Notes under the pieces: generated by a model | What the model saw: the letters and a program-made list of their open reading frames with translations, nothing else | What the model was told of the DNA's origin: nothing | Database searches by the model: none | Source: Oceaniferula flava | Lineage (GTDB): Bacteria; Verrucomicrobiota; Verrucomicrobiia; Verrucomicrobiales; Akkermansiaceae | Reading direction: 5' to 3' | NCBI RefSeq assembly: GCF_016811075.1 | Contig: NZ_JAFBGL010000003.1 | Location: 62,001 to 126,000, forward strand | Length of the DNA stretch: 64,000 nucleotides | Program-made: the position numbers and the translations under genes | Part shown: positions 1 to 64,000 of the stretch, in pieces | Position numbering within the stretch: position 1 is the stretch's first letter | Layout: every line of letters starts with the position of its first letter

Positions 1-859
1 TCTTCGGCTCGGCCTCTGCTTTGTCGTCCTCCGTGGCGGCTTCATCAGCGTCTTCCGGGAGGGTCAGGAGGAGGTAGGAAATGCGGCGTTGCTCATCGGT
101 CTTGTAAGCATCTTGGTGGGCTTCCCAGTAGGCTTTGACTTCCTCTTCGCTGGGGTTTTCTCTTTCCACGAAATCATCGCGCTGGAAGGTGACTTTGGCC
201 AAGGTGACCGTCTGCATCTGGGCTTCGAGCATGTCTTGCGTGGCGCTGCGTGATGGAGCGAGTCCGCCACCGACGATGTTAACCAGCTTGTTCAGGCAGA
301 GGTTTTCACGGACGAGGTCGCGCAGGTGACGCTCGGTCATGCCCATCCGGCCGAGGCGTTTCTCGGCGAAGAGGGTGTAGGCAGCCTCGCTGTATTTGCC
401 ACCGCTGGAGAAGGTGGGGAGAGATTTGATGGCTTCGGTCACCTCGTCCTCGCTGGCGTAGAGGCCCATCTCGGTGATGGCGCGCTTGAGAATGATGCGG
501 TTGGCAACAAAGCGGTTGAGCTCCACTGCGGTCAAGTTGTTGCGCATCATGGTGAAGTAGTTGTAGCCGAAACGACCAAGCTGCAGCGCCTGCTGCATCT
601 GCTGAGCGTCAGGGGCCATGAGGAAGTTGATGTAGTTGTGCAAACCGGCCTCGGAACAAAGCTGAAGTGTCTGCTCGCCCATGCGGCTGTAGGACTGCTG
701 GTCGATCGATTGACCGTGAACTTCCAGCACGGTGGGACCGCTGCCTCCACTGACGCCGGATCCGGTGCCGATGTCGTTCATGGTGAATAGGAAGCCTGCG
801 CCAAGCAGGACGAAAACGACGACCATCAGGCCGGTGTATTTGCGCATGTTTTCAATCAT
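1..859 (-). CDS. SurA/PpiD-type periplasmic folding protein, partial
   Basis: The reading frame is open from an ATG at 859 down to the window edge, so the C-terminal part is missing. The protein starts MIENMRKYTGLMVVVF, a membrane anchor or uncleaved signal over about residues 8-26. A helical region resembling the SurA/PpiD N-terminal chaperone domain follows (sequence around VELNRFVANRIILKRAI). An acidic stretch is reached where the window ends. Family members bind unfolded outer-membrane proteins in the periplasm and often carry a parvulin domain, which would lie outside this window. An alternative start is the ATG at 847. The family call is by pattern only. Confidence 0.72.
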   Translation of the reverse strand, partial: MIENMRKYTGLMVVVFVLLGAGFLFTMNDIGTGSGVSGGSGPTVLEVHGQSIDQQSYSRMGEQTLQLCSEAGLHNYINFLMAPDAQQMQQALQLGRFGYNYFTMMRNNLTAVELNRFVANRIILKRAITEMGLYASEDEVTEAIKSLPTFSSGGKYSEAAYTLFAEKRLGRMGMTERHLRDLVRENLCLNKLVNIVGGGLAPSRSATQDMLEAQMQTVTLAKVTFQRDDFVERENPSEEEVKAYWEAHQDAYKTDEQRRISYLLLTLPEDADEAATEDDKAEAEPK

Positions 860-1011
860 TGCAGAAAAGGATGTATTTACTGGGTGTCCGGACTGCCGGA
901 CAGGCGCGGGAACTTAGGGGCAGAACAGGGGTGTAGCAATACTAAACAGCAGCAAAGCCGCTGAAATCCTGCCATTTACGGCGTCGGCGCGGAAACTTGG
1001 TGCCGGCAGCT

Positions 1012-1056
1012 AAAAAATAGGCCCCGAGGGTGACAGGATTCCCTCGGAGCCTATGG
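1012..1056 (-). terminator. Rho-independent terminator on the minus strand
   Basis: Read on the minus strand, a stem of about 14 bp (ATAGGCTCCGAGGG pairing with CCCTCGGGGCCTAT) closes a short loop and is followed directly by TTTTTT. It lies between the 11-codon ORF at 1120-1155 and the SurA-like gene, so it either ends a short transcript or acts as an attenuator. Confidence 0.75.
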
Positions 1057-1119
1057 AGAACCATCGAGTCGCCAGAGCATGAAATCCGGCCTTTCTCGAG
1101 GGGGTTTCTCGTGCAGCGG

Positions 1120-1155
1120 CTATGAACCCGCCGCACATGAACTATGAAAATGCAT
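1120..1155 (-). CDS. Possible 11-residue leader peptide or small protein
   Basis: An ATG at 1155 is preceded by a very good Shine-Dalgarno sequence, GGAGGT at 1162-1167 with a 6-base spacer. The ORF encodes MHFHSSCAAGS and stops with TAG at 1120-1122, inside a small hairpin. The strong terminator at 1012-1056 follows. The layout fits a leader-peptide attenuator or a very small expressed protein. No family is recognised. The ribosome binding site is the main evidence. Confidence 0.35.
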   Translation of the reverse strand: MHFHSSCAAGS

Positions 1156-1167
1156 GTGAATACCTCC

Positions 1168-1746
1168 GAGCGACAGAATACCGCCTTAGCCCAAGAGAGA
1201 ACTCACGCTTTCTATGACTGCATTCGAATGAGAACGTTCAAATTTGAGAGGAAAAAAGATCATTTTTCAGTATCGACTCTCGGGGGGGGGATTTTGGGGC
1301 AGCAAAGAGCCGCAGGAGTTGGAGGCTCCTGCGGCTTGAATGATTCAACTTTCCGTATTTGGGGTGGTGACACTGACATATCACGGCCGGAGAGCTGACA
1401 ACTGCTGTTGGTTCACCCGAAAGCGCCACACAACTGGCGTCTTTCATTAAGATAGACATCCAAGGTTTCCTTATGTTCAAAATTAGGGGCTTTTTTTCTC
1501 AATAAAGTGCGAAGGCCTTGTGGTAGAAGCGTTGGGAGCCGCGAAATACGCTGATTACGCGAAAGTTGACAGATCCTGTGAAGCATAGCTGGTCCCTCTT
1601 GTTGTCAGGCATTGAGAGCTACCCTTGGATAGTTATCTCGAGTAAAATCAGTTGGATTCGTCTGATTCGCGGTGAAAGCGAGAAAATTAGAGTCATTTGC
1701 AGGGAAACTCTTGCTTCGAACCGTCTCCTTCGCTTGAGTCCCTGCG
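1168..1746. other. Intergenic region with a hairpin and a G-run
   Basis: No convincing gene is seen between the small ORF and purD. The region has a run of nine G at 1282-1290 and a perfect inverted repeat at about 1309-1337 (AGCCGCAGGAG pairing with CTCCTGCGGCT) without a clear T-tract on either side. Promoters for purD on the plus strand and for the short minus-strand transcript should lie here. I searched by eye for tRNA, tmRNA, SRP and RNase P RNA signatures and saw none. Confidence 0.5.
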
Positions 1747-2997
1747 ATGAAAATTCTTGTTGTAGGCAAAGGAGGACGTGAACACGCCCTGATCACCGCA
1801 TTGGTAGAATCTCCGACTGAGACGGAGCTCTATTGTTTCCCCGGCAGCGATGCCATTGAGCCACTGGCAAAAAGTGTCAAGGTGGACGGTCTGCACGAGC
1901 TGATCCGCTGGATGAGTGAGAATCAGATCGATCTCTGCATCGCTGGTGAGGAAAGTTATCTGGTCAAGGATGAGGGCCTGGCGAACCTTTGTGAGGAGGC
2001 GGGTATCCCATGTTGGGGGCCACACAAGCAGTCGGCCCAGCTCGAAGCCAGCAAGGAGTTTGCCAAGGAGTTCATGCTGCGGCACAACATCCCCACTGGC
2101 GCGGCCACCGGCTGCGCTGACATCGATGAAGCCCGCGCGGCGATCAATGGTCAGTATCCCACCGTCTTGAAGTTCGATGGTCTGGCTGCCGGTAAGGGCG
2201 TGGCCGTCTGTCCCGATGAAGCGAGTGCCGAGGAGTTTTTGAATGAGGTCATGGTCGAAAGGAAATTCGGTCCCGGCCGGTTGTTGGTCGAGGAATGTTT
2301 GGTGGGACCGGAAGTTTCCATCTTCGCCGCCGTCTGCGATGATCAGTATTTGATCTTCACCCCGGCTCGCGATTACAAACGTGCGCTTGATGGCGACGAG
2401 GGTCCGAACACCGGTGGCATGGGGGCGGTGGCCAGTCGACAACTGATCGACAAAGACATGCTCGACGAGATTGAACAAAAAATCGTCCGTCCGACCGTTG
2501 ACGGTCTGGTGAAAGATGGTCTGCCATACCGTGGTTATCTCTATTTCGGCCTGATGCTGACTCCCGATGGTCCCAAGATCATCGAATACAACTGCCGCTT
2601 CGGCGATCCGGAATGCCAGGCGGTCATGCCGCTGGTGCAGGGCGACATTGCCAGCTTCTGCCACTCGGCAGCCCAGGGAGAGATGAAGCCTGAGCTGCTT
2701 AGCTTTGACGAAGGTTGGAGTGTCTGTCTGATTCTGGCCAGCGCCGGTTATCCGGTGACTTCGCGCAGTGGCGATGTGATTTCAGGCCTCATGGATATGG
2801 AATATGCCCGTGTGTATCACGCTGGGACCAAGCTCAATGAGGACATGCAGTGGGAGACCAATGGCGGCCGTGTGCTGGCTGTGGTGGCTGGTGGCGAAGA
2901 CCGACTGACAGCCGTCGATGCCGCCTATGCCGAGCTGGAAAAAATCAGCTTCGATGGTGCCCAGAAGCGCACCGACATCGGACGCTGTAATTTTTAA
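1747..2997 (+). CDS. purD: Phosphoribosylamine-glycine ligase
   Basis: PurD joins glycine to phosphoribosylamine using ATP, the second step of de novo purine synthesis, in the cytosol. The 416-residue protein has the usual family length. The N-terminal motif GKGGREHAL is present, followed by an ATP-grasp domain with LKFDGLAAGKGVAV, the segment LVEECLVGPEVS and the metal-binding region IIEYNCRFGDPECQ near residue 280. The gene is monocistronic, with a bidirectional hairpin directly after the stop codon. Confidence 0.96.
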   Translation: MKILVVGKGGREHALITALVESPTETELYCFPGSDAIEPLAKSVKVDGLHELIRWMSENQIDLCIAGEESYLVKDEGLANLCEEAGIPCWGPHKQSAQLEASKEFAKEFMLRHNIPTGAATGCADIDEARAAINGQYPTVLKFDGLAAGKGVAVCPDEASAEEFLNEVMVERKFGPGRLLVEECLVGPEVSIFAAVCDDQYLIFTPARDYKRALDGDEGPNTGGMGAVASRQLIDKDMLDEIEQKIVRPTVDGLVKDGLPYRGYLYFGLMLTPDGPKIIEYNCRFGDPECQAVMPLVQGDIASFCHSAAQGEMKPELLSFDEGWSVCLILASAGYPVTSRSGDVISGLMDMEYARVYHAGTKLNEDMQWETNGGRVLAVVAGGEDRLTAVDAAYAELEKISFDGAQKRTDIGRCNF

Positions 2998-3017
2998 GCA
3001 AGAGGACGAATCCTTTT

Positions 3018-3062
3018 AAAAACAAAACCCCTTGGCTGGATATCCGGCCAAGGGGTTTTTAA
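3018..3062. terminator. Bidirectional terminator between purD and the Ni-SOD gene
   Basis: AAAACCCCTTGGC pairs with GCCAAGGGGTTTT around a short loop. There are A-runs on the 5' side and T-runs on the 3' side, so it can stop transcription of both convergent genes. Confidence 0.85.
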
Positions 3063-3098
3063 ATGTTAGGTGGCTTGCCTCACTATGCCCAGTGGGAA

Positions 3099-3569
3099 TT
3101 AATGACTGTGACCGCTTTTTCCTGTGTAGGCTGCGGTGAAGTCATCGATCGCCTTGTGCAGAGCGGTGGCGTTGGCCACGTCGGTGCTCTGCTTGCACTT
3201 CATCGCCAGCACGATGATCTGGTGGCTAAGTGTGAGTTTTTTCAGATAGGATTCTTTGTCCGATTCCATTTCGTCGAGCTTCAGGCGCTGGGCGAGGAAG
3301 TATTCGGAAATGGTGGTCTGGATCTTGGTGGCGTGTTCCTCCTTGTTCATGATCCAGCGCGTCAGTTGGTTGGCATTTTTACCGGGGTCTTTGGACAGGG
3401 TGTTGATTTCCTCCATCGCCTTTTGAATGGTCGATTGGTGGGTGTGGAGATCTTTTAGCACGGTGTCGTCCGTGTAAATGCCGCAAGGAACTTGGCAGTG
3501 AGCGGAAATGTTGGGGACGGCGGAAAATGAGAGGACTGCTGCGGTAGCGATGGTTAGATATGTTTTCAT
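3099..3569 (-). CDS. sodN: Nickel superoxide dismutase with signal peptide
   Basis: This enzyme dismutates superoxide with nickel. The 156-residue precursor starts MKTYLTIATAAVLSFSAV, a clear signal peptide, then reads NISA-HCQVPCGIY. The nickel hook of the family is H1-C2-x-x-P5-C6-G7-x-Y9 of the mature chain. Here these are H24, C25, P28, C29, G30 and Y32, placed directly after a signal-peptidase-like ISA site. Downstream helices (NQLTRWIMNKEEHATKIQ, SEYFLAQRLK) match the family. Classical SodN has a short propeptide removed by the protease SodX. No sodX is seen here, and signal peptidase cleavage would itself expose the essential N-terminal His. The product would be periplasmic. Confidence 0.9.
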   Translation of the reverse strand: MKTYLTIATAAVLSFSAVPNISAHCQVPCGIYTDDTVLKDLHTHQSTIQKAMEEINTLSKDPGKNANQLTRWIMNKEEHATKIQTTISEYFLAQRLKLDEMESDKESYLKKLTLSHQIIVLAMKCKQSTDVANATALHKAIDDFTAAYTGKSGHSH

Positions 3570-3695
3570 AACGGAAGTAGGCTAAGCACGGATATGGAGT
3601 GCTGCACGTAATTTTTTAGAGTGAATCGCGAGGGAGGTCTGGAAGTTAGGACTCAAACTGCCAACCTCTGCCAAGGTGTGCGAGCGATGAGGTGT

Positions 3696-5060
3696 TTACT
3701 TGCAGCTATCGAGGGATGTTTGCCAGCGAGCGACTTCGGATTTCACGTTCTCGATGCTGGGTGCGCCTGGATTGGTGCGGGCGGCGAGAGCGGTTTGAAG
3801 GTCGAAGACGTCCTTCGCATCGGCGCCGTAGTGTTCCGAGAGGCTGGTGAGGTCCAGCTGATCGAGAGGGTTTTGTGTTTTCACCGATTCAGCAACGGCC
3901 AGGCCTACCAGTTCGTGGGCTTGGCGGAAGGGGACGCCGTTCTTGACCAGGTAGTCGGCCAAGTCGGTAGCGAGCAGCAGGGGGTCGGACGCTGCGGCTT
4001 CGCAGACATCGACGTTGATTTCCATATCGGCAATCATCTCGGTGTTCACGGCGAGCGCGATTTTGAGGGTGTCGATGGAGTCGAAAAGTGGTTCCTTGTC
4101 CTCCTGGAGGTCACGGTTGTAGGTCAGTGGCAAGCCTTTGGCGGCGGTGAGAAGTGCCACCAAGTTGCCGTAAAGTCGACCGGTCTTGCCGCGGGTGATT
4201 TCACAGACGTCCGGGTTCTTCTTCTGAGGCATCAGGGAGGATCCGGTGGTGTGGGCATCGCTCAGGGTGGCGAAGCCAAACTCGGAACTGCACCAGAGGA
4301 TGAGGTCTTCGGAAAGGCGAGAGAGGTGGGTGCCTACCAGAGCCATGGCAAAAAGAAACTCGGCGATGTAATCGCGATCCGAGATGGCGTCCATGGAGTT
4401 GGTGGTGACCCGATCGAAACCTAACTCATCGGCGATCTGTTGGCGGTCGAGATTGATGGTGGAGCCGGCGAGGGCGCCGGAGCCGAGTGGCGAGACGTTG
4501 ACGCGCTTGCGGCAGTCGGCGAGACGTGCTTTGTCGCGATCCAACATTTCCACATAAGCTAACAGGTGATGGCCGATGGTGACCGGCTGACCGCGTTGAA
4601 GGTGGGTGTAGCCTGGTAGCACGGAGGCGGCGTGTTTTGCGGATTGGGCAAGCAGGGCCGACTGCAATTCGCTGAGCTGACCGGTCAGGGCGTCGATTTC
4701 CTCGCGGCAATACAAGCGGGTATCGGTGGCGACTTGGTCGTTGCGCGAGCGTGCGGTGTGCAGCTTCGCTCCGGCGGCACCGATCTTCTTGGTCAGCGCG
4801 CTTTCGATGTTCATGTGGATGTCCTCGAGTTCGATGGAGAACGCAAAGTTGCCGCCCTCGATCTCGGCTTCGACTTCGCGCAGGCCTTTTTCGATACTGG
4901 AAAACTCCTCCTCGGTGAGTAGTCCGGCTTTCACCTGCGCGCGGGCGTGGGCGATGGAGCCATTGACGTCATGTTTGTACAGTCGCCAGTCATAGGAGAT
5001 GGACTCTCCGTATTGTTGTACGAGATCGGCGGTAGCTTTGGCGAATCTTCCTTTCCACAT
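3696..5060 (-). CDS. argH: Argininosuccinate lyase
   Basis: ArgH splits argininosuccinate into arginine and fumarate, the last step of arginine synthesis. The 454-residue length is normal. The fumarase/aspartase superfamily signature GSSLMPQKKNPD is present near residue 275, and the N-terminal MWKGRF resembles the usual start. No other arginine genes are nearby. The gene lies between the GreA-like gene and the Ni-SOD gene on the same strand. Confidence 0.96.
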   Translation of the reverse strand: MWKGRFAKATADLVQQYGESISYDWRLYKHDVNGSIAHARAQVKAGLLTEEEFSSIEKGLREVEAEIEGGNFAFSIELEDIHMNIESALTKKIGAAGAKLHTARSRNDQVATDTRLYCREEIDALTGQLSELQSALLAQSAKHAASVLPGYTHLQRGQPVTIGHHLLAYVEMLDRDKARLADCRKRVNVSPLGSGALAGSTINLDRQQIADELGFDRVTTNSMDAISDRDYIAEFLFAMALVGTHLSRLSEDLILWCSSEFGFATLSDAHTTGSSLMPQKKNPDVCEITRGKTGRLYGNLVALLTAAKGLPLTYNRDLQEDKEPLFDSIDTLKIALAVNTEMIADMEINVDVCEAAASDPLLLATDLADYLVKNGVPFRQAHELVGLAVAESVKTQNPLDQLDLTSLSEHYGADAKDVFDLQTALAARTNPGAPSIENVKSEVARWQTSLDSCK

Positions 5061-5124
5061 GCGCGCTGTCTTAACCGCAGATGGCGACTTTGCAAACCAT
5101 GGAATACAACGAAAATGCGGAAAA

Positions 5125-5583
5125 TCAGCTGATCTCCAGAATCATCATGCCGGAGTCGTCCAAGATGTCTCCGGTGGAGCGCTCAAGCAGGTTCTGATAG
5201 AGGGGAGCTTCGGGCGACAGGGTGGTCAGTTCGCCGAGTTCGTAATCGATGCTGATGCCGCCGGCGCAGGGGGTGAGCAGGTAGTAGCTGATTTCGCCAT
5301 CGAGCTCGGTTTCCACCAAGGCGCCCGGTCCGATGGGGTCTCCGGGCGAAAAGTCATCGAGCTCCAAGTTCTCGAATACGTGTAAGGAGTGGGCGAGCGC
5401 CTTACTTTGTTCGGCCTGGGCGCCAGCCAAGTAGCTGGCCTCGAGCGCGCGGGTATCGTATTTCCCCTCGGCCTTGCCTTCATCGCCAGTGGACGCCTCG
5501 GTGGACGCCTTCGCGGCCTCGTTCATGGTGTGAAGCTGCTGCTTCAGGCGTGCGGTAATCTGCCGAACGAGCTTCTGTTTCAT
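5125..5583 (-). CDS. GreA/GreB-family transcription factor
   Basis: The ATG at 5583 gives a 152-residue protein starting MKQKLVRQITARL. An in-frame TTG at 5598 is a less likely start. An N-terminal helical hairpin (about 1-70, with EASYLAGAQAEQSKALAHSL) is followed by a small FKBP-like Gre C-terminal domain containing GALVETELDGEISYYLLTP and TLSPEAPLYQNLLERSTGD. GreA-type factors enter the RNA polymerase secondary channel and rescue backtracked complexes. The coiled coil looks shorter than in GreA, so it may be a Gre-like modulator and not GreA itself. Confidence 0.78.
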   Translation of the reverse strand: MKQKLVRQITARLKQQLHTMNEAAKASTEASTGDEGKAEGKYDTRALEASYLAGAQAEQSKALAHSLHVFENLELDDFSPGDPIGPGALVETELDGEISYYLLTPCAGGISIDYELGELTTLSPEAPLYQNLLERSTGDILDDSGMMILEIS

Positions 5584-5613
5584 GAAGCGTGGAATCAATG
5601 GGTATTCCGGCGA

Positions 5614-5847
5614 TCAGTGGAGATCTTCGGAGGTGACGGATGTCTGCTCGCGGCAACCGAGCCAGACTGCCTGATCGACAACACGGGAAGCTCCCGCATC
5701 ATAGCGGTAGCCGTGGCAGTTGGGGCAAATGATGGTGTTTGAGCCTACGATGGAATCGCAGCCTTCGCAGACCTTGTATTGGCTAGGATTGTTGGCAATT
5801 TCCTTGGCCTTGTCCAATCGAGTTTGCTGTTGTGATGCAGAGGTCAT
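5614..5847 (-). CDS. Small zinc-ribbon protein
   Basis: The 77-residue protein starts MTSASQQQTRLDKAKEIA at an ATG at 5847. A longer frame reaches 6000 but would run through the rpsT terminator, so the internal start is preferred. Four cysteines arranged CEGC and CPNC, in KVCEGCDSIVGSN and TIICPNCHGYRYD, form a rubredoxin-like zinc knuckle. The function is unknown. It may bind nucleic acid or be a structural knuckle. It lies just upstream of the GreA-like gene on the same strand. Confidence 0.7.
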   Translation of the reverse strand: MTSASQQQTRLDKAKEIANNPSQYKVCEGCDSIVGSNTIICPNCHGYRYDAGASRVVDQAVWLGCREQTSVTSEDLH

Positions 5848-5929
5848 CTCAAGGGGAATGTTGTATTGGGATGTGGGCTTGTCTAGAAAAAAGCGCACAC
5901 GGGCGTTTGTCTGGAAATTTCGAGACCAA

Positions 5930-5966
5930 TAAAAAAGCGGCACCGGATACCGGAGCCGCTTTGGAA
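5930..5966 (-). terminator. rpsT terminator
   Basis: On the minus strand AAAGCGGCTCCGG pairs with CCGGTGCCGCTTT, with one mismatch, and is followed by a T-tract. It lies just downstream of rpsT. Confidence 0.85.
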
Positions 5967-5989
5967 AAGTAATTAACCGAATCGGCTCA

Positions 5990-6247
5990 TTAGCCAACAA
6001 GGTGCTTCTGAGTTTTGCTCTTCAGGTTAGCTGCCTTGTTTTTGTGGATGATGTTGTTCTTAGCGCACTTATCAACGGCGGAAGCGAACTCGGAGAATGT
6101 TTTCTGAGCGGCGTCTTTGTCGCCAGCTTCGGCTGATGCAAGAGTCTTCTTACGAAGAGTCTTCATGCGAGTAGAGAGGGACTTGTTGCGGGCGGCGCGG
6201 GTCTCGTTCTGACGGACGCGCTTGAGTGCTGATGCTGAGTTGGCCAT
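5990..6247 (-). CDS. rpsT: 30S ribosomal protein S20
   Basis: An 85-residue basic, helical protein starting MANSASALKRVRQNE, the typical S20 N-terminus. It ends with HKNKAANLKSKTQKHL, the conserved C-terminal helix that packs on 16S rRNA. The length is normal. It is transcribed alone and ends at the strong hairpin downstream. Confidence 0.97.
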   Translation of the reverse strand: MANSASALKRVRQNETRAARNKSLSTRMKTLRKKTLASAEAGDKDAAQKTFSEFASAVDKCAKNNIIHKNKAANLKSKTQKHLVG

Positions 6248-6455
6248 GATGGGACTTGTTGAGAATTAAGAAATTGCTTGGTTGATCGCGTGGTGGATCT
6301 TGCTTCGGGGGGCAGAAACTAGCGGGATATCACGGGCTGTCAAGCTTGATGGAGAGGAAAATGCGATGTTTTTCCAATCCGGCGGTGCTGTGGGTGATCG
6401 ATCCCTTGCAGGAGCGTGGATCCATCTAGTTTCTGTGGAGGCGGGAGTTGCTTGC

Positions 6456-7058
6456 TTAGCTGCCTGCGGCAGGGAGGTATTTGGTCTGGCTGGCGAAGTA
6501 GTCCTTGCCGGCGTGGGTGTTGACCAGTGGTCCCTTGATGACATGGACTTCCGATCCTACGCCGAGTTTTTTGTAGAGGTCGATGACATCGTTTGATTTC
6601 ATCCGGATGCAGCCGTAGCTGCGCGGCTGACCGATGGTGTATTCCTCGGGGGTGCCGTGGATGTAGATGTATCGACTGAAGGCATTGCGGGTGCTGTCCT
6701 GCTTGCCGCGCAGCCAGAGGATACGGCTGACAATGGGGTCGCGGCCCGGGGCGTTCGGAGGAAGGATTTCGCCAGTGCGCTGTCTGCTTTTGAAGACGGC
6801 ACCGGATGGAGCACCGTTGCCAATTTTCTTGGCCACCTCCATGCGCCCGATTGGGGTGCAGTTACTGCCTCGGCGATCACCTAGGCCGAATTTCGAGGTG
6901 GAGACCGGGTAGCTTTTCACCGGGCGGCCTTCCTTGATGAGCAGCATGCGCTGATCTTTGACGCTGATGACCACTCCGTTGTCCGGATTGGCATCGCTGC
7001 AGCTATTGAGAGCGAAGCCCATGCACGCTGCCGCCAAAACGGGCAAAGCCGCCTTCAT
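6456..7058 (-). CDS. L,D-transpeptidase (YkuD domain) lipoprotein
   Basis: L,D-transpeptidases form 3-3 cross-links in peptidoglycan or attach proteins to it. The start at 7058 (MKAALPVLAAACMGF) gives a signal peptide ending in the lipobox ALNSC, so Cys20 is the likely lipid anchor. A longer frame begins at 7139. The YkuD domain contains IYIHGTPEEY and SYGCIRM. The family consensus is usually SHGCIR, so Tyr replaces the common His before the catalytic Gly-Cys. The mature protein would sit in the periplasm on a membrane. Confidence 0.88.
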   Translation of the reverse strand: MKAALPVLAAACMGFALNSCSDANPDNGVVISVKDQRMLLIKEGRPVKSYPVSTSKFGLGDRRGSNCTPIGRMEVAKKIGNGAPSGAVFKSRQRTGEILPPNAPGRDPIVSRILWLRGKQDSTRNAFSRYIYIHGTPEEYTIGQPRSYGCIRMKSNDVIDLYKKLGVGSEVHVIKGPLVNTHAGKDYFASQTKYLPAAGS

Positions 7059-7178
7059 GGAGAGGGCGGCTGAGGCAAGTCGCCGGCAGTAGTTTGCTCC
7101 GGCGAGGGCTGTTTGAGTAAGATCGGGTGAACCAAACATGAGGCGGATTTTAACAAACTCCGCTAAGTATTCAAGGGA

Positions 7179-8690
7179 CTATTTTTTACTCACCTTTTCC
7201 GTGGCACGGGAAGCAAACACGCTGGGGAGCTGCTGAGCCAGGGAACTGATGGATGTGTAGAAGAATCCGGCAGGGAAAGGCAGTAGAAGAACGGCTGCAA
7301 CATAGTTGGCGTTCAAGACATTATCCACCACTACGACGGTAAAGAATATGCCGAAAGCGAGTTCCACGAAGGGCGTGAGGGATTTGATCGCCTTGTAACG
7401 GCTTTTCTTGAAAGCGGCTTTTTCTTGTTTCTCGCTGCCGTTGATCCCGTGTTTGGGAGTGCGCACGAAGCTGGTCTCATGATTGAAGAGGGCTTCCATG
7501 ACGGCCTTGGCGTTGTTCACGGACATGCCGATGCCGAGGGCGAGCAGCAGGGGGAGATAGAGGATGTCTTTCAGCCAGGTGCCGGGGCGGAGTGCCTTTT
7601 GGCTCATGATGTAGAACATGGCGACCGATACGGAACCGAAGAAGAAGATCGGGAAGTTGAGCAGGTGCTCGGAAATGCCGTTCTCTGCGAGCCAGCCGAT
7701 TTCAGAGTGTTGTTTCGGGTAGATCAGGAAGCAAAGCAGGAAAAGCAGCAGGTAGGCGAAGTTGGAAGTAAGGTGCGCGGTGGCTTCCATTTTGCAGAAA
7801 ATGGGAGCTTTGCTTTTCCAGATATCGAGAAGGATCTTTTTGCAGACCTGGATGGAGCCTTTGGTCCAGCGGTGTTGCTGGCTCTTGAAGCCTTCCATAT
7901 CGACCGGTAATTCGGCCGGGGTGGTGACGTTGTTGAGGAAGATGAACTTCCAGCCTTTCAGCTGGGCGCGGTAGCTGAGGTCCATGTCCTCGGTGAGGGT
8001 GTCGTGTTCCCAGCCACCTGCATCGGCGATGCAGGACTTGCGCCAGATACCGGCGGTGCCGTTGAAGGTGAAGAAGCGGCCGCTGCGGTTACGGGCGGTT
8101 TGTTCCAGCTCGAGGTGACCGTCGAGGAACATGGCCTGAACGCGGGTCAGGGCGTTGAACGTGCGGTTGATGTGCTCCCAGCGAGTCTGGATCATGCCGA
8201 TTTTTTCATCGGTGAAGTAGTGGATGGTCTTTTTCAGAACATCAGCGTTAGGAACGAAATCGGCGTCGAGAATGAAGAGATACTCGCCCTTGGCGGACTC
8301 GGTGCCGTTTTCGAGGGCTCCGGCTTTGTAGCCTGTGCGATCGGTGCGGTGCACGTGCATGGCGTCAAAACCGCGGTCGATGAGTTTGGCCACTTCGGCT
8401 TTGCAAATGGCGGTGGTCTCATCGGTGGAGTCGTCCAGCACCTGGATCTGAAGTTTGTCCTTCGGGTAATCCATCGCCGAGACGGAGTCGAGCAGGCGCT
8501 CCATCACGTGCATCTCGTTGAAGCACGGAAGCTGCACGGTAACGAGGGGAAGCTCGTCAAATTTACGAAGTGGCTCCGGCTGGTTGCGGGAGTGCTTCAA
8601 GTACAAGGTCAGGATCATCAGCCGGTGAAAGCCGTAACCTGAAAGTCCGATGAGTACGAGGAAATAAGAAGTATACCAGAGCCAGTCCAT
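7179..8690 (-). CDS. Processive family 2 glycosyltransferase, membrane bound
   Basis: The 503-residue protein has an N-terminal membrane helix (about 3-24), a GT-A catalytic domain and four C-terminal membrane helices. Motifs are QVLDDSTDET, the DxD-like LDADFVPN, the acid-base region TEDMDLSYR and the polymer-binding QQHRWTKG. This set is typical of cellulose-synthase-like or mannan-synthase-like enzymes that make a beta-glycan at the inner membrane. No BcsB, BcsC or PilZ gene is nearby, so the polymer is unknown. Confidence 0.85.
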   Translation of the reverse strand: MDWLWYTSYFLVLIGLSGYGFHRLMILTLYLKHSRNQPEPLRKFDELPLVTVQLPCFNEMHVMERLLDSVSAMDYPKDKLQIQVLDDSTDETTAICKAEVAKLIDRGFDAMHVHRTDRTGYKAGALENGTESAKGEYLFILDADFVPNADVLKKTIHYFTDEKIGMIQTRWEHINRTFNALTRVQAMFLDGHLELEQTARNRSGRFFTFNGTAGIWRKSCIADAGGWEHDTLTEDMDLSYRAQLKGWKFIFLNNVTTPAELPVDMEGFKSQQHRWTKGSIQVCKKILLDIWKSKAPIFCKMEATAHLTSNFAYLLLFLLCFLIYPKQHSEIGWLAENGISEHLLNFPIFFFGSVSVAMFYIMSQKALRPGTWLKDILYLPLLLALGIGMSVNNAKAVMEALFNHETSFVRTPKHGINGSEKQEKAAFKKSRYKAIKSLTPFVELAFGIFFTVVVVDNVLNANYVAAVLLLPFPAGFFYTSISSLAQQLPSVFASRATEKVSKK

Positions 8691-8951
8691 GATGTTAGTG
8701 GGGGTCGTTAAGTGATGGGGGAGAAAGCGGAATCTGCGGTGGCTAGTCGGTAAGGTCTGTCCTCGGCAGCGGCGCGGAGTTATCGGAAATGGTGGACGGT
8801 GTCAAGAAGTGATCACGCCATGGTGGGTGTTCTGATCTTGGTTAGAGGTCGCTATGGATGTCTTCTAAGTAGCAGGAAATGAGCCATGTAACTCTTAAGT
8901 TGGAGTGTTTCTCGGTGGCTGGGTTCAGCCGTGGGTGGTGCCATTCCAAGC

Positions 8952-9341
8952 TTAGCGTAGGTAAATACGTCCTTGTTTCTGTGAGCTGATTTCAAGATAG
9001 ACACCACGGGAGTCTTCTTTTGTTTTCTCTAAAAACCATCCGTATGCCGGGTGATACTGCATCAGGTAATGTTTGATCACCCTCGAAGGGTGGCTGGCGC
9101 TATTTGGGGCGAAGACACTGACACGGAGGACGTTTTCTTGAATGAAACCGTCTTTCCCCATGTGCTTCCCGGGAGTCATTCTAATGACCTGATAGAAACT
9201 GGCTTTGATTTCCTCGTGGGTGGCAATGATCGAAGTGGCTTCTTGTTCGCTTGGGAAATCGTCATTTGCTTGAGCTTGGAAGCAGGTCAATAAAAGGACG
9301 CTAGCTAGCCAGGCGAGTGATCGGGCGTTAAGGATAGTCAT
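8952..9341 (-). CDS. Exported protein of unknown function
   Basis: The 129-residue protein starts MTILNARSLAWLASVLLLT, a signal peptide with probable cleavage after AQA near residue 25. The mature part is a small mixed alpha/beta domain ending in EISSQKQGRIYLR. No motif is recognised. It is divergent from the cyclophilin gene. Confidence 0.6.
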   Translation of the reverse strand: MTILNARSLAWLASVLLLTCFQAQANDDFPSEQEATSIIATHEEIKASFYQVIRMTPGKHMGKDGFIQENVLRVSVFAPNSASHPSRVIKHYLMQYHPAYGWFLEKTKEDSRGVYLEISSQKQGRIYLR

Positions 9342-9423
9342 ATAAGTGAAACGCCTTCGGAGGGATAATTATTCATTAAAAAATCCGTGCAATCATCATA
9401 ATCCGTGGTTTTCTACCCGCGAC

Positions 9424-9927
9424 ATGAGCGAAATTACCGACATCAACATTACTATGAAAACCAGCAAGGGTCCCATCAACATCCGCATGTTTGCGGGGGA
9501 TGCCCAGGTGACCTGCGCCAGCTTTCTCAACCTCGCCAGCCGCGGATTCTATGACGGACTGGTATTCCACCGCGTGATCCCCAACTTCATGATCCAAGGT
9601 GGCGATCCAACCGGTAGCGGCATGGGTGGCCCTGGCTACAAGTTCGAATGCGAGTGCAAACCTCACCTCAAGCACGACAAAGCCGGTATCCTGTCCATGG
9701 CCAATGCCGGACCCAACACCAACGGATCCCAGTTTTTCATCACCCACGGCCCAACGCCTCACCTCAATGGCAAGCACACTGTCTTTGGTGAAGTGACCGA
9801 GGGGCAGGATGTGGTCGATTCCATCGCTCAAGGCGACAAAATCGAGTCGATCGAAATCAAAGACAGCACCGATGCTCTCTTCGCGGCACAAGCTGATCGC
9901 ATCAAGGATTGGAACAGCGCTGCCTAA
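9424..9927 (+). CDS. Cyclophilin-type peptidyl-prolyl isomerase
   Basis: This enzyme interconverts cis and trans prolyl bonds. The start at 9424 gives [18 protein letters not shown]. An upstream ATG at 9346 would add an unlikely basic tail. Core motifs are [37 protein letters not shown] and HTVFGEV, all in the normal order. There is no signal peptide, so it is cytosolic, similar in size to PpiB. It lies 24 bases upstream of yaaA and may be co-transcribed with it. Confidence 0.94.
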
Positions 9928-9951
9928 ACCTTTTTTCCCAGACAACTGATC

Positions 9952-10722
9952 ATGATTTACCTGCTCTCTCCTGCGAAAACTCTCGATTATGAGTCCGAGG
10001 TGCCATCACTGCGCGCCACGAAACCTCGCTTTTTAGACGACTCGGCAGAGCTGGCAGCGATCATGAAAAAAATGAAGCCAGCGGATCTGGAAAAGCTCAT
10101 GGGCATTTCCAGCAAGCTGGCGGATTTGACTGCGCAGCGTTTTGACGACTGGCGCACGGACTTCAGTAAACCTGAGGCTCGCGAGGCGATTTTGGCCTTC
10201 AAAGGTGACGTCTACCAAGGCCTTGCGGTGGAGGACTGGGGCAAGGAGGACTTTGCCCGGGCGCAGAAGTCCATCCGTATTCTCTCCGGTCTTTATGGTA
10301 TCCTGCGGCCGCTCGATCTGATGCTGCCGTATCGTTTGGAGATGGGGAAAAAAGTCACCACCGATCGTGGCACCAATCTCTATCACTTCTGGGGTAGTCA
10401 GCTCACCGAGAGTCTCAACAAGGAGCTCAAGGGCGATCAGGACGCGGTGATCAATCTCGCCTCCAACGAATATTTTTCAGCGATCAAACCGAAAGAGCTC
10501 AAGGCTCCGGTGATCACTCCCGTTTTCAAGGATTGGAAAAACGACAAGTACAAGGTGATTTCCTTCTACGCGAAAAAGGCACGCGGCGAGATGGCAGCCT
10601 GGGCGGTGAGAAATGAAATCGAAAAACCCGCCGCCTTGAAGAAGTTCAAGGGCAGCGGGTATGCTTACGATCCATCGCTGAGCGATGATTCAAATTGGGT
10701 GTTTACCCGAAAAGAAGCTTGA
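9952..10722 (+). CDS. yaaA: YaaA family peroxide stress protein
   Basis: The 256-residue protein starts MIYLLSPAKTLDY, the diagnostic YaaA start, and has the usual length. Conserved blocks include RPLDLMLPYRLEMG and INLASNEYFSAI. In E. coli YaaA limits free iron and DNA damage during peroxide stress and binds DNA. It probably forms an operon with the cyclophilin gene. Confidence 0.94.
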   Translation: MIYLLSPAKTLDYESEVPSLRATKPRFLDDSAELAAIMKKMKPADLEKLMGISSKLADLTAQRFDDWRTDFSKPEAREAILAFKGDVYQGLAVEDWGKEDFARAQKSIRILSGLYGILRPLDLMLPYRLEMGKKVTTDRGTNLYHFWGSQLTESLNKELKGDQDAVINLASNEYFSAIKPKELKAPVITPVFKDWKNDKYKVISFYAKKARGEMAAWAVRNEIEKPAALKKFKGSGYAYDPSLSDDSNWVFTRKEA

Positions 10723-10741
10723 GGCTTGCGGTCAGGTGCAC

Positions 10742-10769
10742 GTTCGCCTTCGGTCAATCAAAGGCGAAC
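10742..10769. terminator. Hairpin between convergent genes
   Basis: GTTCGCCTT (10742-10750) pairs with AAGGCGAAC (10761-10769) around a 10-base loop, between yaaA and the PEP-CTERM gene. There is no T-tract on either strand, so its role as a terminator is uncertain. Confidence 0.4.
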
Positions 10770-10789
10770 CTGAACCGTCATCAAGCGGA

Positions 10790-11431
10790 CTACTTTCTGT
10801 TTCTGCGAAGCAGCAACAGGCCAGCGCCCAAGGTGATGCAGAGCGTGGATGATGGCTCTGGCACGGTGGTGATGTTGAGCACGGAATTGCCGTAAGTGAC
10901 AACTTGCTGAATCGCCGGGCTTTCATCCACCAGTTTGAATCTGAACCCGATGGCGGTGTCTCCGTTAGCGATGGCGGCATTGTAAATGTCGGTGACGTCA
11001 AAGCTGATTCCTGTGTCTCCGCGTTCGTAATCCGTTGAGGAAAAAGTGGCGACCGTTCCGGTGGATGGGCTCGAGTAGTCTGCAATCACATCAATGGCTC
11101 CGTTGGCTTGGTAGGCCTCGATAATGATATCGAACGATCCACCAAGCAAAATGCCAGTTTGGTCAAATTCCAAGGATGCTGAAGTAGTCGTGGGTTGACC
11201 GGTGATGATGAATTCAGTCACACCACGTTGATCGGTGGCGCCGTCTCCGTCTTCGTCGCCGATTCTCATGCTGCCGATGCCGGCTCGAGCTCCCACGCCG
11301 GTGTTATTACCGGTCGAGAAAAGTTCACGCTCAAACGAGTTCGCTATGGTGACAGCTTCTGCAGAAGAAGCCATGGCGACGAGGCTGAGGAGGGCGGTCG
11401 ATTTGATAATGTGTGGTATCATAGTGTTCAT
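10790..11431 (-). CDS. PEP-CTERM sorted exported protein
   Basis: The 213-residue protein has a signal peptide (MNTMIPHIIKSTALLSLVAM, cleavage near SAEA) and a C-terminal sorting signal: VPEPSS, a hydrophobic helix, then RRNRK. PEP-CTERM proteins are exported and processed by exosortase, often together with exopolysaccharide. No exosortase gene is in this window. The mature domain is beta-rich and carries an acidic GDEDGDGATD stretch that could bind calcium. The function is unknown. Confidence 0.85.
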   Translation of the reverse strand: MNTMIPHIIKSTALLSLVAMASSAEAVTIANSFERELFSTGNNTGVGARAGIGSMRIGDEDGDGATDQRGVTEFIITGQPTTTSASLEFDQTGILLGGSFDIIIEAYQANGAIDVIADYSSPSTGTVATFSSTDYERGDTGISFDVTDIYNAAIANGDTAIGFRFKLVDESPAIQQVVTYGNSVLNITTVPEPSSTLCITLGAGLLLLRRNRK

Positions 11432-11793
11432 TTGGTTCTCTGGTTAAGAGGATCAGCCAGTAAGTTGGGGAGCAAAATAGGTTCCTCCCCGCTGGCGCGC
11501 GGGAAGATGTCGATGCGGCCATGCAGTGTCGAGCTCAATACCGAGTTTTATGTCGTGGTATGATTCATCGAAATGATGAGTCGTCTTCGCGCCTTGGTTG
11601 GCTGGCCGATGACGGTGCCATTTTCCAGAGGATCGCGGAATGAGGCGATCCTTTTCAGTTCGCTTCGTGCCGTGAAGACTGCGGAAAAAAGGGCAGAACT
11701 ATGATGTCGACCTGCACGATGAGGCCCCCGACCACCATGCATCGGCCCTCGCAAAATGAGGGCATGCACGGTGGGCGTCATGAGGAGGGGCGC
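11432..11793. other. Intergenic region with a long hairpin
   Basis: No gene is seen. The main structure is an interrupted inverted repeat at about 11732-11774, in which CCACC, TGCAT and GCCCTC pair with GAGGGC, ATGCA and GGTGG around a 7-base loop. It lies just 3' of the M20 peptidase gene on the minus strand and has no T-tract, so it may protect the mRNA end or be a palindromic repeat. Confidence 0.45.
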
Positions 11794-13125
11794 TTACTTC
11801 GCCAGCTCTTTCAGCAGGGCCTTGTTCAGGCGGATTCCGCCTTCGAAGTTTTCCACGTAGAAGTTTTCGTTCGGGGCGTGGATTTGGCAGTTAGGCAGTG
11901 CCAGTCCGAGCATCAGGCTCTCGACGCCGAGGATTTCCTTCATGTCCTGAATGATGGGAATTGAGCCGCCTTCGCGGATGAGCACAGGGGCTTTGCCGAA
12001 GGCTTGCTCGAGTGCTACCTGGCCGGCTTTGCCATTTTCTGAGTGTGGATCGCAGATGTAGGGTTTGCCATCGTGGCCGGCGTGCACTTCCACGGTGACT
12101 CCGGCGGGGGCGTGCTTTTCAAGGTGGGTTTTCACCTTGGCGGCGATGTCTTGCGGGTCTTGATCAGGCACCAAGCGGAAGGAGAACTTGGCCATGGCCT
12201 CGGCCGGGAGCACGGTCTTGGACCCTTCTCCCTGATAGCCGCCGCCGATGCCATTGACCTCGGCGGTAGGGCGTGCCCAGAGGCGCTCGGCGGAACTGTA
12301 ATCCGGCTCGCCGAAGATGGCGGGGGATCCGGTGATGTTCAAAATGTCCGCTTCTGTCATGCCGGGAACCTTCGCCCACATTTCGCGCTCCCAAACTTCG
12401 AGCGGACGGACGTCATCATAGAATCCTTCGATGGCGATTTTACCATTGTCATCGTGCAGCGAGGCCACCAGCTTCGCCACCGCAGTAGCGGGGTTGGCGA
12501 CGCAACCACCGTAAACTCCCGAGTGCAGATCGCCCTTGGGGCCTTTCACCGTGATCTCGCAGCAGGTGATGCCGCGCAGGCCGTAGCCCATGGTGGGCAC
12601 ACCCTCCGCCACCATACCGGTGTCGGACACAGCAATGACATCGCATTTCAGCGCTTCCTTATGTTTTTCCAAAAATGGCACCAGGTTCGGGCTGCCGATT
12701 TCCTCCTCGCCTTCGAACAGGAAGATCAAATTCACAGGGAGCTCGCCCTCTTCCTTGAGCATTTCTTCCACGCCTAACACGTGAGCCATCATTTGCCCTT
12801 TGTTATCGGTGGAGCCACGACCCCAGATCCGACCGTCGCGGATTTCAGGTTCGAACGGTGGGGAGTCCCAGAGCTCGACGGGATCGACCGGTTGCACATC
12901 GTAGTGCCCGTAGATCAGGCAGGTTTTCTTGCCTGCGTGGTGTTCGTTCCGGGCGATAACGATCGGGTGTTTCGGCGTCTCGTGGAGCTCGGTGTTCAGC
13001 CCCATGCTGTTGAGTTTTTCAATCAACCAGTTGGCGCAGGCGCGGACGTCGCCGGCGTGGTTGGAGTCGGTGGAGATGCTGGGAAAACGGAGGAAGGCAA
13101 AAAGATCTTCTAGCTGCTTGGTCAT
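11794..13125 (-). CDS. M20 family metallopeptidase (dipeptidase)
   Basis: The ATG at 13125 gives MTKQLEDLFAFLRFPSIS and 443 residues. A longer frame upstream is not protein-like. The metal-binding motifs of the M20/CNDP family are present: IYGHYDVQPVDP, GRGSTDNKGQMMA, and FEGEEEIGSPN with the general base Glu. The C-terminal part contains REGGSIPII. These enzymes are cytosolic di-zinc dipeptidases or aminoacylases. The exact substrate cannot be told. There is no signal peptide. Confidence 0.92.
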   Translation of the reverse strand: MTKQLEDLFAFLRFPSISTDSNHAGDVRACANWLIEKLNSMGLNTELHETPKHPIVIARNEHHAGKKTCLIYGHYDVQPVDPVELWDSPPFEPEIRDGRIWGRGSTDNKGQMMAHVLGVEEMLKEEGELPVNLIFLFEGEEEIGSPNLVPFLEKHKEALKCDVIAVSDTGMVAEGVPTMGYGLRGITCCEITVKGPKGDLHSGVYGGCVANPATAVAKLVASLHDDNGKIAIEGFYDDVRPLEVWEREMWAKVPGMTEADILNITGSPAIFGEPDYSSAERLWARPTAEVNGIGGGYQGEGSKTVLPAEAMAKFSFRLVPDQDPQDIAAKVKTHLEKHAPAGVTVEVHAGHDGKPYICDPHSENGKAGQVALEQAFGKAPVLIREGGSIPIIQDMKEILGVESLMLGLALPNCQIHAPNENFYVENFEGGIRLNKALLKELAK

Positions 13126-13245
13126 GCAGTTGTTCTGGCGACGAGTTTCCGACGGCGCAAGCCTCAAATCTTGAGGGTGAAAAATTACACTGATATTGCG
13201 TTTCGTAGTTTGAAATTGGTGGCAGACAGTACAAGATACCATCAG

Positions 13246-14178
13246 ATGGCAAACCGATACCCTCTCATTTTTAATCCAAGTGCACGCAGTCAGCGCGGGC
13301 GAAGAACCTTGCGATTCTTGATGACGCACGCCCAGCGCTTTGCTCTCTACGCCAGTCAGAGCGCCGAGGATGCGGTAGATTTGGCCCGTTCGTTTGCGGA
13401 GCGTGGGGAACCCATTGTGGTGGCTGCTGGAGGCGATGGCACGCTCAATGCGGTGGTGCAAGGATTGGCCGGAAGTTCCACGGCCTTGGGGGTATTGCCC
13501 GCTGGCACGATGAATGTTTTTGCCCGTGAGCTAGGGCTGCCACACGCTAGCTTGCGTCGCTCGCTGGATGTGCTGGACGCCGGATATGTCAAAGAGGTCG
13601 ACCTTTACGAAGCCAATGGCCACGCCTTTGTCCAGATGGCTGGGGTCGGGCTGGATGCTCAAGTGATCGAGGAGACTGACTCGGAGGCAAAAAAAATGTT
13701 TGGTCCCATGGCCTACCTCACCGCCGCGGTGCGGGTGCTGGGGGAACGTCCTCCCAAAATGCGCGTGATCTGCGATGATGGTCGGGTGGAGGAAGGGGTC
13801 TGTGTCTTGGCCGGTAATGGCTCGCTTTATGGCGGTCAGCTGAAACTTTTCCGCAAGGCCGATAACATGGACGAGATGCTGGATGCTCTGGTGTTTACCG
13901 AAGCGGGTTACAAGCTGGTGTTGGACTCAGTCCGTGGCCTGGCCACCGGCGCCATTGATGCCGGCAATTCCTCGGTCAACTACCTGCAGGCACGCAGTTT
14001 TAAAATCGAATGTGAAAGCTCCGTGCCGATGGAGGTGGATGGTGAGTTTCTCGGCAGGGTTTCTGAGGTCAGAATTGACCCGGCAGAACGCAAGTTGAGA
14101 GTGATTGCCCCGGAAAATCCGAAGGAGGGAATCTTTGCTTCGGTGTTGCAAACTTTGATCAATTTACCTCGTAAATAG
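13246..14178 (+). CDS. Diacylglycerol kinase family lipid kinase
   Basis: The start at 13246 gives MANRYPLIFNPSARSQRGRR. The nucleotide-binding motif VAAGGDGTLNAVVQG is present, followed by LGVLPAGTMNVFARELG, both typical of YegS/DgkB/BmrU kinases that phosphorylate diacylglycerol or sphingoid lipids. The 310-residue length is normal. The next gene starts a few bases after the stop and may be co-expressed. Confidence 0.9.
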   Translation: MANRYPLIFNPSARSQRGRRTLRFLMTHAQRFALYASQSAEDAVDLARSFAERGEPIVVAAGGDGTLNAVVQGLAGSSTALGVLPAGTMNVFARELGLPHASLRRSLDVLDAGYVKEVDLYEANGHAFVQMAGVGLDAQVIEETDSEAKKMFGPMAYLTAAVRVLGERPPKMRVICDDGRVEEGVCVLAGNGSLYGGQLKLFRKADNMDEMLDALVFTEAGYKLVLDSVRGLATGAIDAGNSSVNYLQARSFKIECESSVPMEVDGEFLGRVSEVRIDPAERKLRVIAPENPKEGIFASVLQTLINLPRK

Positions 14179-14186
14179 CACCAGAT

Positions 14187-14915
14187 ATGGGGGCACGGGC
14201 GATGGCTGCGAATACCAACAGTGTGGAGCTGAAGAGGTCCGCGACGAAGCAGGTGAAGGCGCACTGGTTGGTGCGTTGGTTCAAGCGTAGTCTGGTGGCT
14301 CTGTTTTTGCTCTTTGCCGGGTTTTTCTTTTTCATCTGGTATGCCAACCACGCTGCTACCCGCGCAGGAAAGGGGATTCTCTACGACGACGTGGCGGATG
14401 TGCCACATCGCCAGGCAGGCTTGGTGTTTGGCTGTTCCGAGAAATTGGGCAGTCGCGATAACTTATATTTCAAATACCGCATCGAAGCCGCTGCCGAGCT
14501 CTGGCACGCAGGAAAGGTGGACTTCCTGATCGTCTCCGGTGACAACCGTGAGAAATACTACAACGAACCGGTGGCCATGCGCAAAGCCTTGGTCGAGGCC
14601 GGTGTGCCATTCAAAAAGATCGTTTGCGACTACGCCGGATTGCGGACCCTCGATTCCGTGGTGCGGGCGAAGAAAGTTTTCGGGCTGAACGAGGTGATCT
14701 TTGTCAGTCAGAAATTTCAGAATGAGCGGGCGGCCTACATCGCCAAGGCCAATGGGATGGATGTGTTAGGCTACAATGCTCAGGACGTGGAAGGCTACGC
14801 TGCGCGAAAAACGGAAGACCGTGAAGTGCTCGCCAGGGTGAAGATGTGGCTCGATGTCAATATCACCGATGAGCAGCCACGCCATCTCGGCGACCCGGAA
14901 CCAGTGCCGGAATAA
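14187..14915 (+). CDS. SanA/YdcF-like membrane protein (DUF218)
   Basis: The 242-residue protein has a basic N-terminus, one membrane helix (about residues 35-53, VALFLLFAGFFFFIWYA) and a periplasmic domain with LVFGCSEKLG and FLIVSGDN, which fit the DUF218 fold. E. coli SanA affects vancomycin sensitivity and the envelope barrier. The start at 14187 could instead be the ATG at 14202. The gene lies 8 bases after the lipid kinase gene. Confidence 0.85.
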   Translation: MGARAMAANTNSVELKRSATKQVKAHWLVRWFKRSLVALFLLFAGFFFFIWYANHAATRAGKGILYDDVADVPHRQAGLVFGCSEKLGSRDNLYFKYRIEAAAELWHAGKVDFLIVSGDNREKYYNEPVAMRKALVEAGVPFKKIVCDYAGLRTLDSVVRAKKVFGLNEVIFVSQKFQNERAAYIAKANGMDVLGYNAQDVEGYAARKTEDREVLARVKMWLDVNITDEQPRHLGDPEPVPE

Positions 14916-14949
14916 CGAAGTCAGGTCAAGTTCTGGCAGCCCGTTTAAA

Positions 14950-15150
14950 CTAGCCTCCAGCAGCGATGGTGATGACCTCTAACTGATCGCCGTTTTCTAA
15001 GATCGTGGTTGCGAATTCGCGGGGGAAAAGTGCTTCTCTGTTCCGCTCCACCACCACGGGTTTATCACCAAGTCCGATAGCGTCTAACAGTCCAGTGACA
15101 CTGGTGTTTTCCTCCAGAGAATGCTCCGTGCCGTTGAGTTGAATCGTCAT
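14950..15150 (-). CDS. thiS: Thiamine sulfur carrier protein ThiS
   Basis: A 66-residue beta-grasp protein starting MTIQLNGTEHSLEE and ending in the di-glycine tail IAAGG, whose last Gly is adenylated and thiocarboxylated to carry sulfur for the thiazole ring. The length is normal. It lies 21 bases downstream of thiH in the same operon. Confidence 0.94.
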   Translation of the reverse strand: MTIQLNGTEHSLEENTSVTGLLDAIGLGDKPVVVERNREALFPREFATTILENGDQLEVITIAAGG

Positions 15151-15171
15151 AGGTTGATGCTGGGGTGGAAA

Positions 15172-16329
15172 TTAGCAAGGGCTGCCCGAGTGGTCGAGGA
15201 TGGCGGCGTCCCAGTCTTTCCAGACAGGATCGTAACCCTGGCTGCGAAGTAGATCCGCGATCTCTGCCGGGGAGCGTTTGTCATCGATGGTGAATTGCTC
15301 GGTGGCGCGGCTGCAGGAATTTTGCGGTTGGTCCTCGCCCAGTTCCACGCGCTTTCCTTTGACCGTGAGGTGGAGGTCGTCGGTGCCGGCGCCAGTGTAG
15401 CCACCGGGGTCGGTCTGCGAGCCGGCAGACATGTGGGTGATGCCCAGTGGCACCAAGGAGTCACGCAGCTTGGCTGGTTCGCGCGTGCTGAGCACGATGC
15501 CGACCTGTGGGAAACAGATGCGGAACGCGCAGGCGAGTTGGACGAACTGACGGTCGTTGAGGAAGAGGTTCGGGTCGGGCGTGTATTGATAATTCCCAGC
15601 GTAGGGGCGCATTCTGGGGAAGGCGATGTTGAAGCTGGCTTTCCAACAATGTTTGTAAAGGTATTCCAAGTGCGCGGCCAGGGCGATGGCTTCCTTGCGC
15701 CAGTCGGCCAGGCCAAAGAGGGCACCGATGCCGATCCGGCGAAAGCCTCCGGCGTAGGCACGCTCCGGGCAGTCGAGCCGCCAGTCAAAATTCTTTTTCG
15801 GCCCTGCTGTGTGGAGTTTTTCGTAGGTCTCACGCTGATAGCTTTCCTGATAGACGATCAAACCTTCCGCACCGTGGCTGACCAGCTCGCCATACTGGTG
15901 GTCTTTCATCGGGCCGACTTCGATGGCAATGGTCGGGATGAAGCCCTTGATGGCATCGATGCATTCTTGCAAATAGCCCTCGGAGACAAATTTAGGGTGC
16001 TCGCCGGCGACCAGCAGGATGTTCCGGAACCCCAGGCTGTGCAGGTGTTGGGCTTCGGCGACCACTTGAGGGATGGTCAGCGTGGTGCGCAGGATGGCAT
16101 TATCACGCGAGAAGCCGCAGTAAGAGCAGTTATTGACGCATTCATTGGAAACATACAAGGGCGCGAACAGACGCATCGTTTTTCCGAAGTGATGTCGTGT
16201 GAGCTGCTGGCTCTTGAGGGCCATCGATTCCAACGTCGCAGCATCGGCAGGTTCAATCAGGGAGGTGAACTTCCGAAGCTGGGGGGACGGATGATCGATG
16301 AGGGATTGAAATTGTTCTGAAAAACTCAC
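15172..16329 (-). CDS. thiH: 2-iminoacetate synthase ThiH
   Basis: This radical SAM enzyme cleaves tyrosine to dehydroglycine for thiazole synthesis. The 385-residue protein has the cluster motif CVNNCSYCGFSR. A second conserved region near YQESYQRETYEKLH and the C-terminal thiazole-associated domain ending with QGYDPVWKDWD fit the family. The start appears to be GTG at 16329. ThiG, normally between thiS and thiH, is absent here. I saw no TPP riboswitch upstream. Confidence 0.94.
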   Translation of the reverse strand: MSFSEQFQSLIDHPSPQLRKFTSLIEPADAATLESMALKSQQLTRHHFGKTMRLFAPLYVSNECVNNCSYCGFSRDNAILRTTLTIPQVVAEAQHLHSLGFRNILLVAGEHPKFVSEGYLQECIDAIKGFIPTIAIEVGPMKDHQYGELVSHGAEGLIVYQESYQRETYEKLHTAGPKKNFDWRLDCPERAYAGGFRRIGIGALFGLADWRKEAIALAAHLEYLYKHCWKASFNIAFPRMRPYAGNYQYTPDPNLFLNDRQFVQLACAFRICFPQVGIVLSTREPAKLRDSLVPLGITHMSAGSQTDPGGYTGAGTDDLHLTVKGKRVELGEDQPQNSCSRATEQFTIDDKRSPAEIADLLRSQGYDPVWKDWDAAILDHSGSPC

Positions 16330-16447
16330 TGCCGCAGTGGTCTAGTTTGTAGAGGCATTTGTCAAAGGGAATTCGCGATGGAAAAGTGAACGATTCTTCG
16401 AGCTGCACTTGCACATTGTACGATATGCTGGTTAAACTACCCCGGAA

Positions 16448-17062
16448 ATGAAGAGTCTATCTGACCTGTTTGACAACAATCGCCGCTGGGCTGCCGGCAA
16501 AGTAGCGCGAGATCCTGAGTTTTTCGAGCGGCTGGCGAACCAGCAGTCGCCGAAGTATCTTTGGATTGGCTGCGCCGATAGTCGTGTGCCCGCCAACCAA
16601 ATCACCGGCCTGGATCCAGGAGAGGTATTTGTGCACCGGAATGTTGCCAATGTGGTGGTGCAGACTGATTTCAACATGCTCTCAGTGGTGCAATATGCGG
16701 TGGAGGTTCTGAAAGTGGAACATGTCATCGTCTGCGGCCACTACAGCTGTGGCGGTGTCGCTGCCGCTCTCGGGAAACAGCGCAACGGGCTGATCGACAA
16801 CTGGCTGCGGCATATCCAAACGGTGGCTCGCGAGCACACGGATGAGCTGCGCTCCCTAGAGCAGCCGGCGCAGATCGATCGCCTCTGCGAACTCAACGTG
16901 GAAGCCCAAGCCAAGAACATCAGCCACACCACCATCCTGCAAGATGCCTGGGACCGTGGACAGAAGGTGGATGTGCATAGCTGGATCTACCGCTTGAACA
17001 CAGGCCATCTCAGTAGTCTCAAAGATCCGATCACATTGGATAATTTTTCGTCGGATTCTTAA
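16448..17062 (+). CDS. can: Beta-carbonic anhydrase
   Basis: This zinc enzyme interconverts CO2 and bicarbonate. The zinc ligands lie in GCADSRVPANQ and HYSCGG, and the Asp-Arg dyad is present. The 204-residue length is normal, and the N-terminus MKSLSDLFDNNRRWA resembles the Can type. It is divergent from thiH. Confidence 0.95.
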   Translation: MKSLSDLFDNNRRWAAGKVARDPEFFERLANQQSPKYLWIGCADSRVPANQITGLDPGEVFVHRNVANVVVQTDFNMLSVVQYAVEVLKVEHVIVCGHYSCGGVAAALGKQRNGLIDNWLRHIQTVAREHTDELRSLEQPAQIDRLCELNVEAQAKNISHTTILQDAWDRGQKVDVHSWIYRLNTGHLSSLKDPITLDNFSSDS

Positions 17063-17172
17063 TAATTGGGATATTTTCAACTATTAAGCAGACATGCTGC
17101 GATAGGCATGCTACATGCTCGCCGTATCTGAGTGAACTCCGGATTTGGAGATGCCTTTGCGCACATAATTAA

Positions 17173-18222
17173 ATGGATACGTACATATGGATAGCCATCG
17201 TCCTCTGCCTTAGTCAGTCGGCGATGTTCTCTGGCGCCAATTTGGCGTATTTCTCGCTGGGCCGTATGAGGCTCGAGGCCGAGGTTGAGAAAGGCAACAA
17301 GCCAGCCGGCAAAATCTTGGCGCTGAGGAAAGACTCGAACCTGCTTCTCTGCACTATCTTGTGGGGAAATGTCAGTGTGAACGTATTACTGGCCTTGCTC
17401 AGTGACTCGGTGTTCCTCGGATTCGGCGCCTTTATTTTCTCTACCGTAGGTATCACCTTCTTCGGTGAGATTCTGCCGCAGGCTTATTTTTCGCGGAATG
17501 CCATGAAAATTGGCGCCTTGCTTTCGCCGGTGATCCGCTTTTATCAGATCCTCCTCTACATCGTAGCCAAACCCTGCGCCATCATTCTTGACGGCTGGAT
17601 TGGCCCGGAGGGTCCCACGTTCTACCGCGAGCGCGATATTGAGATCATTCTGGAAAAGCACATCCGCGAGATCGATTCCGAGATCAGCGCCAATGAGGGG
17701 CGGGGAGCCCTGAACTTCCTCGCCTTGGACGATAGGCATATCGCCCAGGAGGGTAGTGCTCTGGCACCCGAGACGATTTACACGTTCCCGGTAAATCTCG
17801 ACCTTCCTACCATTCCAGCGATGGATACCGAGGAGGGGAAGCAGTGGATTCAGTCGTTGAAAAAGCATCCACGCAAGTGGGCGGTGATCGTTGGTGAGCA
17901 CGGCGTGCCCCAGCTGGTGTTGAAAACCACCGAGTTCCTCAGTGCGTTGTATGCCAAAGGGGCGGCGGCGAGTGTTTACGATTACTGCCACCGACCGATC
18001 GTTGTCGATGATGCCCAGAGCACCCTTGATGACGTCTTGGGCGAGTTCGTCGTGGAAGCGGATGGCGTCGATGACCACGTGGTCGATCGCGATGTGGTGC
18101 TCTACTGGACCGACGCCCGCAAGCGCATCATCACGGGGGCTGATATCTTTGGTCGATTGCTCCTGGGGATCGCCCGGCGTGAGACCACGCCGCCTGCGAA
18201 GATTGCTGAATCCGTCGCCTGA
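17173..18222 (+). CDS. CNNM/CorC-type membrane protein with CBS-like region
   Basis: The 349-residue protein has an N-terminal DUF21/CNNM membrane domain with about four helices (residues 4-130, including AMFSGANLAYFSLGRMRLE and TFFGEILPQAYFSR). A cytoplasmic part resembling a degenerate CBS pair follows, ending RRETTPPAKIAESVA. Relatives are proposed magnesium or cobalt efflux proteins or haemolysin-like transporters. No CorC_HlyC domain is evident at the C-terminus. Confidence 0.83.
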   Translation: MDTYIWIAIVLCLSQSAMFSGANLAYFSLGRMRLEAEVEKGNKPAGKILALRKDSNLLLCTILWGNVSVNVLLALLSDSVFLGFGAFIFSTVGITFFGEILPQAYFSRNAMKIGALLSPVIRFYQILLYIVAKPCAIILDGWIGPEGPTFYRERDIEIILEKHIREIDSEISANEGRGALNFLALDDRHIAQEGSALAPETIYTFPVNLDLPTIPAMDTEEGKQWIQSLKKHPRKWAVIVGEHGVPQLVLKTTEFLSALYAKGAAASVYDYCHRPIVVDDAQSTLDDVLGEFVVEADGVDDHVVDRDVVLYWTDARKRIITGADIFGRLLLGIARRETTPPAKIAESVA

Positions 18223-18288
18223 TCCGGTGCGGTTCAGAAAGTCACTATTGTCGGTTGCTGCCTAGTCGGATGCGTGAAAGGCTGCGGC

Positions 18289-18603
18289 ATGGATTATAAA
18301 AACGTTACCGCACACGCCAAAGCCAACGTCTATTTTGATGGGAAAGTGGTCTCCCACGGAATCACCATGGAGGATGGCGAGAAGAAGAGCTTCGGAGTGA
18401 TTTTTCCCGGTTCTTACCACTTTGGAACCGAGGCCGCCGAGCGCATGGATGTGATCGATGGCAGCTGCACTGTGGTCCTTGACGGCAGCGATGAAAAAGC
18501 ATCGTATCGTGCCGGCGAGCACTTCAATATTGCGGCCAATTCCGGATTCACCATCGAGGTGGCCGAGGGCATCTGCCAGTATGTTTGCAATTACATCGAC
18601 TAA
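18289..18603 (+). CDS. ppnP: Pyrimidine/purine nucleoside phosphorylase PpnP
   Basis: A small cupin (104 residues from the ATG at 18289, MDYKNVTAHAKANVYFDGK; a GTG at 18274 would add five residues). Conserved segments are HGITMEDGEKKSFGVIFPG and YRAGEHFNI. PpnP/YaiE splits many nucleosides with phosphate. The length matches the family. Confidence 0.93.
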   Translation: MDYKNVTAHAKANVYFDGKVVSHGITMEDGEKKSFGVIFPGSYHFGTEAAERMDVIDGSCTVVLDGSDEKASYRAGEHFNIAANSGFTIEVAEGICQYVCNYID

Positions 18604-18685
18604 TCGGTGCCGTCACTGATAGGGCGGGTGTTTTTGATCATTTGGAAATTGGAATTTATTCGGCTTTCGTGTAGTTTTCGGCGAG

Positions 18686-19393
18686 ATGTTACAATTGGTA
18701 GAACAAGGAGGGCCGTTTGTCTGGGTGCTGGGAGCACTGGCCTTTGTCAGCATGCTGCTCATCTTGGAGCGGATTTTCTTTTTCCAAAAAGTCAGAATCA
18801 ACGTTGGGGACCTGCTTTTAGGTCTGGCCAATCATGTGCGCAAAGGGGCATTTGCCGAAGCGATGCATGAGGCGGCCCGGGCGCCGGGACCTACCGCACG
18901 CGTGGCTCACGCAGTGCTGATGCGGAAGAATTTGCCACGCCGCGATCTTCGTGATGTGGCTCAGGAGGCCGGTCAGCTCGAGGTGCCTCGCATGGAGCGC
19001 AACCTGCGCGCGCTTTACGGCATTGCTCTGATTGCTCCTCTGGTGGGCATGTTGGGGACAGTGAATGGTCTGGTGGCCACCTTCATGGCGATGAGTCAAG
19101 ATCGTGCCTTTTCCTCCCCAGCGGCGATGTCCGGCGGTGTCTATGAAAGTTTAATCACCACAGGTTTGGGACTTGCCGTCGCCATTCCGGTGTATCTTTT
19201 CTACCTGTTCTTTTATGGTCGGGTGAAACGCATGGTGCATCGCATCGAGCGCACCGGCATCGAGATGGTGAACATCGTTTGCGATGCCCGCGATCAGGCC
19301 GATATCGTCTCCCTCCGGGATGAGATCGATGAAAGAGCCGGCCACAAAAGCGATCTTGCTGTCTCTCCGAAGGCGCAGAAGAGTAAAAAATGA
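18686..19393 (+). CDS. MotA/TolQ/ExbB proton channel protein
   Basis: The 235-residue protein has three membrane helices: about 10-29, then a pair near 112-130 (LYGIALIAPLVGMLGTVNGL) and 150-172. The conserved Leu-Gly-Thr-Val-Gly-type stretch LVGMLGTVNGLVATF is present. With the ExbD/TolR partner, whose ATG overlaps its stop, it would form a proton-driven motor that energises TonB or Tol functions at the outer membrane. Confidence 0.93.
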   Translation: MLQLVEQGGPFVWVLGALAFVSMLLILERIFFFQKVRINVGDLLLGLANHVRKGAFAEAMHEAARAPGPTARVAHAVLMRKNLPRRDLRDVAQEAGQLEVPRMERNLRALYGIALIAPLVGMLGTVNGLVATFMAMSQDRAFSSPAAMSGGVYESLITTGLGLAVAIPVYLFYLFFYGRVKRMVHRIERTGIEMVNIVCDARDQADIVSLRDEIDERAGHKSDLAVSPKAQKSKK

Positions 19394-19812
19394 AGCTGCA
19401 GCTGACATTGCCCTCCAAGCCGGGTTTTCTCCATACCCTCGCGGGGCTGGATATCATCGCGCTGATCCTTGTATTTCCTTTGCTCGGGCCCTCTTTTGTC
19501 CAGCAAACCGGGATCGAGGTCACCGTGCATGAGTCGCCTTGGCGGCTTGCTCAGATGGATAACCCGATCGTGATCACCCTAGGTGCCGGACGGAAGACAC
19601 CGGTGTGGGTGAATAAAAAGCTTATCCCTATCGAGCAGCTGGAGGAAGAAATTCGCCGTCTGCGCAACGAGGAGGGAGGGGAGTCCATAACCTCTGCGGT
19701 GATCCGCTCTGATGTGGATGTTTCCAGCGGCAAGGAGAAGGAAATCATCAACCGAGTGCTGAAGGAGGGGCTCAACTGTGGGTTGGTCGGGAGGCCGATC
19801 GGGCGCGACTAA
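19390..19812 (+). CDS. ExbD/TolR biopolymer transport protein
   Basis: The 140-residue protein overlaps the ExbB stop by 4 bases. It has one N-terminal membrane helix (DIIALILVFPLLGPSF), with the family aspartate in LAGLDIIAL, and a periplasmic domain with TPVWVNKKLIPIEQLEEEI and VIRSDVDVSSGKEKEI. The Asp at the start of the helix would carry protons with ExbB. Confidence 0.85.
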   Translation: MKLQLTLPSKPGFLHTLAGLDIIALILVFPLLGPSFVQQTGIEVTVHESPWRLAQMDNPIVITLGAGRKTPVWVNKKLIPIEQLEEEIRRLRNEEGGESITSAVIRSDVDVSSGKEKEIINRVLKEGLNCGLVGRPIGRD

Positions 19813-19824
19813 CATTCACACGTC

Positions 19825-20643
19825 ATGTTTTTCCTGAGCAAAAGAAGGCAGCGGCGCGACCGGGAAGCTGGTCTGATCTTCCGCTGGCGAGGTGCTAAAA
19901 AACATCACGCAGGAAAACTGGTCGCTCTGATGATCACGGTCGGTTTTTTTGCCTTCTCGATGTATGCCATCCGAGTGAGTGGCGTCGAAGCACCGCTGGC
20001 CTCCAAGCGCACAGCAAGTGTCTTCATGATCAATGAGGACGACCCCAATTGCCTCAATCTTTTGGCCCAAGTGGAGGAGCGGTCTCCATTTCCCCGACGC
20101 TGGGATCCGGCATTTGATGAGGAAACGATGTCGCGTATTCAGCAGGGGACGCAGCAGCTGGCTGGCCGTGCCTGGAGCTATGAGCCAGAGCTTGCACCCT
20201 TGCCCACGATAGAGAGTGACGATCGTTTACCTTCCATTGTCGAACCCAATGCCAGCTTGCTGGGCAATCTTGTCCAGAGCTGGGAAGTCGCACCGCGTGA
20301 GGGCGCTCATGCTGAACAAGGGGAACTCTTTGTGCGTGCCAAGATCACGGCGGATGCATCGATCCAAAAACGTCTGCCGACCACCAGTCCGGCGCTGCCC
20401 CAAGAGCTGGTGGCTGAGGAGTGGTTTGGCCAGTCGTTCCGCTTTTTAATGGGCATCGATGCCGATGGAGTAGTTCGCGGATGTGTCGCGCTTTCGGCGG
20501 AGACGTTGGAAGCTGTGAAGCCCTCAGATAAGCAAAAACTACTCGCCGCCTGGCTTCGTGTGCAACGATTTCTGCCAGACGACTCGAAATCCCCGGCCAC
20601 AATCGGAGTTCTGGAACTTGAAATAGAAGCCCTGCAAGAATGA
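19825..20643 (+). CDS. Unrecognised membrane-anchored protein of the Exb/Tol operon
   Basis: The 272-residue protein has a basic N-terminus, one membrane helix (residues about 32-52, LVALMITVGFFAFSMYAI) and a periplasmic domain. In position it corresponds to TolA or TonB, but there is no Pro-rich or Lys/Ala helical spacer. Its last third (VRGCVALSAETLEAV) vaguely resembles a small alpha/beta receptor domain. It may be a lineage-specific coupling protein. Its stop overlaps the next start. Confidence 0.6.
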   Translation: MFFLSKRRQRRDREAGLIFRWRGAKKHHAGKLVALMITVGFFAFSMYAIRVSGVEAPLASKRTASVFMINEDDPNCLNLLAQVEERSPFPRRWDPAFDEETMSRIQQGTQQLAGRAWSYEPELAPLPTIESDDRLPSIVEPNASLLGNLVQSWEVAPREGAHAEQGELFVRAKITADASIQKRLPTTSPALPQELVAEEWFGQSFRFLMGIDADGVVRGCVALSAETLEAVKPSDKQKLLAAWLRVQRFLPDDSKSPATIGVLELEIEALQE

Positions 20644-20882
20644 TCGAGCTGACACTGGAAGATTTCATCCTCTGGGCGATTGGCGTCCCATTGGTGGGGA
20701 TTGCCGTCTACACGGTGTTTGTTGGTCTCAGTCGGAGATCGCATATCCGCGCAGCTAAGAATCAAGTGATCACGTGCCGTGTCTGTGGACACATTTATCA
20801 AGATCGGAGTCGGGAAAAATCGCCTCCTTGTCCTCAGTGTGGGCGGGCCAACGACCGTGGCCGCTCGCGTCGGCTGGGTTAA
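20640..20882 (+). CDS. Small membrane protein with zinc ribbon
   Basis: The 80-residue protein overlaps the previous stop by 4 bases, so it is translationally coupled. An N-terminal membrane helix (residues 9-29) precedes a cytosolic knuckle with the cysteine pairs CRVC and CPQC. The role is unknown. The coupling suggests it serves the Exb/Tol-like complex. Confidence 0.6.
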   Translation: MIELTLEDFILWAIGVPLVGIAVYTVFVGLSRRSHIRAAKNQVITCRVCGHIYQDRSREKSPPCPQCGRANDRGRSRRLG

Positions 20883-21023
20883 AAACGGATTGATTTGGCA
20901 GGTGTGGCAGCCTGTGTTTGGCGGGGCAAACGGGTGTCGAGAATGCACCTTGGTTGGTGCTTGCACTTGCTGGGTTCAGGTGAATAATGCCGAGAGCCGA
21001 ACGGCGGATACATTTCTTAATTT

Positions 21024-22271
21024 ATGAACGATCGCAGAGTTGTCATTACTGGTATTGGGGCCATCAGCCCTCTTGGAAACGATTTACAGAGCACCTGGGA
21101 CGGGCTCAAAGCAGGTAAAAGCGGCATTGGTCCGGTGACCCTGACTGATCCGGATCCTTATCCGTGCAAAATTGCCGGTGAGGTGAAAGGCTTTGATGCC
21201 GCCCCTTGGTTCAACAACCCCAAAGACGCCCGCCGCTGCGATCGCTACGCCCAGTTCGCTGTGGCTGCCTCGAAGATGGCGATCAATGACGCCAACCTCG
21301 ACTCTGAGGGCATCAACCGCGAACGCGTGGGTGTCATGGTGGGCTCTGGAATCGGTGGTCTCGGCACGCTGGAAAATGAGCACGAAAAGCTGCTCAAGCG
21401 CGGCGCCTCACGGGTTTCTCCCTTCGTGATCCCGATGATGATTTCCAACATCGGTAGCGGCATCCTTTCCATGGAATACGGCTTTGGCGGACCCAACATG
21501 GTCATCGTCACCGCCTGTGCCACATCGAACCACAACATTGGTGAAGCCTGGCGCATGATCAAGTTTGGCGATGCCGATGCCTTTGTCTGCGGTGGTGCCG
21601 AAGCCACGATCTTGCCGATGGGGCTTTCCGGTTTCTCCAACATGAAGGCCCTCAGCACCCGCAACGATGAACCTGAGCGTGCCTCGCGTCCCTTCGACAC
21701 CGGCCGTGACGGCTTTGTCATGGGTGAAGGTGCAGGCGTGGTGGTGATCGAGGAATATGAGCACGCCAAAAAGCGTGGTGCTCAAATCTACGCAGAACTC
21801 GTTGGCTACGGTGTCAGCGGTGATGCCTACCACATGACTTCGCCGCATCCGGAAGGTCACGGTGCCGCCCGCTGCATGGACATGGCCCTGAAGCACGCCA
21901 AAATGAACCCGGAGGAGGTGACCTACGTGAATGCTCACGGCACGTCCACTCCGCTCGGTGATATTTGCGAAACCAAGGCGATCAAGAAAACCTTCGGCAA
22001 CCACGCCAAGGATAATCTCATCGTGAGTTCCACCAAGTCCATGACCGGTCACCTGCTGGGTGCCGCGGGTGGCGTGGAACTGGCCGCCTGTTTGATGTCG
22101 ATCAAAGACAACATCATTGCGCCGACCATCAACCTTGAAGACCAAGACCCCGAGTGTGATCTGGACTACACCCCCAACGTCGCCCGCGAGGTGGAAGTGA
22201 AGAGTGCCTTGAGCAACTCCTTCGGCTTCGGCGGTCACAACGCCTCGGTGCTGGTTCGCGAGATCGACTAG
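21024..22271 (+). CDS. fabF: Beta-ketoacyl-ACP synthase II
   Basis: FabF extends acyl-ACP with malonyl-ACP in fatty acid synthesis. The 415-residue length is normal. The catalytic Cys lies in VTACATSNHNIGEA, the first His in VNAHGTSTPLGD and the second in STKSMTGHLLGAAGG. The C-terminus SNSFGFGGHNASVL is typical. A thioesterase gene follows 17 bases downstream. Confidence 0.97.
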   Translation: MNDRRVVITGIGAISPLGNDLQSTWDGLKAGKSGIGPVTLTDPDPYPCKIAGEVKGFDAAPWFNNPKDARRCDRYAQFAVAASKMAINDANLDSEGINRERVGVMVGSGIGGLGTLENEHEKLLKRGASRVSPFVIPMMISNIGSGILSMEYGFGGPNMVIVTACATSNHNIGEAWRMIKFGDADAFVCGGAEATILPMGLSGFSNMKALSTRNDEPERASRPFDTGRDGFVMGEGAGVVVIEEYEHAKKRGAQIYAELVGYGVSGDAYHMTSPHPEGHGAARCMDMALKHAKMNPEEVTYVNAHGTSTPLGDICETKAIKKTFGNHAKDNLIVSSTKSMTGHLLGAAGGVELAACLMSIKDNIIAPTINLEDQDPECDLDYTPNVAREVEVKSALSNSFGFGGHNASVLVREID

Positions 22272-22288
22272 TCCGGCAATACTTTAGC

Positions 22289-22666
22289 ATGGAATTTCAT
22301 CACCAACGCCGCGTTGCATTCGCCGATACGGATGCAGCCGGCGTGGTGCATTTTTCCCGAATTCTCTGCTATGTCGAAGAGGCGGAACACGCCTGTCTGG
22401 CTGAGCTGGGTATTCCTTTGTTAGGCGACGGTGGCTGGCCTCGGGTGCAGCTTGACTGCAACTACACCGCACCGCTGCGTCCGGAAGACACTGCAGACAT
22501 TGTCATTTCTCCACTGAAAATTGGAGGCAGTTCGATTGTCTGGAAATTTGAAGTCCACTGCGGTGAGACTCTCTGCGCCAGGGGTAGCATGAAAACTGTT
22601 AGGGTGAATGCCGAAGGTAAACCGGTGCCACTGGAGGACAGTTGGCGGGCCCAGCTAATCGCTTAA
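22289..22666 (+). CDS. Hot-dog fold acyl-CoA thioesterase (4HBT/YbgC-like)
   Basis: A 125-residue single hot-dog domain. The active-site region RVAFADTDAAGVVHFSRI has the Asp-x-x-Gly-Val-Val-His pattern of 4-hydroxybenzoyl-CoA thioesterases and YbgC. It follows fabF closely, so a role in acyl-CoA or acyl-ACP hydrolysis is likely. A role with dihydroxynaphthoyl-CoA in menaquinone synthesis is also possible. Confidence 0.88.
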   Translation: MEFHHQRRVAFADTDAAGVVHFSRILCYVEEAEHACLAELGIPLLGDGGWPRVQLDCNYTAPLRPEDTADIVISPLKIGGSSIVWKFEVHCGETLCARGSMKTVRVNAEGKPVPLEDSWRAQLIA

Positions 22667-22696
22667 GGAGCCTTGCGCGCGACCGACTCGTGTCGC

Positions 22697-23158
22697 TTAT
22701 TTGGAATAGCGACGGAGTTCGAAGGTATCGTATTTTTCCTCGACGGTGACCACGGGGAAATACGGCTCGAATTCGGGCAGTTTGGTGTCGCCCGGGTGTT
22801 TCTCATAGACGTAAGAAAGGAGGATCTCATCTAACTGGTCCATGAAGAGTTCATAGACCTGAGCTCCACCAATGATGTAAACCTCGGGGTCCATGAGCTC
22901 GAGATTCGCTAGGTCGGCGGGGGTGTGAATGACTTCGGCGCCTTCGGCCGACCACTCGCTGTCGCGCGTGAGCACGATGCTTTGACGCTTCGGCAGCGGG
23001 AAGCCAATCGAGTCCCAAGTTTTGCGCCCCATCACAATCGGGTGGCCGGTGGTGTATTTCTTAAAGACCTTGAGATCCTCCGGTAGGTGCCAGGGAAGCC
23101 CCCCGTCTTTGCCAATGATCCGTTCGGATGTCATGGCTACGATTGCAGTCAGTTTCAT
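22697..23158 (-). CDS. folA: Dihydrofolate reductase
   Basis: The ATG at 23158 gives MKLTAIVAMTSERIIGKDG. Conserved parts are the LPWHLPEDLK loop, the NADPH site MGRKTWDSIG and IIGGAQVYELF. FolA reduces dihydrofolate with NADPH, which thyA upstream on the same strand would need. An upstream ATG would add 17 residues from the inverted repeat region and is rejected. Confidence 0.95.
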   Translation of the reverse strand: MKLTAIVAMTSERIIGKDGGLPWHLPEDLKVFKKYTTGHPIVMGRKTWDSIGFPLPKRQSIVLTRDSEWSAEGAEVIHTPADLANLELMDPEVYIIGGAQVYELFMDQLDEILLSYVYEKHPGDTKLPEFEPYFPVVTVEEKYDTFELRRYSK

Positions 23159-23159
23159 A

Positions 23160-23259
23160 GTAGTATAAGCTTCCAGCTTGTAATAGTCGTGCACGCCTCT
23201 GGCTTGCACTGCGGCAAGCTAGAAGCTAGCCGACACAATCACAAGCTTGGAAGCGTGTG
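23160..23259. repeat. Imperfect inverted-repeat element between folA and the GtrA gene
   Basis: The left end GCTTCCAGCTTGT (about 23169) is the near reverse complement of the right end ACAAGCTTGGAAGC (about 23241). Inside lies a second pair, GCTTGC and GCAAGC. The about 90-base palindromic unit has the shape of a dispersed palindromic repeat or small non-autonomous element. No other copy was found by eye in this window. Confidence 0.4.
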
Positions 23260-23640
23260 CTACACCTGGAAGGCCCAGAATTTACTCAGTAAAAAGGTGA
23301 TGCCAGCGACAAAACCGAGGACTAAAACCAGTGCCAGCTGATAGGGCAGGGTGGTCCACTGCAGCAGGCCGGCGAAGAGCAGCTCGTTGAGTAGGAAGCT
23401 ACCGACAGCGACCGCAAAAAAACGCAGCATCGATTTTCCGCGTGAACCGCAGATGTCCGCAAAACTCCAGCTGGAGTGCCCCCAGAAACTCACCTGAAAA
23501 GCCGCAAGAAAGGCAAACACATTAGCCACCAACGGCTGCACCTCAAGATTGACAAATACGATCACAAGCAGGAAATGCACCGCCATGGCGCAAAGACCCA
23601 CCACGAGAAACCTGGAGGCATGTCGCAGTAACAAAATCAT
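23260..23640 (-). CDS. GtrA family membrane protein
   Basis: The 126-residue protein has four membrane helices and starts MILLLRHASRFLVVGLCAMA, the typical GtrA N-terminus. GtrA-type proteins are thought to flip polyprenyl-linked sugars across the inner membrane. The ATG overlaps the stop of the GtrB-like gene, so the two are coupled. Confidence 0.87.
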   Translation of the reverse strand: MILLLRHASRFLVVGLCAMAVHFLLVIVFVNLEVQPLVANVFAFLAAFQVSFWGHSSWSFADICGSRGKSMLRFFAVAVGSFLLNELLFAGLLQWTTLPYQLALVLVLGFVAGITFLLSKFWAFQV

Positions 23641-24674
23641 GGCTGCGTTGTGTGAGGTGAGTCGAGGTAGCTAAATTCCTCGGCGACAATATGGCTGGGC
23701 CTGGATTTTACTTCGGAAAAAATACGCGCAAGGTATTCGCCTAACACACCGATCGACAGGATCTGGACACCTCCGAGGAAAAAGACAGCCACCGTGATGG
23801 TGGTCCAGCCGGGCACATCCGACCCCCAGATCATGGTGCGTGCAGTGATCCAGCTAGCATACAGAATGGAAGCGAAGGAAATACAGCAGCCGATGCCTAC
23901 CCACACCCGCAGAGGAAAGTCCGAGAACGAAGTCAAGCCGGTGAATGCCAGCGCGAGCAAACGTCGGTAGTTGAACTTGGATGCGCCGCCGTGGCGTTTT
24001 TCGATCACCACCGAGACTTCCTTGGTCTTGAACCCGACCCAGCTGAACAAGCCCTTCATGAATCGATTGCGCTCCGGCAGAGCACGCAGGGCATCCACCA
24101 CCTTGCGGTCCATCAGGCGGAAATCACGTGCGTGCGGAGGGATCGGCACAGTGGTCATTTGATTGAGCAGCCAGTAGAACGCATTGGAACCCCATGTCTT
24201 AAGCCACGATTCATCATCACGGTGCGCTCTAACGGCATAGACCATCTGGAAACCTTGGTCCCAGTGTTCGAGGAATATTTTCAGGTAGGAAATAGGTTCT
24301 TGCATGTCGGCATCAATGACGATCACGGCATCACCGAGCGCTTTGGCCAGACCAGCGGTGATGGCGCTTTCTTTGCCGAAGTTACGCGAGAGGCAAAGGA
24401 CTCTAACCGGGTGTTGCAGGGCATAGGCCTTGGCTACTTCCACCGTGTTGTCTGAGCTGCCATCGTCCACTACGATCAGTTCGAAGCTGCGTCCTAGCGA
24501 GCGCATCTCTTTGCTAATGGTCTTGATGGCTACTCCGATGTTCTCGCCCTCGTTATAGGCAGGCACCACGAGTGACACCTCGGGGGTGTTAGAACAAGCT
24601 GGGACATCTGGATCATGGACACTGATCGGCTTGGACTCCTTCATAAGCGTGGAGTATATAGGTTGTAAGATCAT
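23637..24674 (-). CDS. GtrB/ArnC-like polyprenyl phosphate glycosyltransferase
   Basis: The 345-residue family 2 glycosyltransferase has VVPAYNEGENI, IVVDDGSSDNTV, VIDADMQEP and the ARDFRLMDRKVVDAL region typical of dolichol- or undecaprenyl-phosphate sugar synthases. Two membrane helices follow near the C-terminus. It overlaps both its neighbours by 4 bases. It would load a sugar onto undecaprenyl phosphate for the ArnT-like transferase. Confidence 0.9.
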   Translation of the reverse strand: MILQPIYSTLMKESKPISVHDPDVPACSNTPEVSLVVPAYNEGENIGVAIKTISKEMRSLGRSFELIVVDDGSSDNTVEVAKAYALQHPVRVLCLSRNFGKESAITAGLAKALGDAVIVIDADMQEPISYLKIFLEHWDQGFQMVYAVRAHRDDESWLKTWGSNAFYWLLNQMTTVPIPPHARDFRLMDRKVVDALRALPERNRFMKGLFSWVGFKTKEVSVVIEKRHGGASKFNYRRLLALAFTGLTSFSDFPLRVWVGIGCCISFASILYASWITARTMIWGSDVPGWTTITVAVFFLGGVQILSIGVLGEYLARIFSEVKSRPSHIVAEEFSYLDSPHTTQP

Positions 24675-26239
24675 GGTTGCTGGGTGATGGATTTGAGGAT
24701 CGGGCGTTCTTGCAGAAGAGTCATTTTTCCAATGGTTCCACGATTCTTGAACCGACCTAGGCAGTCGGCAGGTAAACTCTCGAGCGATGAGCTTCGCACC
24801 GCGAGGAAGTCCTGTTCGCCGTTGTTCAGGATGGCGTGTAGTTCGGCATCGGTTTCTAACTTCTTCGCCCGGCCTTGGGTGTAAAACTCAGCCGAATAGA
24901 AACGTTTCCTCCAGTAGTAGAGGTTGCCTGGAGGTTCGGTCGATTGCTCCCTGAGCTGTTGGGTTTTGGCCACCAGCGAGACCTGCGACCGTTTGGCGAT
25001 CAAATCCGGATTCACCGTGAAGATGGCAAAGGCGGTGGCGCAGATGGCAAAAAAGGCCACGGTGCTGGTCGCGAAGAAGCGTTTGGAATAGGCTGATGGT
25101 CGAGCATGAGCTGTATCCGTCATGCACCATAATTCGACGCTTAGGAATGCCATGGCGGGGATGCCGGTGATGACATAGGTCGGCAGGATGTTGCTGGCCA
25201 TCGTGAAGAAGACCATGGGGGAGGCGGCCCAGCAGAGAAGATAGCTCGACCACTCGCGGTCGTCGTTTCGAAAAGCTGCGATGATTTTTTTGAAGCGAAG
25301 CAAGGGCACCAGCAGGAACGGAGTCCAAGGGAGAAAGGTCACCAAGGCGTAGATCCAGATCGTGCCACGGGGGTGAGCATGGCCGTTGCCATAGAGATCG
25401 CCCTTCCAGCCGCTGTCGAGGAAGCGGTGCCAGTGTTCGCCCAGGATGAAGTATTCCAGAAATCCGGGAGTTTTTCGCTCGGCGAACACATACCAAGGGA
25501 GGGTGAGGGCCAGCATTAGCAGTGTGCCGGAAATCCATGGCAGATTTTTCCACGTCTCCAGCCACTTGTTTTTCCATAGCACCCAGCCACCGATTGGGAT
25601 GGCAGCGAGTACAAAGGCCGCCGGCCCCTTGGCTAACAGACCGATGGCTAAGCCGATAAAAAACAGGTAGCCGCTGCGGTGTTTGTTCGCCGGATGATGC
25701 ACGCTATCCCAGAACGCGATCATGCAGAGGCTTGTTCCGGAGAGCATGATGAAATCGGTCATCACAGTAGCGGCAGCGAGGAAATAGAGACCACTGGATA
25801 CCATGATCAGGGTGCCTGTTAGCGCGTAGGCCTGGCCTTTTTCCCGCTTTAGCCAGCGATAGAGGCTGAGGCTGAGCGTGATGGCTGCTAGCAGGATGAA
25901 GGCTCGCGCTCCAAACTGATTGGCACCAAAAAGCTTGATGCCTGCCGCGGAGATCCAGGTGTGCAGTGGCGGTTTACCCCAGAAGGGCACGCCGTAGTCA
26001 AACTGGGGCGTAATCCAATCGCCCGTCTCGACCATCTTCCGTGCGATCTCCGCGTAGCGGGACTCGGTGGTATCGGTGAATGGCACCGCGATGGCGATCC
26101 AGATTCGAAGAGCCAGCATCACGCCAAGCAGGACAACAATGCATCTCTTCTGGCCCGGCGTGATACTGAAATTTACGGCGTCAGGCTTGTCCTGATCTCT
26201 CGCCGCGGTGGTTGGTGTGTGTGACAAAGGGTTCGGCAT
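24671..26239 (-). CDS. ArnT/GT39-like integral membrane glycosyltransferase
   Basis: The 522-residue protein has about 11-12 membrane helices. The N-terminal loop after the first helix, FTDTTESRYAEIARKM, carries the Asp/Glu region of ArnT and PMT enzymes. GVPFWGKPPLHTW is the second ArnT signature. Such enzymes move a sugar from undecaprenyl phosphate to lipid A or another envelope acceptor on the periplasmic side. Position directly after a two-component pair suggests regulated envelope modification. Confidence 0.9.
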   Translation of the reverse strand: MPNPLSHTPTTAARDQDKPDAVNFSITPGQKRCIVVLLGVMLALRIWIAIAVPFTDTTESRYAEIARKMVETGDWITPQFDYGVPFWGKPPLHTWISAAGIKLFGANQFGARAFILLAAITLSLSLYRWLKREKGQAYALTGTLIMVSSGLYFLAAATVMTDFIMLSGTSLCMIAFWDSVHHPANKHRSGYLFFIGLAIGLLAKGPAAFVLAAIPIGGWVLWKNKWLETWKNLPWISGTLLMLALTLPWYVFAERKTPGFLEYFILGEHWHRFLDSGWKGDLYGNGHAHPRGTIWIYALVTFLPWTPFLLVPLLRFKKIIAAFRNDDREWSSYLLCWAASPMVFFTMASNILPTYVITGIPAMAFLSVELWCMTDTAHARPSAYSKRFFATSTVAFFAICATAFAIFTVNPDLIAKRSQVSLVAKTQQLREQSTEPPGNLYYWRKRFYSAEFYTQGRAKKLETDAELHAILNNGEQDFLAVRSSSLESLPADCLGRFKNRGTIGKMTLLQERPILKSITQQP

Positions 26240-26286
26240 AACAGCAGTAATTCTGCGCGTAGCCTAACCAGTGAATGATGATAGAA

Positions 26287-27765
26287 TTATGAGATCGCAT
26301 GTTTTTCTGAATCAACCAGTGCGGTGAAGCAAACGGTGATGGTGAAGGTGTTATTTTCTTCATCGAGATCGGCCGTGATGCTTGCCCGCATCGCGCGGGT
26401 AATCTCCTGACAGAGTGCCAGTCCGATACCGCTGTGGTGTTCATTGACATCACGCGCTTCGTCCTTGCGATAGAAGGGTTCGAATAGGCGGCGCATGTTT
26501 TCTTTGTTGAGTCCCTTGGATTGGTTGGAAATGGATAGAGCTAGTCCACTGCTCTGCGCGGTGGTCTGGATAGTGATGGAGCTGTTAGGTTCAGCGTAGG
26601 CGACCGCATTGTTCATCAGGTTGCTGATCAGGATTCCTAACAAGTGCTGGTCGGCACGGATCACGGCGGCTTTATCCGTGAGATCCCAGTCGATCGATAA
26701 ACCTCGGCTGTCGGCTCGATTGGTGTGTTGTAGCCAGACGTTTTTGAGCAGCTCGTGCAGTGCTACTTTTTCAAAATGCATGCTGAAGGTATCATTCTGC
26801 AATCTTGAGAAATACAGCAGCCGCTCGGTCATGCCATGCATTGATTGGCTGATTTTCAACGTCTCGGCAAGGCACTCCTGGTAGTAGTCCGTGTCCCGGT
26901 TGCGATGCAGTGCCTGTTCCAAGGTAAGGATAATCCCGGCCAGTGGAGTGCGCAGCTCATGTGCCGCGTGGGCGGAAAAGTCCCGTTCACGCACCCTGAC
27001 CCGGTGGATGTTCTTGAACAGCCGGTTATACTGAGTAACCAAGCCTTTGAGCTCCTCGGGAAAGTCTGGTGTGACGAGGAACTCTTTATCCAGTTCGTTG
27101 ACATTATGTTGCGCCACCTGATCGCTGAGGTCGTTGATGGGGAAGAGGCAACTGCGGATGATGTTTCGGCTGATCAGCACGCTGGCAATGACCACAGCGA
27201 TGATGGTCAGCAGTAGAATCCATCTGAGTCTTGCGAGTTGTTTTTCAATCTTTTCGACATCGTTGGCGATGACCAGAATGTGCGGTGGTGCATTGGCCTC
27301 GGTGTAAGGGCCGTGGGGTTCTGTCGCGTTTTCCTCGGTCTCCTCCGGGTCTATTTTGGGAAGGATTTCAATGCCGATGGCACGACCAGAGTGACCGTTC
27401 GGGAGGGTGATGTCGCGGAAGGAAGATTGGCCGCTGGGGGCGCTGAACTTGGGCAAATCTTCGCCCTTGAGTGCGGGGGACCGCAGGCTGCTGCCATCGC
27501 TGAGGTTCCAGCTTTGAATCAGGTCTTTCTTGCTGCGAATTGGGTCGTTGCGAACGTCATCCAGCCATTCATGGACCAGTTGGCCATTTTCGAGCTCGAT
27601 TTCAGTGGCCAGCAGGGTGGCTACTTTTCCCAGGTCGAGATCGATCTGTTGGAAATAGGCTTTGCGAAACGAAAAGTATAAGGCGGTGGAGCCCACGGTG
27701 AGAACGGTGGTCATGAAGAAGACCATGCCGAAGAGAAGTTTGTTCTGGATGGATGTCTTTTTCAT
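26287..27765 (-). CDS. Sensor histidine kinase
   Basis: The 492-residue protein has a first membrane helix (about 12-33), a periplasmic sensor of about 140 residues, a second helix (about 177-196), a HAMP linker, the phosphoacceptor motif HAAHELRTPLAGI and a HATPase domain with NLMNNAVAYAE and HSGIGLALC. The periplasmic part carries an acidic stretch, DPEETEENATE, that could bind cations. The ATG overlaps the regulator's stop codon. Confidence 0.93.
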   Translation of the reverse strand: MKKTSIQNKLLFGMVFFMTTVLTVGSTALYFSFRKAYFQQIDLDLGKVATLLATEIELENGQLVHEWLDDVRNDPIRSKKDLIQSWNLSDGSSLRSPALKGEDLPKFSAPSGQSSFRDITLPNGHSGRAIGIEILPKIDPEETEENATEPHGPYTEANAPPHILVIANDVEKIEKQLARLRWILLLTIIAVVIASVLISRNIIRSCLFPINDLSDQVAQHNVNELDKEFLVTPDFPEELKGLVTQYNRLFKNIHRVRVRERDFSAHAAHELRTPLAGIILTLEQALHRNRDTDYYQECLAETLKISQSMHGMTERLLYFSRLQNDTFSMHFEKVALHELLKNVWLQHTNRADSRGLSIDWDLTDKAAVIRADQHLLGILISNLMNNAVAYAEPNSSITIQTTAQSSGLALSISNQSKGLNKENMRRLFEPFYRKDEARDVNEHHSGIGLALCQEITRAMRASITADLDEENNTFTITVCFTALVDSEKHAIS

Positions 27766-28439
27766 TCGCCCGGGGCACTCAAGTAATAGCCCACCCCTCG
27801 TCGGGTTTGAATCAGATTCGCGGAGTCTCCGATGTTCAGCTTCTTGCGGAGATAGCCGACGTAGACATCCACCGCATTGCTGGTGCTGTCCTCATATTCA
27901 TCGTACACGTGGTTCCATATTTCCATCCTGCTGACCACCTCACCAGCGCGGTAGGCGAGGTATTCCAGGATGCTGTATTCGCGTTTCGTCAGGCTGATTT
28001 CAACATCACCTCGGTAAACTCTCTTGGCCCTGAATTCTAGGGTGAGGTCTGCGAGTGTGAAGGTGGTGTTTTTTTGATCGTAACTCTTGCGAATCTGCGA
28101 GCGGATCCGGGCCATCAACTCATCGAGCGAAAAGGGTTTGACCAAATAATCGTCGGCCCCCATGTCGAGTCCTTCGATCCTGCAGTTCACCGCATCTCGG
28201 GCACTCATGATGATAATGGGCACCAGTTGCTCTTTCGCTCGGAGGGTGCGTAATATCGTCAGACCGTCCACTTCTGGCAGCATGATGTCTAACAGTATTA
28301 CGTCATACTGATGGTTCTCGGCATACCAGAGGCCTTCGTCACCGGTCGCAGAGCTGTCCACGGTGTAGCCATCTTCGGTGAGACGTTCGACGATGCTTTT
28401 CCGGATGGGAGCGTAATCTTCGATGACGAGTATGCGCAT
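27762..28439 (-). CDS. OmpR/PhoB-type response regulator
   Basis: The 225-residue protein has a receiver domain with acidic residues E7-D8, phosphoacceptor D51 in LLDIMLP and K at about 101 in LVKPFS. A winged-helix DNA-binding domain follows, with LTKREYSILEYLAYRAGEVV and VDVYVGYLRKKL. It heads a five-gene operon with the kinase and three glycosylation genes. Confidence 0.95.
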   Translation of the reverse strand: MRILVIEDYAPIRKSIVERLTEDGYTVDSSATGDEGLWYAENHQYDVILLDIMLPEVDGLTILRTLRAKEQLVPIIIMSARDAVNCRIEGLDMGADDYLVKPFSLDELMARIRSQIRKSYDQKNTTFTLADLTLEFRAKRVYRGDVEISLTKREYSILEYLAYRAGEVVSRMEIWNHVYDEYEDSTSNAVDVYVGYLRKKLNIGDSANLIQTRRGVGYYLSAPGE

Positions 28440-28549
28440 GATAGATAGAAAATGGAGAGGTCCATCTATATATCGGCAGAAAGATGAGAGAACGATGATA
28501 AAGAAAATATCGATCGCAAACTTAACGAGGTAAGCTGGTGAAGCGTCTG

Positions 28550-29359
28550 CTAGACACTCACCTTGGCCTTGATGTGGGGATCCGGGTGGTAGTCACGGAG
28601 TTCGAAATCGTCACCGGTGAAACCGTGGATGTCGGTGACTTCCGGGTTGATCCACATGGTGGGCAGATCTTTGGGCGTGCGTTCGAGCTGGAGTTTCGCC
28701 TGATCGAAGTGGTTCTGGTAGAGGTGCAGATCTCCGAAGGTGTGGACAAATTCGCGCGCCTCGTAGCCGCAGACTTGGGCGACCATCATGGTCAGCAGGG
28801 CGTAGGAGGCGATGTTGAAAGGCACGCCTAAAAAGAGATCGGCGCTGCGCTGATAGAGCTGGCAGGAAAGGCCGGGTTTTTCCGAGTCGATATCATGCAC
28901 GTAGAACTGAAACAGCATGTGGCAGGGCGGCAGCGCCATCTTGTCGACCTTGCCGACGTTCCAGGCCGAGACCAGGTGACGGCGCGAGTGTGGGGTGTTT
29001 TTCAGGCCGTCGATGAGTCGTTCGATCTGATCGATCACCTCGCCATCGTCGCCTTCCCACGCACGCCATTGCTGGCCATAGACCGGCCCGAGCTCGCCAT
29101 GTTCATCGGCCCACTCGTCCCAGATACGGACGCCGTTTTCCTTGAGGTAGGCGATGTTGGTATCACCTTTGAGGAACCAGAGTAACTCGTGGATGATCGA
29201 GCGCAGGTGCAACTTCTTGGTGGTCAGACAGGGGAATCCCTCGCGTAAATCAAAGCGGGCCTGCCTGCCGAAAACCGAGAGTGTTCCGGTGCCGGTGCGG
29301 TCGGTTCGGGCTTCACCATTGTCGAGAACATCGGTGAGGAGATCGAGATACTGCTGCAT
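28550..29359 (-). CDS. thyA: Thymidylate synthase
   Basis: ThyA methylates dUMP to dTMP with methylene-tetrahydrofolate. The 269-residue protein has the active-site Cys in [13 protein letters not shown] and the conserved [18 protein letters not shown]. The start [15 protein letters not shown] is typical. It consumes reduced folate that folA regenerates. Confidence 0.97.
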
Positions 29360-29406
29360 AGAAGGAGATTGGAGTTGAGGGAGGGAAATGGAAAGGTGAA
29401 ATGACT

Positions 29407-29811
29407 CTAATCGTTGGGACCCGGGCCTTTGCGCATGTTCTTTTTATTCGCGTGCTTGCTTTTGTCATCGAGCATGCGGTTCTTGGCGCGGCGGGAGCGG
29501 CGGCGCTTTTGTCGGCGGATTTTTTCCATCTTCTGCTGGCGGGCGGACTTTTTGCCGTCGCGTTTCTCTTCCAAGCGCTCGCACAGTTCGCGGCGGGCAA
29601 TGTAGCGATTCAACTCGCGCGACCGCTGCTGCTGGCATTTCACCTCAATCCCGCTCGGCTCGTGCTTCAGGTAGACGCAGGAGGCGGTTTTGTTGATTTT
29701 CTGGCCACCGCTGCCGCTGCCCTGGATGAATTTCTCCGTCAGGGTTTCATCGGTGATGCCGAGACCGGCCATGCGGGCTTCGAGGGCGGCGATTTTTTCA
29801 GGAGAGGGCAT
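29407..29811 (-). CDS. Peptide chain release factor-like protein (GGQ domain only)
   Basis: The 134-residue protein carries the catalytic loop [14 protein letters not shown] of class I release factors and then a strongly basic tail ([19 protein letters not shown]). It lacks codon-recognition domains. Such proteins resemble ArfB/YaeJ and the mitochondrial C12orf65 type, which rescue stalled ribosomes by hydrolysing peptidyl-tRNA. Which branch it belongs to cannot be told by eye. Confidence 0.88.
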
Positions 29812-29887
29812 TGGGATGAACCGCGGGTGGCTGGTGCGCCTATCTTTGCACGGGCGGGAGGGGATTTCCAGAGGATTGCGGAGAAGT

Positions 29888-30601
29888 TCAATTGTCGGGT
29901 GTTAGCAGGGCGATGCGCAGGCCGGACGAGAGTGAGGCGAGTGACCATGATCGGACGTATTTCCAACCTGCCTGACGAGCTTCCTCGGTAAATTGGGGAA
30001 CCGTGAGGATCACGCGGGTGCAGGGTTTTCCGGTACGCTTGCGTTTCCACTGTTAGAGACGTTGTTTGATCGAGTTTGCATCGATGAAGGTGGTGATCAG
30101 CTGGCCTTTGCAAACACGTCTGAGCTCGCTGAGGATAGCGATGCGATCGGCTCGATCTGGAAAATGGTGCAGTAAGCGGATGCTCGCGGCGAGGTCTACC
30201 GAGGAGTCGGCTAGGGTGTTGGCTTTGATATCGCCGACGGTGGTTCCGAGCAGGCTGTCGGCCATGCCGTGATCGCTTAAGGTCTGTGCGGCGAGCTCAA
30301 CCATGTGCGGTGAGTGATCTCCGGCATAGTAGCCCGCGGTGCGACTGGCCAGCAGAGTGGCAAAGCGGCCTGCTCCACAGGGGTAATCGAGGATCGTGAG
30401 ATCCTTGGTTTTCTGGCCGGCGAGGCGACCTGCCGCGCGTAGAGCTTTGGCCACGAGCAGTTTCTCTCGGGCACTGCTCACACGGCTGCTGAGTGAGCGG
30501 CTGAATTTTTTCTGGTAATACTGCGCGGCTTTTTTGTCGTGATAGGTCGACGAGTAGCCAGCGTGTTTGTTCTGAGTAGGAGCAATCATTTCACCTCTCA
30601 T
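29888..30601 (-). pseudogene. SAM-dependent methyltransferase interrupted by an in-frame stop
   Basis: From the ATG at 30601 the frame encodes a class I methyltransferase: LTILDYPCGAGRFATLLA (SAM motif I), YYAGDHSPHMVELA and LLHHFPD. A TAA at 30053-30055 ends it after SIKQRL. The same frame then continues without another stop for 54 codons (starting QWKRKRTGKPCTRVI, ending ALLTPDN) to a TGA at 29888. The continuation reads like the final strands of the domain, which the first part lacks. So a single nonsense change, or a sequencing error, splits the gene. A start at 30589 is also possible. Confidence 0.7.
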
Positions 30602-30644
30602 ATAGCTCAATGAGCATGAGAAAATAATGAGAGCTCCGTTGAAC

Positions 30645-31442
30645 CTAAATGGCGCTGATGTATTCCCTCACGGCGCGAGTGATCTCGCCGGCGACATCGG
30701 CACGCGGGGTGGCGAAGGGGGGAACAAACCATGGATAGGAGCCCACGACATCGGTGATCACGGCGACTTCGCCATCGCAGGTTTGTTGGTCGTCCTTGGC
30801 CTTGCAGCCGATTCCGATGGTGGGGATCTCCAGCGCGGCGGTGATTCGTTCCGCCACGGCAGGGATGACGCTTTCTAACACGATGGCGCTGCAGCCGGCT
30901 TCTTGCAGGGCCAAGGCTCCTTCGAGAATGGCGTCTGCTTCGGCTTCGGTTTTTCCTTTTTTCTTATAACCACCTTCTTCGATCACCCGCTGGGGGAGCA
31001 TGCCGTGGTGGCCAATCACTGGAATGCCGGCACCGACGATACAGCGGACTTTTTCAACCTGATTGACTCCGCCCTCAAGCTTCACGGCATCGGCGCCGGC
31101 TCCTATCAAGGCGCTGGCAGTGATCAGAGCCTGCTTGGGCGTGTCGTAACTATGGATGGGCATATCACCGATGACGAGGGCATTGGTTACACCGCGCGCC
31201 ACGGCGGAGGTATGATGGAGCATCATATCGAGGGTGACGTGGGTGGTGTCAGGAAAACCTAACATGACCATGCCTAATGAGTCGCCCACGAGGATGGCAT
31301 CGGCACCTGCTTCGTCTAACAATCGCCCGGTCGGGTAATCGTAGGCAGTGAGCATGGAGATGGTCCGCTCGCCCTTCAGGGCGCGGATGGCTTCGGCTTT
31401 TTGTAGTGAGTTCACGGAGATCTGAGTGGGTGGGATTACCAA
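30645..31442 (-). CDS. panB: 3-methyl-2-oxobutanoate hydroxymethyltransferase
   Basis: PanB makes ketopantoate, the first pantothenate step. The product has MLTAYDYPTG, GDSLGMVMLGFPDT and the active-site region HHGMLPQRVIEEGGY. The start may be TTG at 31442, overlapping the folK stop, or GTG at 31415. The first is given. panD lies 31 kb away in the same window. Confidence 0.95.
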   Translation of the reverse strand: MVIPPTQISVNSLQKAEAIRALKGERTISMLTAYDYPTGRLLDEAGADAILVGDSLGMVMLGFPDTTHVTLDMMLHHTSAVARGVTNALVIGDMPIHSYDTPKQALITASALIGAGADAVKLEGGVNQVEKVRCIVGAGIPVIGHHGMLPQRVIEEGGYKKKGKTEAEADAILEGALALQEAGCSAIVLESVIPAVAERITAALEIPTIGIGCKAKDDQQTCDGEVAVITDVVGSYPWFVPPFATPRADVAGEITRAVREYISAI

Positions 31443-31945
31443 TCGGACTGCACCAAGCTTAGGGGTGGTTCCTCGGAGTCCAGGTGCTGCAGGTGTTCGG
31501 CAATGGTGGCCGTGTCGCCTGGAAGCACCAGCTGCGGGCGGATGTCGGCCAGTGGCTGGAGCACAAAACGGCGGCTGGTCAGCTGCTGGTGGGGGATGTT
31601 AAGAATGCTTTCCTTCACCACCTCATCGCCAAAGTAGAGGATGTCGAGATCGATGATGCGCGGAGCATTGCGCTGGTGCACGATGCCCCGGCCGAAGTGG
31701 AACTCGATGCCCTGGGTGTGCTCCAGCAGCTCAAAGGGCGTGCCGATGTAATCGATTTCAATAACGGTGTTGAAGAAATCGGGCGACTCCGCTGGGCAAT
31801 CGACGGGTTCCGACTGATAAATGGGAGCTTGCAGGTAGACGGTGTCCTCAGGCACCAGCTTGCGCAGCATGTCTCTGGCCACTTGCAAGTGGGTCAGACG
31901 ATTGCCAAGGTTCGACCCCAGAGCGATGCCTACGCGGTTAGCCAT
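31436..31945 (-). CDS. folK: HPPK, folate biosynthesis pyrophosphokinase
   Basis: FolK transfers pyrophosphate from ATP to hydroxymethyl-dihydropterin. The 169-residue protein has ALGSNLGNRLTHL at the N-terminus, the signature IIDLDILYFGDEVV and FVLQPLADIRP. The gene touches panB downstream, and dapB lies 25 bases upstream, all on one strand. Confidence 0.95.
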   Translation of the reverse strand: MANRVGIALGSNLGNRLTHLQVARDMLRKLVPEDTVYLQAPIYQSEPVDCPAESPDFFNTVIEIDYIGTPFELLEHTQGIEFHFGRGIVHQRNAPRIIDLDILYFGDEVVKESILNIPHQQLTSRRFVLQPLADIRPQLVLPGDTATIAEHLQHLDSEEPPLSLVQSDW

Positions 31946-31970
31946 TGTGGGAATTGAGGAGTGTGGCGGT

Positions 31971-32708
31971 CTACTTTAGGCCGAGCACGTCTTGCATGTC
32001 GTAGAGGCCGGCAGGTTGGTCCTGGAGCCAAACGGCAGCGCGGACGGCACCGGAAGCGAAGGTCATGCGGCTGGATGCCTTGTGCGTGAGTTCCACTCGT
32101 TCGCCATCGGCGGCAAACATGACGGTGTGATCACCAACGACGTCACCGCCGCGCAGGGTGTGCATGCCGATTTCCTTGCTGGGACGTGCGCCAATGTTGC
32201 CAACGCGACCGTGGGCGATGTCATCCTTGTAACTGGTGCCTGTTTCCTCATTAAGGATTTCCAGCAAACGGCGAGCCGTGCCGGATGGGGCGTCGATCTT
32301 GTGGCGGTGATGCATTTCCGTGACTTCGATGTCAAAACGATCGTTGCCAAGAATCTGCGCCGCTTTGCGTGTGAGATAGAACAAGGTGTTGACGCCGACC
32401 GAGTAGTTCGGGGCGAAGACGATGGGCAGTGATTTCGAGGCTTCGACAATCGCTTCACGTTCTTCGTCTGTGTGGCCGGTGGTTCCGATCACCAGAGGGG
32501 TGTTCGATGCCATGGCGGCATCCAGCACGGCGCCGGTGAAGTGGTGCACAGTGAAGTCGATCGCGGCATTGACATCTTGGAATGCGGCGGTCAGGTCATC
32601 GCCGGAATCGTGGGTGCTGGTGACCTCGGTGTCCGGGTTTTCATTGCCTGCCTCGATGAGGGTCTGGCCCATGCGACCGCTGCGGCCTGTGATGAGAAGT
32701 TTGGTCAT
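31971..32708 (-). CDS. dapB: 4-hydroxy-tetrahydrodipicolinate reductase
   Basis: DapB reduces the DapA product with NAD(P)H on the way to lysine and meso-diaminopimelate. It has the dinucleotide site ITGRSGRMGQTLIEAG, a second block GTTGHTDEE and the substrate motif EMHHRHKIDAPSGTA. The 245-residue length is normal. It sits 12 bases downstream of dapA. Confidence 0.96.
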   Translation of the reverse strand: MTKLLITGRSGRMGQTLIEAGNENPDTEVTSTHDSGDDLTAAFQDVNAAIDFTVHHFTGAVLDAAMASNTPLVIGTTGHTDEEREAIVEASKSLPIVFAPNYSVGVNTLFYLTRKAAQILGNDRFDIEVTEMHHRHKIDAPSGTARRLLEILNEETGTSYKDDIAHGRVGNIGARPSKEIGMHTLRGGDVVGDHTVMFAADGERVELTHKASSRMTFASGAVRAAVWLQDQPAGLYDMQDVLGLK

Positions 32709-32720
32709 GACTGAGCAGTG

Positions 32721-33599
32721 TTAGATGAGATCGAAATCCGCGAGGGTCTTTTTCAGAATCGCTTCGTTTTTTTCGCTGAGGTTGACCAGTGGGAGGCGGA
32801 GCTCGTTGCTGCAGTGACCTTGGAGGGCGACGGCGGACTTGATCGGCACAGGATTGGTATCCAGTGACATCAGTGTCTGGAACAGGGGCTCGTATTTCTC
32901 TTGGATCGCTTCCGCATCGGCTACCCGACCTTCGCTCATCGCGCGGACCAAGCTGGTCATGACATCAGGGATGAGGTTGGTGGCTACGGAGACAAGGCCC
33001 ACAGCACCACGCTTCATGAACTCGATGGTGAGAGGATCGTCACCGGAGAGAAGTTGGAAATCGTCAGGCAGCGCTTCCCGGATCTGGGTGATACGTTCCG
33101 GGTCACCGCCGGCTTCCTTGTTGGCGATGATGGTTGGGCAATCGGCGGCGAGGCGTTTGATGGTGTCCACCTCGATGGCAATGACGGAACGGCCGGGAAT
33201 GCTGTAGAGCATCACGGGGAGATCCGAGCACTCAGCAATGGCTTTATAGTGCTGATACAGACCTTCTTGTGATGGTTTGTTGTAGTAAGGGCAAACCTGG
33301 AGGGTGCCATCGACTCCCATGGCGGCAGCTTGTGTGGTCAGCGCGATGGCTTCATCGGTGGCGTTGGCCCCGGTTCCGGCGATGACTTTGATGCGGCCTG
33401 CTGCGTATTCAACGGCAAGTTCGATGACGCGCAGGTGCTCTTTGCGACCCAGGGTGGGGGATTCTCCGGTCGTGCCGCAGGGGACAATGCCATCGACGCC
33501 GGCGGCGACTTGGCGGTCGATCAGGGCGCGGAAGGCGTCGGTATCGATTTCGCCATTGCGGAAGGGTGTGATGAGGGCTGTGTGGGTTCCTTGGAACAT
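32721..33599 (-). CDS. dapA: 4-hydroxy-tetrahydrodipicolinate synthase
   Basis: DapA condenses pyruvate with aspartate semialdehyde. The ATG at 33599 gives MFQGTHTALITPFRNGEID and 292 residues. GTTGESPTL, LYSIPGRS with the catalytic Tyr, and IIANKEAGGD with the Schiff-base Lys are present. It is followed by dapB and preceded by dapF. Confidence 0.96.
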   Translation of the reverse strand: MFQGTHTALITPFRNGEIDTDAFRALIDRQVAAGVDGIVPCGTTGESPTLGRKEHLRVIELAVEYAAGRIKVIAGTGANATDEAIALTTQAAAMGVDGTLQVCPYYNKPSQEGLYQHYKAIAECSDLPVMLYSIPGRSVIAIEVDTIKRLAADCPTIIANKEAGGDPERITQIREALPDDFQLLSGDDPLTIEFMKRGAVGLVSVATNLIPDVMTSLVRAMSEGRVADAEAIQEKYEPLFQTLMSLDTNPVPIKSAVALQGHCSNELRLPLVNLSEKNEAILKKTLADFDLI

Positions 33600-33673
33600 G
33601 GTAGAGTTGTTATCGGTTAATTGTTGGTAAAAAACGGGGTTTGGTGCGCCGGTGAGGCTGCGGGACAAGTGGA

Positions 33674-34486
33674 CTAAATGGTGATTTCGCCTGCGAAGAC
33701 GAAATCGGCTGGACCGGTGAGGGTGACGCCGGTGAATGGCTTATCGGATTCTGGAATGAAGCCAATTTCTAAGGTTTCGCCACCTTCCACGTCCACACTG
33801 ACTGGGGACGCAGCATCGTTGAGCAAGTGGTGAATCAGAGCGCAGGCGGTCATGCCGGTGCCACAGGCCAGCGTTTCACCCTCGACGCCACGCTCGTAGG
33901 TGCGGATGGCGATGTGCTGTGCATCGAGAACCTGGGTGAAGTTGACGTTGGTGCCGGCGGGGGCGAAATGTTCGTGATAGCGCAGGGCGGCACCGTATTT
34001 CAGGACGTCGGTATTTTTCAAATCATCCACGAAGACCACGACGTGAGGCACACCGGTGTTGATCACGTGCACTTCGGCATCTAGGCCATCGACCTTGATG
34101 TCCGTGTGCAGGGCGAGATCGAAGGGCTCGGACATGGCGATGCAGACATTGTCACCAATGATCTGTGCGCTCAGTGTGCCGGCGATGGTTTCGAAGGTCA
34201 CCAGGGAGGTTCCTTCTCCGAGCAGGGCGGCGGTGTATTTGCCAAAGCAGCGCGCGCCATTGCCGCACATCTCTGCTTCGCCACCGTCGGCATTGTAATA
34301 ACGGAATTTGAAATCGGCTCCCTTTTCGGCAGGCTCCACGGCTAACAGTCCGTCAGCGCCTACGCCGCGTTGGCGATCGCAGAGCAGTGCGATCTGTTCT
34401 TTGCTGAGCTGGAACTTGAGGTCTCGGTTATCGATGACGACGAAGTCGTTGCCCGCGCCGTTCATTTTTTGAAATGGAATTTGCAT
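33674..34486 (-). CDS. dapF: Diaminopimelate epimerase
   Basis: DapF converts LL- to meso-diaminopimelate without a cofactor. Both catalytic cysteines are visible, in EMCGNGARCFGKY and LACGTGMTACA. The N-terminus MQIPFQKMNGAGNDFVVID is typical. The 270-residue length is normal. It lies within trpA-dapF-dapA-dapB. Confidence 0.96.
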   Translation of the reverse strand: MQIPFQKMNGAGNDFVVIDNRDLKFQLSKEQIALLCDRQRGVGADGLLAVEPAEKGADFKFRYYNADGGEAEMCGNGARCFGKYTAALLGEGTSLVTFETIAGTLSAQIIGDNVCIAMSEPFDLALHTDIKVDGLDAEVHVINTGVPHVVVFVDDLKNTDVLKYGAALRYHEHFAPAGTNVNFTQVLDAQHIAIRTYERGVEGETLACGTGMTACALIHHLLNDAASPVSVDVEGGETLEIGFIPESDKPFTGVTLTGPADFVFAGEITI

Positions 34487-34491
34487 GTCGA

Positions 34492-35295
34492 TTAGTGAGT
34501 TTGAGTGGCTTGGATGAGAGGAGTGACAAACTGGCGGATGACCTCGCCGAGCTTGGGGTCGGATCCGTGTTCGGCCACTTGATTGACAATGGCTGAACCG
34601 ACCACGACTCCGTCGGACTTGGACGCAACCAGTTCGACCTGATCAGGGGTGTTGATTCCGAAACCGATGCAGACGGGGGTGTCGGTGTGTTCTTTGATGG
34701 AGTTCACCAGCTCGCCAATGCTGGCGGATGGAGCAGCTTGGGCACCGGTGACTCCCATGCGTGATAGGGCGTAGATAAATCCCTCGGACTGCTTGGCTAA
34801 CATTTTCAGTCGCTCAGGTGGAGTGGAGGGTGAGATCAGGGTGATGTGTTTCAGTCCTTCCGATTGAGCCAGCTCCTTGTTGTAGGCGGTTTCATCAGGT
34901 GGCAGATCTAACAGTAAGATTCCATCCGCACCGGCCGCGGCGGCATCGGTGTGGAATTTTTCATAGCCGTAGGTGTAGACCGGATTGAGATAGGTGAAGA
35001 GAACCAGCGGTGTGTCGTGTGTGCTGCGGAAGTCGCGGATCATCTGCATCAGTTTTGGCACTGACATACCACTCGCGAGCGCACGCTCTGCGGCAAGCTG
35101 GTTCACGATGCCATCTGCTTGGGGGTCGGAAAAGGGGACGCCCAGCTCAATGATATCGGCGCCGGAGTCGGCAATGGACCGGATGACGTCCAGCGAAGAA
35201 TCGTAATTCGGGTCGCCAGCGCAAACGTAGGCCACGAAGCCAGCTCTGCCGTTTTTCCTGAGGTTTTGGAAGGTGTTGTCGATGCGGTTGCTCAT
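34492..35295 (-). CDS. trpA: Tryptophan synthase alpha subunit
   Basis: TrpA cleaves indole-3-glycerol phosphate to indole. Catalytic Glu and Asp lie in DIIELGVPFSDPQADG. The region LLLDLPPDE and GFGINTPDQV are conserved. It is 267 residues long. It lies 5 bases upstream of dapF. No trpB is in the window. Confidence 0.95.
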   Translation of the reverse strand: MSNRIDNTFQNLRKNGRAGFVAYVCAGDPNYDSSLDVIRSIADSGADIIELGVPFSDPQADGIVNQLAAERALASGMSVPKLMQMIRDFRSTHDTPLVLFTYLNPVYTYGYEKFHTDAAAAGADGILLLDLPPDETAYNKELAQSEGLKHITLISPSTPPERLKMLAKQSEGFIYALSRMGVTGAQAAPSASIGELVNSIKEHTDTPVCIGFGINTPDQVELVASKSDGVVVGSAIVNQVAEHGSDPKLGEVIRQFVTPLIQATQTH

Positions 35296-35744
35296 GATGC
35301 TTGTGCAGGGGAGAGATAGTCGGCTTTTCTAAAAAAGCAAACCTTGAAAAAGTAAGCTTCACTAACATGAGGGAGGGATGGTGATCGCGACTCAGGATTG
35401 CTGATTGGCTAATCCAATTTTTCAATAAGCTCTAATGGTTAATGGTAGTTAAATATTAATCACGTGTTTTGGGTGGCGAGCTCTGGAGTTGGAGCGAGCC
35501 GTTAGAAATGAAGCATGGTGAAATGCATGATTCTGTTAGGGTGTGGTTTGTGCAGTGCACGCAGTTTTATCTAACTCAAGCAATATCAATTGCTACGGGT
35601 TTGAGGTTTTGTTGGGTCGGTATTTAACTGGCGCGACCAAATTAATTAAGATCTCTTAAATATCTGTAGAGGTTGAATGTCTTTTTTACTTGCTAATAAG
35701 TTAAAAAAAACATAAAAGCTGAGTAAGTTTCAAAGCAACCTTAC
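35296..35744. other. AT-rich intergenic region before the pilus block
   Basis: No ORF or clear hairpin is seen. It is visibly more AT-rich than its surroundings. It separates the divergent trpA operon from the ABC-pilus block, so it should carry both promoters. A possible -35/-10 pair is TTGAAT near 35675 and TAATAA near 35695, with a spacing shorter than ideal. Confidence 0.4.
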
Positions 35745-36407
35745 ATGCAATCAAATCTTAAAGAGCCGAAAATTGCGATCCACGACGACCTTAGCATTGG
35801 CTACAGGGAGAGTTTGGCATCGACGAGTGGCGAGATCGAGTTGGGTAGTGGAACACACTACTTGTTGGCGCGTAATGGGAGAGGGAAGACTACCTTGTTG
35901 CGCACATTGGCTGGTGTATTGAAGCCGTTAGGCGGTAAATTTTCCTGCGACGGAAGGTGTCAGCTACTTAGTGAAGATTTGACCTTCGATCGCGAGCTTT
36001 CACCCAAGGTGATCTTCAAAAGCATGCTTCCCAAAGCTGGGTGTCGTGAGGCCCTGGAGTTGGCTGACCGGTTGGAATTGGATGTCGATAAATCTTATGG
36101 AAAGCTCTCCACAGGTAATAAGCGCAAGGTGGCGCTGCTTCTTGCCGAGTTCTCTGTGCTGGAGGGGCGTTCGGATATTCTGCTGCTGGATGAGCCTTTT
36201 ACCGGGTTGGACGCATTTGCACGTGAAATTTTTCAAGACCTGTGGGCACGCCGTAGTGACGGTGTGCTTCGCTTAGTGAGCTGTCACCCCGACTTTGATA
36301 GTATGGAGATGAGTAGCTCGATCCTGATTAGCGATGGTCGGATTTCCCATCTTAGTGGGGGTGAAACTCCCAAGTGCTGGGGCGATTTGAAAACTCAACT
36401 GAACTAA
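35745..36407 (+). CDS. ABC transporter ATP-binding protein
   Basis: The 220-residue ATPase has Walker B and D-loop LLLDEPFTGLDAFAR, with the catalytic Glu. The Walker A reads ARNGRGKTTLLR, so the first Gly of GxxGxGKT is Ala. The signature is LSTGNKRK in place of LSGGQ. Both variants occur in some ABC-2 exporters, such as the CcmA and NosF groups. It pairs with the membrane protein immediately downstream. Confidence 0.85.
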   Translation: MQSNLKEPKIAIHDDLSIGYRESLASTSGEIELGSGTHYLLARNGRGKTTLLRTLAGVLKPLGGKFSCDGRCQLLSEDLTFDRELSPKVIFKSMLPKAGCREALELADRLELDVDKSYGKLSTGNKRKVALLLAEFSVLEGRSDILLLDEPFTGLDAFAREIFQDLWARRSDGVLRLVSCHPDFDSMEMSSSILISDGRISHLSGGETPKCWGDLKTQLN

Positions 36408-36409
36408 AA

Positions 36410-37177
36410 ATGCAACTGTATCGATTAACGTTAGCGACTATTTTTCAGCGTAAAGTATGGATTGTCGCACTTTTGAGTGTGCTGCTGTTACCTGTAATCT
36501 TGCCGTATTTGACTCCTTACGAAAGTAATCCGACGCTGGTCCAGCCCGCACGGGCTCAGGCTGCTTGGGTGACATTGTGGGTGGTCGCGGTAGCGTGGGT
36601 CTTTTTCCAGGCGTCACGCTTTGGCGATGATACGGCTCGCTCCGGTATGGGGTCGTATTTTCTCAGCACGGGAATGTCACGTGTTAGCCAGATGCTGCAA
36701 ATTTGGGCTGCATGCATGAGCTATTTAATCCCTCTGGTGGGCGCTGCGTTGGCAGTCTGCTTTGTCGGAGCGATGCCTTCTGGCTCGGAAGAGCGGGGTA
36801 TGTGGATTGTGACCAATTTCCAGTATGCCGCGTTATTTCTGCTAGTAATCGCACCTTTGACGATGTTGGCTATCTCGGTAGGTAGCCGTTTCGGTAGCAC
36901 TATTGGCTATGTGATTCCTCTCTGCCTCAGCGTCTACGGACTGTTTGGGGTCGGTTATTTGGCCATGATGATCAATGTGAGGGAAAATATTTTCTTGGAT
37001 TGGCTCTATGTTCTTTCACCGCACTACCACTTGGCCGACTTAACCCCTCGCTTGGTGTTTAAGCAGGGTAGTATGGTGGGTTCTGAGTTCTTGCAATTGG
37101 TGGCGTATTTCTTGGGCCTCAAACTCGTGCTTTCCATGATCTCGACCGTCTGTTTCCAGACGAAGCCTGCGACATAG
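36410..37177 (+). CDS. ABC-2-like transporter membrane subunit
   Basis: The start at 36410, two bases after the ATPase stop, gives 255 residues and about six membrane helices (first near 18-34, LSVLLLPVILPYL). No specific family is recognised. The coupling with the ATPase shows that they form one transporter. Direction and substrate are unknown. The His/Cys-rich exported protein follows directly, which hints at metal or envelope-component handling. Confidence 0.75.
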   Translation: MQLYRLTLATIFQRKVWIVALLSVLLLPVILPYLTPYESNPTLVQPARAQAAWVTLWVVAVAWVFFQASRFGDDTARSGMGSYFLSTGMSRVSQMLQIWAACMSYLIPLVGAALAVCFVGAMPSGSEERGMWIVTNFQYAALFLLVIAPLTMLAISVGSRFGSTIGYVIPLCLSVYGLFGVGYLAMMINVRENIFLDWLYVLSPHYHLADLTPRLVFKQGSMVGSEFLQLVAYFLGLKLVLSMISTVCFQTKPAT

Positions 37178-37209
37178 GCAGAGTATTTTTTACCCACATT
37201 ATTTTTGAT

Positions 37210-38241
37210 ATGAAAAAATCCATGCAACACCTTACTCTTTCCTGCACGACGCTGTTAGGTTTAACGTTGTGGGGTGGTCTGGCATCTCAGTTTGAAGCCG
37301 AAGACAAGCTGACTTTCGAGCCCAACCCTGGTTGCGTGAAGGGGAGTCCTTATGGGAAAGTGCTTGCTCTCGCAATGCAGGGGCCAATTGATTTTTATTG
37401 GCATCAAGGCCAGACCCACGAACATATCCATATCCTCAATGCGGATGACCACCATGATGATGGTTGCGCGAATTGTGGTCCTGAATGTGAGTCCAAGACG
37501 TCTGGTGACTCTCACGTCGCGCATTCCCATTCGGATCACGATCATAGTCACGGTCATGATCATGACCATGAACAAGCTGATAGTTGTGGCTGTTGTCCTG
37601 AAGAGCCCGCACCGCAGATGGTCACCGCCGAGACTCGTAAGCCTCTGCATACCTTGGCAAAAGAGAGAATCGAGAAAATGGAGGCCGTCGCGCATCGGAA
37701 GACGAATGGCAAGCCGCTTTCTCCTGCGCATCAAAAGTATTTGCAGTCGGTTACCGAAGATAAACTTCGTCTCGCCTATGAATTGGATCCTACGAACTAT
37801 ACGAACTACGGGAACCTTCACTTATTCATCGCGACCACTAATTTTGGCAAAGGTGAAGCTGATGATAGCAAAGCCGTGGCATTAGCTCGGGAGACATTAA
37901 GTTTTTGCCAGCATGAGGAAGTAGATCCCTCTACATGGCTGACCGCCGCGAGCGCTGCCTATAATATTATTTATCATATAGGCCGCTATCATGATCAATT
38001 CTCCGTGGAAGAAGCGAAGGCCAGTTTAGTTGATTTCGATCAATGCATGGAGACTTTCGAGAATCTCTTAATTAAAGCCGTTGAGGAAGGTCGTATAGTC
38101 TCAGAAGCTCGATTTAATGAGCTCAATACTCGAGCCAAATACTTGAAAAAACTGCGCACGGCACAAGGCGTATACATGAAGCGTATGATGTCGACGAAAG
38201 TGGCGGAGCACACCAGCTCTCATCCTCTATCAGTAAAATGA
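37210..38241 (+). CDS. His/Cys-rich exported or membrane-anchored protein
   Basis: The 343-residue protein begins with a hydrophobic segment (LTLSCTTLLGLTLWGG), probably a signal peptide. Residues about 67-130 are very rich in His, Asp and Cys, including CANCGPEC, HSHSDHDHSHGHDHDHE and CGCC, a likely metal-binding loop. The C-terminal two thirds are helical with TPR-like spacing (LRLAYELDPTNYTNYGNLHL). The stop codon overlaps the ATG of the PilT-like gene. No known family is recognised. Confidence 0.65.
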   Translation: MKKSMQHLTLSCTTLLGLTLWGGLASQFEAEDKLTFEPNPGCVKGSPYGKVLALAMQGPIDFYWHQGQTHEHIHILNADDHHDDGCANCGPECESKTSGDSHVAHSHSDHDHSHGHDHDHEQADSCGCCPEEPAPQMVTAETRKPLHTLAKERIEKMEAVAHRKTNGKPLSPAHQKYLQSVTEDKLRLAYELDPTNYTNYGNLHLFIATTNFGKGEADDSKAVALARETLSFCQHEEVDPSTWLTAASAAYNIIYHIGRYHDQFSVEEAKASLVDFDQCMETFENLLIKAVEEGRIVSEARFNELNTRAKYLKKLRTAQGVYMKRMMSTKVAEHTSSHPLSVK

Positions 38242-39713
38242 TTAGCCCCCAGTCAAATAATCCGGCTCCTAGGCCGATCCAACAGATGCCTCCGCAGCCG
38301 ATCAGGCCGCAGCTGGTTGATGATGGTATGCCTCAGATGGCACCTCCACCGATGGCGCCAACTCAGCCTACGCCGGGTCAGCAGCCTCAATCATTGCCGC
38401 CTCAGCATAGCCAGGCAGCTCAGACATTTTCCCATAACCCTCTGCCTCCGACTCAACCAGTGACCGTACAAGCTGCGGATGCCACAGCTACAGCCCCTAC
38501 CTCGTTCCGCCAGGGGATGACAGGTGCAGGTTTGTTAGGAGTTATTTTTCAAGTCTGTGATTCCATGGGGGTATCAGACATCCAAATCCGCTCGGAGCTG
38601 CCGGTCTACATCGAAACTCACAAAGGGATGGAATGCTTGGCCCACCTCGGCGTCTTGAGTTCCGACGATGTTTACAAAATTTATCGCGAACTGCTCAACA
38701 ACCGCGAGTCCGCCAGTCATGGATTTGGCGAAACTGAACCCGCCGCTGATCGCGCGGAGCGCAAAATTGAAGAGGCCTTGGGGTCATTCAAGGAAACCCG
38801 CGTGGACGACTTTTCATGCAACGGTATTTTTGTTGTTGCGACAGGTAAGACTTCCGGGCGTCTTCGGATTCAAGTTCACCTCAGTGCCAATGGACTTGGT
38901 GTGACTTGCCGTATTTTGAACGACAGTATTCCTGAGTTAAGCTCCTTGGGTATCGATCAAGATACCGCCGAAATGTTGCGGCTTGCTGTGCAGCGTCGTG
39001 CTGGACTCTGTTTGGTCACCGGGCCCACAGGTTCCGGAAAATCGACCACCTTGGCTGCCATTATCGATTGGCTGCGCCGAAACCATCCTAAACATATCGT
39101 GACGGTCGAAGATCCTGTGGAATATCAGTATCCGAAGGATATGGATGATCCTCACGTGCCCGGGCAGAAGATCATGGCTCCTAGTATCGTCACTCAGCAG
39201 GAAGTAGGTCGAGACCTGGCATCCTATCGACAGGGGCTTAAGGATGTTCTGCGGAAAGCGCCTCACGTCATTCTACTCGGGGAAATTCGCGATCGTGAAG
39301 CGATGGAAACCTGCATGGAGGCAGCCCAGACCGGCCACTTGGTGCTTTCCACCCTGCACACTACAGGAGCGGTTAAAACCATGGGGCGTATTTTGGAAAT
39401 GTATCCCCGCGAGAATCACCCGGCAGTCCTGAATCGCTTGAGTGAGATTTTAATTTTCATTCACTCTCAAGGTCTCCTTAGCGGGATCAATGGGCGAGTG
39501 CTGACCTACGAATTTTTACAGAATAACGAAGACGCCGTTTCCAGCGCCATTGGCAGTTACGATCGGGGTGCTCGCGCCCTGGAGGATGTGATTAAACGCG
39601 CCGGAAACATTGCCTGGGATGAGAAACTCACCAGTCTTTATGAGGAGGGTAAAATCTCCAAAGAAACATTTGAGAACGCCAGAATGCACCGAGAGGACGT
39701 CAACTACGTCTGA
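38238..39713 (+). CDS. PilT-like secretion/retraction ATPase
   Basis: The 491-residue protein has a Pro/Gln-rich N-terminal region (about 1-95) not found in ordinary PilT. A PilT/GspE ATPase domain follows: Walker A GPTGSGKSTTLAA, the Asp box VEDPVEYQYP, Walker B ILLGEIRDREAMET and the His box STLHTTGAVKTMG. PilT-type ATPases depolymerise pili. Starting inside the previous gene's stop codon, it is translationally coupled to the His-rich protein. Confidence 0.88.
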   Translation: MISPQSNNPAPRPIQQMPPQPIRPQLVDDGMPQMAPPPMAPTQPTPGQQPQSLPPQHSQAAQTFSHNPLPPTQPVTVQAADATATAPTSFRQGMTGAGLLGVIFQVCDSMGVSDIQIRSELPVYIETHKGMECLAHLGVLSSDDVYKIYRELLNNRESASHGFGETEPAADRAERKIEEALGSFKETRVDDFSCNGIFVVATGKTSGRLRIQVHLSANGLGVTCRILNDSIPELSSLGIDQDTAEMLRLAVQRRAGLCLVTGPTGSGKSTTLAAIIDWLRRNHPKHIVTVEDPVEYQYPKDMDDPHVPGQKIMAPSIVTQQEVGRDLASYRQGLKDVLRKAPHVILLGEIRDREAMETCMEAAQTGHLVLSTLHTTGAVKTMGRILEMYPRENHPAVLNRLSEILIFIHSQGLLSGINGRVLTYEFLQNNEDAVSSAIGSYDRGARALEDVIKRAGNIAWDEKLTSLYEEGKISKETFENARMHREDVNYV

Positions 39714-39780
39714 TCAGCGCACGATGGTGTCTTAACACACCGTGGTCTTTAACCACAACAACACAACAAAACAAAAAACA

Positions 39781-40248
39781 ATGAAACTGACAAAAACTGC
39801 TAACACCAAGCTTAAGCCTGGAATGACCCTGATCGAAATCACTGTTGTGATTCTCGTTCTCCTCACCCTGATCTCCGTGCTCTTCATCGGCGCGAACATC
39901 TACAAGAAAGGTGCCGACCGCGCTGCTTGTATCCTCAATATTCGTAACGTTCACCAAGCTGTGCGTGCTAACCAGAACCTCAAAGGTATCAACACTGGCA
40001 CCACATTGACCATGTCTGATGAAATCTATAGCGTTTCTGGTACTGAGCGTTACCTTTCTGAGCCTACATGCCCAACTGCTGGTGGTGCATACACTCCTGA
40101 GACAACTTATCCAGAAGTCGGCACAGCTGCTGTGCGTTGTGCTGAATTCGGTGCTGTCACCGAAGAGGAGCAAACTGCTATTGACGCCGGATCTCAAGAT
40201 GCAAGAGACTTAACCGATCACGTGCCTGAAAACACAAACGGTTGGTAA
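39781..40248 (+). CDS. Major type IV pilin-like protein
   Basis: The 155-residue protein has the prepilin peptidase site KLKPG-MTLIEITVVILVLL, with Gly-1 and Glu+5. The processed N-terminal helix is about 20 residues. The rest is Thr-rich with Cys pairs that could form the pilin disulfide loop. The gene stands alone with a strong hairpin after it, and its leader is A-rich. Both fit a highly expressed major subunit. Confidence 0.86.
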   Translation: MKLTKTANTKLKPGMTLIEITVVILVLLTLISVLFIGANIYKKGADRAACILNIRNVHQAVRANQNLKGINTGTTLTMSDEIYSVSGTERYLSEPTCPTAGGAYTPETTYPEVGTAAVRCAEFGAVTEEEQTAIDAGSQDARDLTDHVPENTNGW

Positions 40249-40277
40249 TCACTAATTAGTTTTTAACTAAAGATCAA

Positions 40278-40313
40278 CCTGTCGCCGGCCTTGTTCGAAG
40301 GTCGGCGACAGAA
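40278..40313 (+). terminator. Hairpin after the major pilin gene
   Basis: CTGTCGCCGGCCTT pairs with AAGGTCGGCGACAG around GTTCG, with one G-T pair. It lies between the pilin and the next gene of the same operon and lacks a strong T-tract, so it probably gives partial termination or protects the pilin mRNA end. Confidence 0.7.
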
Positions 40314-40453
40314 ATCCTCCTCAGGAGAAAATTTAAGGCCAGATAATATCAGGCCTCTAAAATGTCAGTATCGTTAAACGTAACTGTCGTTTGAGATTAC
40401 GGTATGGAAAACCTACGGGTGTAACATCCCTTTCTTTCCCACCCTTACCCGAG

Positions 40454-42235
40454 ATGCCAGAAGAAAAACATCCTTCAGAACTCAACCCACTGCAGCTGTA
40501 TGGGCGTGCCGTGAAGTTGGCGACCAGCACCACACGTTTGAAAAATGGCGATTGGTACAACGACGCTCTGGATCTGGACGTGCAAGTGCACTGTTACATG
40601 AAAGACGAAGGAGGCGTGGATAACTTCCTCCACGTTAAGTCTCGTAATTACTACGAAAAAATCGAGAGCTTAAACTCTCATCAGTTAGAACAATACGAGG
40701 AACTCGAAAAATTTGTTCAAACCACACTTTCCCACGAAGCAGCTAAAGGAGCAAAGTCTCTTGGCATAGTCTTCTATCTGGCCGATGAATTGTCCATCGC
40801 CAGTCTTGGTCCAGAGCACCAAAACCCAGGTGAACTGCAGGACTTGAATTCTAAAATGGTCGAGTCACCCAAGGAGGTTCTCGAGGATAAAACCGTTTCC
40901 ACTGAGTTTCACGCATGGCGGTTATTCCCGTATCCTGGCGCAGCTGCAGGTAATGAATTCGCAACCGCCGTCGCTGTTTCTAGAAAACGAGAAGACACAT
41001 TAAGCGCTCTGCGTGATATCGGAGAGTCTCTTAATCTACCGATCCGCACCGCTGCCCTCAGCGCTCCACTTTGTGCTATCCATGCTCTTCCTTGGTTCTC
41101 CAATGCCGACCCTAAGGGGACAGTTTCAGTATTCAACTATCAAAAATTCACCCTCCTAGCTTTTTTCAACGAGCATTTTGACTTGATGCTGTTCCGCTAC
41201 ATGCCGCATCCGAATGGTGCCACTGTACCAGCAAATATAGGGCCCGCAGTATTAGCTACAGCCACAGCTTTTGAGTTAGAAAACCCAAAAATTCAAATCC
41301 TTCCCTTAAGCGGGGCTGATGTTGATCCAGCCATTATTAGTCTGCAGAGCTCAATGATGGGATCAGAGATTGTTTTGATCGATCTTACCCAAGTTGTTCG
41401 ATCGAGACAACTACCTGATTACTTGCCGGTTGAGATTTTAGCCACGACGCAAGAATTGGATGAAGAATTAAGTCCGTTGGCTGCAAACGAAACATTTAGA
41501 TCATGTATTGAGGAGGGCTGGCACACACAGGATTTCTTGATGCCAAGACCTGAAGAGCTGGAGCTCAGTCCCAGTGAGGCAGATATGAAGCTGTTGAAGC
41601 TGGGCCGTAGGCTGAGAACTGTGGCCGCGATGATCCTTGGTGGAGTGGTGCTCTATACCGGCTTCAACATTTGGACTAAAATCCGCAGTGATGCTTGGAT
41701 GTATAAAACCAAAAATACAGCGGCAACCACTGCAGCTCTGGGTCAACAGCTGAAGCAGTATAATCACTGGGAGAATTTACTTAAAGATCGTTCTAAAGGA
41801 TGGGTGAGTATGGAGTTGATTTCTCGAATCGCGCCTGCTGATGGCTCCGTTGCTTTGAGTGGTGTCATCCATCAGGTAAACCTGAAACCTGAACCAGGCG
41901 CGGCTCAATATGGATTTCAGAAGTCTTGGACGATTGATGGCTATATGAATGCCAAAGGCATGGAACATCTCTCAAATATTGGCACACGTGAAGGAGTCAA
42001 ACAGCTCTTTACCGAAGTTGCTGAATTCACTGGTAACGAGGCTTACCTACCCGATGCAGGAAAACGCGATGTTACAGTAACGTTCAAGCGATTGAATAAC
42101 CCCAAGTTCCACCCTGCAAACCCTACAAAACCCGAACAGCGTTACCCGCACGCTTTTAAGATGACTATCACACAGAGCTTCGGCAGTGACGATAATATGT
42201 CAGTAGCCGATGTCGTGACCTCCGATCAAAAGTAA
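40454..42235 (+). CDS. PilM/PilN-like fusion (GspL-like) assembly protein
   Basis: The start at 40454 (MPEEKHPSELNPLQL) gives 593 residues. The first about 390 residues look like a degenerate actin-like PilM/GspL cytoplasmic domain. One membrane helix (around TVAAMILGGVVLYTGFNIW) and a periplasmic PilN-like domain follow. Order and topology correspond to pilM and pilN joined in one chain. The ATG of the next gene overlaps its stop (TAATG). Sequence similarity to known PilM is weak, so the call rests on topology and position. Confidence 0.6.
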   Translation: MPEEKHPSELNPLQLYGRAVKLATSTTRLKNGDWYNDALDLDVQVHCYMKDEGGVDNFLHVKSRNYYEKIESLNSHQLEQYEELEKFVQTTLSHEAAKGAKSLGIVFYLADELSIASLGPEHQNPGELQDLNSKMVESPKEVLEDKTVSTEFHAWRLFPYPGAAAGNEFATAVAVSRKREDTLSALRDIGESLNLPIRTAALSAPLCAIHALPWFSNADPKGTVSVFNYQKFTLLAFFNEHFDLMLFRYMPHPNGATVPANIGPAVLATATAFELENPKIQILPLSGADVDPAIISLQSSMMGSEIVLIDLTQVVRSRQLPDYLPVEILATTQELDEELSPLAANETFRSCIEEGWHTQDFLMPRPEELELSPSEADMKLLKLGRRLRTVAAMILGGVVLYTGFNIWTKIRSDAWMYKTKNTAATTAALGQQLKQYNHWENLLKDRSKGWVSMELISRIAPADGSVALSGVIHQVNLKPEPGAAQYGFQKSWTIDGYMNAKGMEHLSNIGTREGVKQLFTEVAEFTGNEAYLPDAGKRDVTVTFKRLNNPKFHPANPTKPEQRYPHAFKMTITQSFGSDDNMSVADVVTSDQK

Positions 42236-42774
42236 TGAGTTCCTACTATAAAAATCCAGTTGCCGTATTTGGCTTGATGCTTCCGCTGCTAGGCTTTGCT
42301 GTCTTGGCAGCTGGTGCATTTTACGGTTCATCGACTATCAACAAGAAATTCAAGAAAAAGAAGCGAGTTTACGATCGAGCTCAGGTTGCCGAGAGGGCAA
42401 TGCTTCAGCTACAAGCCAAGGTAGGGCAAAATGGCCCAGCCTTAAAACGCTGGGAAGAACTCATGTCGACAGAAACTCGCAGCACATTTGTTGACCATTG
42501 GAAAGAAGCCGAAGGCAAGCTTAAGGGGACCGAATTCACAAGGGCCCAGCACAACTGGATCAACTATAGCGAAGGTCTTGGTAAAGGAGTGGCTCAGCCA
42601 GCTAGCCAGGTAGAAATGAATTTCGCAGCCACTTACCGGGCAATGCAAATAGCACTACTCGAAATTGAATCCGAATTGCCTCAATTACAACTCGACTCTC
42701 TCACGATGAGCCCTGGAGCGACAGGGGGGAAACTGAACTTCAAAACTACTTTCACCGTATGGACACAAAAGTAA
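42235..42774 (+). CDS. PilO/GspM-like inner membrane protein
   Basis: The 179-residue protein has one N-terminal membrane helix (LMLPLLGFAVLAAGAFYG), a coiled-coil stretch with many Lys/Arg, and a periplasmic domain. PilO and GspM have this shape. It overlaps both the previous and the following gene. The family call is from position and shape only. Confidence 0.55.
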   Translation: MSSYYKNPVAVFGLMLPLLGFAVLAAGAFYGSSTINKKFKKKKRVYDRAQVAERAMLQLQAKVGQNGPALKRWEELMSTETRSTFVDHWKEAEGKLKGTEFTRAQHNWINYSEGLGKGVAQPASQVEMNFAATYRAMQIALLEIESELPQLQLDSLTMSPGATGGKLNFKTTFTVWTQK

Positions 42775-43343
42775 TCATCGCCGCCGTTATCATTGGATCC
42801 AGTGCGATGCAGGCTTCTGCGAATGCGACAGGAGAAACTAAGTCTGAAGAAAAGAGCCAGTTTAATGCTGTTGACGCTAAATTCATGGATCGCGAGGCTC
42901 GGACTAAATGGTTGGCCAAGATGCGTGTGTCTTTGCCCATGGCCAGCCGTGCTTTTGGACCCTTTGGCTATAGTCAGACACCCGGTGCTATTGTCAAGCG
43001 AGTGCAATCCGCACCTAAGCGATCAGACGCTTTTGCGAATGCTATTAAAGCGATCAAAGTGACAGCTGTCATGCCAGGGCAAGACAAGTTCGTTATTGGT
43101 TCTCAGGAGTTTCGAGAAGGGGAGTTACTTCCAGTGATCTTCCAAGGTAAGACGCTAAATGTGAATATTGTCTCCGTTAGAATGGATTACATTCTATTCA
43201 AGGATATGTCCTCTGGAGAGCACGCGAAGCTCCAAATGAATCAACTCCCATCGGGAATGACCAAAGCGAGTGAAATGACGACTGTTCCGGGCATCACTCC
43301 CGTGAACCGCGGCAAGCGCGAACCCTTGGTGATATCTCAATAA
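42759..43343 (+). CDS. PilP/GspC-like periplasmic protein
   Basis: The 194-residue protein has a signal peptide (MDTKVIIAAVIIGSSAMQASA). A domain at residues 100-150 contains KFVIGSQEFREGELLPV, matching the homology-region pattern of PilP/GspC-like proteins that bind the secretin. It lies immediately upstream of the secretin gene, as pilP does before pilQ. Confidence 0.6.
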   Translation: MDTKVIIAAVIIGSSAMQASANATGETKSEEKSQFNAVDAKFMDREARTKWLAKMRVSLPMASRAFGPFGYSQTPGAIVKRVQSAPKRSDAFANAIKAIKVTAVMPGQDKFVIGSQEFREGELLPVIFQGKTLNVNIVSVRMDYILFKDMSSGEHAKLQMNQLPSGMTKASEMTTVPGITPVNRGKREPLVISQ

Positions 43344-43382
43344 ATTTCCTCCGCAAACTACGAACCCACACCCTTACACACT

Positions 43383-45188
43383 ATGAAATTGACCACAGCC
43401 TTAATGTTAGGAGGAATGATTTTTTCTTCCACCGCCATGGCCCAAGATGCACCGGGCTCTAACGTGCGAGTCTCCAAACCTGCATTCACTCCCGGGGGCT
43501 TCGGCGCTGACGGACCAGCCGACTTACCTGGGAATAAGGGGCCTGCTAATCCAAATGATGCCCCAGACGATGCCGGGCCAGGACGCCCCGCAGCCCCTGT
43601 GTCTCCTGACGCTCCCGGAGATGCCCCAACAGAAAATTTACCTGGCGAAGCTCCAGTTGATCCCGATGCGCCGGCAAATCCGGATGTCCCAGTTAATGCC
43701 GATCAAGCCCCTGCTCAGGAAGCCCAATCGATTGAAACTGAAAATGGTGGCTTCCTAATCAAAGAGGCTAACATTAACGATATCTTCCAGCTTTTGGCTC
43801 GACGCGCTGGGAAGCAGTATTTCCATAACAATGCTTTAAATACCGATACCTACAAGGTTACCGGTCACCTCAATGGTGACGGCGGTGCGCTGAAACAAAT
43901 GGAAGAATTGGCCTTCATGTATGGTCTTCGGATGTATGTGAAAGGGAATACGGTTTACGCAATGATGAGTGATCAGTTAGAGCGCCTTCCAGCAAAACAA
44001 TGGACGTACAGCCTAAAGTATCTTCGCCCAACTGATATTGAACAGATCAAAGCATTGATTCAGCCGCTTCTCACCGCAGGACGTGGTGTTGTCAATTATG
44101 AGCCGAAGACAAACACGATTGTTGTGATCGATACGCTGCATCACGTGGAAATGGTTGAAGAGCTTCTTAATAAGGTTGATCGGCCTAAAGGGCAGATTGT
44201 CATCGAAGTCAAAATCCTTCGTGTAAACAGCACCGCTGGTCATAAGTCGGGTGTTGATTGGAGCTCCTCATTAGGCTCAGATGGCGTGTCAGTGGATGTG
44301 ATCCGTAGTCTGAATAGCGTCTTCGGATTTGGCACCGAGTTTACTGGAAGCGCGATTTCAGGTGGTGCAGCAGCAGGATCCACCGAAACCGTCGCTGCTG
44401 ATACTAGTAATATTATTCTGACTCCATTCCAGCTCAGCGGTGTGCTGCGTGCCCTTAATGAAGGAAGTTTGGTCACGCAAAAATCCAACCCAGTGGTCAT
44501 CACCGAAGACAATGAAAAGGCAATTATTTCACTCATTGATCGTGTGCCGATTATTACGTCTACGGTGAATAACACTGGTGACGGAGCAAGTGTTACGACG
44601 GATGAGGTGCGTTATAAAATCGATGAAAGTGACTCCACAGATCCCGATAAAACACGTGAGATTGGTGTGACGATTTCGATTACCCCAAGTGTCCTTCCTG
44701 ATGGAACGATCCGTATGAACATGCGCCCGCGCAATGCTCAGATTGTCGAAGAAATTACAGGGCCTTCCGGTAATACTTATCCTCGCGTCAGTGAGGCGAC
44801 CATTGAGAGTATCGCCAGAATTCCCAACGGCAACTCACTGATCGTCGGTGGTTTCTATGGTGAGAGTAAAGGTAACGATAAGAACAAGGTGCCGCTGCTC
44901 GGAGATATCCCAGTGCTGAACTTCTTCTTTAAATCGAAGCAAACGAGTCGTGAACAATCAAGTTTGGTGTTTGTGGTTACCCCGACATCTTATGACCCTG
45001 CTTGTGTGACAAGTAACAATCGCACAACTGACAGGCTGCGTCACAGCACCGCGGTTCCTAGTGATCATCAATCCATCAATCCGAAAAATCCAGGTGCTGC
45101 GCATGATCCAAACCTTCGTCGCACTATTAATGGTGCGCGCTCATTAACCACTCCAGATGATTATCCGCAAGGATACCCTCAACGCTAA
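43383..45188 (+). CDS. Secretin (GspD/PilQ-type outer membrane channel)
   Basis: The 601-residue protein has a signal peptide ending AMA-QDA. A long Pro/Asp/Ala-rich linker (about residues 25-115) precedes the N0/N1-type domains, including YSLKYLRPTDIEQIKALIQP, and then the beta-barrel secretin domain. The C-terminal signature is present as RIPNGNSLIVGGFYGESK and VPLLGDIPVLNFFFKSK. A further tail of about 60 residues follows. It would form the outer-membrane gate of this machine. Confidence 0.92.
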   Translation: MKLTTALMLGGMIFSSTAMAQDAPGSNVRVSKPAFTPGGFGADGPADLPGNKGPANPNDAPDDAGPGRPAAPVSPDAPGDAPTENLPGEAPVDPDAPANPDVPVNADQAPAQEAQSIETENGGFLIKEANINDIFQLLARRAGKQYFHNNALNTDTYKVTGHLNGDGGALKQMEELAFMYGLRMYVKGNTVYAMMSDQLERLPAKQWTYSLKYLRPTDIEQIKALIQPLLTAGRGVVNYEPKTNTIVVIDTLHHVEMVEELLNKVDRPKGQIVIEVKILRVNSTAGHKSGVDWSSSLGSDGVSVDVIRSLNSVFGFGTEFTGSAISGGAAAGSTETVAADTSNIILTPFQLSGVLRALNEGSLVTQKSNPVVITEDNEKAIISLIDRVPIITSTVNNTGDGASVTTDEVRYKIDESDSTDPDKTREIGVTISITPSVLPDGTIRMNMRPRNAQIVEEITGPSGNTYPRVSEATIESIARIPNGNSLIVGGFYGESKGNDKNKVPLLGDIPVLNFFFKSKQTSREQSSLVFVVTPTSYDPACVTSNNRTTDRLRHSTAVPSDHQSINPKNPGAAHDPNLRRTINGARSLTTPDDYPQGYPQR

Positions 45189-45208
45189 CAGACTGTTACC
45201 CCTCAATC

Positions 45209-45829
45209 GTGAATACCCAACCGCAATTCCAAGCGGCGCCTGAAGAGATCCCCGTATCTGATTTAAGCCCGCGCGCATCCTTGAAGTCCGTGACTCATGA
45301 AGTCCCTATCATTCTCGAGCATGCGTTGATCAGGAACCTGGCAATGCTTCAGCAGCACAACCTAGCTTCGGCTGAGGACTGCAGCCAGGTGGCCGCTCAG
45401 GTCAGACGTAGTTGGGAAAACGGTAGAGGGGCCGATCCTATTGACGGATTGGCGCGGCTACGATCTGGGAATGGTGAGATGCTGGATGCAAGTGTTGAAG
45501 TCATTTCATCAAAAATGGCGAAATCACTGCCTTTCGCTCCCACCCGTGTGCCGTTTGCAGCGCGCTTAATTCCTCCAACTGCATTCTACGAGAAGTTTCC
45601 ACAGATCGAACAGCTTTGCCGATTGATGCTAGTTCCTGTGGCTTTCACCGAGGACTTGGACGTCATTGGTATTGCATCGGTGAATCCGTTTTTTGCCGAT
45701 ACCCTGGCTGTCGCAATCGCGGATGAACTTAAAAAAACAAGCCCCGTTAAACCTATTATCAGCTCTGTCCGACTAGATTACGTCGGGTGGAAAAAAATGT
45801 GTGAAAAGCATTTTCGAGAATCATATTAA
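45209..45829 (+). CDS. Stand-alone MshEN/GspE-N-like domain protein
   Basis: The 206-residue protein starts with GTG at 45209. Residues about 120-195 show the pattern IGIASVNPFFADTLAVAI followed by PVKPIISSVRLDYVGWKK. The neighbouring ATPase has a matching arrangement, VAISNPWSPAADEYVSLRF. This suggests a free copy of the N-terminal domain that precedes GspE/PilB ATPases. Such domains can bind c-di-GMP. Its role here is unknown. Confidence 0.5.
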   Translation: MNTQPQFQAAPEEIPVSDLSPRASLKSVTHEVPIILEHALIRNLAMLQQHNLASAEDCSQVAAQVRRSWENGRGADPIDGLARLRSGNGEMLDASVEVISSKMAKSLPFAPTRVPFAARLIPPTAFYEKFPQIEQLCRLMLVPVAFTEDLDVIGIASVNPFFADTLAVAIADELKKTSPVKPIISSVRLDYVGWKKMCEKHFRESY

Positions 45830-45838
45830 TTACGGATC

Positions 45839-47530
45839 ATGATCGAATTTGAAGGAGTCAGATATAATGCCCTCATCAGCCGCCGCTTGCGACAGGCTCT
45901 TGAGGAACATGACCCCTCGCTAGCCGAGGTGGACTCGGGTCAATTAGAGGCCAAAATCACCAAGAGTGTGTTCATGGCCGCAGTGGCTAAGGTTAATAAC
46001 ATGGCCTTCTTCCCCAAGGTTGCTGACTTCTGTGATGCATCTTTGTTAGAAAAGTGCGATCCCTCAGTTTTGACACGTGGTGGCTTCTCACCCCTCTGTC
46101 TCGATGACAAAAAGATCATTGTCGCTATTTCCAATCCATGGAGTCCTGCTGCAGATGAGTATGTTTCGCTGCGGTTCCCCGAGTTTGAGCTCGTTAAAAT
46201 TGTTACCCTAACATCAGAAATTAGTCGTGCGATTGAGTCTGTTTCTGGAAATACAGGACCGAGTCAGGATGAACTCGAAGCAATTGAAGTCGAGGACACT
46301 GACGATAAAATCAAGGACTTCGACGTCACCAAAGATTACGACGAGCCAATGGCTCAACTCATCGCTACCGTGATGGCCAGTGCTGTCAAACAGCGAGCCT
46401 CTGACATTCACTTTAAGGTGGAGAAGGAAAGTTTTTATTATGCGTTCCGAGTCGATGGAGACATCGGTAAGAAGACAGAGATCCCGATTAAGTTGAAGGA
46501 CCGTCTTGATGCTTATCTGCTGAACTTGATGAAATTGCCTGCGGAAATCCGGAATACTGTTCCCGGTATTTCAGGTCGTTTCACGATTTCCTACTTCCGC
46601 CGTCCCATCGATATTCGTTACGAACGTCACCGAACGTATCGGGGATACCACTTGACAATGCGTTTGTTAGATAAAGGTCACTTAAATGTCACCTTGGGTA
46701 AAGGATCGCTTGCTTTTGATGATCAGACTCTACTCGCGCTGGATAAGGTGATGAAAATCCCTGCAGGGATCATTGTGATGAGTGGTCCGACTGGTTCAGG
46801 GAAGTCAACGACCCTGAACGCCATTCTTCGTGAGATGAACACACCCGATGTGAATATTCTGACGCTGGAAAACCCTGTGGAGGATGAAATCCCTGGGGTC
46901 ACCCACTGTGACCTTAAAAACCCTGGTGAGTTTAAACCCATGATTGCCAGTTTCATGCGAAGTGATCCGGATATTATCCTGATGGGGGAGGTCCGTGATA
47001 TTGAATCAGCGGAACTCGCCATTGAAGCGGCTGTGACCGGGCACAAGGTTCTCACTACGATTCACACCCCTCGAGCATCACAAATCATTGAACGTTTCGA
47101 ACAGCTTGGGATTGAACGTTGGAAAATTGCCCAGACGCTGAAAGCTGCCTGTGCCCAGCGTTTGATCAAAATGCTCTGCCCATACTGCAAGACTGAACAG
47201 CAGGGGATTAATGAAAAAGATCGGGCCATTTACGGTCTCGATGAATCTTGGGCTACGCGCACCGTGTATTCGCATTTGCCCGACGGTTGCCAAGAATGTC
47301 ACGGCTCAGGTTACGCTGGGCGGACGGCGATTCTGGAGATCATTCCGATCACACCAAAAGTATCTGATATGTTATCTAAGGGGGAGATCACGCCCTACGA
47401 ACTTGAATTGAAAATCCAGGAGGAGGGCAAACTGCCGAACCTCCGAAATAATGGTCTGAAATTGTTGATGGAGGGAAAAACCGACATCGCTGCAATTGGT
47501 AAGATGATCGACATGAGTACCGATGAGTAA
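45839..47530 (+). CDS. PilB/GspE-type assembly ATPase
   Basis: The 563-residue protein has an N-terminal MshEN-like domain (about 1-140), then the ATPase: Walker A GPTGSGKSTTLNAI, Asp box ENPVEDEIPG, Walker B IILMGEVRDIESAE and a His box. A tetracysteine zinc motif lies at CPYC and CQEC, as in extension ATPases. It powers pilus or pseudopilus assembly. It lies 9 bases after the MshEN-like gene and overlaps the PilC-like gene. Confidence 0.93.
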   Translation: MIEFEGVRYNALISRRLRQALEEHDPSLAEVDSGQLEAKITKSVFMAAVAKVNNMAFFPKVADFCDASLLEKCDPSVLTRGGFSPLCLDDKKIIVAISNPWSPAADEYVSLRFPEFELVKIVTLTSEISRAIESVSGNTGPSQDELEAIEVEDTDDKIKDFDVTKDYDEPMAQLIATVMASAVKQRASDIHFKVEKESFYYAFRVDGDIGKKTEIPIKLKDRLDAYLLNLMKLPAEIRNTVPGISGRFTISYFRRPIDIRYERHRTYRGYHLTMRLLDKGHLNVTLGKGSLAFDDQTLLALDKVMKIPAGIIVMSGPTGSGKSTTLNAILREMNTPDVNILTLENPVEDEIPGVTHCDLKNPGEFKPMIASFMRSDPDIILMGEVRDIESAELAIEAAVTGHKVLTTIHTPRASQIIERFEQLGIERWKIAQTLKAACAQRLIKMLCPYCKTEQQGINEKDRAIYGLDESWATRTVYSHLPDGCQECHGSGYAGRTAILEIIPITPKVSDMLSKGEITPYELELKIQEEGKLPNLRNNGLKLLMEGKTDIAAIGKMIDMSTDE

Positions 47531-48674
47531 CGCACAAACATCAGCCAGTGGCGGTCTTCGGCGCGTCAATCGCCCCACCGCTGTTCAGACTCCCGCTAAG
47601 CCGAAGCCTCAATCGACGCTTTTTGCTCAGAAAATCAGGCCTTTCAAAAAGAAGGAGTTGGTTCAAATGTTCCGTTCTCTTGCGTCAATGCTGAGGGCTC
47701 AGATTAATACAGCAGATGCTTTAAAATATTACGCTTATGGGCACCCTAACAAGGAGCTTGTGGCTGCCCTGAATAAGATTCACGAGGAAGTGAATAAAGG
47801 GGTTCCCATTCACGATGCGTTCAGGGCATCCGAGCGATTCGATGAGATGACCATTGGTCTCATCCAGGCGGGGGGAGATGCTGGTCAACTAGACACAGCC
47901 TTTGCCGAACTCGGTAAACGAATTAGAAGTGAGCTCTTTTTTGGGAAGAAAATTCGAAAGCTGATCATGATGCCCTGTATTGTGATCCCCATCTTGATTG
48001 GCGCTTTCATTGCCTCTCAAGTGAAAATTGTTCCTCAAGTGGAGAAGATGATGTCTGGGATGGAGCCCAAAGGCTTTGTGGCTTTGTCTTTTAAAATAAG
48101 TCATGTCGTCCAAGATATTTGGGTGCCCGTAGTGCTTACTCTTATTGGGATTGCGATTATTATCTGGAAATCCGATAAAGTGCGAAATGGCATCACCAAT
48201 CTAGCCATGGCCCGTGTCAGGGTGGTCCGTATGATGATTATGAGTCTTCGCCAGATGACGTTGCTCTCCACTATTAAGTTGCTGTATTCCAACGGGATAA
48301 ACCTTGCCAAATCCCTGCGTGTTGCTGCTAACAGTGTGAGAAAAACGCCTTTTTACGCAGAGCTCATCAAAGCCTCGGAGATGTATGAAAAGTCCGGCGT
48401 GCCGGTTTCTTCTGCTTTTGCAAAATACACTTCAGTGGATCCCCAAGTGGTCCACATGCTCGCCATCGGTGAGAAGTCCGCATCGCTAGATGTTCAGCTT
48501 AGTATGCTCTCTGAGATGTTCGAGGAGGACGCTGAGCAATTAATGGATGACTTCAGCCAATTCGTAAGTTTCGTTGTGATGATTATTGCTGTCTTGTTGA
48601 TTGCAGCAGTTTTCCTCGGCACGTTTATGCCGATCTTCATGATGGGGCCTCAGATGATGCAGGAGGCAATGTAA
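47523..48674 (+). CDS. PilC/GspF-type inner membrane platform protein
   Basis: The 383-residue protein has two copies of the GspF domain with three membrane helices. Typical sequence is RSLASMLRAQINTADALKYY in the first and LLSTIKLLYSNGINLAKSLR in the second. ASERFDEMTIGLIQAGGDAG is the conserved loop. Its start overlaps the ATPase stop by 8 bases. Confidence 0.93.
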   Translation: MSNAQTSASGGLRRVNRPTAVQTPAKPKPQSTLFAQKIRPFKKKELVQMFRSLASMLRAQINTADALKYYAYGHPNKELVAALNKIHEEVNKGVPIHDAFRASERFDEMTIGLIQAGGDAGQLDTAFAELGKRIRSELFFGKKIRKLIMMPCIVIPILIGAFIASQVKIVPQVEKMMSGMEPKGFVALSFKISHVVQDIWVPVVLTLIGIAIIIWKSDKVRNGITNLAMARVRVVRMMIMSLRQMTLLSTIKLLYSNGINLAKSLRVAANSVRKTPFYAELIKASEMYEKSGVPVSSAFAKYTSVDPQVVHMLAIGEKSASLDVQLSMLSEMFEEDAEQLMDDFSQFVSFVVMIIAVLLIAAVFLGTFMPIFMMGPQMMQEAM

Positions 48675-48726
48675 GTTTCCTTCTCATCCCTCATTTCTTA
48701 ACGTTTTCCTAACCCTTTGACTCAAC

Positions 48727-49149
48727 ATGCAGCTTACTAAATTTGATCGTTGGCTTAAGGAGAACTTTATTTATGAAACACATATTTTCATTCTGAGACG
48801 CCCAGAGTTTAAACTGCCTTCAGGCGTGAAAATCAGTGAGTTGGATCAAGGTGCTTCAGGAGATTACCGCTTTCGATTACGGATTAAAAATAACAAAAAG
48901 GCAGACCAAACCTTGGCGTTACTCAAAGAACACCAGCTAATGTGCGCCACCCACGTGGTGGAAGGGCGGCATTGGTATAATAAGCGAATAGCTCCAGAGG
49001 GGAAGAGTTTCACATATCAATGGATTCTACGCGGGATCACCAGCGTGCTGATCCTGTGTGCTGCTTATGGTGTGTATGTATTATTCCAAAACCCGCAGCT
49101 CATTTCTACGATCCAAGACACTCTGAATGAACTGAAAGCAGGCATGTAG
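48727..49149 (+). CDS. Unrecognised protein with a C-terminal membrane helix
   Basis: The 140-residue protein has a soluble N-terminal domain of about 90 residues (FDRWLKENFIYETHIFILR) and one membrane helix near residues 97-118. No family is recognised. It lies within the pilus operon, 52 bases after the PilC-like gene. Confidence 0.55.
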   Translation: MQLTKFDRWLKENFIYETHIFILRRPEFKLPSGVKISELDQGASGDYRFRLRIKNNKKADQTLALLKEHQLMCATHVVEGRHWYNKRIAPEGKSFTYQWILRGITSVLILCAAYGVYVLFQNPQLISTIQDTLNELKAGM

Positions 49150-49209
49150 CAGGCTTATTATTTAACTTTTTTTTATGTTCAAGAATCGTTTATATGATAA
49201 TCTTGCAGC

Positions 49210-49635
49210 GTGAAGTTGAAGTTAGACAGTCGAGCGCGGCGTAGGGCTAGAAGCCTGTCCGGGCTGACCCTTATCGAAATCACCGTGGTAATCGTGATTC
49301 TAATCACTTTGATTGGCCTGTCGGTATTCGCAATTGGCGGTTACAATAACTGGCAGCTTGCCGCGGAGGCGTCACAAAAGCTGAAAAAGGTCTACAATGC
49401 TCAGCGCACCTATCTAAGTGAGCACCCTACACAAAGCGTGTCTACGGTCACTGCTGCCCAAATCATTCCTTACCTTTCCGATAAGTCTGATGAGCTACCT
49501 ACGGTCGAGGGCGAAGATGGTAGCCAGTATAGTATCAAAGTCGACGTTTCCCCGCCTGTGATCGTCACATCTTCTGGTGCGGTCTATGATCCGTCAGGTT
49601 CCCCTGATGACGGTCTATGGGATGTAGGTTCCTAA
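49210..49635 (+). CDS. Minor pilin / pseudopilin
   Basis: The start is GTG at 49210. The leader RRRARSLSG ends in Gly-1, followed by LTLIEITVVIVILITLIGL with Glu+5, so prepilin peptidase would cut it. The mature domain is about 125 residues, short and acidic. It lacks the Cys residues of the major pilin, so it is likely a minor pilin. Confidence 0.85.
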   Translation: MKLKLDSRARRRARSLSGLTLIEITVVIVILITLIGLSVFAIGGYNNWQLAAEASQKLKKVYNAQRTYLSEHPTQSVSTVTAAQIIPYLSDKSDELPTVEGEDGSQYSIKVDVSPPVIVTSSGAVYDPSGSPDDGLWDVGS

Positions 49636-49654
49636 CCAAGCCCCAGATAATTTT

Positions 49655-50152
49655 ATGTGTGTAGCTCGTCCATCCCTCGTCATCGCCCTGAGCTCGATCG
49701 CTTCGGTGCTCTTGGCCGCATGGGCCTCCGCCGCGGAGGGGAGCGACCGTCCCGATAAGCTGGCCGAAAGCTACCGACTCATAGGGCATTATCAGTTAGT
49801 TTCCAAGCTGAGGGTAGAAAATAGCCAAGCTGAGGCTGTGGTGATTTCTCCTCTGCGGTATCGGGTTTACAGTGATGGCATGGAAATTCGTGTCTATGTC
49901 CGGTCCTCGGACGAAGATAGTTACACGGCCTATAACATTTACCGGGCAGATGGAATCGGCGTAGCCAAGTCGAGTGGTGAACTTGAGATGGTAGCTGGGG
50001 TGCAGGCATTCAATACCGAAGGAAAGATGCTCCGTCAAATTAGTGTCACCCGGAATAGCCTTACTATGGTAAAAACTCCGCCGCGTTCCCACCGTGTGAT
50101 TATAACCCGAGCCAAAGCCATTCCTGTTTCGGACAACACAACTGGTCAATAA
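49655..50152 (+). CDS. Secreted protein of unknown function in the pilus operon
   Basis: The 165-residue protein starts with a signal peptide (MCVARPSLVIALSSIASVLL, cleavage near ASA). The mature part is beta-rich, with SPLRYRVYSDGMEIRVYVRS. No family is recognised. Confidence 0.55.
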   Translation: MCVARPSLVIALSSIASVLLAAWASAAEGSDRPDKLAESYRLIGHYQLVSKLRVENSQAEAVVISPLRYRVYSDGMEIRVYVRSSDEDSYTAYNIYRADGIGVAKSSGELEMVAGVQAFNTEGKMLRQISVTRNSLTMVKTPPRSHRVIITRAKAIPVSDNTTGQ

Positions 50153-50162
50153 ACAGCTACCT

Positions 50163-50996
50163 ATGAATTCTTCTCTCGAACCGATCCCCACCAAACCAGC
50201 TGTGGTCATTGACGCTACGCAGTCGTCAATCCGAGCAAATGGTGGGCACAAAGCGATGAATCAGTATAAAACACCGGAGTCCGGAGGTCTGGTGAAAGCT
50301 TATCCTTGGTTGCTAGCCACGAGTGTTTGCCTTTCCGGCGTGCTATGTTGGCTCTATGTCACTAAGCCAGTAATGGCACCACTTCATGCCACGCCTGGAC
50401 GTGACGCAGATGTCATTAACATCGCTGAAAACCAAGTATCTCAACCGACCGACAACACTGCTGCCTTACTCCCTTCGGATACGAGTCTTCCTGGAACGGA
50501 ACCTGGTGATCAAACCTCACAGGATCGCAATTCTGATGCCCCACTGAGCATCGACCCCCGAGCTTTAGCAGAGATGGGTGGCGAGGATTCAGACAAGGGC
50601 TGGGAGAGCACCAATTTAAAAGTGCAACATATCCTCAGTGCTGATTCCGGGAGCGGACAGCTGGAAAAAATTATTCTCGATGTCCCAGTGCGATACCAAA
50701 CACGCACCATGCGTTGGACGTCTCACGATATCGAACAAGCAAGAAACGTACTAGGGCGGCTGATGATCTATGAACGAGACCTGCATAACTTGCGCAAGCA
50801 GGGCCAGACCATCCTCAAGGATTGGAATACTCTCTTGGAGCATACCGTGCCGGCTGCAGCGTTGCGGGCTGATAGCCCATCCATACCCTACAATCATGCT
50901 GAACGCCATGATCGAGGCGGACTGCCTGACAGTTCTGCTGTGATCAAAGTAGATAACGCGCCCGTTGAGCCTCAGCAAACGCCCTCTCAGAATTAA
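50163..50996 (+). CDS. Bitopic membrane protein of unknown function
   Basis: The 277-residue protein has one membrane helix around residues 43-62 (YPWLLATSVCLSGVLCWLY) and a long periplasmic part that is low in complexity, then predicted helices (DIEQARNVLGRLMIYERDL). It may be an assembly-platform accessory. No family is recognised. Confidence 0.5.
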   Translation: MNSSLEPIPTKPAVVIDATQSSIRANGGHKAMNQYKTPESGGLVKAYPWLLATSVCLSGVLCWLYVTKPVMAPLHATPGRDADVINIAENQVSQPTDNTAALLPSDTSLPGTEPGDQTSQDRNSDAPLSIDPRALAEMGGEDSDKGWESTNLKVQHILSADSGSGQLEKIILDVPVRYQTRTMRWTSHDIEQARNVLGRLMIYERDLHNLRKQGQTILKDWNTLLEHTVPAAALRADSPSIPYNHAERHDRGGLPDSSAVIKVDNAPVEPQQTPSQN

Positions 50997-51017
50997 CCAC
51001 TTATTTGTTCTTACCTC

Positions 51018-51677
51018 ATGTCAAAACACTCACATCTTTTGCTGTTGCCTATGTTGGCAGGGGCTTTGCATGCGCAGACATTTAACGAAGCACCTCCATC
51101 TACGGTGGATCCTTCTGTGTTGTTAGAGCTGCCTCCGGCCGTGGTCATTGATGAAGACGGGAAAACAGATCCCGTCCTGGTCACTCCGAAAGTCAAAATT
51201 CCAGCAGAAAAGACAGTGAGTGAAGGCGGCACAACCACGGCGAAGTCCACTGACGGGGGGATTGAAATTCAGATTGAAAAAACCAACGCCAAAGCTGGAG
51301 CCCAACAGGGTGGGGGGAATGTGAAAGTCTACTCTCCCTATCCGGCAAAACCCATTTCAAATCCTCCATTAGGTTGGAAATACGCACCCGCCCCGAAAGG
51401 GACTGCTCCATTCCGCACCCAGGTCGTTCTTGCGAGTGGGCATTCAGTGGATTTGGCCATCACTCCCTACGTGCTGATCCCCCAAGCTGACGGGCGGAAC
51501 ATCATCAAAATATCTGAGCCCGGCTACGACGCAGCCAAATCATATAACCAGCAAGATACCGTGGGGGCGATGCTGGAAAACTCGACAGCCGAAATTGAAA
51601 ACCATGAAAAGCAAGCAGCGGCCGCAATCAGTCGGCTCCAGCAATTGCTCTCATCCTTACCTCGATCGCAAAAATGA
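51018..51677 (+). CDS. Secreted protein of unknown function
   Basis: The 219-residue protein has a signal peptide (MSKHSHLLLLPMLAGALHAQ). The middle contains YSPYPAKPISNPPLGWKYAP, which looks like a Pro-rich anchoring segment. A C-terminal helix follows (ENHEKQAAAAISRLQQLL). The stop overlaps the next gene. No family is recognised. Confidence 0.55.
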   Translation: MSKHSHLLLLPMLAGALHAQTFNEAPPSTVDPSVLLELPPAVVIDEDGKTDPVLVTPKVKIPAEKTVSEGGTTTAKSTDGGIEIQIEKTNAKAGAQQGGGNVKVYSPYPAKPISNPPLGWKYAPAPKGTAPFRTQVVLASGHSVDLAITPYVLIPQADGRNIIKISEPGYDAAKSYNQQDTVGAMLENSTAEIENHEKQAAAAISRLQQLLSSLPRSQK

Positions 51678-52189
51678 AAAATACATTACCTATCTTATCA
51701 ACGATGGCTCTCGGCGTAATTGCTGGAGTGACGGGGACTCATTTTCAGCAAGTTTCTAGCATGGTGGCCAATGGCTCTTTGCCTTCTCCTGCCTTAGAAA
51801 ACATACCAGATTCTCCTCATTCAGGTGAGGGCATTCCACGTGAGATTTTGGCATCGCTGACTTCGTCTCCAAGGGTAAGTGATAAACAGATGCAGAGTGA
51901 GCCCGCTGCAGCGAGTTCTCTAACGGTGGACGAAAGAAGTTCTCTCGAGCAAACCTTGCTGACCATTAACGGTAACCTGCAAAGGGTGATGAAGGAAAAT
52001 AGTCACCTGCGGAAACAGCTCTCGGATACCAACCGCGATATGGATGAGCTTACTTTCCGACTTGATTCTCAGAGTGCCAGTTTCCGCCCTTTAAGCACCC
52101 AGCAAGACCGGCCACGTGGTCTGATCACATCACCCTCAACTGGCCTTCCTGCTGCGGATCAGCAGGAACTCCTGCCAGCAAAGAACTAA
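51674..52189 (+). CDS. Membrane-anchored coiled-coil protein
   Basis: The 171-residue protein has an N-terminal membrane helix or uncleaved signal (ILSTMALGVIAGVTGTHF) and a coiled coil around residues 85-133 (QTLLTINGNLQRVMKENSHL, then RKQLSDTNRDMDELTFRL). It is coupled to the previous gene by a 4-base overlap and is the last gene of the plus-strand block. Confidence 0.55.
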   Translation: MKNTLPILSTMALGVIAGVTGTHFQQVSSMVANGSLPSPALENIPDSPHSGEGIPREILASLTSSPRVSDKQMQSEPAAASSLTVDERSSLEQTLLTINGNLQRVMKENSHLRKQLSDTNRDMDELTFRLDSQSASFRPLSTQQDRPRGLITSPSTGLPAADQQELLPAKN

Positions 52190-52194
52190 ACACA

Positions 52195-52212
52195 GCGCAT
52201 GCTGTGTAAGGG
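52195..52212 (+). terminator. Small palindrome after the pilus block
   Basis: ACACAGC pairs with GCTGTGT around a GCAT loop, just after the last plus-strand stop codon. There is no T-tract, so it is only a possible transcript end. Confidence 0.35.
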
Positions 52213-52281
52213 GTGAATCCACCTGTAGGGGGTATGTCTTAGCAGACAGTCGGAGGTTTTCAGGTTTTCCCCAAGGGGGAC

Positions 52282-52320
52282 AAAAAAAACCGGCTATCCC
52301 TGATCAAAGAGAAGCCGGTT
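52282..52320 (-). terminator. Terminator of the minus-strand secreted-protein gene
   Basis: On the minus strand AACCGGCT pairs with AGCCGGTT, followed by TTTTTT. It lies 35 bases after the stop of the gene at 52355. Confidence 0.8.
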
Positions 52321-52354
52321 GTTTGATGTTCCGCTCGAGAGCGGCTGATCAGAG

Positions 52355-53617
52355 TTACTCTGAGGTGTTGAGGTTACCGATGACGCGTAGACCGCTCTTT
52401 TTCACCAGACCTGATACTTGTCCAAGAATATCGATGCCAAATGGCGTCTCATGGAGTAGTTCCAAGGTGTAGCTGCCAGGTTCGGTAATGAAGGTATCGA
52501 GCTCAGTGATCACGTAGTCACGATCAATGGGAACCAAACCATCGAGCACAATGTAGCTTGAGTTGATGATGATCGGGTTTGATGGATTACTCGTAGGATT
52601 TCCCTTGTAAGCACGCACATAGGTGGAACTGGAAGGGTAGAGGTCCTGGAGGTCTATCTTGATATCAGGCAGTTTTGTATAGTGTTGCCCAGGCGTAAAT
52701 CCTGACATTTCGCCCGAAGCGATAGGCCAAACTTGCACTTTTGCGGTGGCAAGCATTGCTGCGTCCTCACCGTCTTCTGGCAGTGCCAAGATCGTAAATT
52801 CTTCTTCTCCTGCAGCTTTGGTGAGGTCATCGGCTTGGAGCGATGTATATTGACTCACTGTGGTAGTGCCATTTTTGGTGAGAGACTCACTCGGCATGGC
52901 GACTACGACTAGAGGTGTGAAGTTGTAATCAATTCCACTGAAGGGGGACCAGCCAAAGCCGCCGTCACCGAATCCTTCATAATCACCGAATAGTCCGTCC
53001 AAGATATCGCCGACCAGTCCTAAGAGGCCGCCTGTGTCATCATCGTCTTTCTCTTCCTCTTCCTCCTCGTCGTCATCATCATCATCGTCCTTCTTTTTTA
53101 GCAGGCCCAATCCTTTGCCGAGGCCGTAGCTGTAGGATTGGTTGCTGTCGATGTTGAGAAAGGCGGAGCTGTCATCATTGATGTTGTCGTAAGTGACGGC
53201 CAAATGAGTTAAAGTCGCGCTTTTGGCAGCAGCAGGGGCTTCGTCGTCAGTTACGAGGCCTTCCATGGTGTAACTGACCTTGAATGGCTGGTCCACGCGT
53301 GTGCGAGGGACGCCTGTGTATGGATCGTTCGTGGTAATCGCAATTTCAGCCGTAGGATGGTAGGCTGAGACGATTTTTTCATCGAGCAAATACTCAGCTC
53401 CTGTGTCGCGGTTAATCGTCCAGAGCTGGAAAGTCGAGCTTGTCTCCACGCCCTTTAGCGCTGTCGCGCTACCAGAGGGAGCCAGATCATCCATTTTGTG
53501 GGTAGTCTGATAAGTGTCGTTCTGGATTTGAATGACAAAGTTCAGATAGTCCTCGCTTTCGTTATCTGCCTGGAGGGCCAGGGACGAGAGGATTAATGCG
53601 GATAGCATATATTTCAT
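52355..53617 (-). CDS. Secreted protein with a long Asp/Glu run
   Basis: The 420-residue protein has a signal peptide (MKYMLSALILSSLALQA). Residues 177-194 are almost all acidic (KDDDDDDDEEEEEEKDDDD), encoded by trinucleotide repeats at about 53036-53090. Domains on both sides are beta-rich. The acidic run could bind cations. No family is recognised. It may be co-transcribed with the gene at 53691-54386. Confidence 0.6.
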   Translation of the reverse strand: MKYMLSALILSSLALQADNESEDYLNFVIQIQNDTYQTTHKMDDLAPSGSATALKGVETSSTFQLWTINRDTGAEYLLDEKIVSAYHPTAEIAITTNDPYTGVPRTRVDQPFKVSYTMEGLVTDDEAPAAAKSATLTHLAVTYDNINDDSSAFLNIDSNQSYSYGLGKGLGLLKKKDDDDDDDEEEEEEKDDDDTGGLLGLVGDILDGLFGDYEGFGDGGFGWSPFSGIDYNFTPLVVVAMPSESLTKNGTTTVSQYTSLQADDLTKAAGEEEFTILALPEDGEDAAMLATAKVQVWPIASGEMSGFTPGQHYTKLPDIKIDLQDLYPSSSTYVRAYKGNPTSNPSNPIIINSSYIVLDGLVPIDRDYVITELDTFITEPGSYTLELLHETPFGIDILGQVSGLVKKSGLRVIGNLNTSE

Positions 53618-53690
53618 GATGGCGCTTCAGGTTAAGGGTGAATGATGAGGTAGAGGATATTAGCAGTTGCTGATAGTTCAGCAATCTTTT

Positions 53691-54386
53691 TTACTCAGCT
53701 ACCTTTTCGAAGCGAACGAGGGTGATAACATCCTGCATGTCATAGCCACTTTCGTTTTTCTGATACTGGCTGTGGGTAAGTTCAGAAACGTAGATGACGT
53801 CCATTGGCCCAAGAGCGATTTTACCATCTTGGATGTAGGGGCGGAGGTATTCAGCAACAGAAGTCTGGTCAGAGTAACCGGCTGCAACGCTAGGAGGCGT
53901 GTCACCATTTTTCAGAACGGTGATGTTGGATGAATCATTGTAGTAGTAATCGTAGCCGGTCCAGTTCAATTTGGCTGCGAACTCGAAGGTTGTGCCGGCC
54001 TTGACGACGGTGTCAATCAGATCGACATCTGGCTTCACCTGGGAAGATGTGCCGGAGAAAATGTTGTCCCAAGATTTGTTACCGAGCTTCATGTAGACTT
54101 TAGCAGGATACTGAGTGCCGTATTGGTCAGTCAGTCCAACGCCGATCATGCTCACACGGACGCGGAGTTTGGTTTTGGGGATGATCTCATCGTCTTCGTT
54201 GATATCCACCACGTCGGTCACCTGGGCGGGGTATTCGATGTTCCAGCTGAAAGTAGGAGCAACACCTTGGCGCACCATCAGCTCACTTACGTCAAGGCTG
54301 CCTGTTGGGATGGCAGGTGCTTGATCTGAGAACACTGGAGCGGACATAGCGAGTGAACCGGCAATGAGTAGTGTTTGGAATTTCAT
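53691..54386 (-). CDS. Secreted protein of unknown function
   Basis: The 231-residue protein has a signal peptide (MKFQTLLIAGSLAMSAPVFS). It is beta-rich with many aromatic and Asp residues (NWTGYDYYYNDSSNITVL). No family is recognised. The following gene on the same strand also encodes a secreted beta-rich protein and lies 73 bases downstream. Confidence 0.6.
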   Translation of the reverse strand: MKFQTLLIAGSLAMSAPVFSDQAPAIPTGSLDVSELMVRQGVAPTFSWNIEYPAQVTDVVDINEDDEIIPKTKLRVRVSMIGVGLTDQYGTQYPAKVYMKLGNKSWDNIFSGTSSQVKPDVDLIDTVVKAGTTFEFAAKLNWTGYDYYYNDSSNITVLKNGDTPPSVAAGYSDQTSVAEYLRPYIQDGKIALGPMDVIYVSELTHSQYQKNESGYDMQDVITLVRFEKVAE

Positions 54387-54812
54387 GGTAAGGATGAGTT
54401 GAGGTTGGTGGCGGTTAGATGAAAAACGTAATTTCGTTTGCTTCGACGACCGGATAATAACAAAAACTGTAATCGTGTAAAGTTTTTAGTAATCAAAAAT
54501 ACAAAAAAATTAACAATAAGGTGATTTATTATAATCTAGGAGGAAATCCTTGCTGTGTATGGGGTTTTCACATCTGATTACTTTATTTTGTAATCTAAAT
54601 GTAAACAGTGTGATGTGAGGTCGGTGTTTTTTTTCTTTGTCGAAGGTCAAAAATCTGAACGAAAAATCCATTTATTGTAAACTTGTGCATAGATCTGAAA
54701 ATCCTAGATCATTTACTTAAGTTGATGTCATGCAAACCATCTCGATAGCTCATCTATCTAAGAAGTTCACCAATTATGCAGAATGTTTTCTTTTTGAAAC
54801 GAATCGCTTGAG
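54387..54812. other. AT-rich intergenic region
   Basis: No gene is seen. The sequence is markedly AT-rich with A and T runs. It should hold the promoter of the minus-strand gene at 54386. Confidence 0.45.
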
Positions 54813-54941
54813 ATGGAAAAAATGAAATATACGTTTGAATGTCAAAACGCAGAAGATTCTCAGATTTGTCTGCTTCCAACAGCGGGCAAGATGCTTCCTG
54901 ATCTCAAAAGGGCTCTGCAAGGCCGTAAAAGGGTGGAGTAG
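54813..54941 (+). CDS. Possible 42-residue small protein
   Basis: An ATG at 54813 opens a 42-codon frame (MEKMKYTFECQNAEDSQICL, ending GRKRVE) with reasonable composition and two Cys. No strong ribosome binding site is seen. It ends inside a tandem GGGTGGAGTA repeat at 54931-54950. It is weakly supported and may be chance. Confidence 0.25.
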   Translation: MEKMKYTFECQNAEDSQICLLPTAGKMLPDLKRALQGRKRVE

Positions 54942-54950
54942 GGTGGAGTA
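54931..54950. repeat. Tandem 10-base repeat
   Basis: GGGTGGAGTA occurs twice in tandem, followed by GGG. It lies in the gap before the next minus-strand terminator. Confidence 0.7.
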
Positions 54951-55036
54951 GGGCTTATGGGTCTGGGGGGGCTTCGCGGGCCGGTCTCCTTAAAGTGTGC
55001 TGAGGAGGCAGTGGTTCTATGGCTTTGGCGTAGGCA

Positions 55037-55072
55037 CAAAAAAATCCCCGCTGCTGAGAGAGCAGCGGGGAT
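55037..55072 (-). terminator. Rho-independent terminator on the minus strand
   Basis: On the minus strand ATCCCCGCTGCT pairs with AGCAGCGGGGAT, followed by a T-tract. It lies downstream of the gene at 55143 and probably ends the second pilin operon. Confidence 0.9.
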
Positions 55073-55142
55073 ATGGAATTGGGATAGATCTACCTGATCG
55101 GGAATGTTGGTGACGGTGTCTTCGTTACGCCGTGGGCCGGGT

Positions 55143-55721
55143 TTATCGAGGCCCGCTGGGAGTAGATTGACCAGTCGCAGCGGCTTTGGCCTTGAGTTCG
55201 GCAGTCTCTTCTTCCGTTAGCAAGGAAATGGGGGCCACTGAGATAGGGCCGCCTGCGCAGGTGGCGACGACGACTTTGCCCATTGATTGGTAGGCTTTCA
55301 TGACATCATCGGCGAGTTTGTCCTTACCCTGTGCTTGGGTCATGGTGACAGGATGGACGTGGATCCATCCGTGGTTTGCGATGAGGAATTTTTTCCATTC
55401 AATGAGGGTTCCTGTCGGTTTGCTGACAAGTTTGCCTTTATGTCTCTCAGGAATGTAAATCACAGCACCTTTGGGAATCAGCGTCCAGTGACCGTTGTTG
55501 GCTAATAAAGTGGACGAGCCTATGAGGGTTTTGCGTTTTGCCTTGGCGATTGGTTTCGCAGGTTCTGCAGGAGGAGCTGCCTTGTCTTGTGCTGCCTTCA
55601 GTTTTACCAGGTCAGCATGAGTTGGTGGCTTCTTGGGTGTTGCCAGAGATTGCGTGGGGGCGGCTGTGGCGATGGTAGCGGTAGAAAGTAAAGCGAGGGT
55701 GATGATACGTGGATATTTCAT
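55143..55721 (-). CDS. Secreted protein of unknown function
   Basis: The 192-residue protein has a signal peptide (MKYPRIITLALLSTATIATA), a Lys/Pro/Ala-rich linker and a domain with TLIGSSTLLANNGHWTLIPK and VVVATCAGGPIS. No family is recognised. It is the last gene before the terminator, so it may belong to the pseudopilin operon. Confidence 0.58.
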   Translation of the reverse strand: MKYPRIITLALLSTATIATAAPTQSLATPKKPPTHADLVKLKAAQDKAAPPAEPAKPIAKAKRKTLIGSSTLLANNGHWTLIPKGAVIYIPERHKGKLVSKPTGTLIEWKKFLIANHGWIHVHPVTMTQAQGKDKLADDVMKAYQSMGKVVVATCAGGPISVAPISLLTEEETAELKAKAAATGQSTPSGPR

Positions 55722-55763
55722 AACGAGACGTGTGTGGATGAGTTTGGCGAGCGCCCGAGGGGG

Positions 55764-57803
55764 TTATGGCGTGTAAGTAGGGTGGATTTCACGAATGAGG
55801 ACCATCCAGTTCATGATATTAATAGGGGGCAATGCTGCTGGGTGAGTGATCGCCTTGAGGTCTGCCGAAATATTGGCCGGAACGACCTCATCTGAGCTGC
55901 CGGATTTGAAATCGCCAATGTGCGTTGGCGTATCGTTATCTTTGGCGAGCGAGCCAAGTTGGCCGTCCACTTCGATCTGCATGGGCTCCAAGCTGTCGCC
56001 ATATCGTTTTTCCGGCGCAAACAGTGATAGAGGAGGGTAGAAGAGCTCGCCGGATGCCAAGGTCATGTCTGAGGGGGCCGTGGTGGGGGTGGTATTAACA
56101 TCATCGGCAATGATGAGTCGCAGATTGGTCACGAGGGAAAAACCTGCTGTGTACGTGGTGAGATCTTGTGCATCCATGAGTAGCAAGGCCAGTTTGTCAT
56201 TGGAGCTGGGGAAGGTAGGCCGGGAGATTTTGGCGTTATTCACGTAATCGGGGTTGATCGAGATGGAGTTGTTTGTTTCCGGGTAATCAGCACCACGTGC
56301 AGCGAGAAAAGGTTGAATTCTCTCAATGTAAACGGAGAGGCAGGGGTAGCCGGCCGCGGAGGTTTCCACGTGGAAGGGGAACTCTGTGCCGTCTTCTGTC
56401 CCAATGTCGGGCCAATTGGAGCCTTTTGTGAAGGTTTCCTGCGCCAGAGAGTTGCCCGATTTCTTGTCGGCATAGGTGAAGCGGATAGATGTGGGGGTTT
56501 GGTCCAAGCTTGATTCGACATCGATGATATCAAGGCGCATGACACATTGTTGTGAGCCGAGACTATAATAATCCCATGACGTTTGAGAGACTGCATTGGT
56601 TCCGTCCGGGGAGTTGCCGTTACCGAGATCGCGATCGTCGCCCATGAAGCGGTCATAAAAGTCCAAGCCGCGGTTGATGGGGATAAACGCTACTCGGCCA
56701 CCATTGGCTGCGGAGGAAATAGGGAAGGTTTCGCCTTTGGTTTCGCTCAGCTCGCGAGCTGTGCTGGCGAAGGGGTCGCTTCCAGTGGCGCTCCCGGTGA
56801 TACCATTAACTGAGGTGTCACCGGATAGCTCGACGCTTTTTCTGCTGGAGATGGCTTCTGTGGAAAAACTGCCTTCGGTCTTAACCCGTTCTGCAAAGAT
56901 GCCGCCTGATATATTGAAATTCGACCAGTCGCTGCCATCGGTATGTTGGCCGAGGGCGGTGTAGGAGGCTCCGTTGATAGGGAGTTGAGAGGGGATCTCG
57001 TAAAGCGAGATCAGGTATTTTTTCTTCCGGCTGGCAAGTTTGGTCTGAGCGCTATCTTCGTCAGCAAATGAGAGCTCGAACCCCCACCAATTATGTTTGG
57101 CAATCATTGTTGAGCCCGAGCGGTAGTTGAAGTGGTGCGCAGGGGAATCGACTAGATTGTATTGAGGGTAATCATCCACATCGGCTCCCACCCAGCCGGT
57201 GGCGGAGTCCCCATAGGTTTTTTTATGGGAAACAAGGGGGTATCGGCCATCCCAGCGGTTGTTTCTATTTGAGCATGTCAGTGGTGGTGGGTATTCGCTG
57301 GAAGCGCTCACATTCGTTCCCGTGGTGACTTCCTCCCATGTTGAGCTTTCTCCGTCTAAATTCTTGATGGTGGCGCTGTAGCTGAATGTGCTGTTGGCGA
57401 TGTTTGCATTACGGGCACTGGGCAGACCGAGGTCATCGGATTTTGAGCTGTCAAGTGGCGCATTCGCATTGGATAGCACCATGGCTTCATCGAATATGGT
57501 GCTCCAGTCCAGGTTTTTACGGGTGCTCCAATTACGAGAGTCATTTTGCATGCAGAGCATGGCTTTGTTCGGAATAATGTTCGTGAGAGCGCGTAGAAAT
57601 GCTTCTTCCCGCTGCTGATAATCAGCTCGAAGTGCATGATCTTTCTGGGTGTTTTGAGATTCCACCGTGTCCCTGTACATGGAGATGAGGATCAGCAGCA
57701 GGCCGATGCCTACGGAGATGACCGTCAGCAGGGATGCAAAACCAGGTTGTGGCGCGCAGGGTCGACGTGGCGGCGTCGGTCTGTGTGGGTGGGTAAGATT
57801 CAT
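55764..57803 (-). CDS. Large prepilin-like or GspK/PilX-like protein
   Basis: The 679-residue protein has one N-terminal hydrophobic helix (PGFASLLTVISVGIGLLLIL) after a Pro/Arg-rich leader, then a large extracytoplasmic domain. The helix resembles PilX/GspK, but the residue at +5 is not Glu, as in GspK. Size and position after two prepilin genes resemble the 'Verru_Chthon cassette' arrangement described in Verrucomicrobia. That link is an inference. Its ATG overlaps the stop of the previous gene. Confidence 0.6.
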   Translation of the reverse strand: MNLTHPHRPTPPRRPCAPQPGFASLLTVISVGIGLLLILISMYRDTVESQNTQKDHALRADYQQREEAFLRALTNIIPNKAMLCMQNDSRNWSTRKNLDWSTIFDEAMVLSNANAPLDSSKSDDLGLPSARNANIANSTFSYSATIKNLDGESSTWEEVTTGTNVSASSEYPPPLTCSNRNNRWDGRYPLVSHKKTYGDSATGWVGADVDDYPQYNLVDSPAHHFNYRSGSTMIAKHNWWGFELSFADEDSAQTKLASRKKKYLISLYEIPSQLPINGASYTALGQHTDGSDWSNFNISGGIFAERVKTEGSFSTEAISSRKSVELSGDTSVNGITGSATGSDPFASTARELSETKGETFPISSAANGGRVAFIPINRGLDFYDRFMGDDRDLGNGNSPDGTNAVSQTSWDYYSLGSQQCVMRLDIIDVESSLDQTPTSIRFTYADKKSGNSLAQETFTKGSNWPDIGTEDGTEFPFHVETSAAGYPCLSVYIERIQPFLAARGADYPETNNSISINPDYVNNAKISRPTFPSSNDKLALLLMDAQDLTTYTAGFSLVTNLRLIIADDVNTTPTTAPSDMTLASGELFYPPLSLFAPEKRYGDSLEPMQIEVDGQLGSLAKDNDTPTHIGDFKSGSSDEVVPANISADLKAITHPAALPPINIMNWMVLIREIHPTYTP

Positions 57804-58345
57804 CGTAGTGTGGTGGTGGAGTAAATAATTTCAGCGCCGTTGGCGCCGGTGAGCTTGAAGCGCAGGACGCCGTTCTGAACAAAGAAGTTTGCATCGCTGA
57901 CCTGTGAGGAGATTGACCATTCCGGAGTGGCGACAGCGAGCTCAGCCATCGAGGCGAGATGGTAGTAATTGAGTTTATTCTCATCGCTGTCGAAGGCGAT
58001 GACGCCGAAGCTATCCGCTGCCTGCGCAATGCCGGAAAATTGCAGAGCGATCACCTGAGCATCGGTAATGGTGGCATTGGTCCCCGCTTCGGCATCTTCG
58101 AGAGTGGGGTAAAGGCGAAAGAAGTTCGCCCGGCTGGTGATACGGTTCAAACTATTCTCGATCTGAGGTGCTTCATGGATGAGAAAGTTTTGAGTGTTGA
58201 TGATGCGATAGGTCGCCAGTTGATTATTGAATAGCACCAAGGACATGATGGCGATCATGCTGCCAACGAGGATAACAATGGTCATCTCCATCAGAGTGAA
58301 CCCGCCTTGCCTTGCCGCTGGCGATGATGTTGTGCAAGTAATCAT
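57800..58345 (-). CDS. Prepilin-like protein
   Basis: The 181-residue protein has a leader ending ARQGG, then FTLMEMTIVILVGSMIAIM, with Gly-1, Phe+1 and Glu+5. This is a textbook prepilin site. The mature domain includes LNRITSRANFFRLYP. It overlaps the GspK-like gene by 4 bases and lies 4 bases after the previous prepilin. Confidence 0.88.
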   Translation of the reverse strand: MITCTTSSPAARQGGFTLMEMTIVILVGSMIAIMSLVLFNNQLATYRIINTQNFLIHEAPQIENSLNRITSRANFFRLYPTLEDAEAGTNATITDAQVIALQFSGIAQAADSFGVIAFDSDENKLNYYHLASMAELAVATPEWSISSQVSDANFFVQNGVLRFKLTGANGAEIIYSTTTLR

Positions 58346-58349
58346 AGTT

Positions 58350-58880
58350 TTATTGTGTTCTCACGGTGCTGCGTGATTTGACGTAAGTTTCATCGCCAAT
58401 TTGATACGTCATGTGGCTTTCCACTCGCCAAGTTTCCATTTCCGCAGGGTTGGTGTCGGTTGTGCCGCTTCCTCCTGCTGACGAGAGGTTGTTGGGGTCT
58501 GGGATGCGTGTCCGAACGACTGTGGCCATGATGGGAATGGCTCCCGGGAGCTTGCCGATTTCTACTGTGGAGCTTGTTTTCGATGGGTAGATCGGCCAAG
58601 GAGAGCTGTTACTGGTTAGCACCTCGAAGCTAACACGCTCTGCGTAGGCTGATTCGTAACTCAAGTAGGCATCTGATACATTCTGGTGTAAGATCGACTG
58701 CCGAGGAGCGATGAGGTCGATGGTGCTTTTGAAGACGACCATGCCAATGGTTGTTAGTAAGACCATGGCGACGGTCATTTCAACCAGCATGCTGCCGGGG
58801 CGAAGGAGTTTGCGAGTGGTGGCGCGCTGCTGGTCGGTCTTTAGAAACTTGCCTTGCGACTGATCGACGCTATTCTCATG
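58350..58880 (-). CDS. Prepilin-like protein with an unresolved start
   Basis: The reading frame contains RKLLRPG-SMLVEMTVAMVLL, a prepilin site with Gly-1, Ser+1 and Glu+5, and ends at 58350. No ATG, GTG or TTG lies in frame between the site and the divergent gene. The first in-frame ATG (58790) falls after the cleavage Gly, and the next (59180) lies deep inside the divergent gene. An ATG at 58879 in another frame gives MRIASISRKASF and then stops. One base inserted there would join it to this frame. A frameshift, an error or a non-canonical start is needed. The coordinates given are nominal at the 5' end. Confidence 0.65.
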   Translation of the reverse strand, partial: HENSVDQSQGKFLKTDQQRATTRKLLRPGSMLVEMTVAMVLLTTIGMVVFKSTIDLIAPRQSILHQNVSDAYLSYESAYAERVSFEVLTSNSSPWPIYPSKTSSTVEIGKLPGAIPIMATVVRTRIPDPNNLSSAGGSGTTDTNPAEMETWRVESHMTYQIGDETYVKSRSTVRTQ

Positions 58881-58916
58881 ATCGATATGTTTCAGCTGGC
58901 TGTTTTCAGAAATAAG

Positions 58917-59486
58917 ATGATGTGCATGGTTCCGCTGTGGCTGATCGCTTTGAGCCTGCTGGGGATAGCTAATATCAGAGCTCAGGCGATTCTGGCCCCG
59001 CCCTTTGGGATGCAGTGGGGTGACAAGCCGGACAAGGTGCTCGATTGGGCGCAGGCGAAAAAGTTGGATGCGGTGATCAAGATTCCCGGGGCGCACCCGG
59101 AGCTCAGAGAGATCCGCGTCTCGGCGGTCAGTGGGCCACTGCCGGGGACGAAGGCTTATGCGTTGGAGGCTCGTTATCATTGGGGCGCGTTATTTGAAGT
59201 GACCGTGCATTACGGCGCTCCGGGGATGAAACCGAAGGCGGTGAAGTCGGACTTTATGAAGTTGCAGTTGCTGCTGGCTGCCAAACACGGCACGTTTGTG
59301 GCGAATCATAAGCAGGATAAAAGGGAAGATGGTCTGCTGCGGCGATCCTTGTCGTATCACGTGGAGCCAGTGGCAGGTTTGTTATTGTTGATGGCTTATT
59401 CTGAAGTGGAGGACACGCTGAGGAGCAAGGAATCGGCGAGGTATTCGCTGTTGTATCGCAATGAAAACATAATTCCTAAGGAGTGA
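58917..59486 (+). CDS. Secreted protein of unknown function
   Basis: The start at 58917 (MMCMVPLWLIALSLLGIANI) gives a signal peptide ending near RAQA. The frame is open from 58854, but the upstream part is not signal-like. The mature part contains FGMQWGDKPDKVLDWAQ, a pattern seen in small secreted domains. It is divergent from the prepilin operon. Confidence 0.62.
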   Translation: MMCMVPLWLIALSLLGIANIRAQAILAPPFGMQWGDKPDKVLDWAQAKKLDAVIKIPGAHPELREIRVSAVSGPLPGTKAYALEARYHWGALFEVTVHYGAPGMKPKAVKSDFMKLQLLLAAKHGTFVANHKQDKREDGLLRRSLSYHVEPVAGLLLLMAYSEVEDTLRSKESARYSLLYRNENIIPKE

Positions 59487-59501
59487 TAGAGTGAGTGAAC
59501 G

Positions 59502-60368
59502 TTAGTTGAGCCATGGTCCAGTGGGGACATTTTGATCTTCGACGAATTTCCACGCGACCCGGTATCCGCTGCGAATGCCGAGAAAGTCACGAACGGCTGG
59601 GCTGATATCGATGCCGGCATTGCCGTTGGGGTTGGGTTTTGGCGCGTGGCCTTGGAATACATACTGCCAATCGTCTGTGCTGAACGGGCCGCAGTCTTCC
59701 CACTGGGCGTAGCAGACTTTGCCGCGGTAGTGGATGGCCACCCATTTCCCTTTGCACACCGAGGTCCAATTGCCTCGGTATGAACGCCAGAACCAAGGAA
59801 TCACTTTTGATGCCTCCGGCTGATGGCCTCCGCCTGGAGCGATGTCATTGTAGGGCAAGGCGATGTAAAATGGGTTCAACTTGGGGGTAAACGCTGCGGG
59901 CGTGTACCCATTTCGTTGTGCAGGGTGATCCACACCACCATAATTTTTCTCCCAGTTGGGGTCCCATGAGCTGGCGTTGTTCGGGGTGGGATTACGTTCA
60001 CTCGCTTTTTCACCAACCCAGAAAACGGTGGCGGTGATGCCTCGGCGCCATGAAAGTTGCGGGAGCTGCCAAGGTTCCGGCTCTTCGTCATGAATTACCA
60101 TCGCCTTGGGTGGTGTTTGAAAGGGGTTGAGAATGTTGGGGATGGCATTGCGCCTGGCTGCAAGGTAGCGCAGGTGTAGATGAGTGCTCTGTTGATCGAT
60201 GCCGAATTCCTGATCAAGAGGGATATACTGAGCTTGGGCGAAGCTTGTGAAACCTAGGAAAAAAGCAGTCTTCAGCATCAGCGCAACGACGGATCGGACC
60301 GTGGTGCGAGACCGCTGAGAATGGATGGTTGGTATCATCGAGACCTGGTTGGGGACGTGCTTATTCAT
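59502..60368 (-). CDS. Secreted double-psi beta-barrel-like protein
   Basis: The start at 60368 is chosen. An ATG at 60338 is also possible, and both precede a signal peptide (VVALMLKTAFFLGFTSFAQA). The C-terminal part contains CYAQWEDCGPF and NAGIDISPAVRDFLGI, resembling the RlpA/expansin-like double-psi barrel with its Asp-Cys-Gly-Pro-Phe core. It may bind or cut a wall polysaccharide. The family is inferred by pattern. Confidence 0.6.
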   Translation of the reverse strand: MNKHVPNQVSMIPTIHSQRSRTTVRSVVALMLKTAFFLGFTSFAQAQYIPLDQEFGIDQQSTHLHLRYLAARRNAIPNILNPFQTPPKAMVIHDEEPEPWQLPQLSWRRGITATVFWVGEKASERNPTPNNASSWDPNWEKNYGGVDHPAQRNGYTPAAFTPKLNPFYIALPYNDIAPGGGHQPEASKVIPWFWRSYRGNWTSVCKGKWVAIHYRGKVCYAQWEDCGPFSTDDWQYVFQGHAPKPNPNGNAGIDISPAVRDFLGIRSGYRVAWKFVEDQNVPTGPWLN

Positions 60369-60632
60369 GAAAGCCCTTCGGCAGGGCTTGGGTAAGGGTG
60401 GTGGCATTGGCTGCCGTTGCCTAACGTTTGCAGGTTTCTAAGTATCAGCGTCAACTTGCGAGAAAGTAAGCTATGTTACATACTGTCAGACACTTGATTG
60501 TCTCTAATAGTCATGAAAACTCAAGCAAATTTTAATAAAATTCATGATGGTTTTGAAAGGTTTTTGCCTGAAAATGAGGGTCTTTACAAAAAAACCTCTA
60601 AAACCGATACGGTGAGTTAACTGTACAGCAAA

Positions 60633-60665
60633 AACCCTCCGCCCAAGGGTGAAAGGGGGAGGGTT
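60633..60665 (-). terminator. Terminator of the small secreted-protein gene
   Basis: On the minus strand AACCCTCC pairs with GGAGGGTT, followed by TTT. It lies about 50 bases after the stop of the gene at 60714. Confidence 0.75.
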
Positions 60666-60713
60666 CAGGGTGGTGCAGATGCAAAAGCATAACACCTGAA
60701 ATGTTGTGTGGCT

Positions 60714-61007
60714 CTAGCGAACGCGTTTTGGGGGTGAGCTGTCGTCTGTGAGCTGGCTCAGTCGCGTGGGGGCTGAGGAGTTTTTGAGTAGCTGAATCTG
60801 CTGCTCTTCGGACTCGTCCACGAGGATGTTGTCGGCATTCACTGGTGGGGTGGACTCTGGAACGGTTGAGTTCTGCTTGAAAGAGTTTGGTTCGAAGTTA
60901 AACGAATGAGACTCAGATCCTGGAATGCCATTGGCAAAAAGAATAGGCACAGAAAGAATCAGGCTCAATAAAGTGGCTTGTGCGAATGTACTGTCGAGGA
61001 TCTTCAT
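60714..61007 (-). CDS. Small secreted protein of unknown function
   Basis: The 97-residue protein starts with a hydrophobic signal (ATLLSLILSVPILFANG) and then a low-complexity Ser/Pro/Glu part ending KRVR. No family is recognised. It has its own terminator. Confidence 0.5.
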   Translation of the reverse strand: MKILDSTFAQATLLSLILSVPILFANGIPGSESHSFNFEPNSFKQNSTVPESTPPVNADNILVDESEEQQIQLLKNSSAPTRLSQLTDDSSPPKRVR

Positions 61008-61451
61008 GGGCGGGAAGTGGTGCGAGGTGAAGTTTGTATTTACTGATAAACTTGGTTAACGGCTTGTTTCGCTTCGATGTAAGCAATAATAACTGTAAAA
61101 TAATGCGTATCAATACAATAATTGTTATTTTTTATAAAAAACTATGCTTATGTTGATTGTTTAGCTTGTGTGGTTTTGTGTGGCACGTAAGCCGCTTACT
61201 GTCAGCCTGCATTCTGTTGCTGTAGCATGCAGGCCAGGGTTCTCTGGGTACACTGATTTAGCCATCTTGGATGGATTTCCAAGAGTGGTGTATGTGGCAG
61301 GTCCTGAATTTACACACACGGTAGCTCTGAGCTGTCGCTGTTACGTGACAATGGTGCTACAGAGGAGCGTGCGTTCAGAGGTAGGGGTGCAGACGGGCAC
61401 CGGGCACTCGGAGTCCGAGTGCTGAACAAATGGGGGCGAACGAGGGGTGGT
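61008..61451. other. Intergenic region with palindromes
   Basis: No gene is seen. It has an AT-rich left part, a hairpin at about 61207-61234 (CCTGCAT and ATGCAGG) and a palindrome at about 61404-61423 (GCACTCGG and CCGAGTGC). The second lies just after the ychF stop on the minus strand and could be a transcript end or a dispersed palindrome. Confidence 0.45.
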
Positions 61452-62567
61452 TTAGACGTTGAAACGGAACTCGATGATGTCTCCGTCTTTCACCACGTAT
61501 TCCTTACCTTCAATTCTTAATTTGCCGGCTTCCTTGGCGGCATTTTTGGAGCCCGCGGCTACCAGGTCTTCATAGGCGCAGACTTCGGCGGCGATGAAGC
61601 CACGTTCAAAGTCACCATGAATGACGCCGGCTGCGGCAGGTGCCTTGTCGCCTTCGCGAATGGTCCAGGCGCGAGTTTCTTTTTCGCCACTGGTAATATA
61701 AGTGCGCAGGCCGAGCAGGTGGTAGACTCCTCGAATCAAGGTGGAGACGCCCGAGTCCTCAATGCCCATGTCAGCGAGGAATTCCTTCACTTCTTCGGCG
61801 TCGAGTTCGACCAGTTCTTCTTCGATACGTGCGGAAATCACGATGGCTTCGGCGTTGTGTGAGGCGGCGGCGTATTCTCTGACCTTGGCGACCATGTCGT
61901 GGCCGTCCGGGTTCTTTTGGGTTTCTGCCAGCTCGTCTTCGGTGACGTTGCAGGCGAAAATGGTGCGTTTCGAGCTCAGCAGGAAGAAATCGCGCAGGGT
62001 GATCTGCTCGTCATCGCTGAGTTCCAGGGTGAGCGCAGGTTTGCCGGCATCGAGGTGAGGGAGCAGTTTGTCGATGAGTTCGACCTCTTTTTTTGACTCT
62101 TTGTCACCGCTCTTGGCTTTCTTAGCGCGGGATTCTTTGCGTTTCTGCAAGGCGGCGATGTCGGCGAGGATGAGTTCCGAGTTGATGATTTCGATGTCGC
62201 GAATTGGATCAACACTGCCGAGTTCGTGAATGATGTCGTCATTATTAAAGCAGCGCACTACCTGGACGATGGCGTCGACTTCGCGGATGTTGGCGAGGAA
62301 CTTGTTGCCAAGTCCGGCACCTTCAGAGGCTCCTTCCACCAGTCCGGCGATATCGACAAATTCGATCGCGGCGGGGATGATCTTCTGGGTCTTGCTGATC
62401 TCGGCCATGACGTTCAAGCGTTCGTCCGGCACGGTGACCACGCCGACGTTGGGGTCGATGGTGCAAAATGGATAGTTGGCCGCCTCCGCATTGCGGGTGC
62501 GGGTGACTGCATTAAAGAGTGTCGATTTTCCGACGTTGGGTAGACCTACGATTCCTGCCTTGAGCAT
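61452..62567 (-). CDS. ychF: Ribosome-binding ATPase/GTPase YchF
   Basis: The ATG at 62567 gives [20 protein letters not shown], with P-loop GLPNVGKST, and 371 residues. The NxxE motif typical of ATP preference (N-V-T-E in FACNVTEDE) and [20 protein letters not shown] are present. A TGS domain ends with [16 protein letters not shown]1/YchF associates with ribosomes and redox stress. Confidence 0.96.
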
Positions 62568-62653
62568 GCGCGGGGAGTAGTGGGGTTTGACGATAATTGC
62601 AATTTGTAAATTTGAAATTTGACCTTCGCACGGATCGCGGCTTGTTTCCGCAC

Positions 62654-63001
62654 ATGCAGCACGTGCTATTAAAATCAAAAATCCACCGCGCCTGTGTCAC
62701 AGTTGCGGATGTTGAGTATGAAGGAAGTATCGAAATCCCATCCGATCTCATGGAGGCGGCCGGTCTTTGGGAGGGGGAGCGCGTGCTGGTAACGTCTGCC
62801 TCGAAAGGTGGTCGACTGGAAACTTACGCCCAAGCTGGCGAGCCCGGAACTGGGAAAATCATCATGAACGGCGGCGCGGCTCACATCATTAAAGCCGGTG
62901 AGCGCATCACCATCATGGCATTTGCCATCTCCGAGAACCCGATTCTTCCGAAGAAGGTGGTCTGCGACGAGAACAACGTCATCATTCGCCATATTAAATA
63001 G
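62654..63001 (+). CDS. panD: Aspartate 1-decarboxylase
   Basis: PanD makes beta-alanine for pantothenate. The start at 62654 (MQHVLLKSKIHRACVT) gives 115 residues. Self-cleavage occurs at Gly24-Ser25 in VEYEGSIEI to form the pyruvoyl group, and the N-terminal Lys9 and Tyr22 are in place. It is divergent from ychF. Confidence 0.96.
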   Translation: MQHVLLKSKIHRACVTVADVEYEGSIEIPSDLMEAAGLWEGERVLVTSASKGGRLETYAQAGEPGTGKIIMNGGAAHIIKAGERITIMAFAISENPILPKKVVCDENNVIIRHIK

Positions 63002-63110
63002 CACTCGCATCGTTGCTTGCGCGAATCGGGCCTGAAAACGCTGAAAAAGCGTCAAATGCCCAAAATCGCGTCTTTACAAGCAGGAACCACTTCACCATAT
63101 TCCCGCGCCC

Positions 63111-63602
63111 ATGACTCCTGTAATTGCTGCCAACTGGCTCAACATCTCTATTAATCTGCTTTTGGTGATCCACGTGATCGTCTGTCTTCTGCTCGCACTG
63201 GTGGTGCTGATGCAGCGGCCTAAACAAGAAGGTCTCGGCGCGGCATTTGGTTCGGGTCTGACCGATCAAGCCTTTGGTGCCCGCACCACGGATGTTCTCC
63301 AGAAAGGCACGGTTTATCTCGGCACACTGTTTTTCGTGATCACCTTGGTGCTAGCCATCCTGATTGGTAAGCGTCAGAACGTGGATCACAACATGGCGGA
63401 TGACTCCACGGATCCTACCGAGGAAGTGTTGCCCAATGTGCCTGCCGTCGATGATGAGGAAGCTCCTGTCACCATGCCTACCGATGGTGTGGATGTGCCA
63501 GCAGCTCCTGTGACTCCTCCGGCTGCACCGGCTCCTTCCGAGGAAGAGCCAGCCACGCCACCCGCCGCTCCCGCTGAGTCGGAAGCTGGTGGTGATCAAT
63601 AA
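63111..63602 (+). CDS. secG: SecG subunit of the Sec translocon
   Basis: The 163-residue protein has two membrane helices (about 10-33 and 63-83) with the conserved QRPKQEGLGAAFG loop. The C-terminal tail (about 80 residues) is rich in Pro, Ala and Glu, longer than in E. coli SecG. It assists protein export. The next gene starts 7 bases after its stop. Confidence 0.9.
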   Translation: MTPVIAANWLNISINLLLVIHVIVCLLLALVVLMQRPKQEGLGAAFGSGLTDQAFGARTTDVLQKGTVYLGTLFFVITLVLAILIGKRQNVDHNMADDSTDPTEEVLPNVPAVDDEEAPVTMPTDGVDVPAAPVTPPAAPAPSEEEPATPPAAPAESEAGGDQ

Positions 63603-63608
63603 TTTATC

Positions 63609-64000
63609 GTGGCGGAACCATCCAAGCCGGATGTTCTGAAGCCGGACGAAGTTCCGGCCTGGGCACGCGATGATGCGTTCCCTCTGAAACCCGATACCGC
63701 CGAGTATGGCGTCATCGATGCCAAGGGCGCAGTGCATCACGCCGCTGACGCCCGTGACTTGGCCGAAAAAGTAGGCGGTCTGAGGTCGGGAGTCGACTTG
63801 GTTTGGACCCCCGAGCATCCACGATTGGTGGTGCCTGAGGCCGTTCCTGCGCTACGCCAGGTGCTGCGCCAGCGCCAGGCAAAATTTGCCGACCAGGATG
63901 CCAGCGACGGCCAGCGCATGAGTCTTGTGTTTGGCGCGGCGGTGCTCTGGACCGGTTATGCGGCCTGGAGTAATTATGGGCGGAACTGGCACGCGCTGTA
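63609..64000 (+). CDS. Protein of unknown function, partial
   Basis: The start appears to be GTG at 63609, and the frame is open to the window end. The first 100 residues are soluble (DEVPAWARDDAFPLKPDTAE), and a membrane helix begins near VFGAAVLWTGYAAW. No family is recognised. It is probably co-transcribed with secG. Confidence 0.6.
   Translation, partial: MAEPSKPDVLKPDEVPAWARDDAFPLKPDTAEYGVIDAKGAVHHAADARDLAEKVGGLRSGVDLVWTPEHPRLVVPEAVPALRQVLRQRQAKFADQDASDGQRMSLVFGAAVLWTGYAAWSNYGRNWHAL

Follow-up and report, generated by a model that had tools for sequence, protein, structure and literature searches.

Work on attachment in the Akkermansiaceae has so far centred on the pilus encoded by Amuc_1098-1102 (MUL2), in which a pilin, PilM-N, PilO-like protein, small protein and secretin are encoded in this order. 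Among the T4aP clusters, those of Myxococcus also contain the ABC transporter genes pilGHI (PMC6060248), while type II secretion systems (T2SS) are usually devoid of PilT (PMC6668835). The window analysed here, a stretch of 64,000 nucleotides from Oceaniferula flava, encodes a complete and very divergent machine, in all probability one for building and retracting a hair-like fibre. A gene block and a convergent cassette downstream of it are likely to make up a second, self-contained and retractile type IV pilus-like machine, probably used for surface attachment. The class of machine is well supported, while the biological role is one that we infer.

Organisation and conservation of the locus

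Eighteen ORFs (g1 to g18), each on the plus strand, occupy positions 35745-52189 of the window, in line with the single plus-strand block described in a previous sequence-only reading of this DNA. The block begins with genes for an ABC ATPase, a permease, a His-rich exported protein, PilT, a pilin, a PilM-PilN fusion, PilO-like and PilP-like proteins and the secretin, followed by those for a soluble protein (g10), PilB, PilC, a tail-anchored protein (g13), a second pilin and the exported or membrane proteins g15 to g18. Overlapping starts had been thought to tie most of the genes together; overlaps are present at only 5-6 of the 17 junctions, but the packing is tight, with gaps of 60 bp or less at 16 of the 17. 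Related genes extend past 52189, downstream to ~60407, and the convergent prepilin trio at 55764-59180, which lies outside the coordinates first given, forms part of the system.

The gene order is retained in relatives at protein identities as low as ~21-28%. Its recurrence in 20 divergent relatives, along with the occurrence of the core genes in 46-52 of the 47-52 scorable loci, is more than expected by chance, and the comparison confirms that the block is real and conserved. Scans of the window with Rfam and for tRNAs gave no matches, and promoter-like sites were not commoner than in shuffled sequences.

Motor and platform proteins

PilT-, PilB- and PilC-like proteins and a secretin had been proposed, and the products of the ORFs starting at 38238, 45839, 47523 and 43383, respectively, all exceed the Pfam curated cut-offs. 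The PilT-like retraction ATPase (g4; 38238..39713), which carries a Pro-rich N-terminal extension, has T2SSE and PilT-family matches, its closest PDB chains are PilT, and it falls in the PilT clade of the ATPase tree (support 99.6/100). It can thus be counted among the PilT-family retraction ATPases, as a homologue scoring below the curated threshold for PilT (247 against 319 bits). The AIRNLIRE motif could not be recognised by eye in this protein.

The PilB-like assembly ATPase (g11; 45839..47530; T2SSE 271 bits) forms a separate deep clade, with Walker A, Walker B and a Cys motif retained across the family alignment. It scores 301 bits against the PilB equivalog TIGR02538, for which the cut-off of 675 bits is strict, given that even the canonical PilBs encoded in this genome score 587-616, and 289 bits against the GspE equivalog TIGR02533 (cut-off 630 bits). 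In the ATPase tree it is placed outside the GspE/PilB clade. The PilC-like inner-membrane platform (g12; 47523..48674), with PF00482 in two stretches, likewise forms its own clade, and both proteins sit on long stems outside the T4aP, T2SS and T4bP references, the last represented by only two sequences in the ATPase tree. The extension-type and retraction-type ATPases have both retained their motifs and lie on different sides of the tree. A plasmid origin was also considered, and the PilB query returned no plasmid match at 60% identity or above.

Envelope core

The envelope core comprises g6 to g9. The product of g6 (40454..42235, from a conserved ATG at ~40454) has no match in Pfam, NCBIfam or PDB sequences, also when searched as a family. 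Its AlphaFold model (pLDDT 86) shows an actin-like domain near PilM and GspL, then one transmembrane (TM) segment and a ferredoxin-like domain, a fold by which it would represent a GspL-like PilM-PilN fusion. The PilM/N assignment of the sequence-only reading therefore stands on fold and not on sequence family. The proposed PilO is represented by the PilO/GspM-like g7 (42235..42774; 52 of 52 loci), with a sub-threshold match to T2SSM_b (E 0.011), and the proposed PilP by g8 (42759..43343; 50 of 50 loci), a putatively PilP/GspC-like exported protein on gene order and motif, for which family searches did not detect PilP. The secretin (g9; 43383..45188), found in 50 of 50 loci, matches PF00263 (E 5.6e-34) and PF03958, and scores almost equally against PilQ (134 bits) and GspD (133 bits).

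Pilins and the convergent cassette

Both pilins foreseen in the block carry a class III leader and are recognised by this leader, their profile scores being weak. Prepilin 1 (g5; KPG^MTLIE; likely ATG start at 39781; 39781..40248) matches N_methyl at E 0.024 and occurs in 49 of 50 loci, and prepilin 2 (g14; SG^LTLIE; 49210..49635), in 13 of 14 loci, has weak PilA/GspG N-terminal matches.

The cassette is encoded on the minus strand. Its trio consists of a PilX/GspK-like minor pilin of 679 aa (d4; 55764..57803), a minor prepilin with an N_methyl match above the cut-off (d5; GG^FTLMEM; 57800..58345) and a further minor prepilin with conserved leaders and a probably over-long ORF start (d6; PG^SMLVEM; 58350..59180). 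In nearly all loci examined d5 adjoins d4 and d6 adjoins d5. The leader alignment shows that Glu5 is absent from d4 and kept by d5 and d6; one member without Glu5 and two with it is the pattern of GspI-J-K and PilV-W-X. Class III prepilins and minor pilins, as in T4aP, are thus represented by the leaders of g5, g14, d5 and d6 and by the PilX-like d4, and a prepilin peptidase gene is present in the genome. Every one of the 30 genomes with the system also has the trio marker d4, as do 3 of the 28 without it (Fisher p 1.9e-13). In about a dozen genomes the cassette is not linked to the block, so this co-occurrence cannot be put down to linkage alone. No match of d4-d6 to the NCBIfam 'Verru_Chthon cassette' was obtained. 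In the loci of relatives the trio is often adjoined by genes for an exported acidic protein (d1; 52355..53617) and another exported protein (d2; 53691..54386); d1 pairs with a third (d3; 55143..55721), and d7 (59502..60407), also exported, is often located upstream of the trio in Akkermansiaceae, in a looser association. All four are on the minus strand.

Accessory and unrecognised proteins

The first two genes of the block, which bore no name in the earlier reading, encode an ABC transporter. The ABC-2 exporter-type ATPase (g1; 35745..36407; PF00005 above cut-off) occurs in 35 of 46 scorable named loci, with Walker A, signature and H-loop conserved in the family, while g2 (36410..37177; 37 of 46 loci) codes for a polytopic membrane protein, probably the ABC-2 permease (weak ABC2_membrane_3; alignment), with a conserved start (MQLYRLT) at ~36410 in an ORF listed from 36374. 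The exported protein g3 (37210..38241; 39 of 48 loci) has no family match; its alignment shows an N-terminal NPxGxKxSPYG motif, a variable His-rich stretch and a conserved helical C-terminal domain.

A conserved soluble protein (g10; 45209..45829) is encoded between the secretin and PilB in 48 of 48 loci and has no family, PDB or profile match. Its pattern PV..aed..ig.as.NP brought to mind a stand-alone MshEN (PilB N-terminal) domain, a notion kept only as an idea; Pfam (28 members), a PDB profile and two hhalign tests were all non-significant. The product of g13 (48727..49149; 39 of 47 loci) combines a ferredoxin-like domain, probably cytoplasmic, with one C-terminal TM segment (AlphaFold pLDDT 83.5), and a fold search gave common ferredoxin-like matches only, with Z at most 6.2; no copy of the gene was found in the Verrucomicrobiaceae clade. 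Downstream lie genes for an exported protein without a family match (g15; 49655..50152), a single-pass membrane protein (g16; 50163..50996), another exported protein (g17; 51018..51677) and a membrane-anchored coiled-coil protein (g18; 51674..52189), present in the loci of ~46, ~43, ~35 and ~41 relatives, respectively. The earlier count of six or more unrecognised proteins, exported or in the membrane, is borne out by the ORFs from 36374, 37210, 48727, 49655, 50163, 51018 and 51674. Pfam and NCBIfam-type family searches matched none of g3, g10, g13 and g15-g18 to a standard T4P or T2SS subunit, so the extra proteins are not all standard components.

Distribution and inheritance

Of 58 relatives, 30 have the window system, whereas all 58 have the Amuc_1101 family; across the phylum the system is found in 18 of 387 genomes, all 18 of them Verrucomicrobiales. 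None of the 20 genomes listed for the genus of A. muciniphila has it; its carriers are environmental relatives and not the gut Akkermansia genomes checked. The block is present on contigs of the cultured, non-pathogenic Haloferula rosea, Luteolibacter marinus, Rubritalea marina and Brevifollis gellanilyticus, among others. The suggestion of a system adapted to the phylum is thus right as to lineage specificity, but the range is the order rather than the phylum. The trees of PilM-N and Amuc_1101 are concordant (Mantel r 0.75, reached in 0 of 2000 permutations, with the G025 tip included, whose anomalously long Amuc_1101 branch perhaps reflects a wrongly chosen ORF), and inheritance has been largely vertical.

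Comparison with described systems

The pilus-like reading is drawn from the complete core set in one conserved locus, the two types of ATPase with their motifs on different sides of the tree, the PilM/GspL-like fold of g6 with its TM segment and ferredoxin-like domain, the co-occurrence of d4, the Glu5 pattern of d4-d6 together with the prepilin peptidase, and the agreement between the PilM-N and Amuc_1101 trees. The recognition of the pilins by their leader only, the weak PilO and PilP assignments, the PilT score of g4 below its cut-off together with its unrecognised AIRNLIRE motif, and the missing g13 in one clade count against it. With the T4aP of Myxococcus and Pseudomonas the system shares PilB, PilT, PilC, putatively PilMNOP-like proteins, a PilQ-like secretin, pilins and a minor-pilin trio, as well as an ABC transporter in the cluster, which resembles the Myxococcus pilGHI by analogy alone. 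In contrast to T4aP, its ATPases, platform and secretin fall far under the equivalog cut-offs, PilM and PilN are fused, and a single locus, confined to one order, includes at least seven unknown proteins. Within the type IV filament superfamily it may tentatively be given a class of its own, apart from T4aP, T4bP, MSH, T2SS, Tad and Com, although we consider this a minority reading. Such a class would be confined to one order and would have a motor pair peculiar to it, a PilM-N adaptor that has lost the phosphate loop of PilM, an ABC module, g10 and g13 as new motor cofactors, and a tip trio that is dedicated and exchangeable and is encoded at a second site whose position varies.

A T2SS-like pseudopilus piston exporting enzymes or the g15, g17 and d1-d3 proteins is unlikely. 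The fused actin-like, TM and periplasmic architecture of g6 is that of GspL, the g7 match is of GspM type, the trio resembles GspI-J-K and many exported proteins are encoded nearby; the fusion and the GspM-type match, which fit a T2SS as well as a pilus, speak against the pilus reading. The Amuc_1101 pilus protein likewise has a TM segment after its PilM domain, however, so the fusion does not discriminate between the two. A dedicated PilT-like ATPase is encoded in 47 of 52 scorable loci, PilB lies outside the GspE clade, no GspG-like major pseudopilin exceeds the cut-off, and separate T2SS-type genes are located at C8 and C3:373k in the genome. Of the pilus and secretion machines between which the sequence-only reading had left the choice, the PilT-like motor favours the pilus, and the conserved order and unmatched parts agree with its being lineage-specific.

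More improbable still is a DNA-uptake (competence) pilus. The PilB, PilT, PilC, secretin and minor pilins it would need are all present, but neither the block nor the cassette showed ComEA, ComEC or DprA, and the system is patchy among relatives, every one of which keeps another pilus. Like the IncI T4bP (PilN-V), the window system holds secretin, ATPase, platform and pilin in one locus; the IncI stretches examined differ in carrying PilO2 and in having no PilT, and the PilB of the window system is placed apart from IncI PilQ (two T4bP references).

Common membership of the Verrucomicrobiales, the shared envelope-core gene order and the likeness of the PilM-N proteins in length and architecture (PilM domain, then TM and C-terminal domain) could point to a copy or variant of the MUL2 pilus, but this is very improbable, as the five MUL2 equivalogs (NF042912, NF042425, NF038287, NF045709 and NF042424) all lie above cut-off elsewhere in the same genome, at C1:342397-349905. 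When g5-g9 were tested against these equivalogs the secretin gave the sole match (65 bits against the Amuc_1098 cut-off of 750), and profile comparison of g6 and g7 with Amuc_1101 and Amuc_1100 found no significant similarity, these being weak tests with single-sequence templates. The window system further differs from MUL2 in that its families are all non-equivalog, its PilT, PilB, PilC and pilins share one locus with the core, and its distribution is accessory where that of MUL2 is universal. Identity with MUL2 is largely refuted, while an ancient common origin is possible. The window system is best read as a deep, order-restricted lineage separate from the known Akkermansia pilus.

Proposed working and significance

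The analysis shows gene content, gene order, distribution, co-occurrence, motifs and the fold of g6; assembly, retraction, the role of the tip and the biological use are proposed. In the pilus-like machine put forward here, the shaft prepilins g5 and g14 and the tip prepilins d4-d6 would depend for processing on a shared prepilin peptidase whose gene lies elsewhere. Polymerisation would be driven by the PilB-like g11 via the PilC-like g12. The g6, g7 and g8 proteins would link this motor with g9, the secretin by which the fibre would exit the cell, and retraction would be powered by the PilT-like g4. The d6-d5-d4 trio may prime and cap the fibre, with the large d4 displayed at its end, where it would probably touch the target. 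The g10 and g13 proteins probably act in the cytoplasm as cofactors of the motor and platform, and the ABC pair with g3 may be an accessory module that can be separated from the rest. The machine is likely to serve for retractile attachment to surfaces or particles; twitching and DNA uptake are also possible.

The system offers a natural comparison for establishing which parts of type IV machines are indispensable, and several strongly conserved protein families without an assigned function. Many environmental Verrucomicrobiales have a second complete machine that is missing from the Akkermansia genomes examined. A different fibre may serve attachment and life on particles in these bacteria, and the lack of it in the gut genus can now be put to the test.

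Composition of the gene block

Eighteen genes are encoded on the plus strand at 35745-52189, among which an ABC ATPase (g1), PilT-, PilB- and PilC-like proteins (g4, g11 and g12) and a secretin (g9) each match Pfam models above cut-off, while both prepilins (g5 and g14) carry class III leaders. No convincing Pfam or NCBIfam match was obtained, at the settings used, for g3, g10, g13 and g15-g18 (Pfam only for g16-g18). A His- and Cys-rich stretch in g3 (37390-37650), which varies in length among relatives and is absent in some, is possibly a metal-binding linker. The view that overlapping starts tie most genes together was overstated, with overlaps at only five to six of 17 junctions, but 16 of the 17 gaps are ≤60 bp and the block is plausibly one co-directional unit. 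The longest gap (40249-40453), behind the first pilin g5, measures 142 bp by the ORF list, or ~205 bp if counted to the conserved start of g6, and contains a terminator-like hairpin, which might give a high pilin-to-machine transcript ratio. The block has a lower G+C content than the window (49.1% versus 53.1%), yet the PilM-N tree points to vertical inheritance.

The PilM-PilN fusion g6 was recognised neither by profile searches nor by a PDB sequence search. Its AlphaFold model, computed on 21 members of the family (pLDDT 86), predicts an actin-like domain, a long transmembrane helix and a ferredoxin-like domain. Among the best matches to solved structures are PilM in the T4aP model of Myxococcus (Z 11.4), PilM in complex with PilN (Z 11.2) and cytoplasmic EpsL/GspL (Z 11.0). 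FtsA is matched at a Z-score similar to PilM/GspL, and an actin-like Bacteroides protein of unknown function ranks ahead (Z 13.3). As the phosphate-2 loop of Amuc_1101-type proteins (DIGAKTTD) is absent from the g6 family alignment, g6 may be a GspL-like, non-ATPase adaptor.

Conservation and the minor-pilin trio

The block is conserved among relatives: apart from a few exceptions, 20 relatives, which include members of the genus itself and of other families within the order, share the arrangement ABC ATPase, ABC permease, g3, PilT, pilin, PilM-N, PilO, PilP, secretin, g10, PilB, PilC, g13, pilin. Among named GTDB contigs with loci (Haloferula, Roseibacillus, Rubritalea, Luteolibacter, Brevifollis, Prosthecobacter and many MAGs), the core genes are present in 46-52 of the 47-52 loci that could be scored, g10 in 48/48, g13 in 39/47 and the ABC module in ~76-81%. 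In one locus of family f4 (L074) the ABC module and PilT are both found at the opposite end of the locus, and they are therefore separable modules. ABC transporter genes also occur within Myxococcus T4aP clusters (PMC6060248), which may be regarded as a parallel to g1-g2 by shared cluster context only. The g15-g18 genes are present in ~35-46 of the loci, chiefly in Akkermansiaceae.

Directly downstream of, and convergent with, the block, the minus strand (52355-60407) encodes a minor-pilin trio and the exported proteins d1-d3 and d7. The trio comprises two prepilins with Glu5, d6 (58350-59180) and d5 (57800-58345), and the PilX/GspK-like d4 (55764-57803; 679 aa), without Glu5. A d4 gene is found in 30/30 PilM-N-positive relatives versus 3/28 negatives (Fisher p 1.9e-13, inflated by relatedness), the three exceptions (G003, G005 and G047) being fragmented assemblies of 82-92% completeness. 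Both states occur in each of families f1, f2 and f4, and d4 tracks the system in every case. The order d6-d5-d4 is retained in nearly all loci examined, often with d1-d3 and d7 adjoining; some dozen genomes have it unlinked from the block, on a separate contig or ~0.6-2.7 Mb away. Given this co-occurrence and the order kept even when unlinked, the trio is taken to belong to the machine, with d1-d3 and d7 as likely partners.

Relation to other pilus and secretion systems

The window's own genome (G000) also encodes a complete locus for MUL2, the known Akkermansia type IV-like pilus (C1:342397-349905), with all five Amuc_1098-1102 equivalogs above NCBIfam cut-offs. It further contains canonical ATPases of the PilT type (four), two PilB-type ATPases and one of GspE type, accompanied by PilC/GspF, and a GspD-type secretin together with genes resembling pseudopilins. 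The region of this secretin (C8:203.5k) resembles a T2SS. At C4:277647-280540 one PilC adjoins two tandem PilB/GspE-type ATPases, which possibly serve the MUL2 pilus.

Compared with these paralogues, the window proteins diverge much more from the standard models: PilB (g11) scores 301 bits versus 587-616, PilC (g12) ~113-115 bits versus 376-396 for the canonical one, and PilT (g4) 247 bits versus 317-427. In a small, unrooted ATPase tree with few references, the window PilB family sits on a long stem as a clade of its own (100/100), distinct from both PilB/GspE/HofB and IncI PilQ, while the window PilT family groups with PilT (99.6/100). In a PilC tree, likewise unrooted and with few references, a long stem is seen as well.

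Distribution and inheritance

PilM-N is found in 30/58 relatives (25/45 among high-quality genomes), whereas the Amuc_1101 family is matched in 58/58, though no more than weakly in a few fragmented genomes. Across the phylum sample, full-length PilM-N matches occur in 18/387 genomes, all from two families of the order, and a nineteenth shows a marginal partial match. The PilM-N tree agrees with that of Amuc_1101 (Mantel r 0.75, 0/2000 permutations), suggesting largely vertical inheritance with losses. The system is absent from all 20 listed genomes of the genus that includes A. muciniphila, so placed because the Amuc_1100 homologue of G168 has the same sequence stretch as PDB Amuc_1100. Six MAG records titled Akkermansia muciniphila (L105, L122, L126, L136, L143 and L146) carry versions of the system that share 26-34% identity with the window, and given its absence from those 20 genomes these names are probably wrong.

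Nature and role of the machine

This second type IV pilus-like machine is real, conserved and order-restricted. The block and trio together supply what a retractile pilus needs, namely paired motors of PilB and PilT type, a secretin, an alignment complex and a tip trio resembling GspI-J-K; the PilT-like ATPase sets it apart from the T2SS, which normally lacks one (PMC6668835). Verrucomicrobia and Planctomycetes are not mentioned in the main text of that survey of the type IV filament superfamily, and the one recent Akkermansiaceae paper retrieved from an open-access library (PMC13174399) treats MUL2 alone. There is a fair chance that the machine is a separate class of its own, pending rooted trees and experiments.

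Several PilX-like d4 paralogues occur in G026 (matches on C16, C39, C7 and C41), and G041 contains two tandem trios (L229). Attachment is the putative role favoured here, because particles are a site of enrichment for aquatic Akkermansiaceae (PMC13174399) and because the tip protein d4 is of large size and has duplicates in some genomes. The d4 paralogues and tandem trios would suit exchangeable tips.
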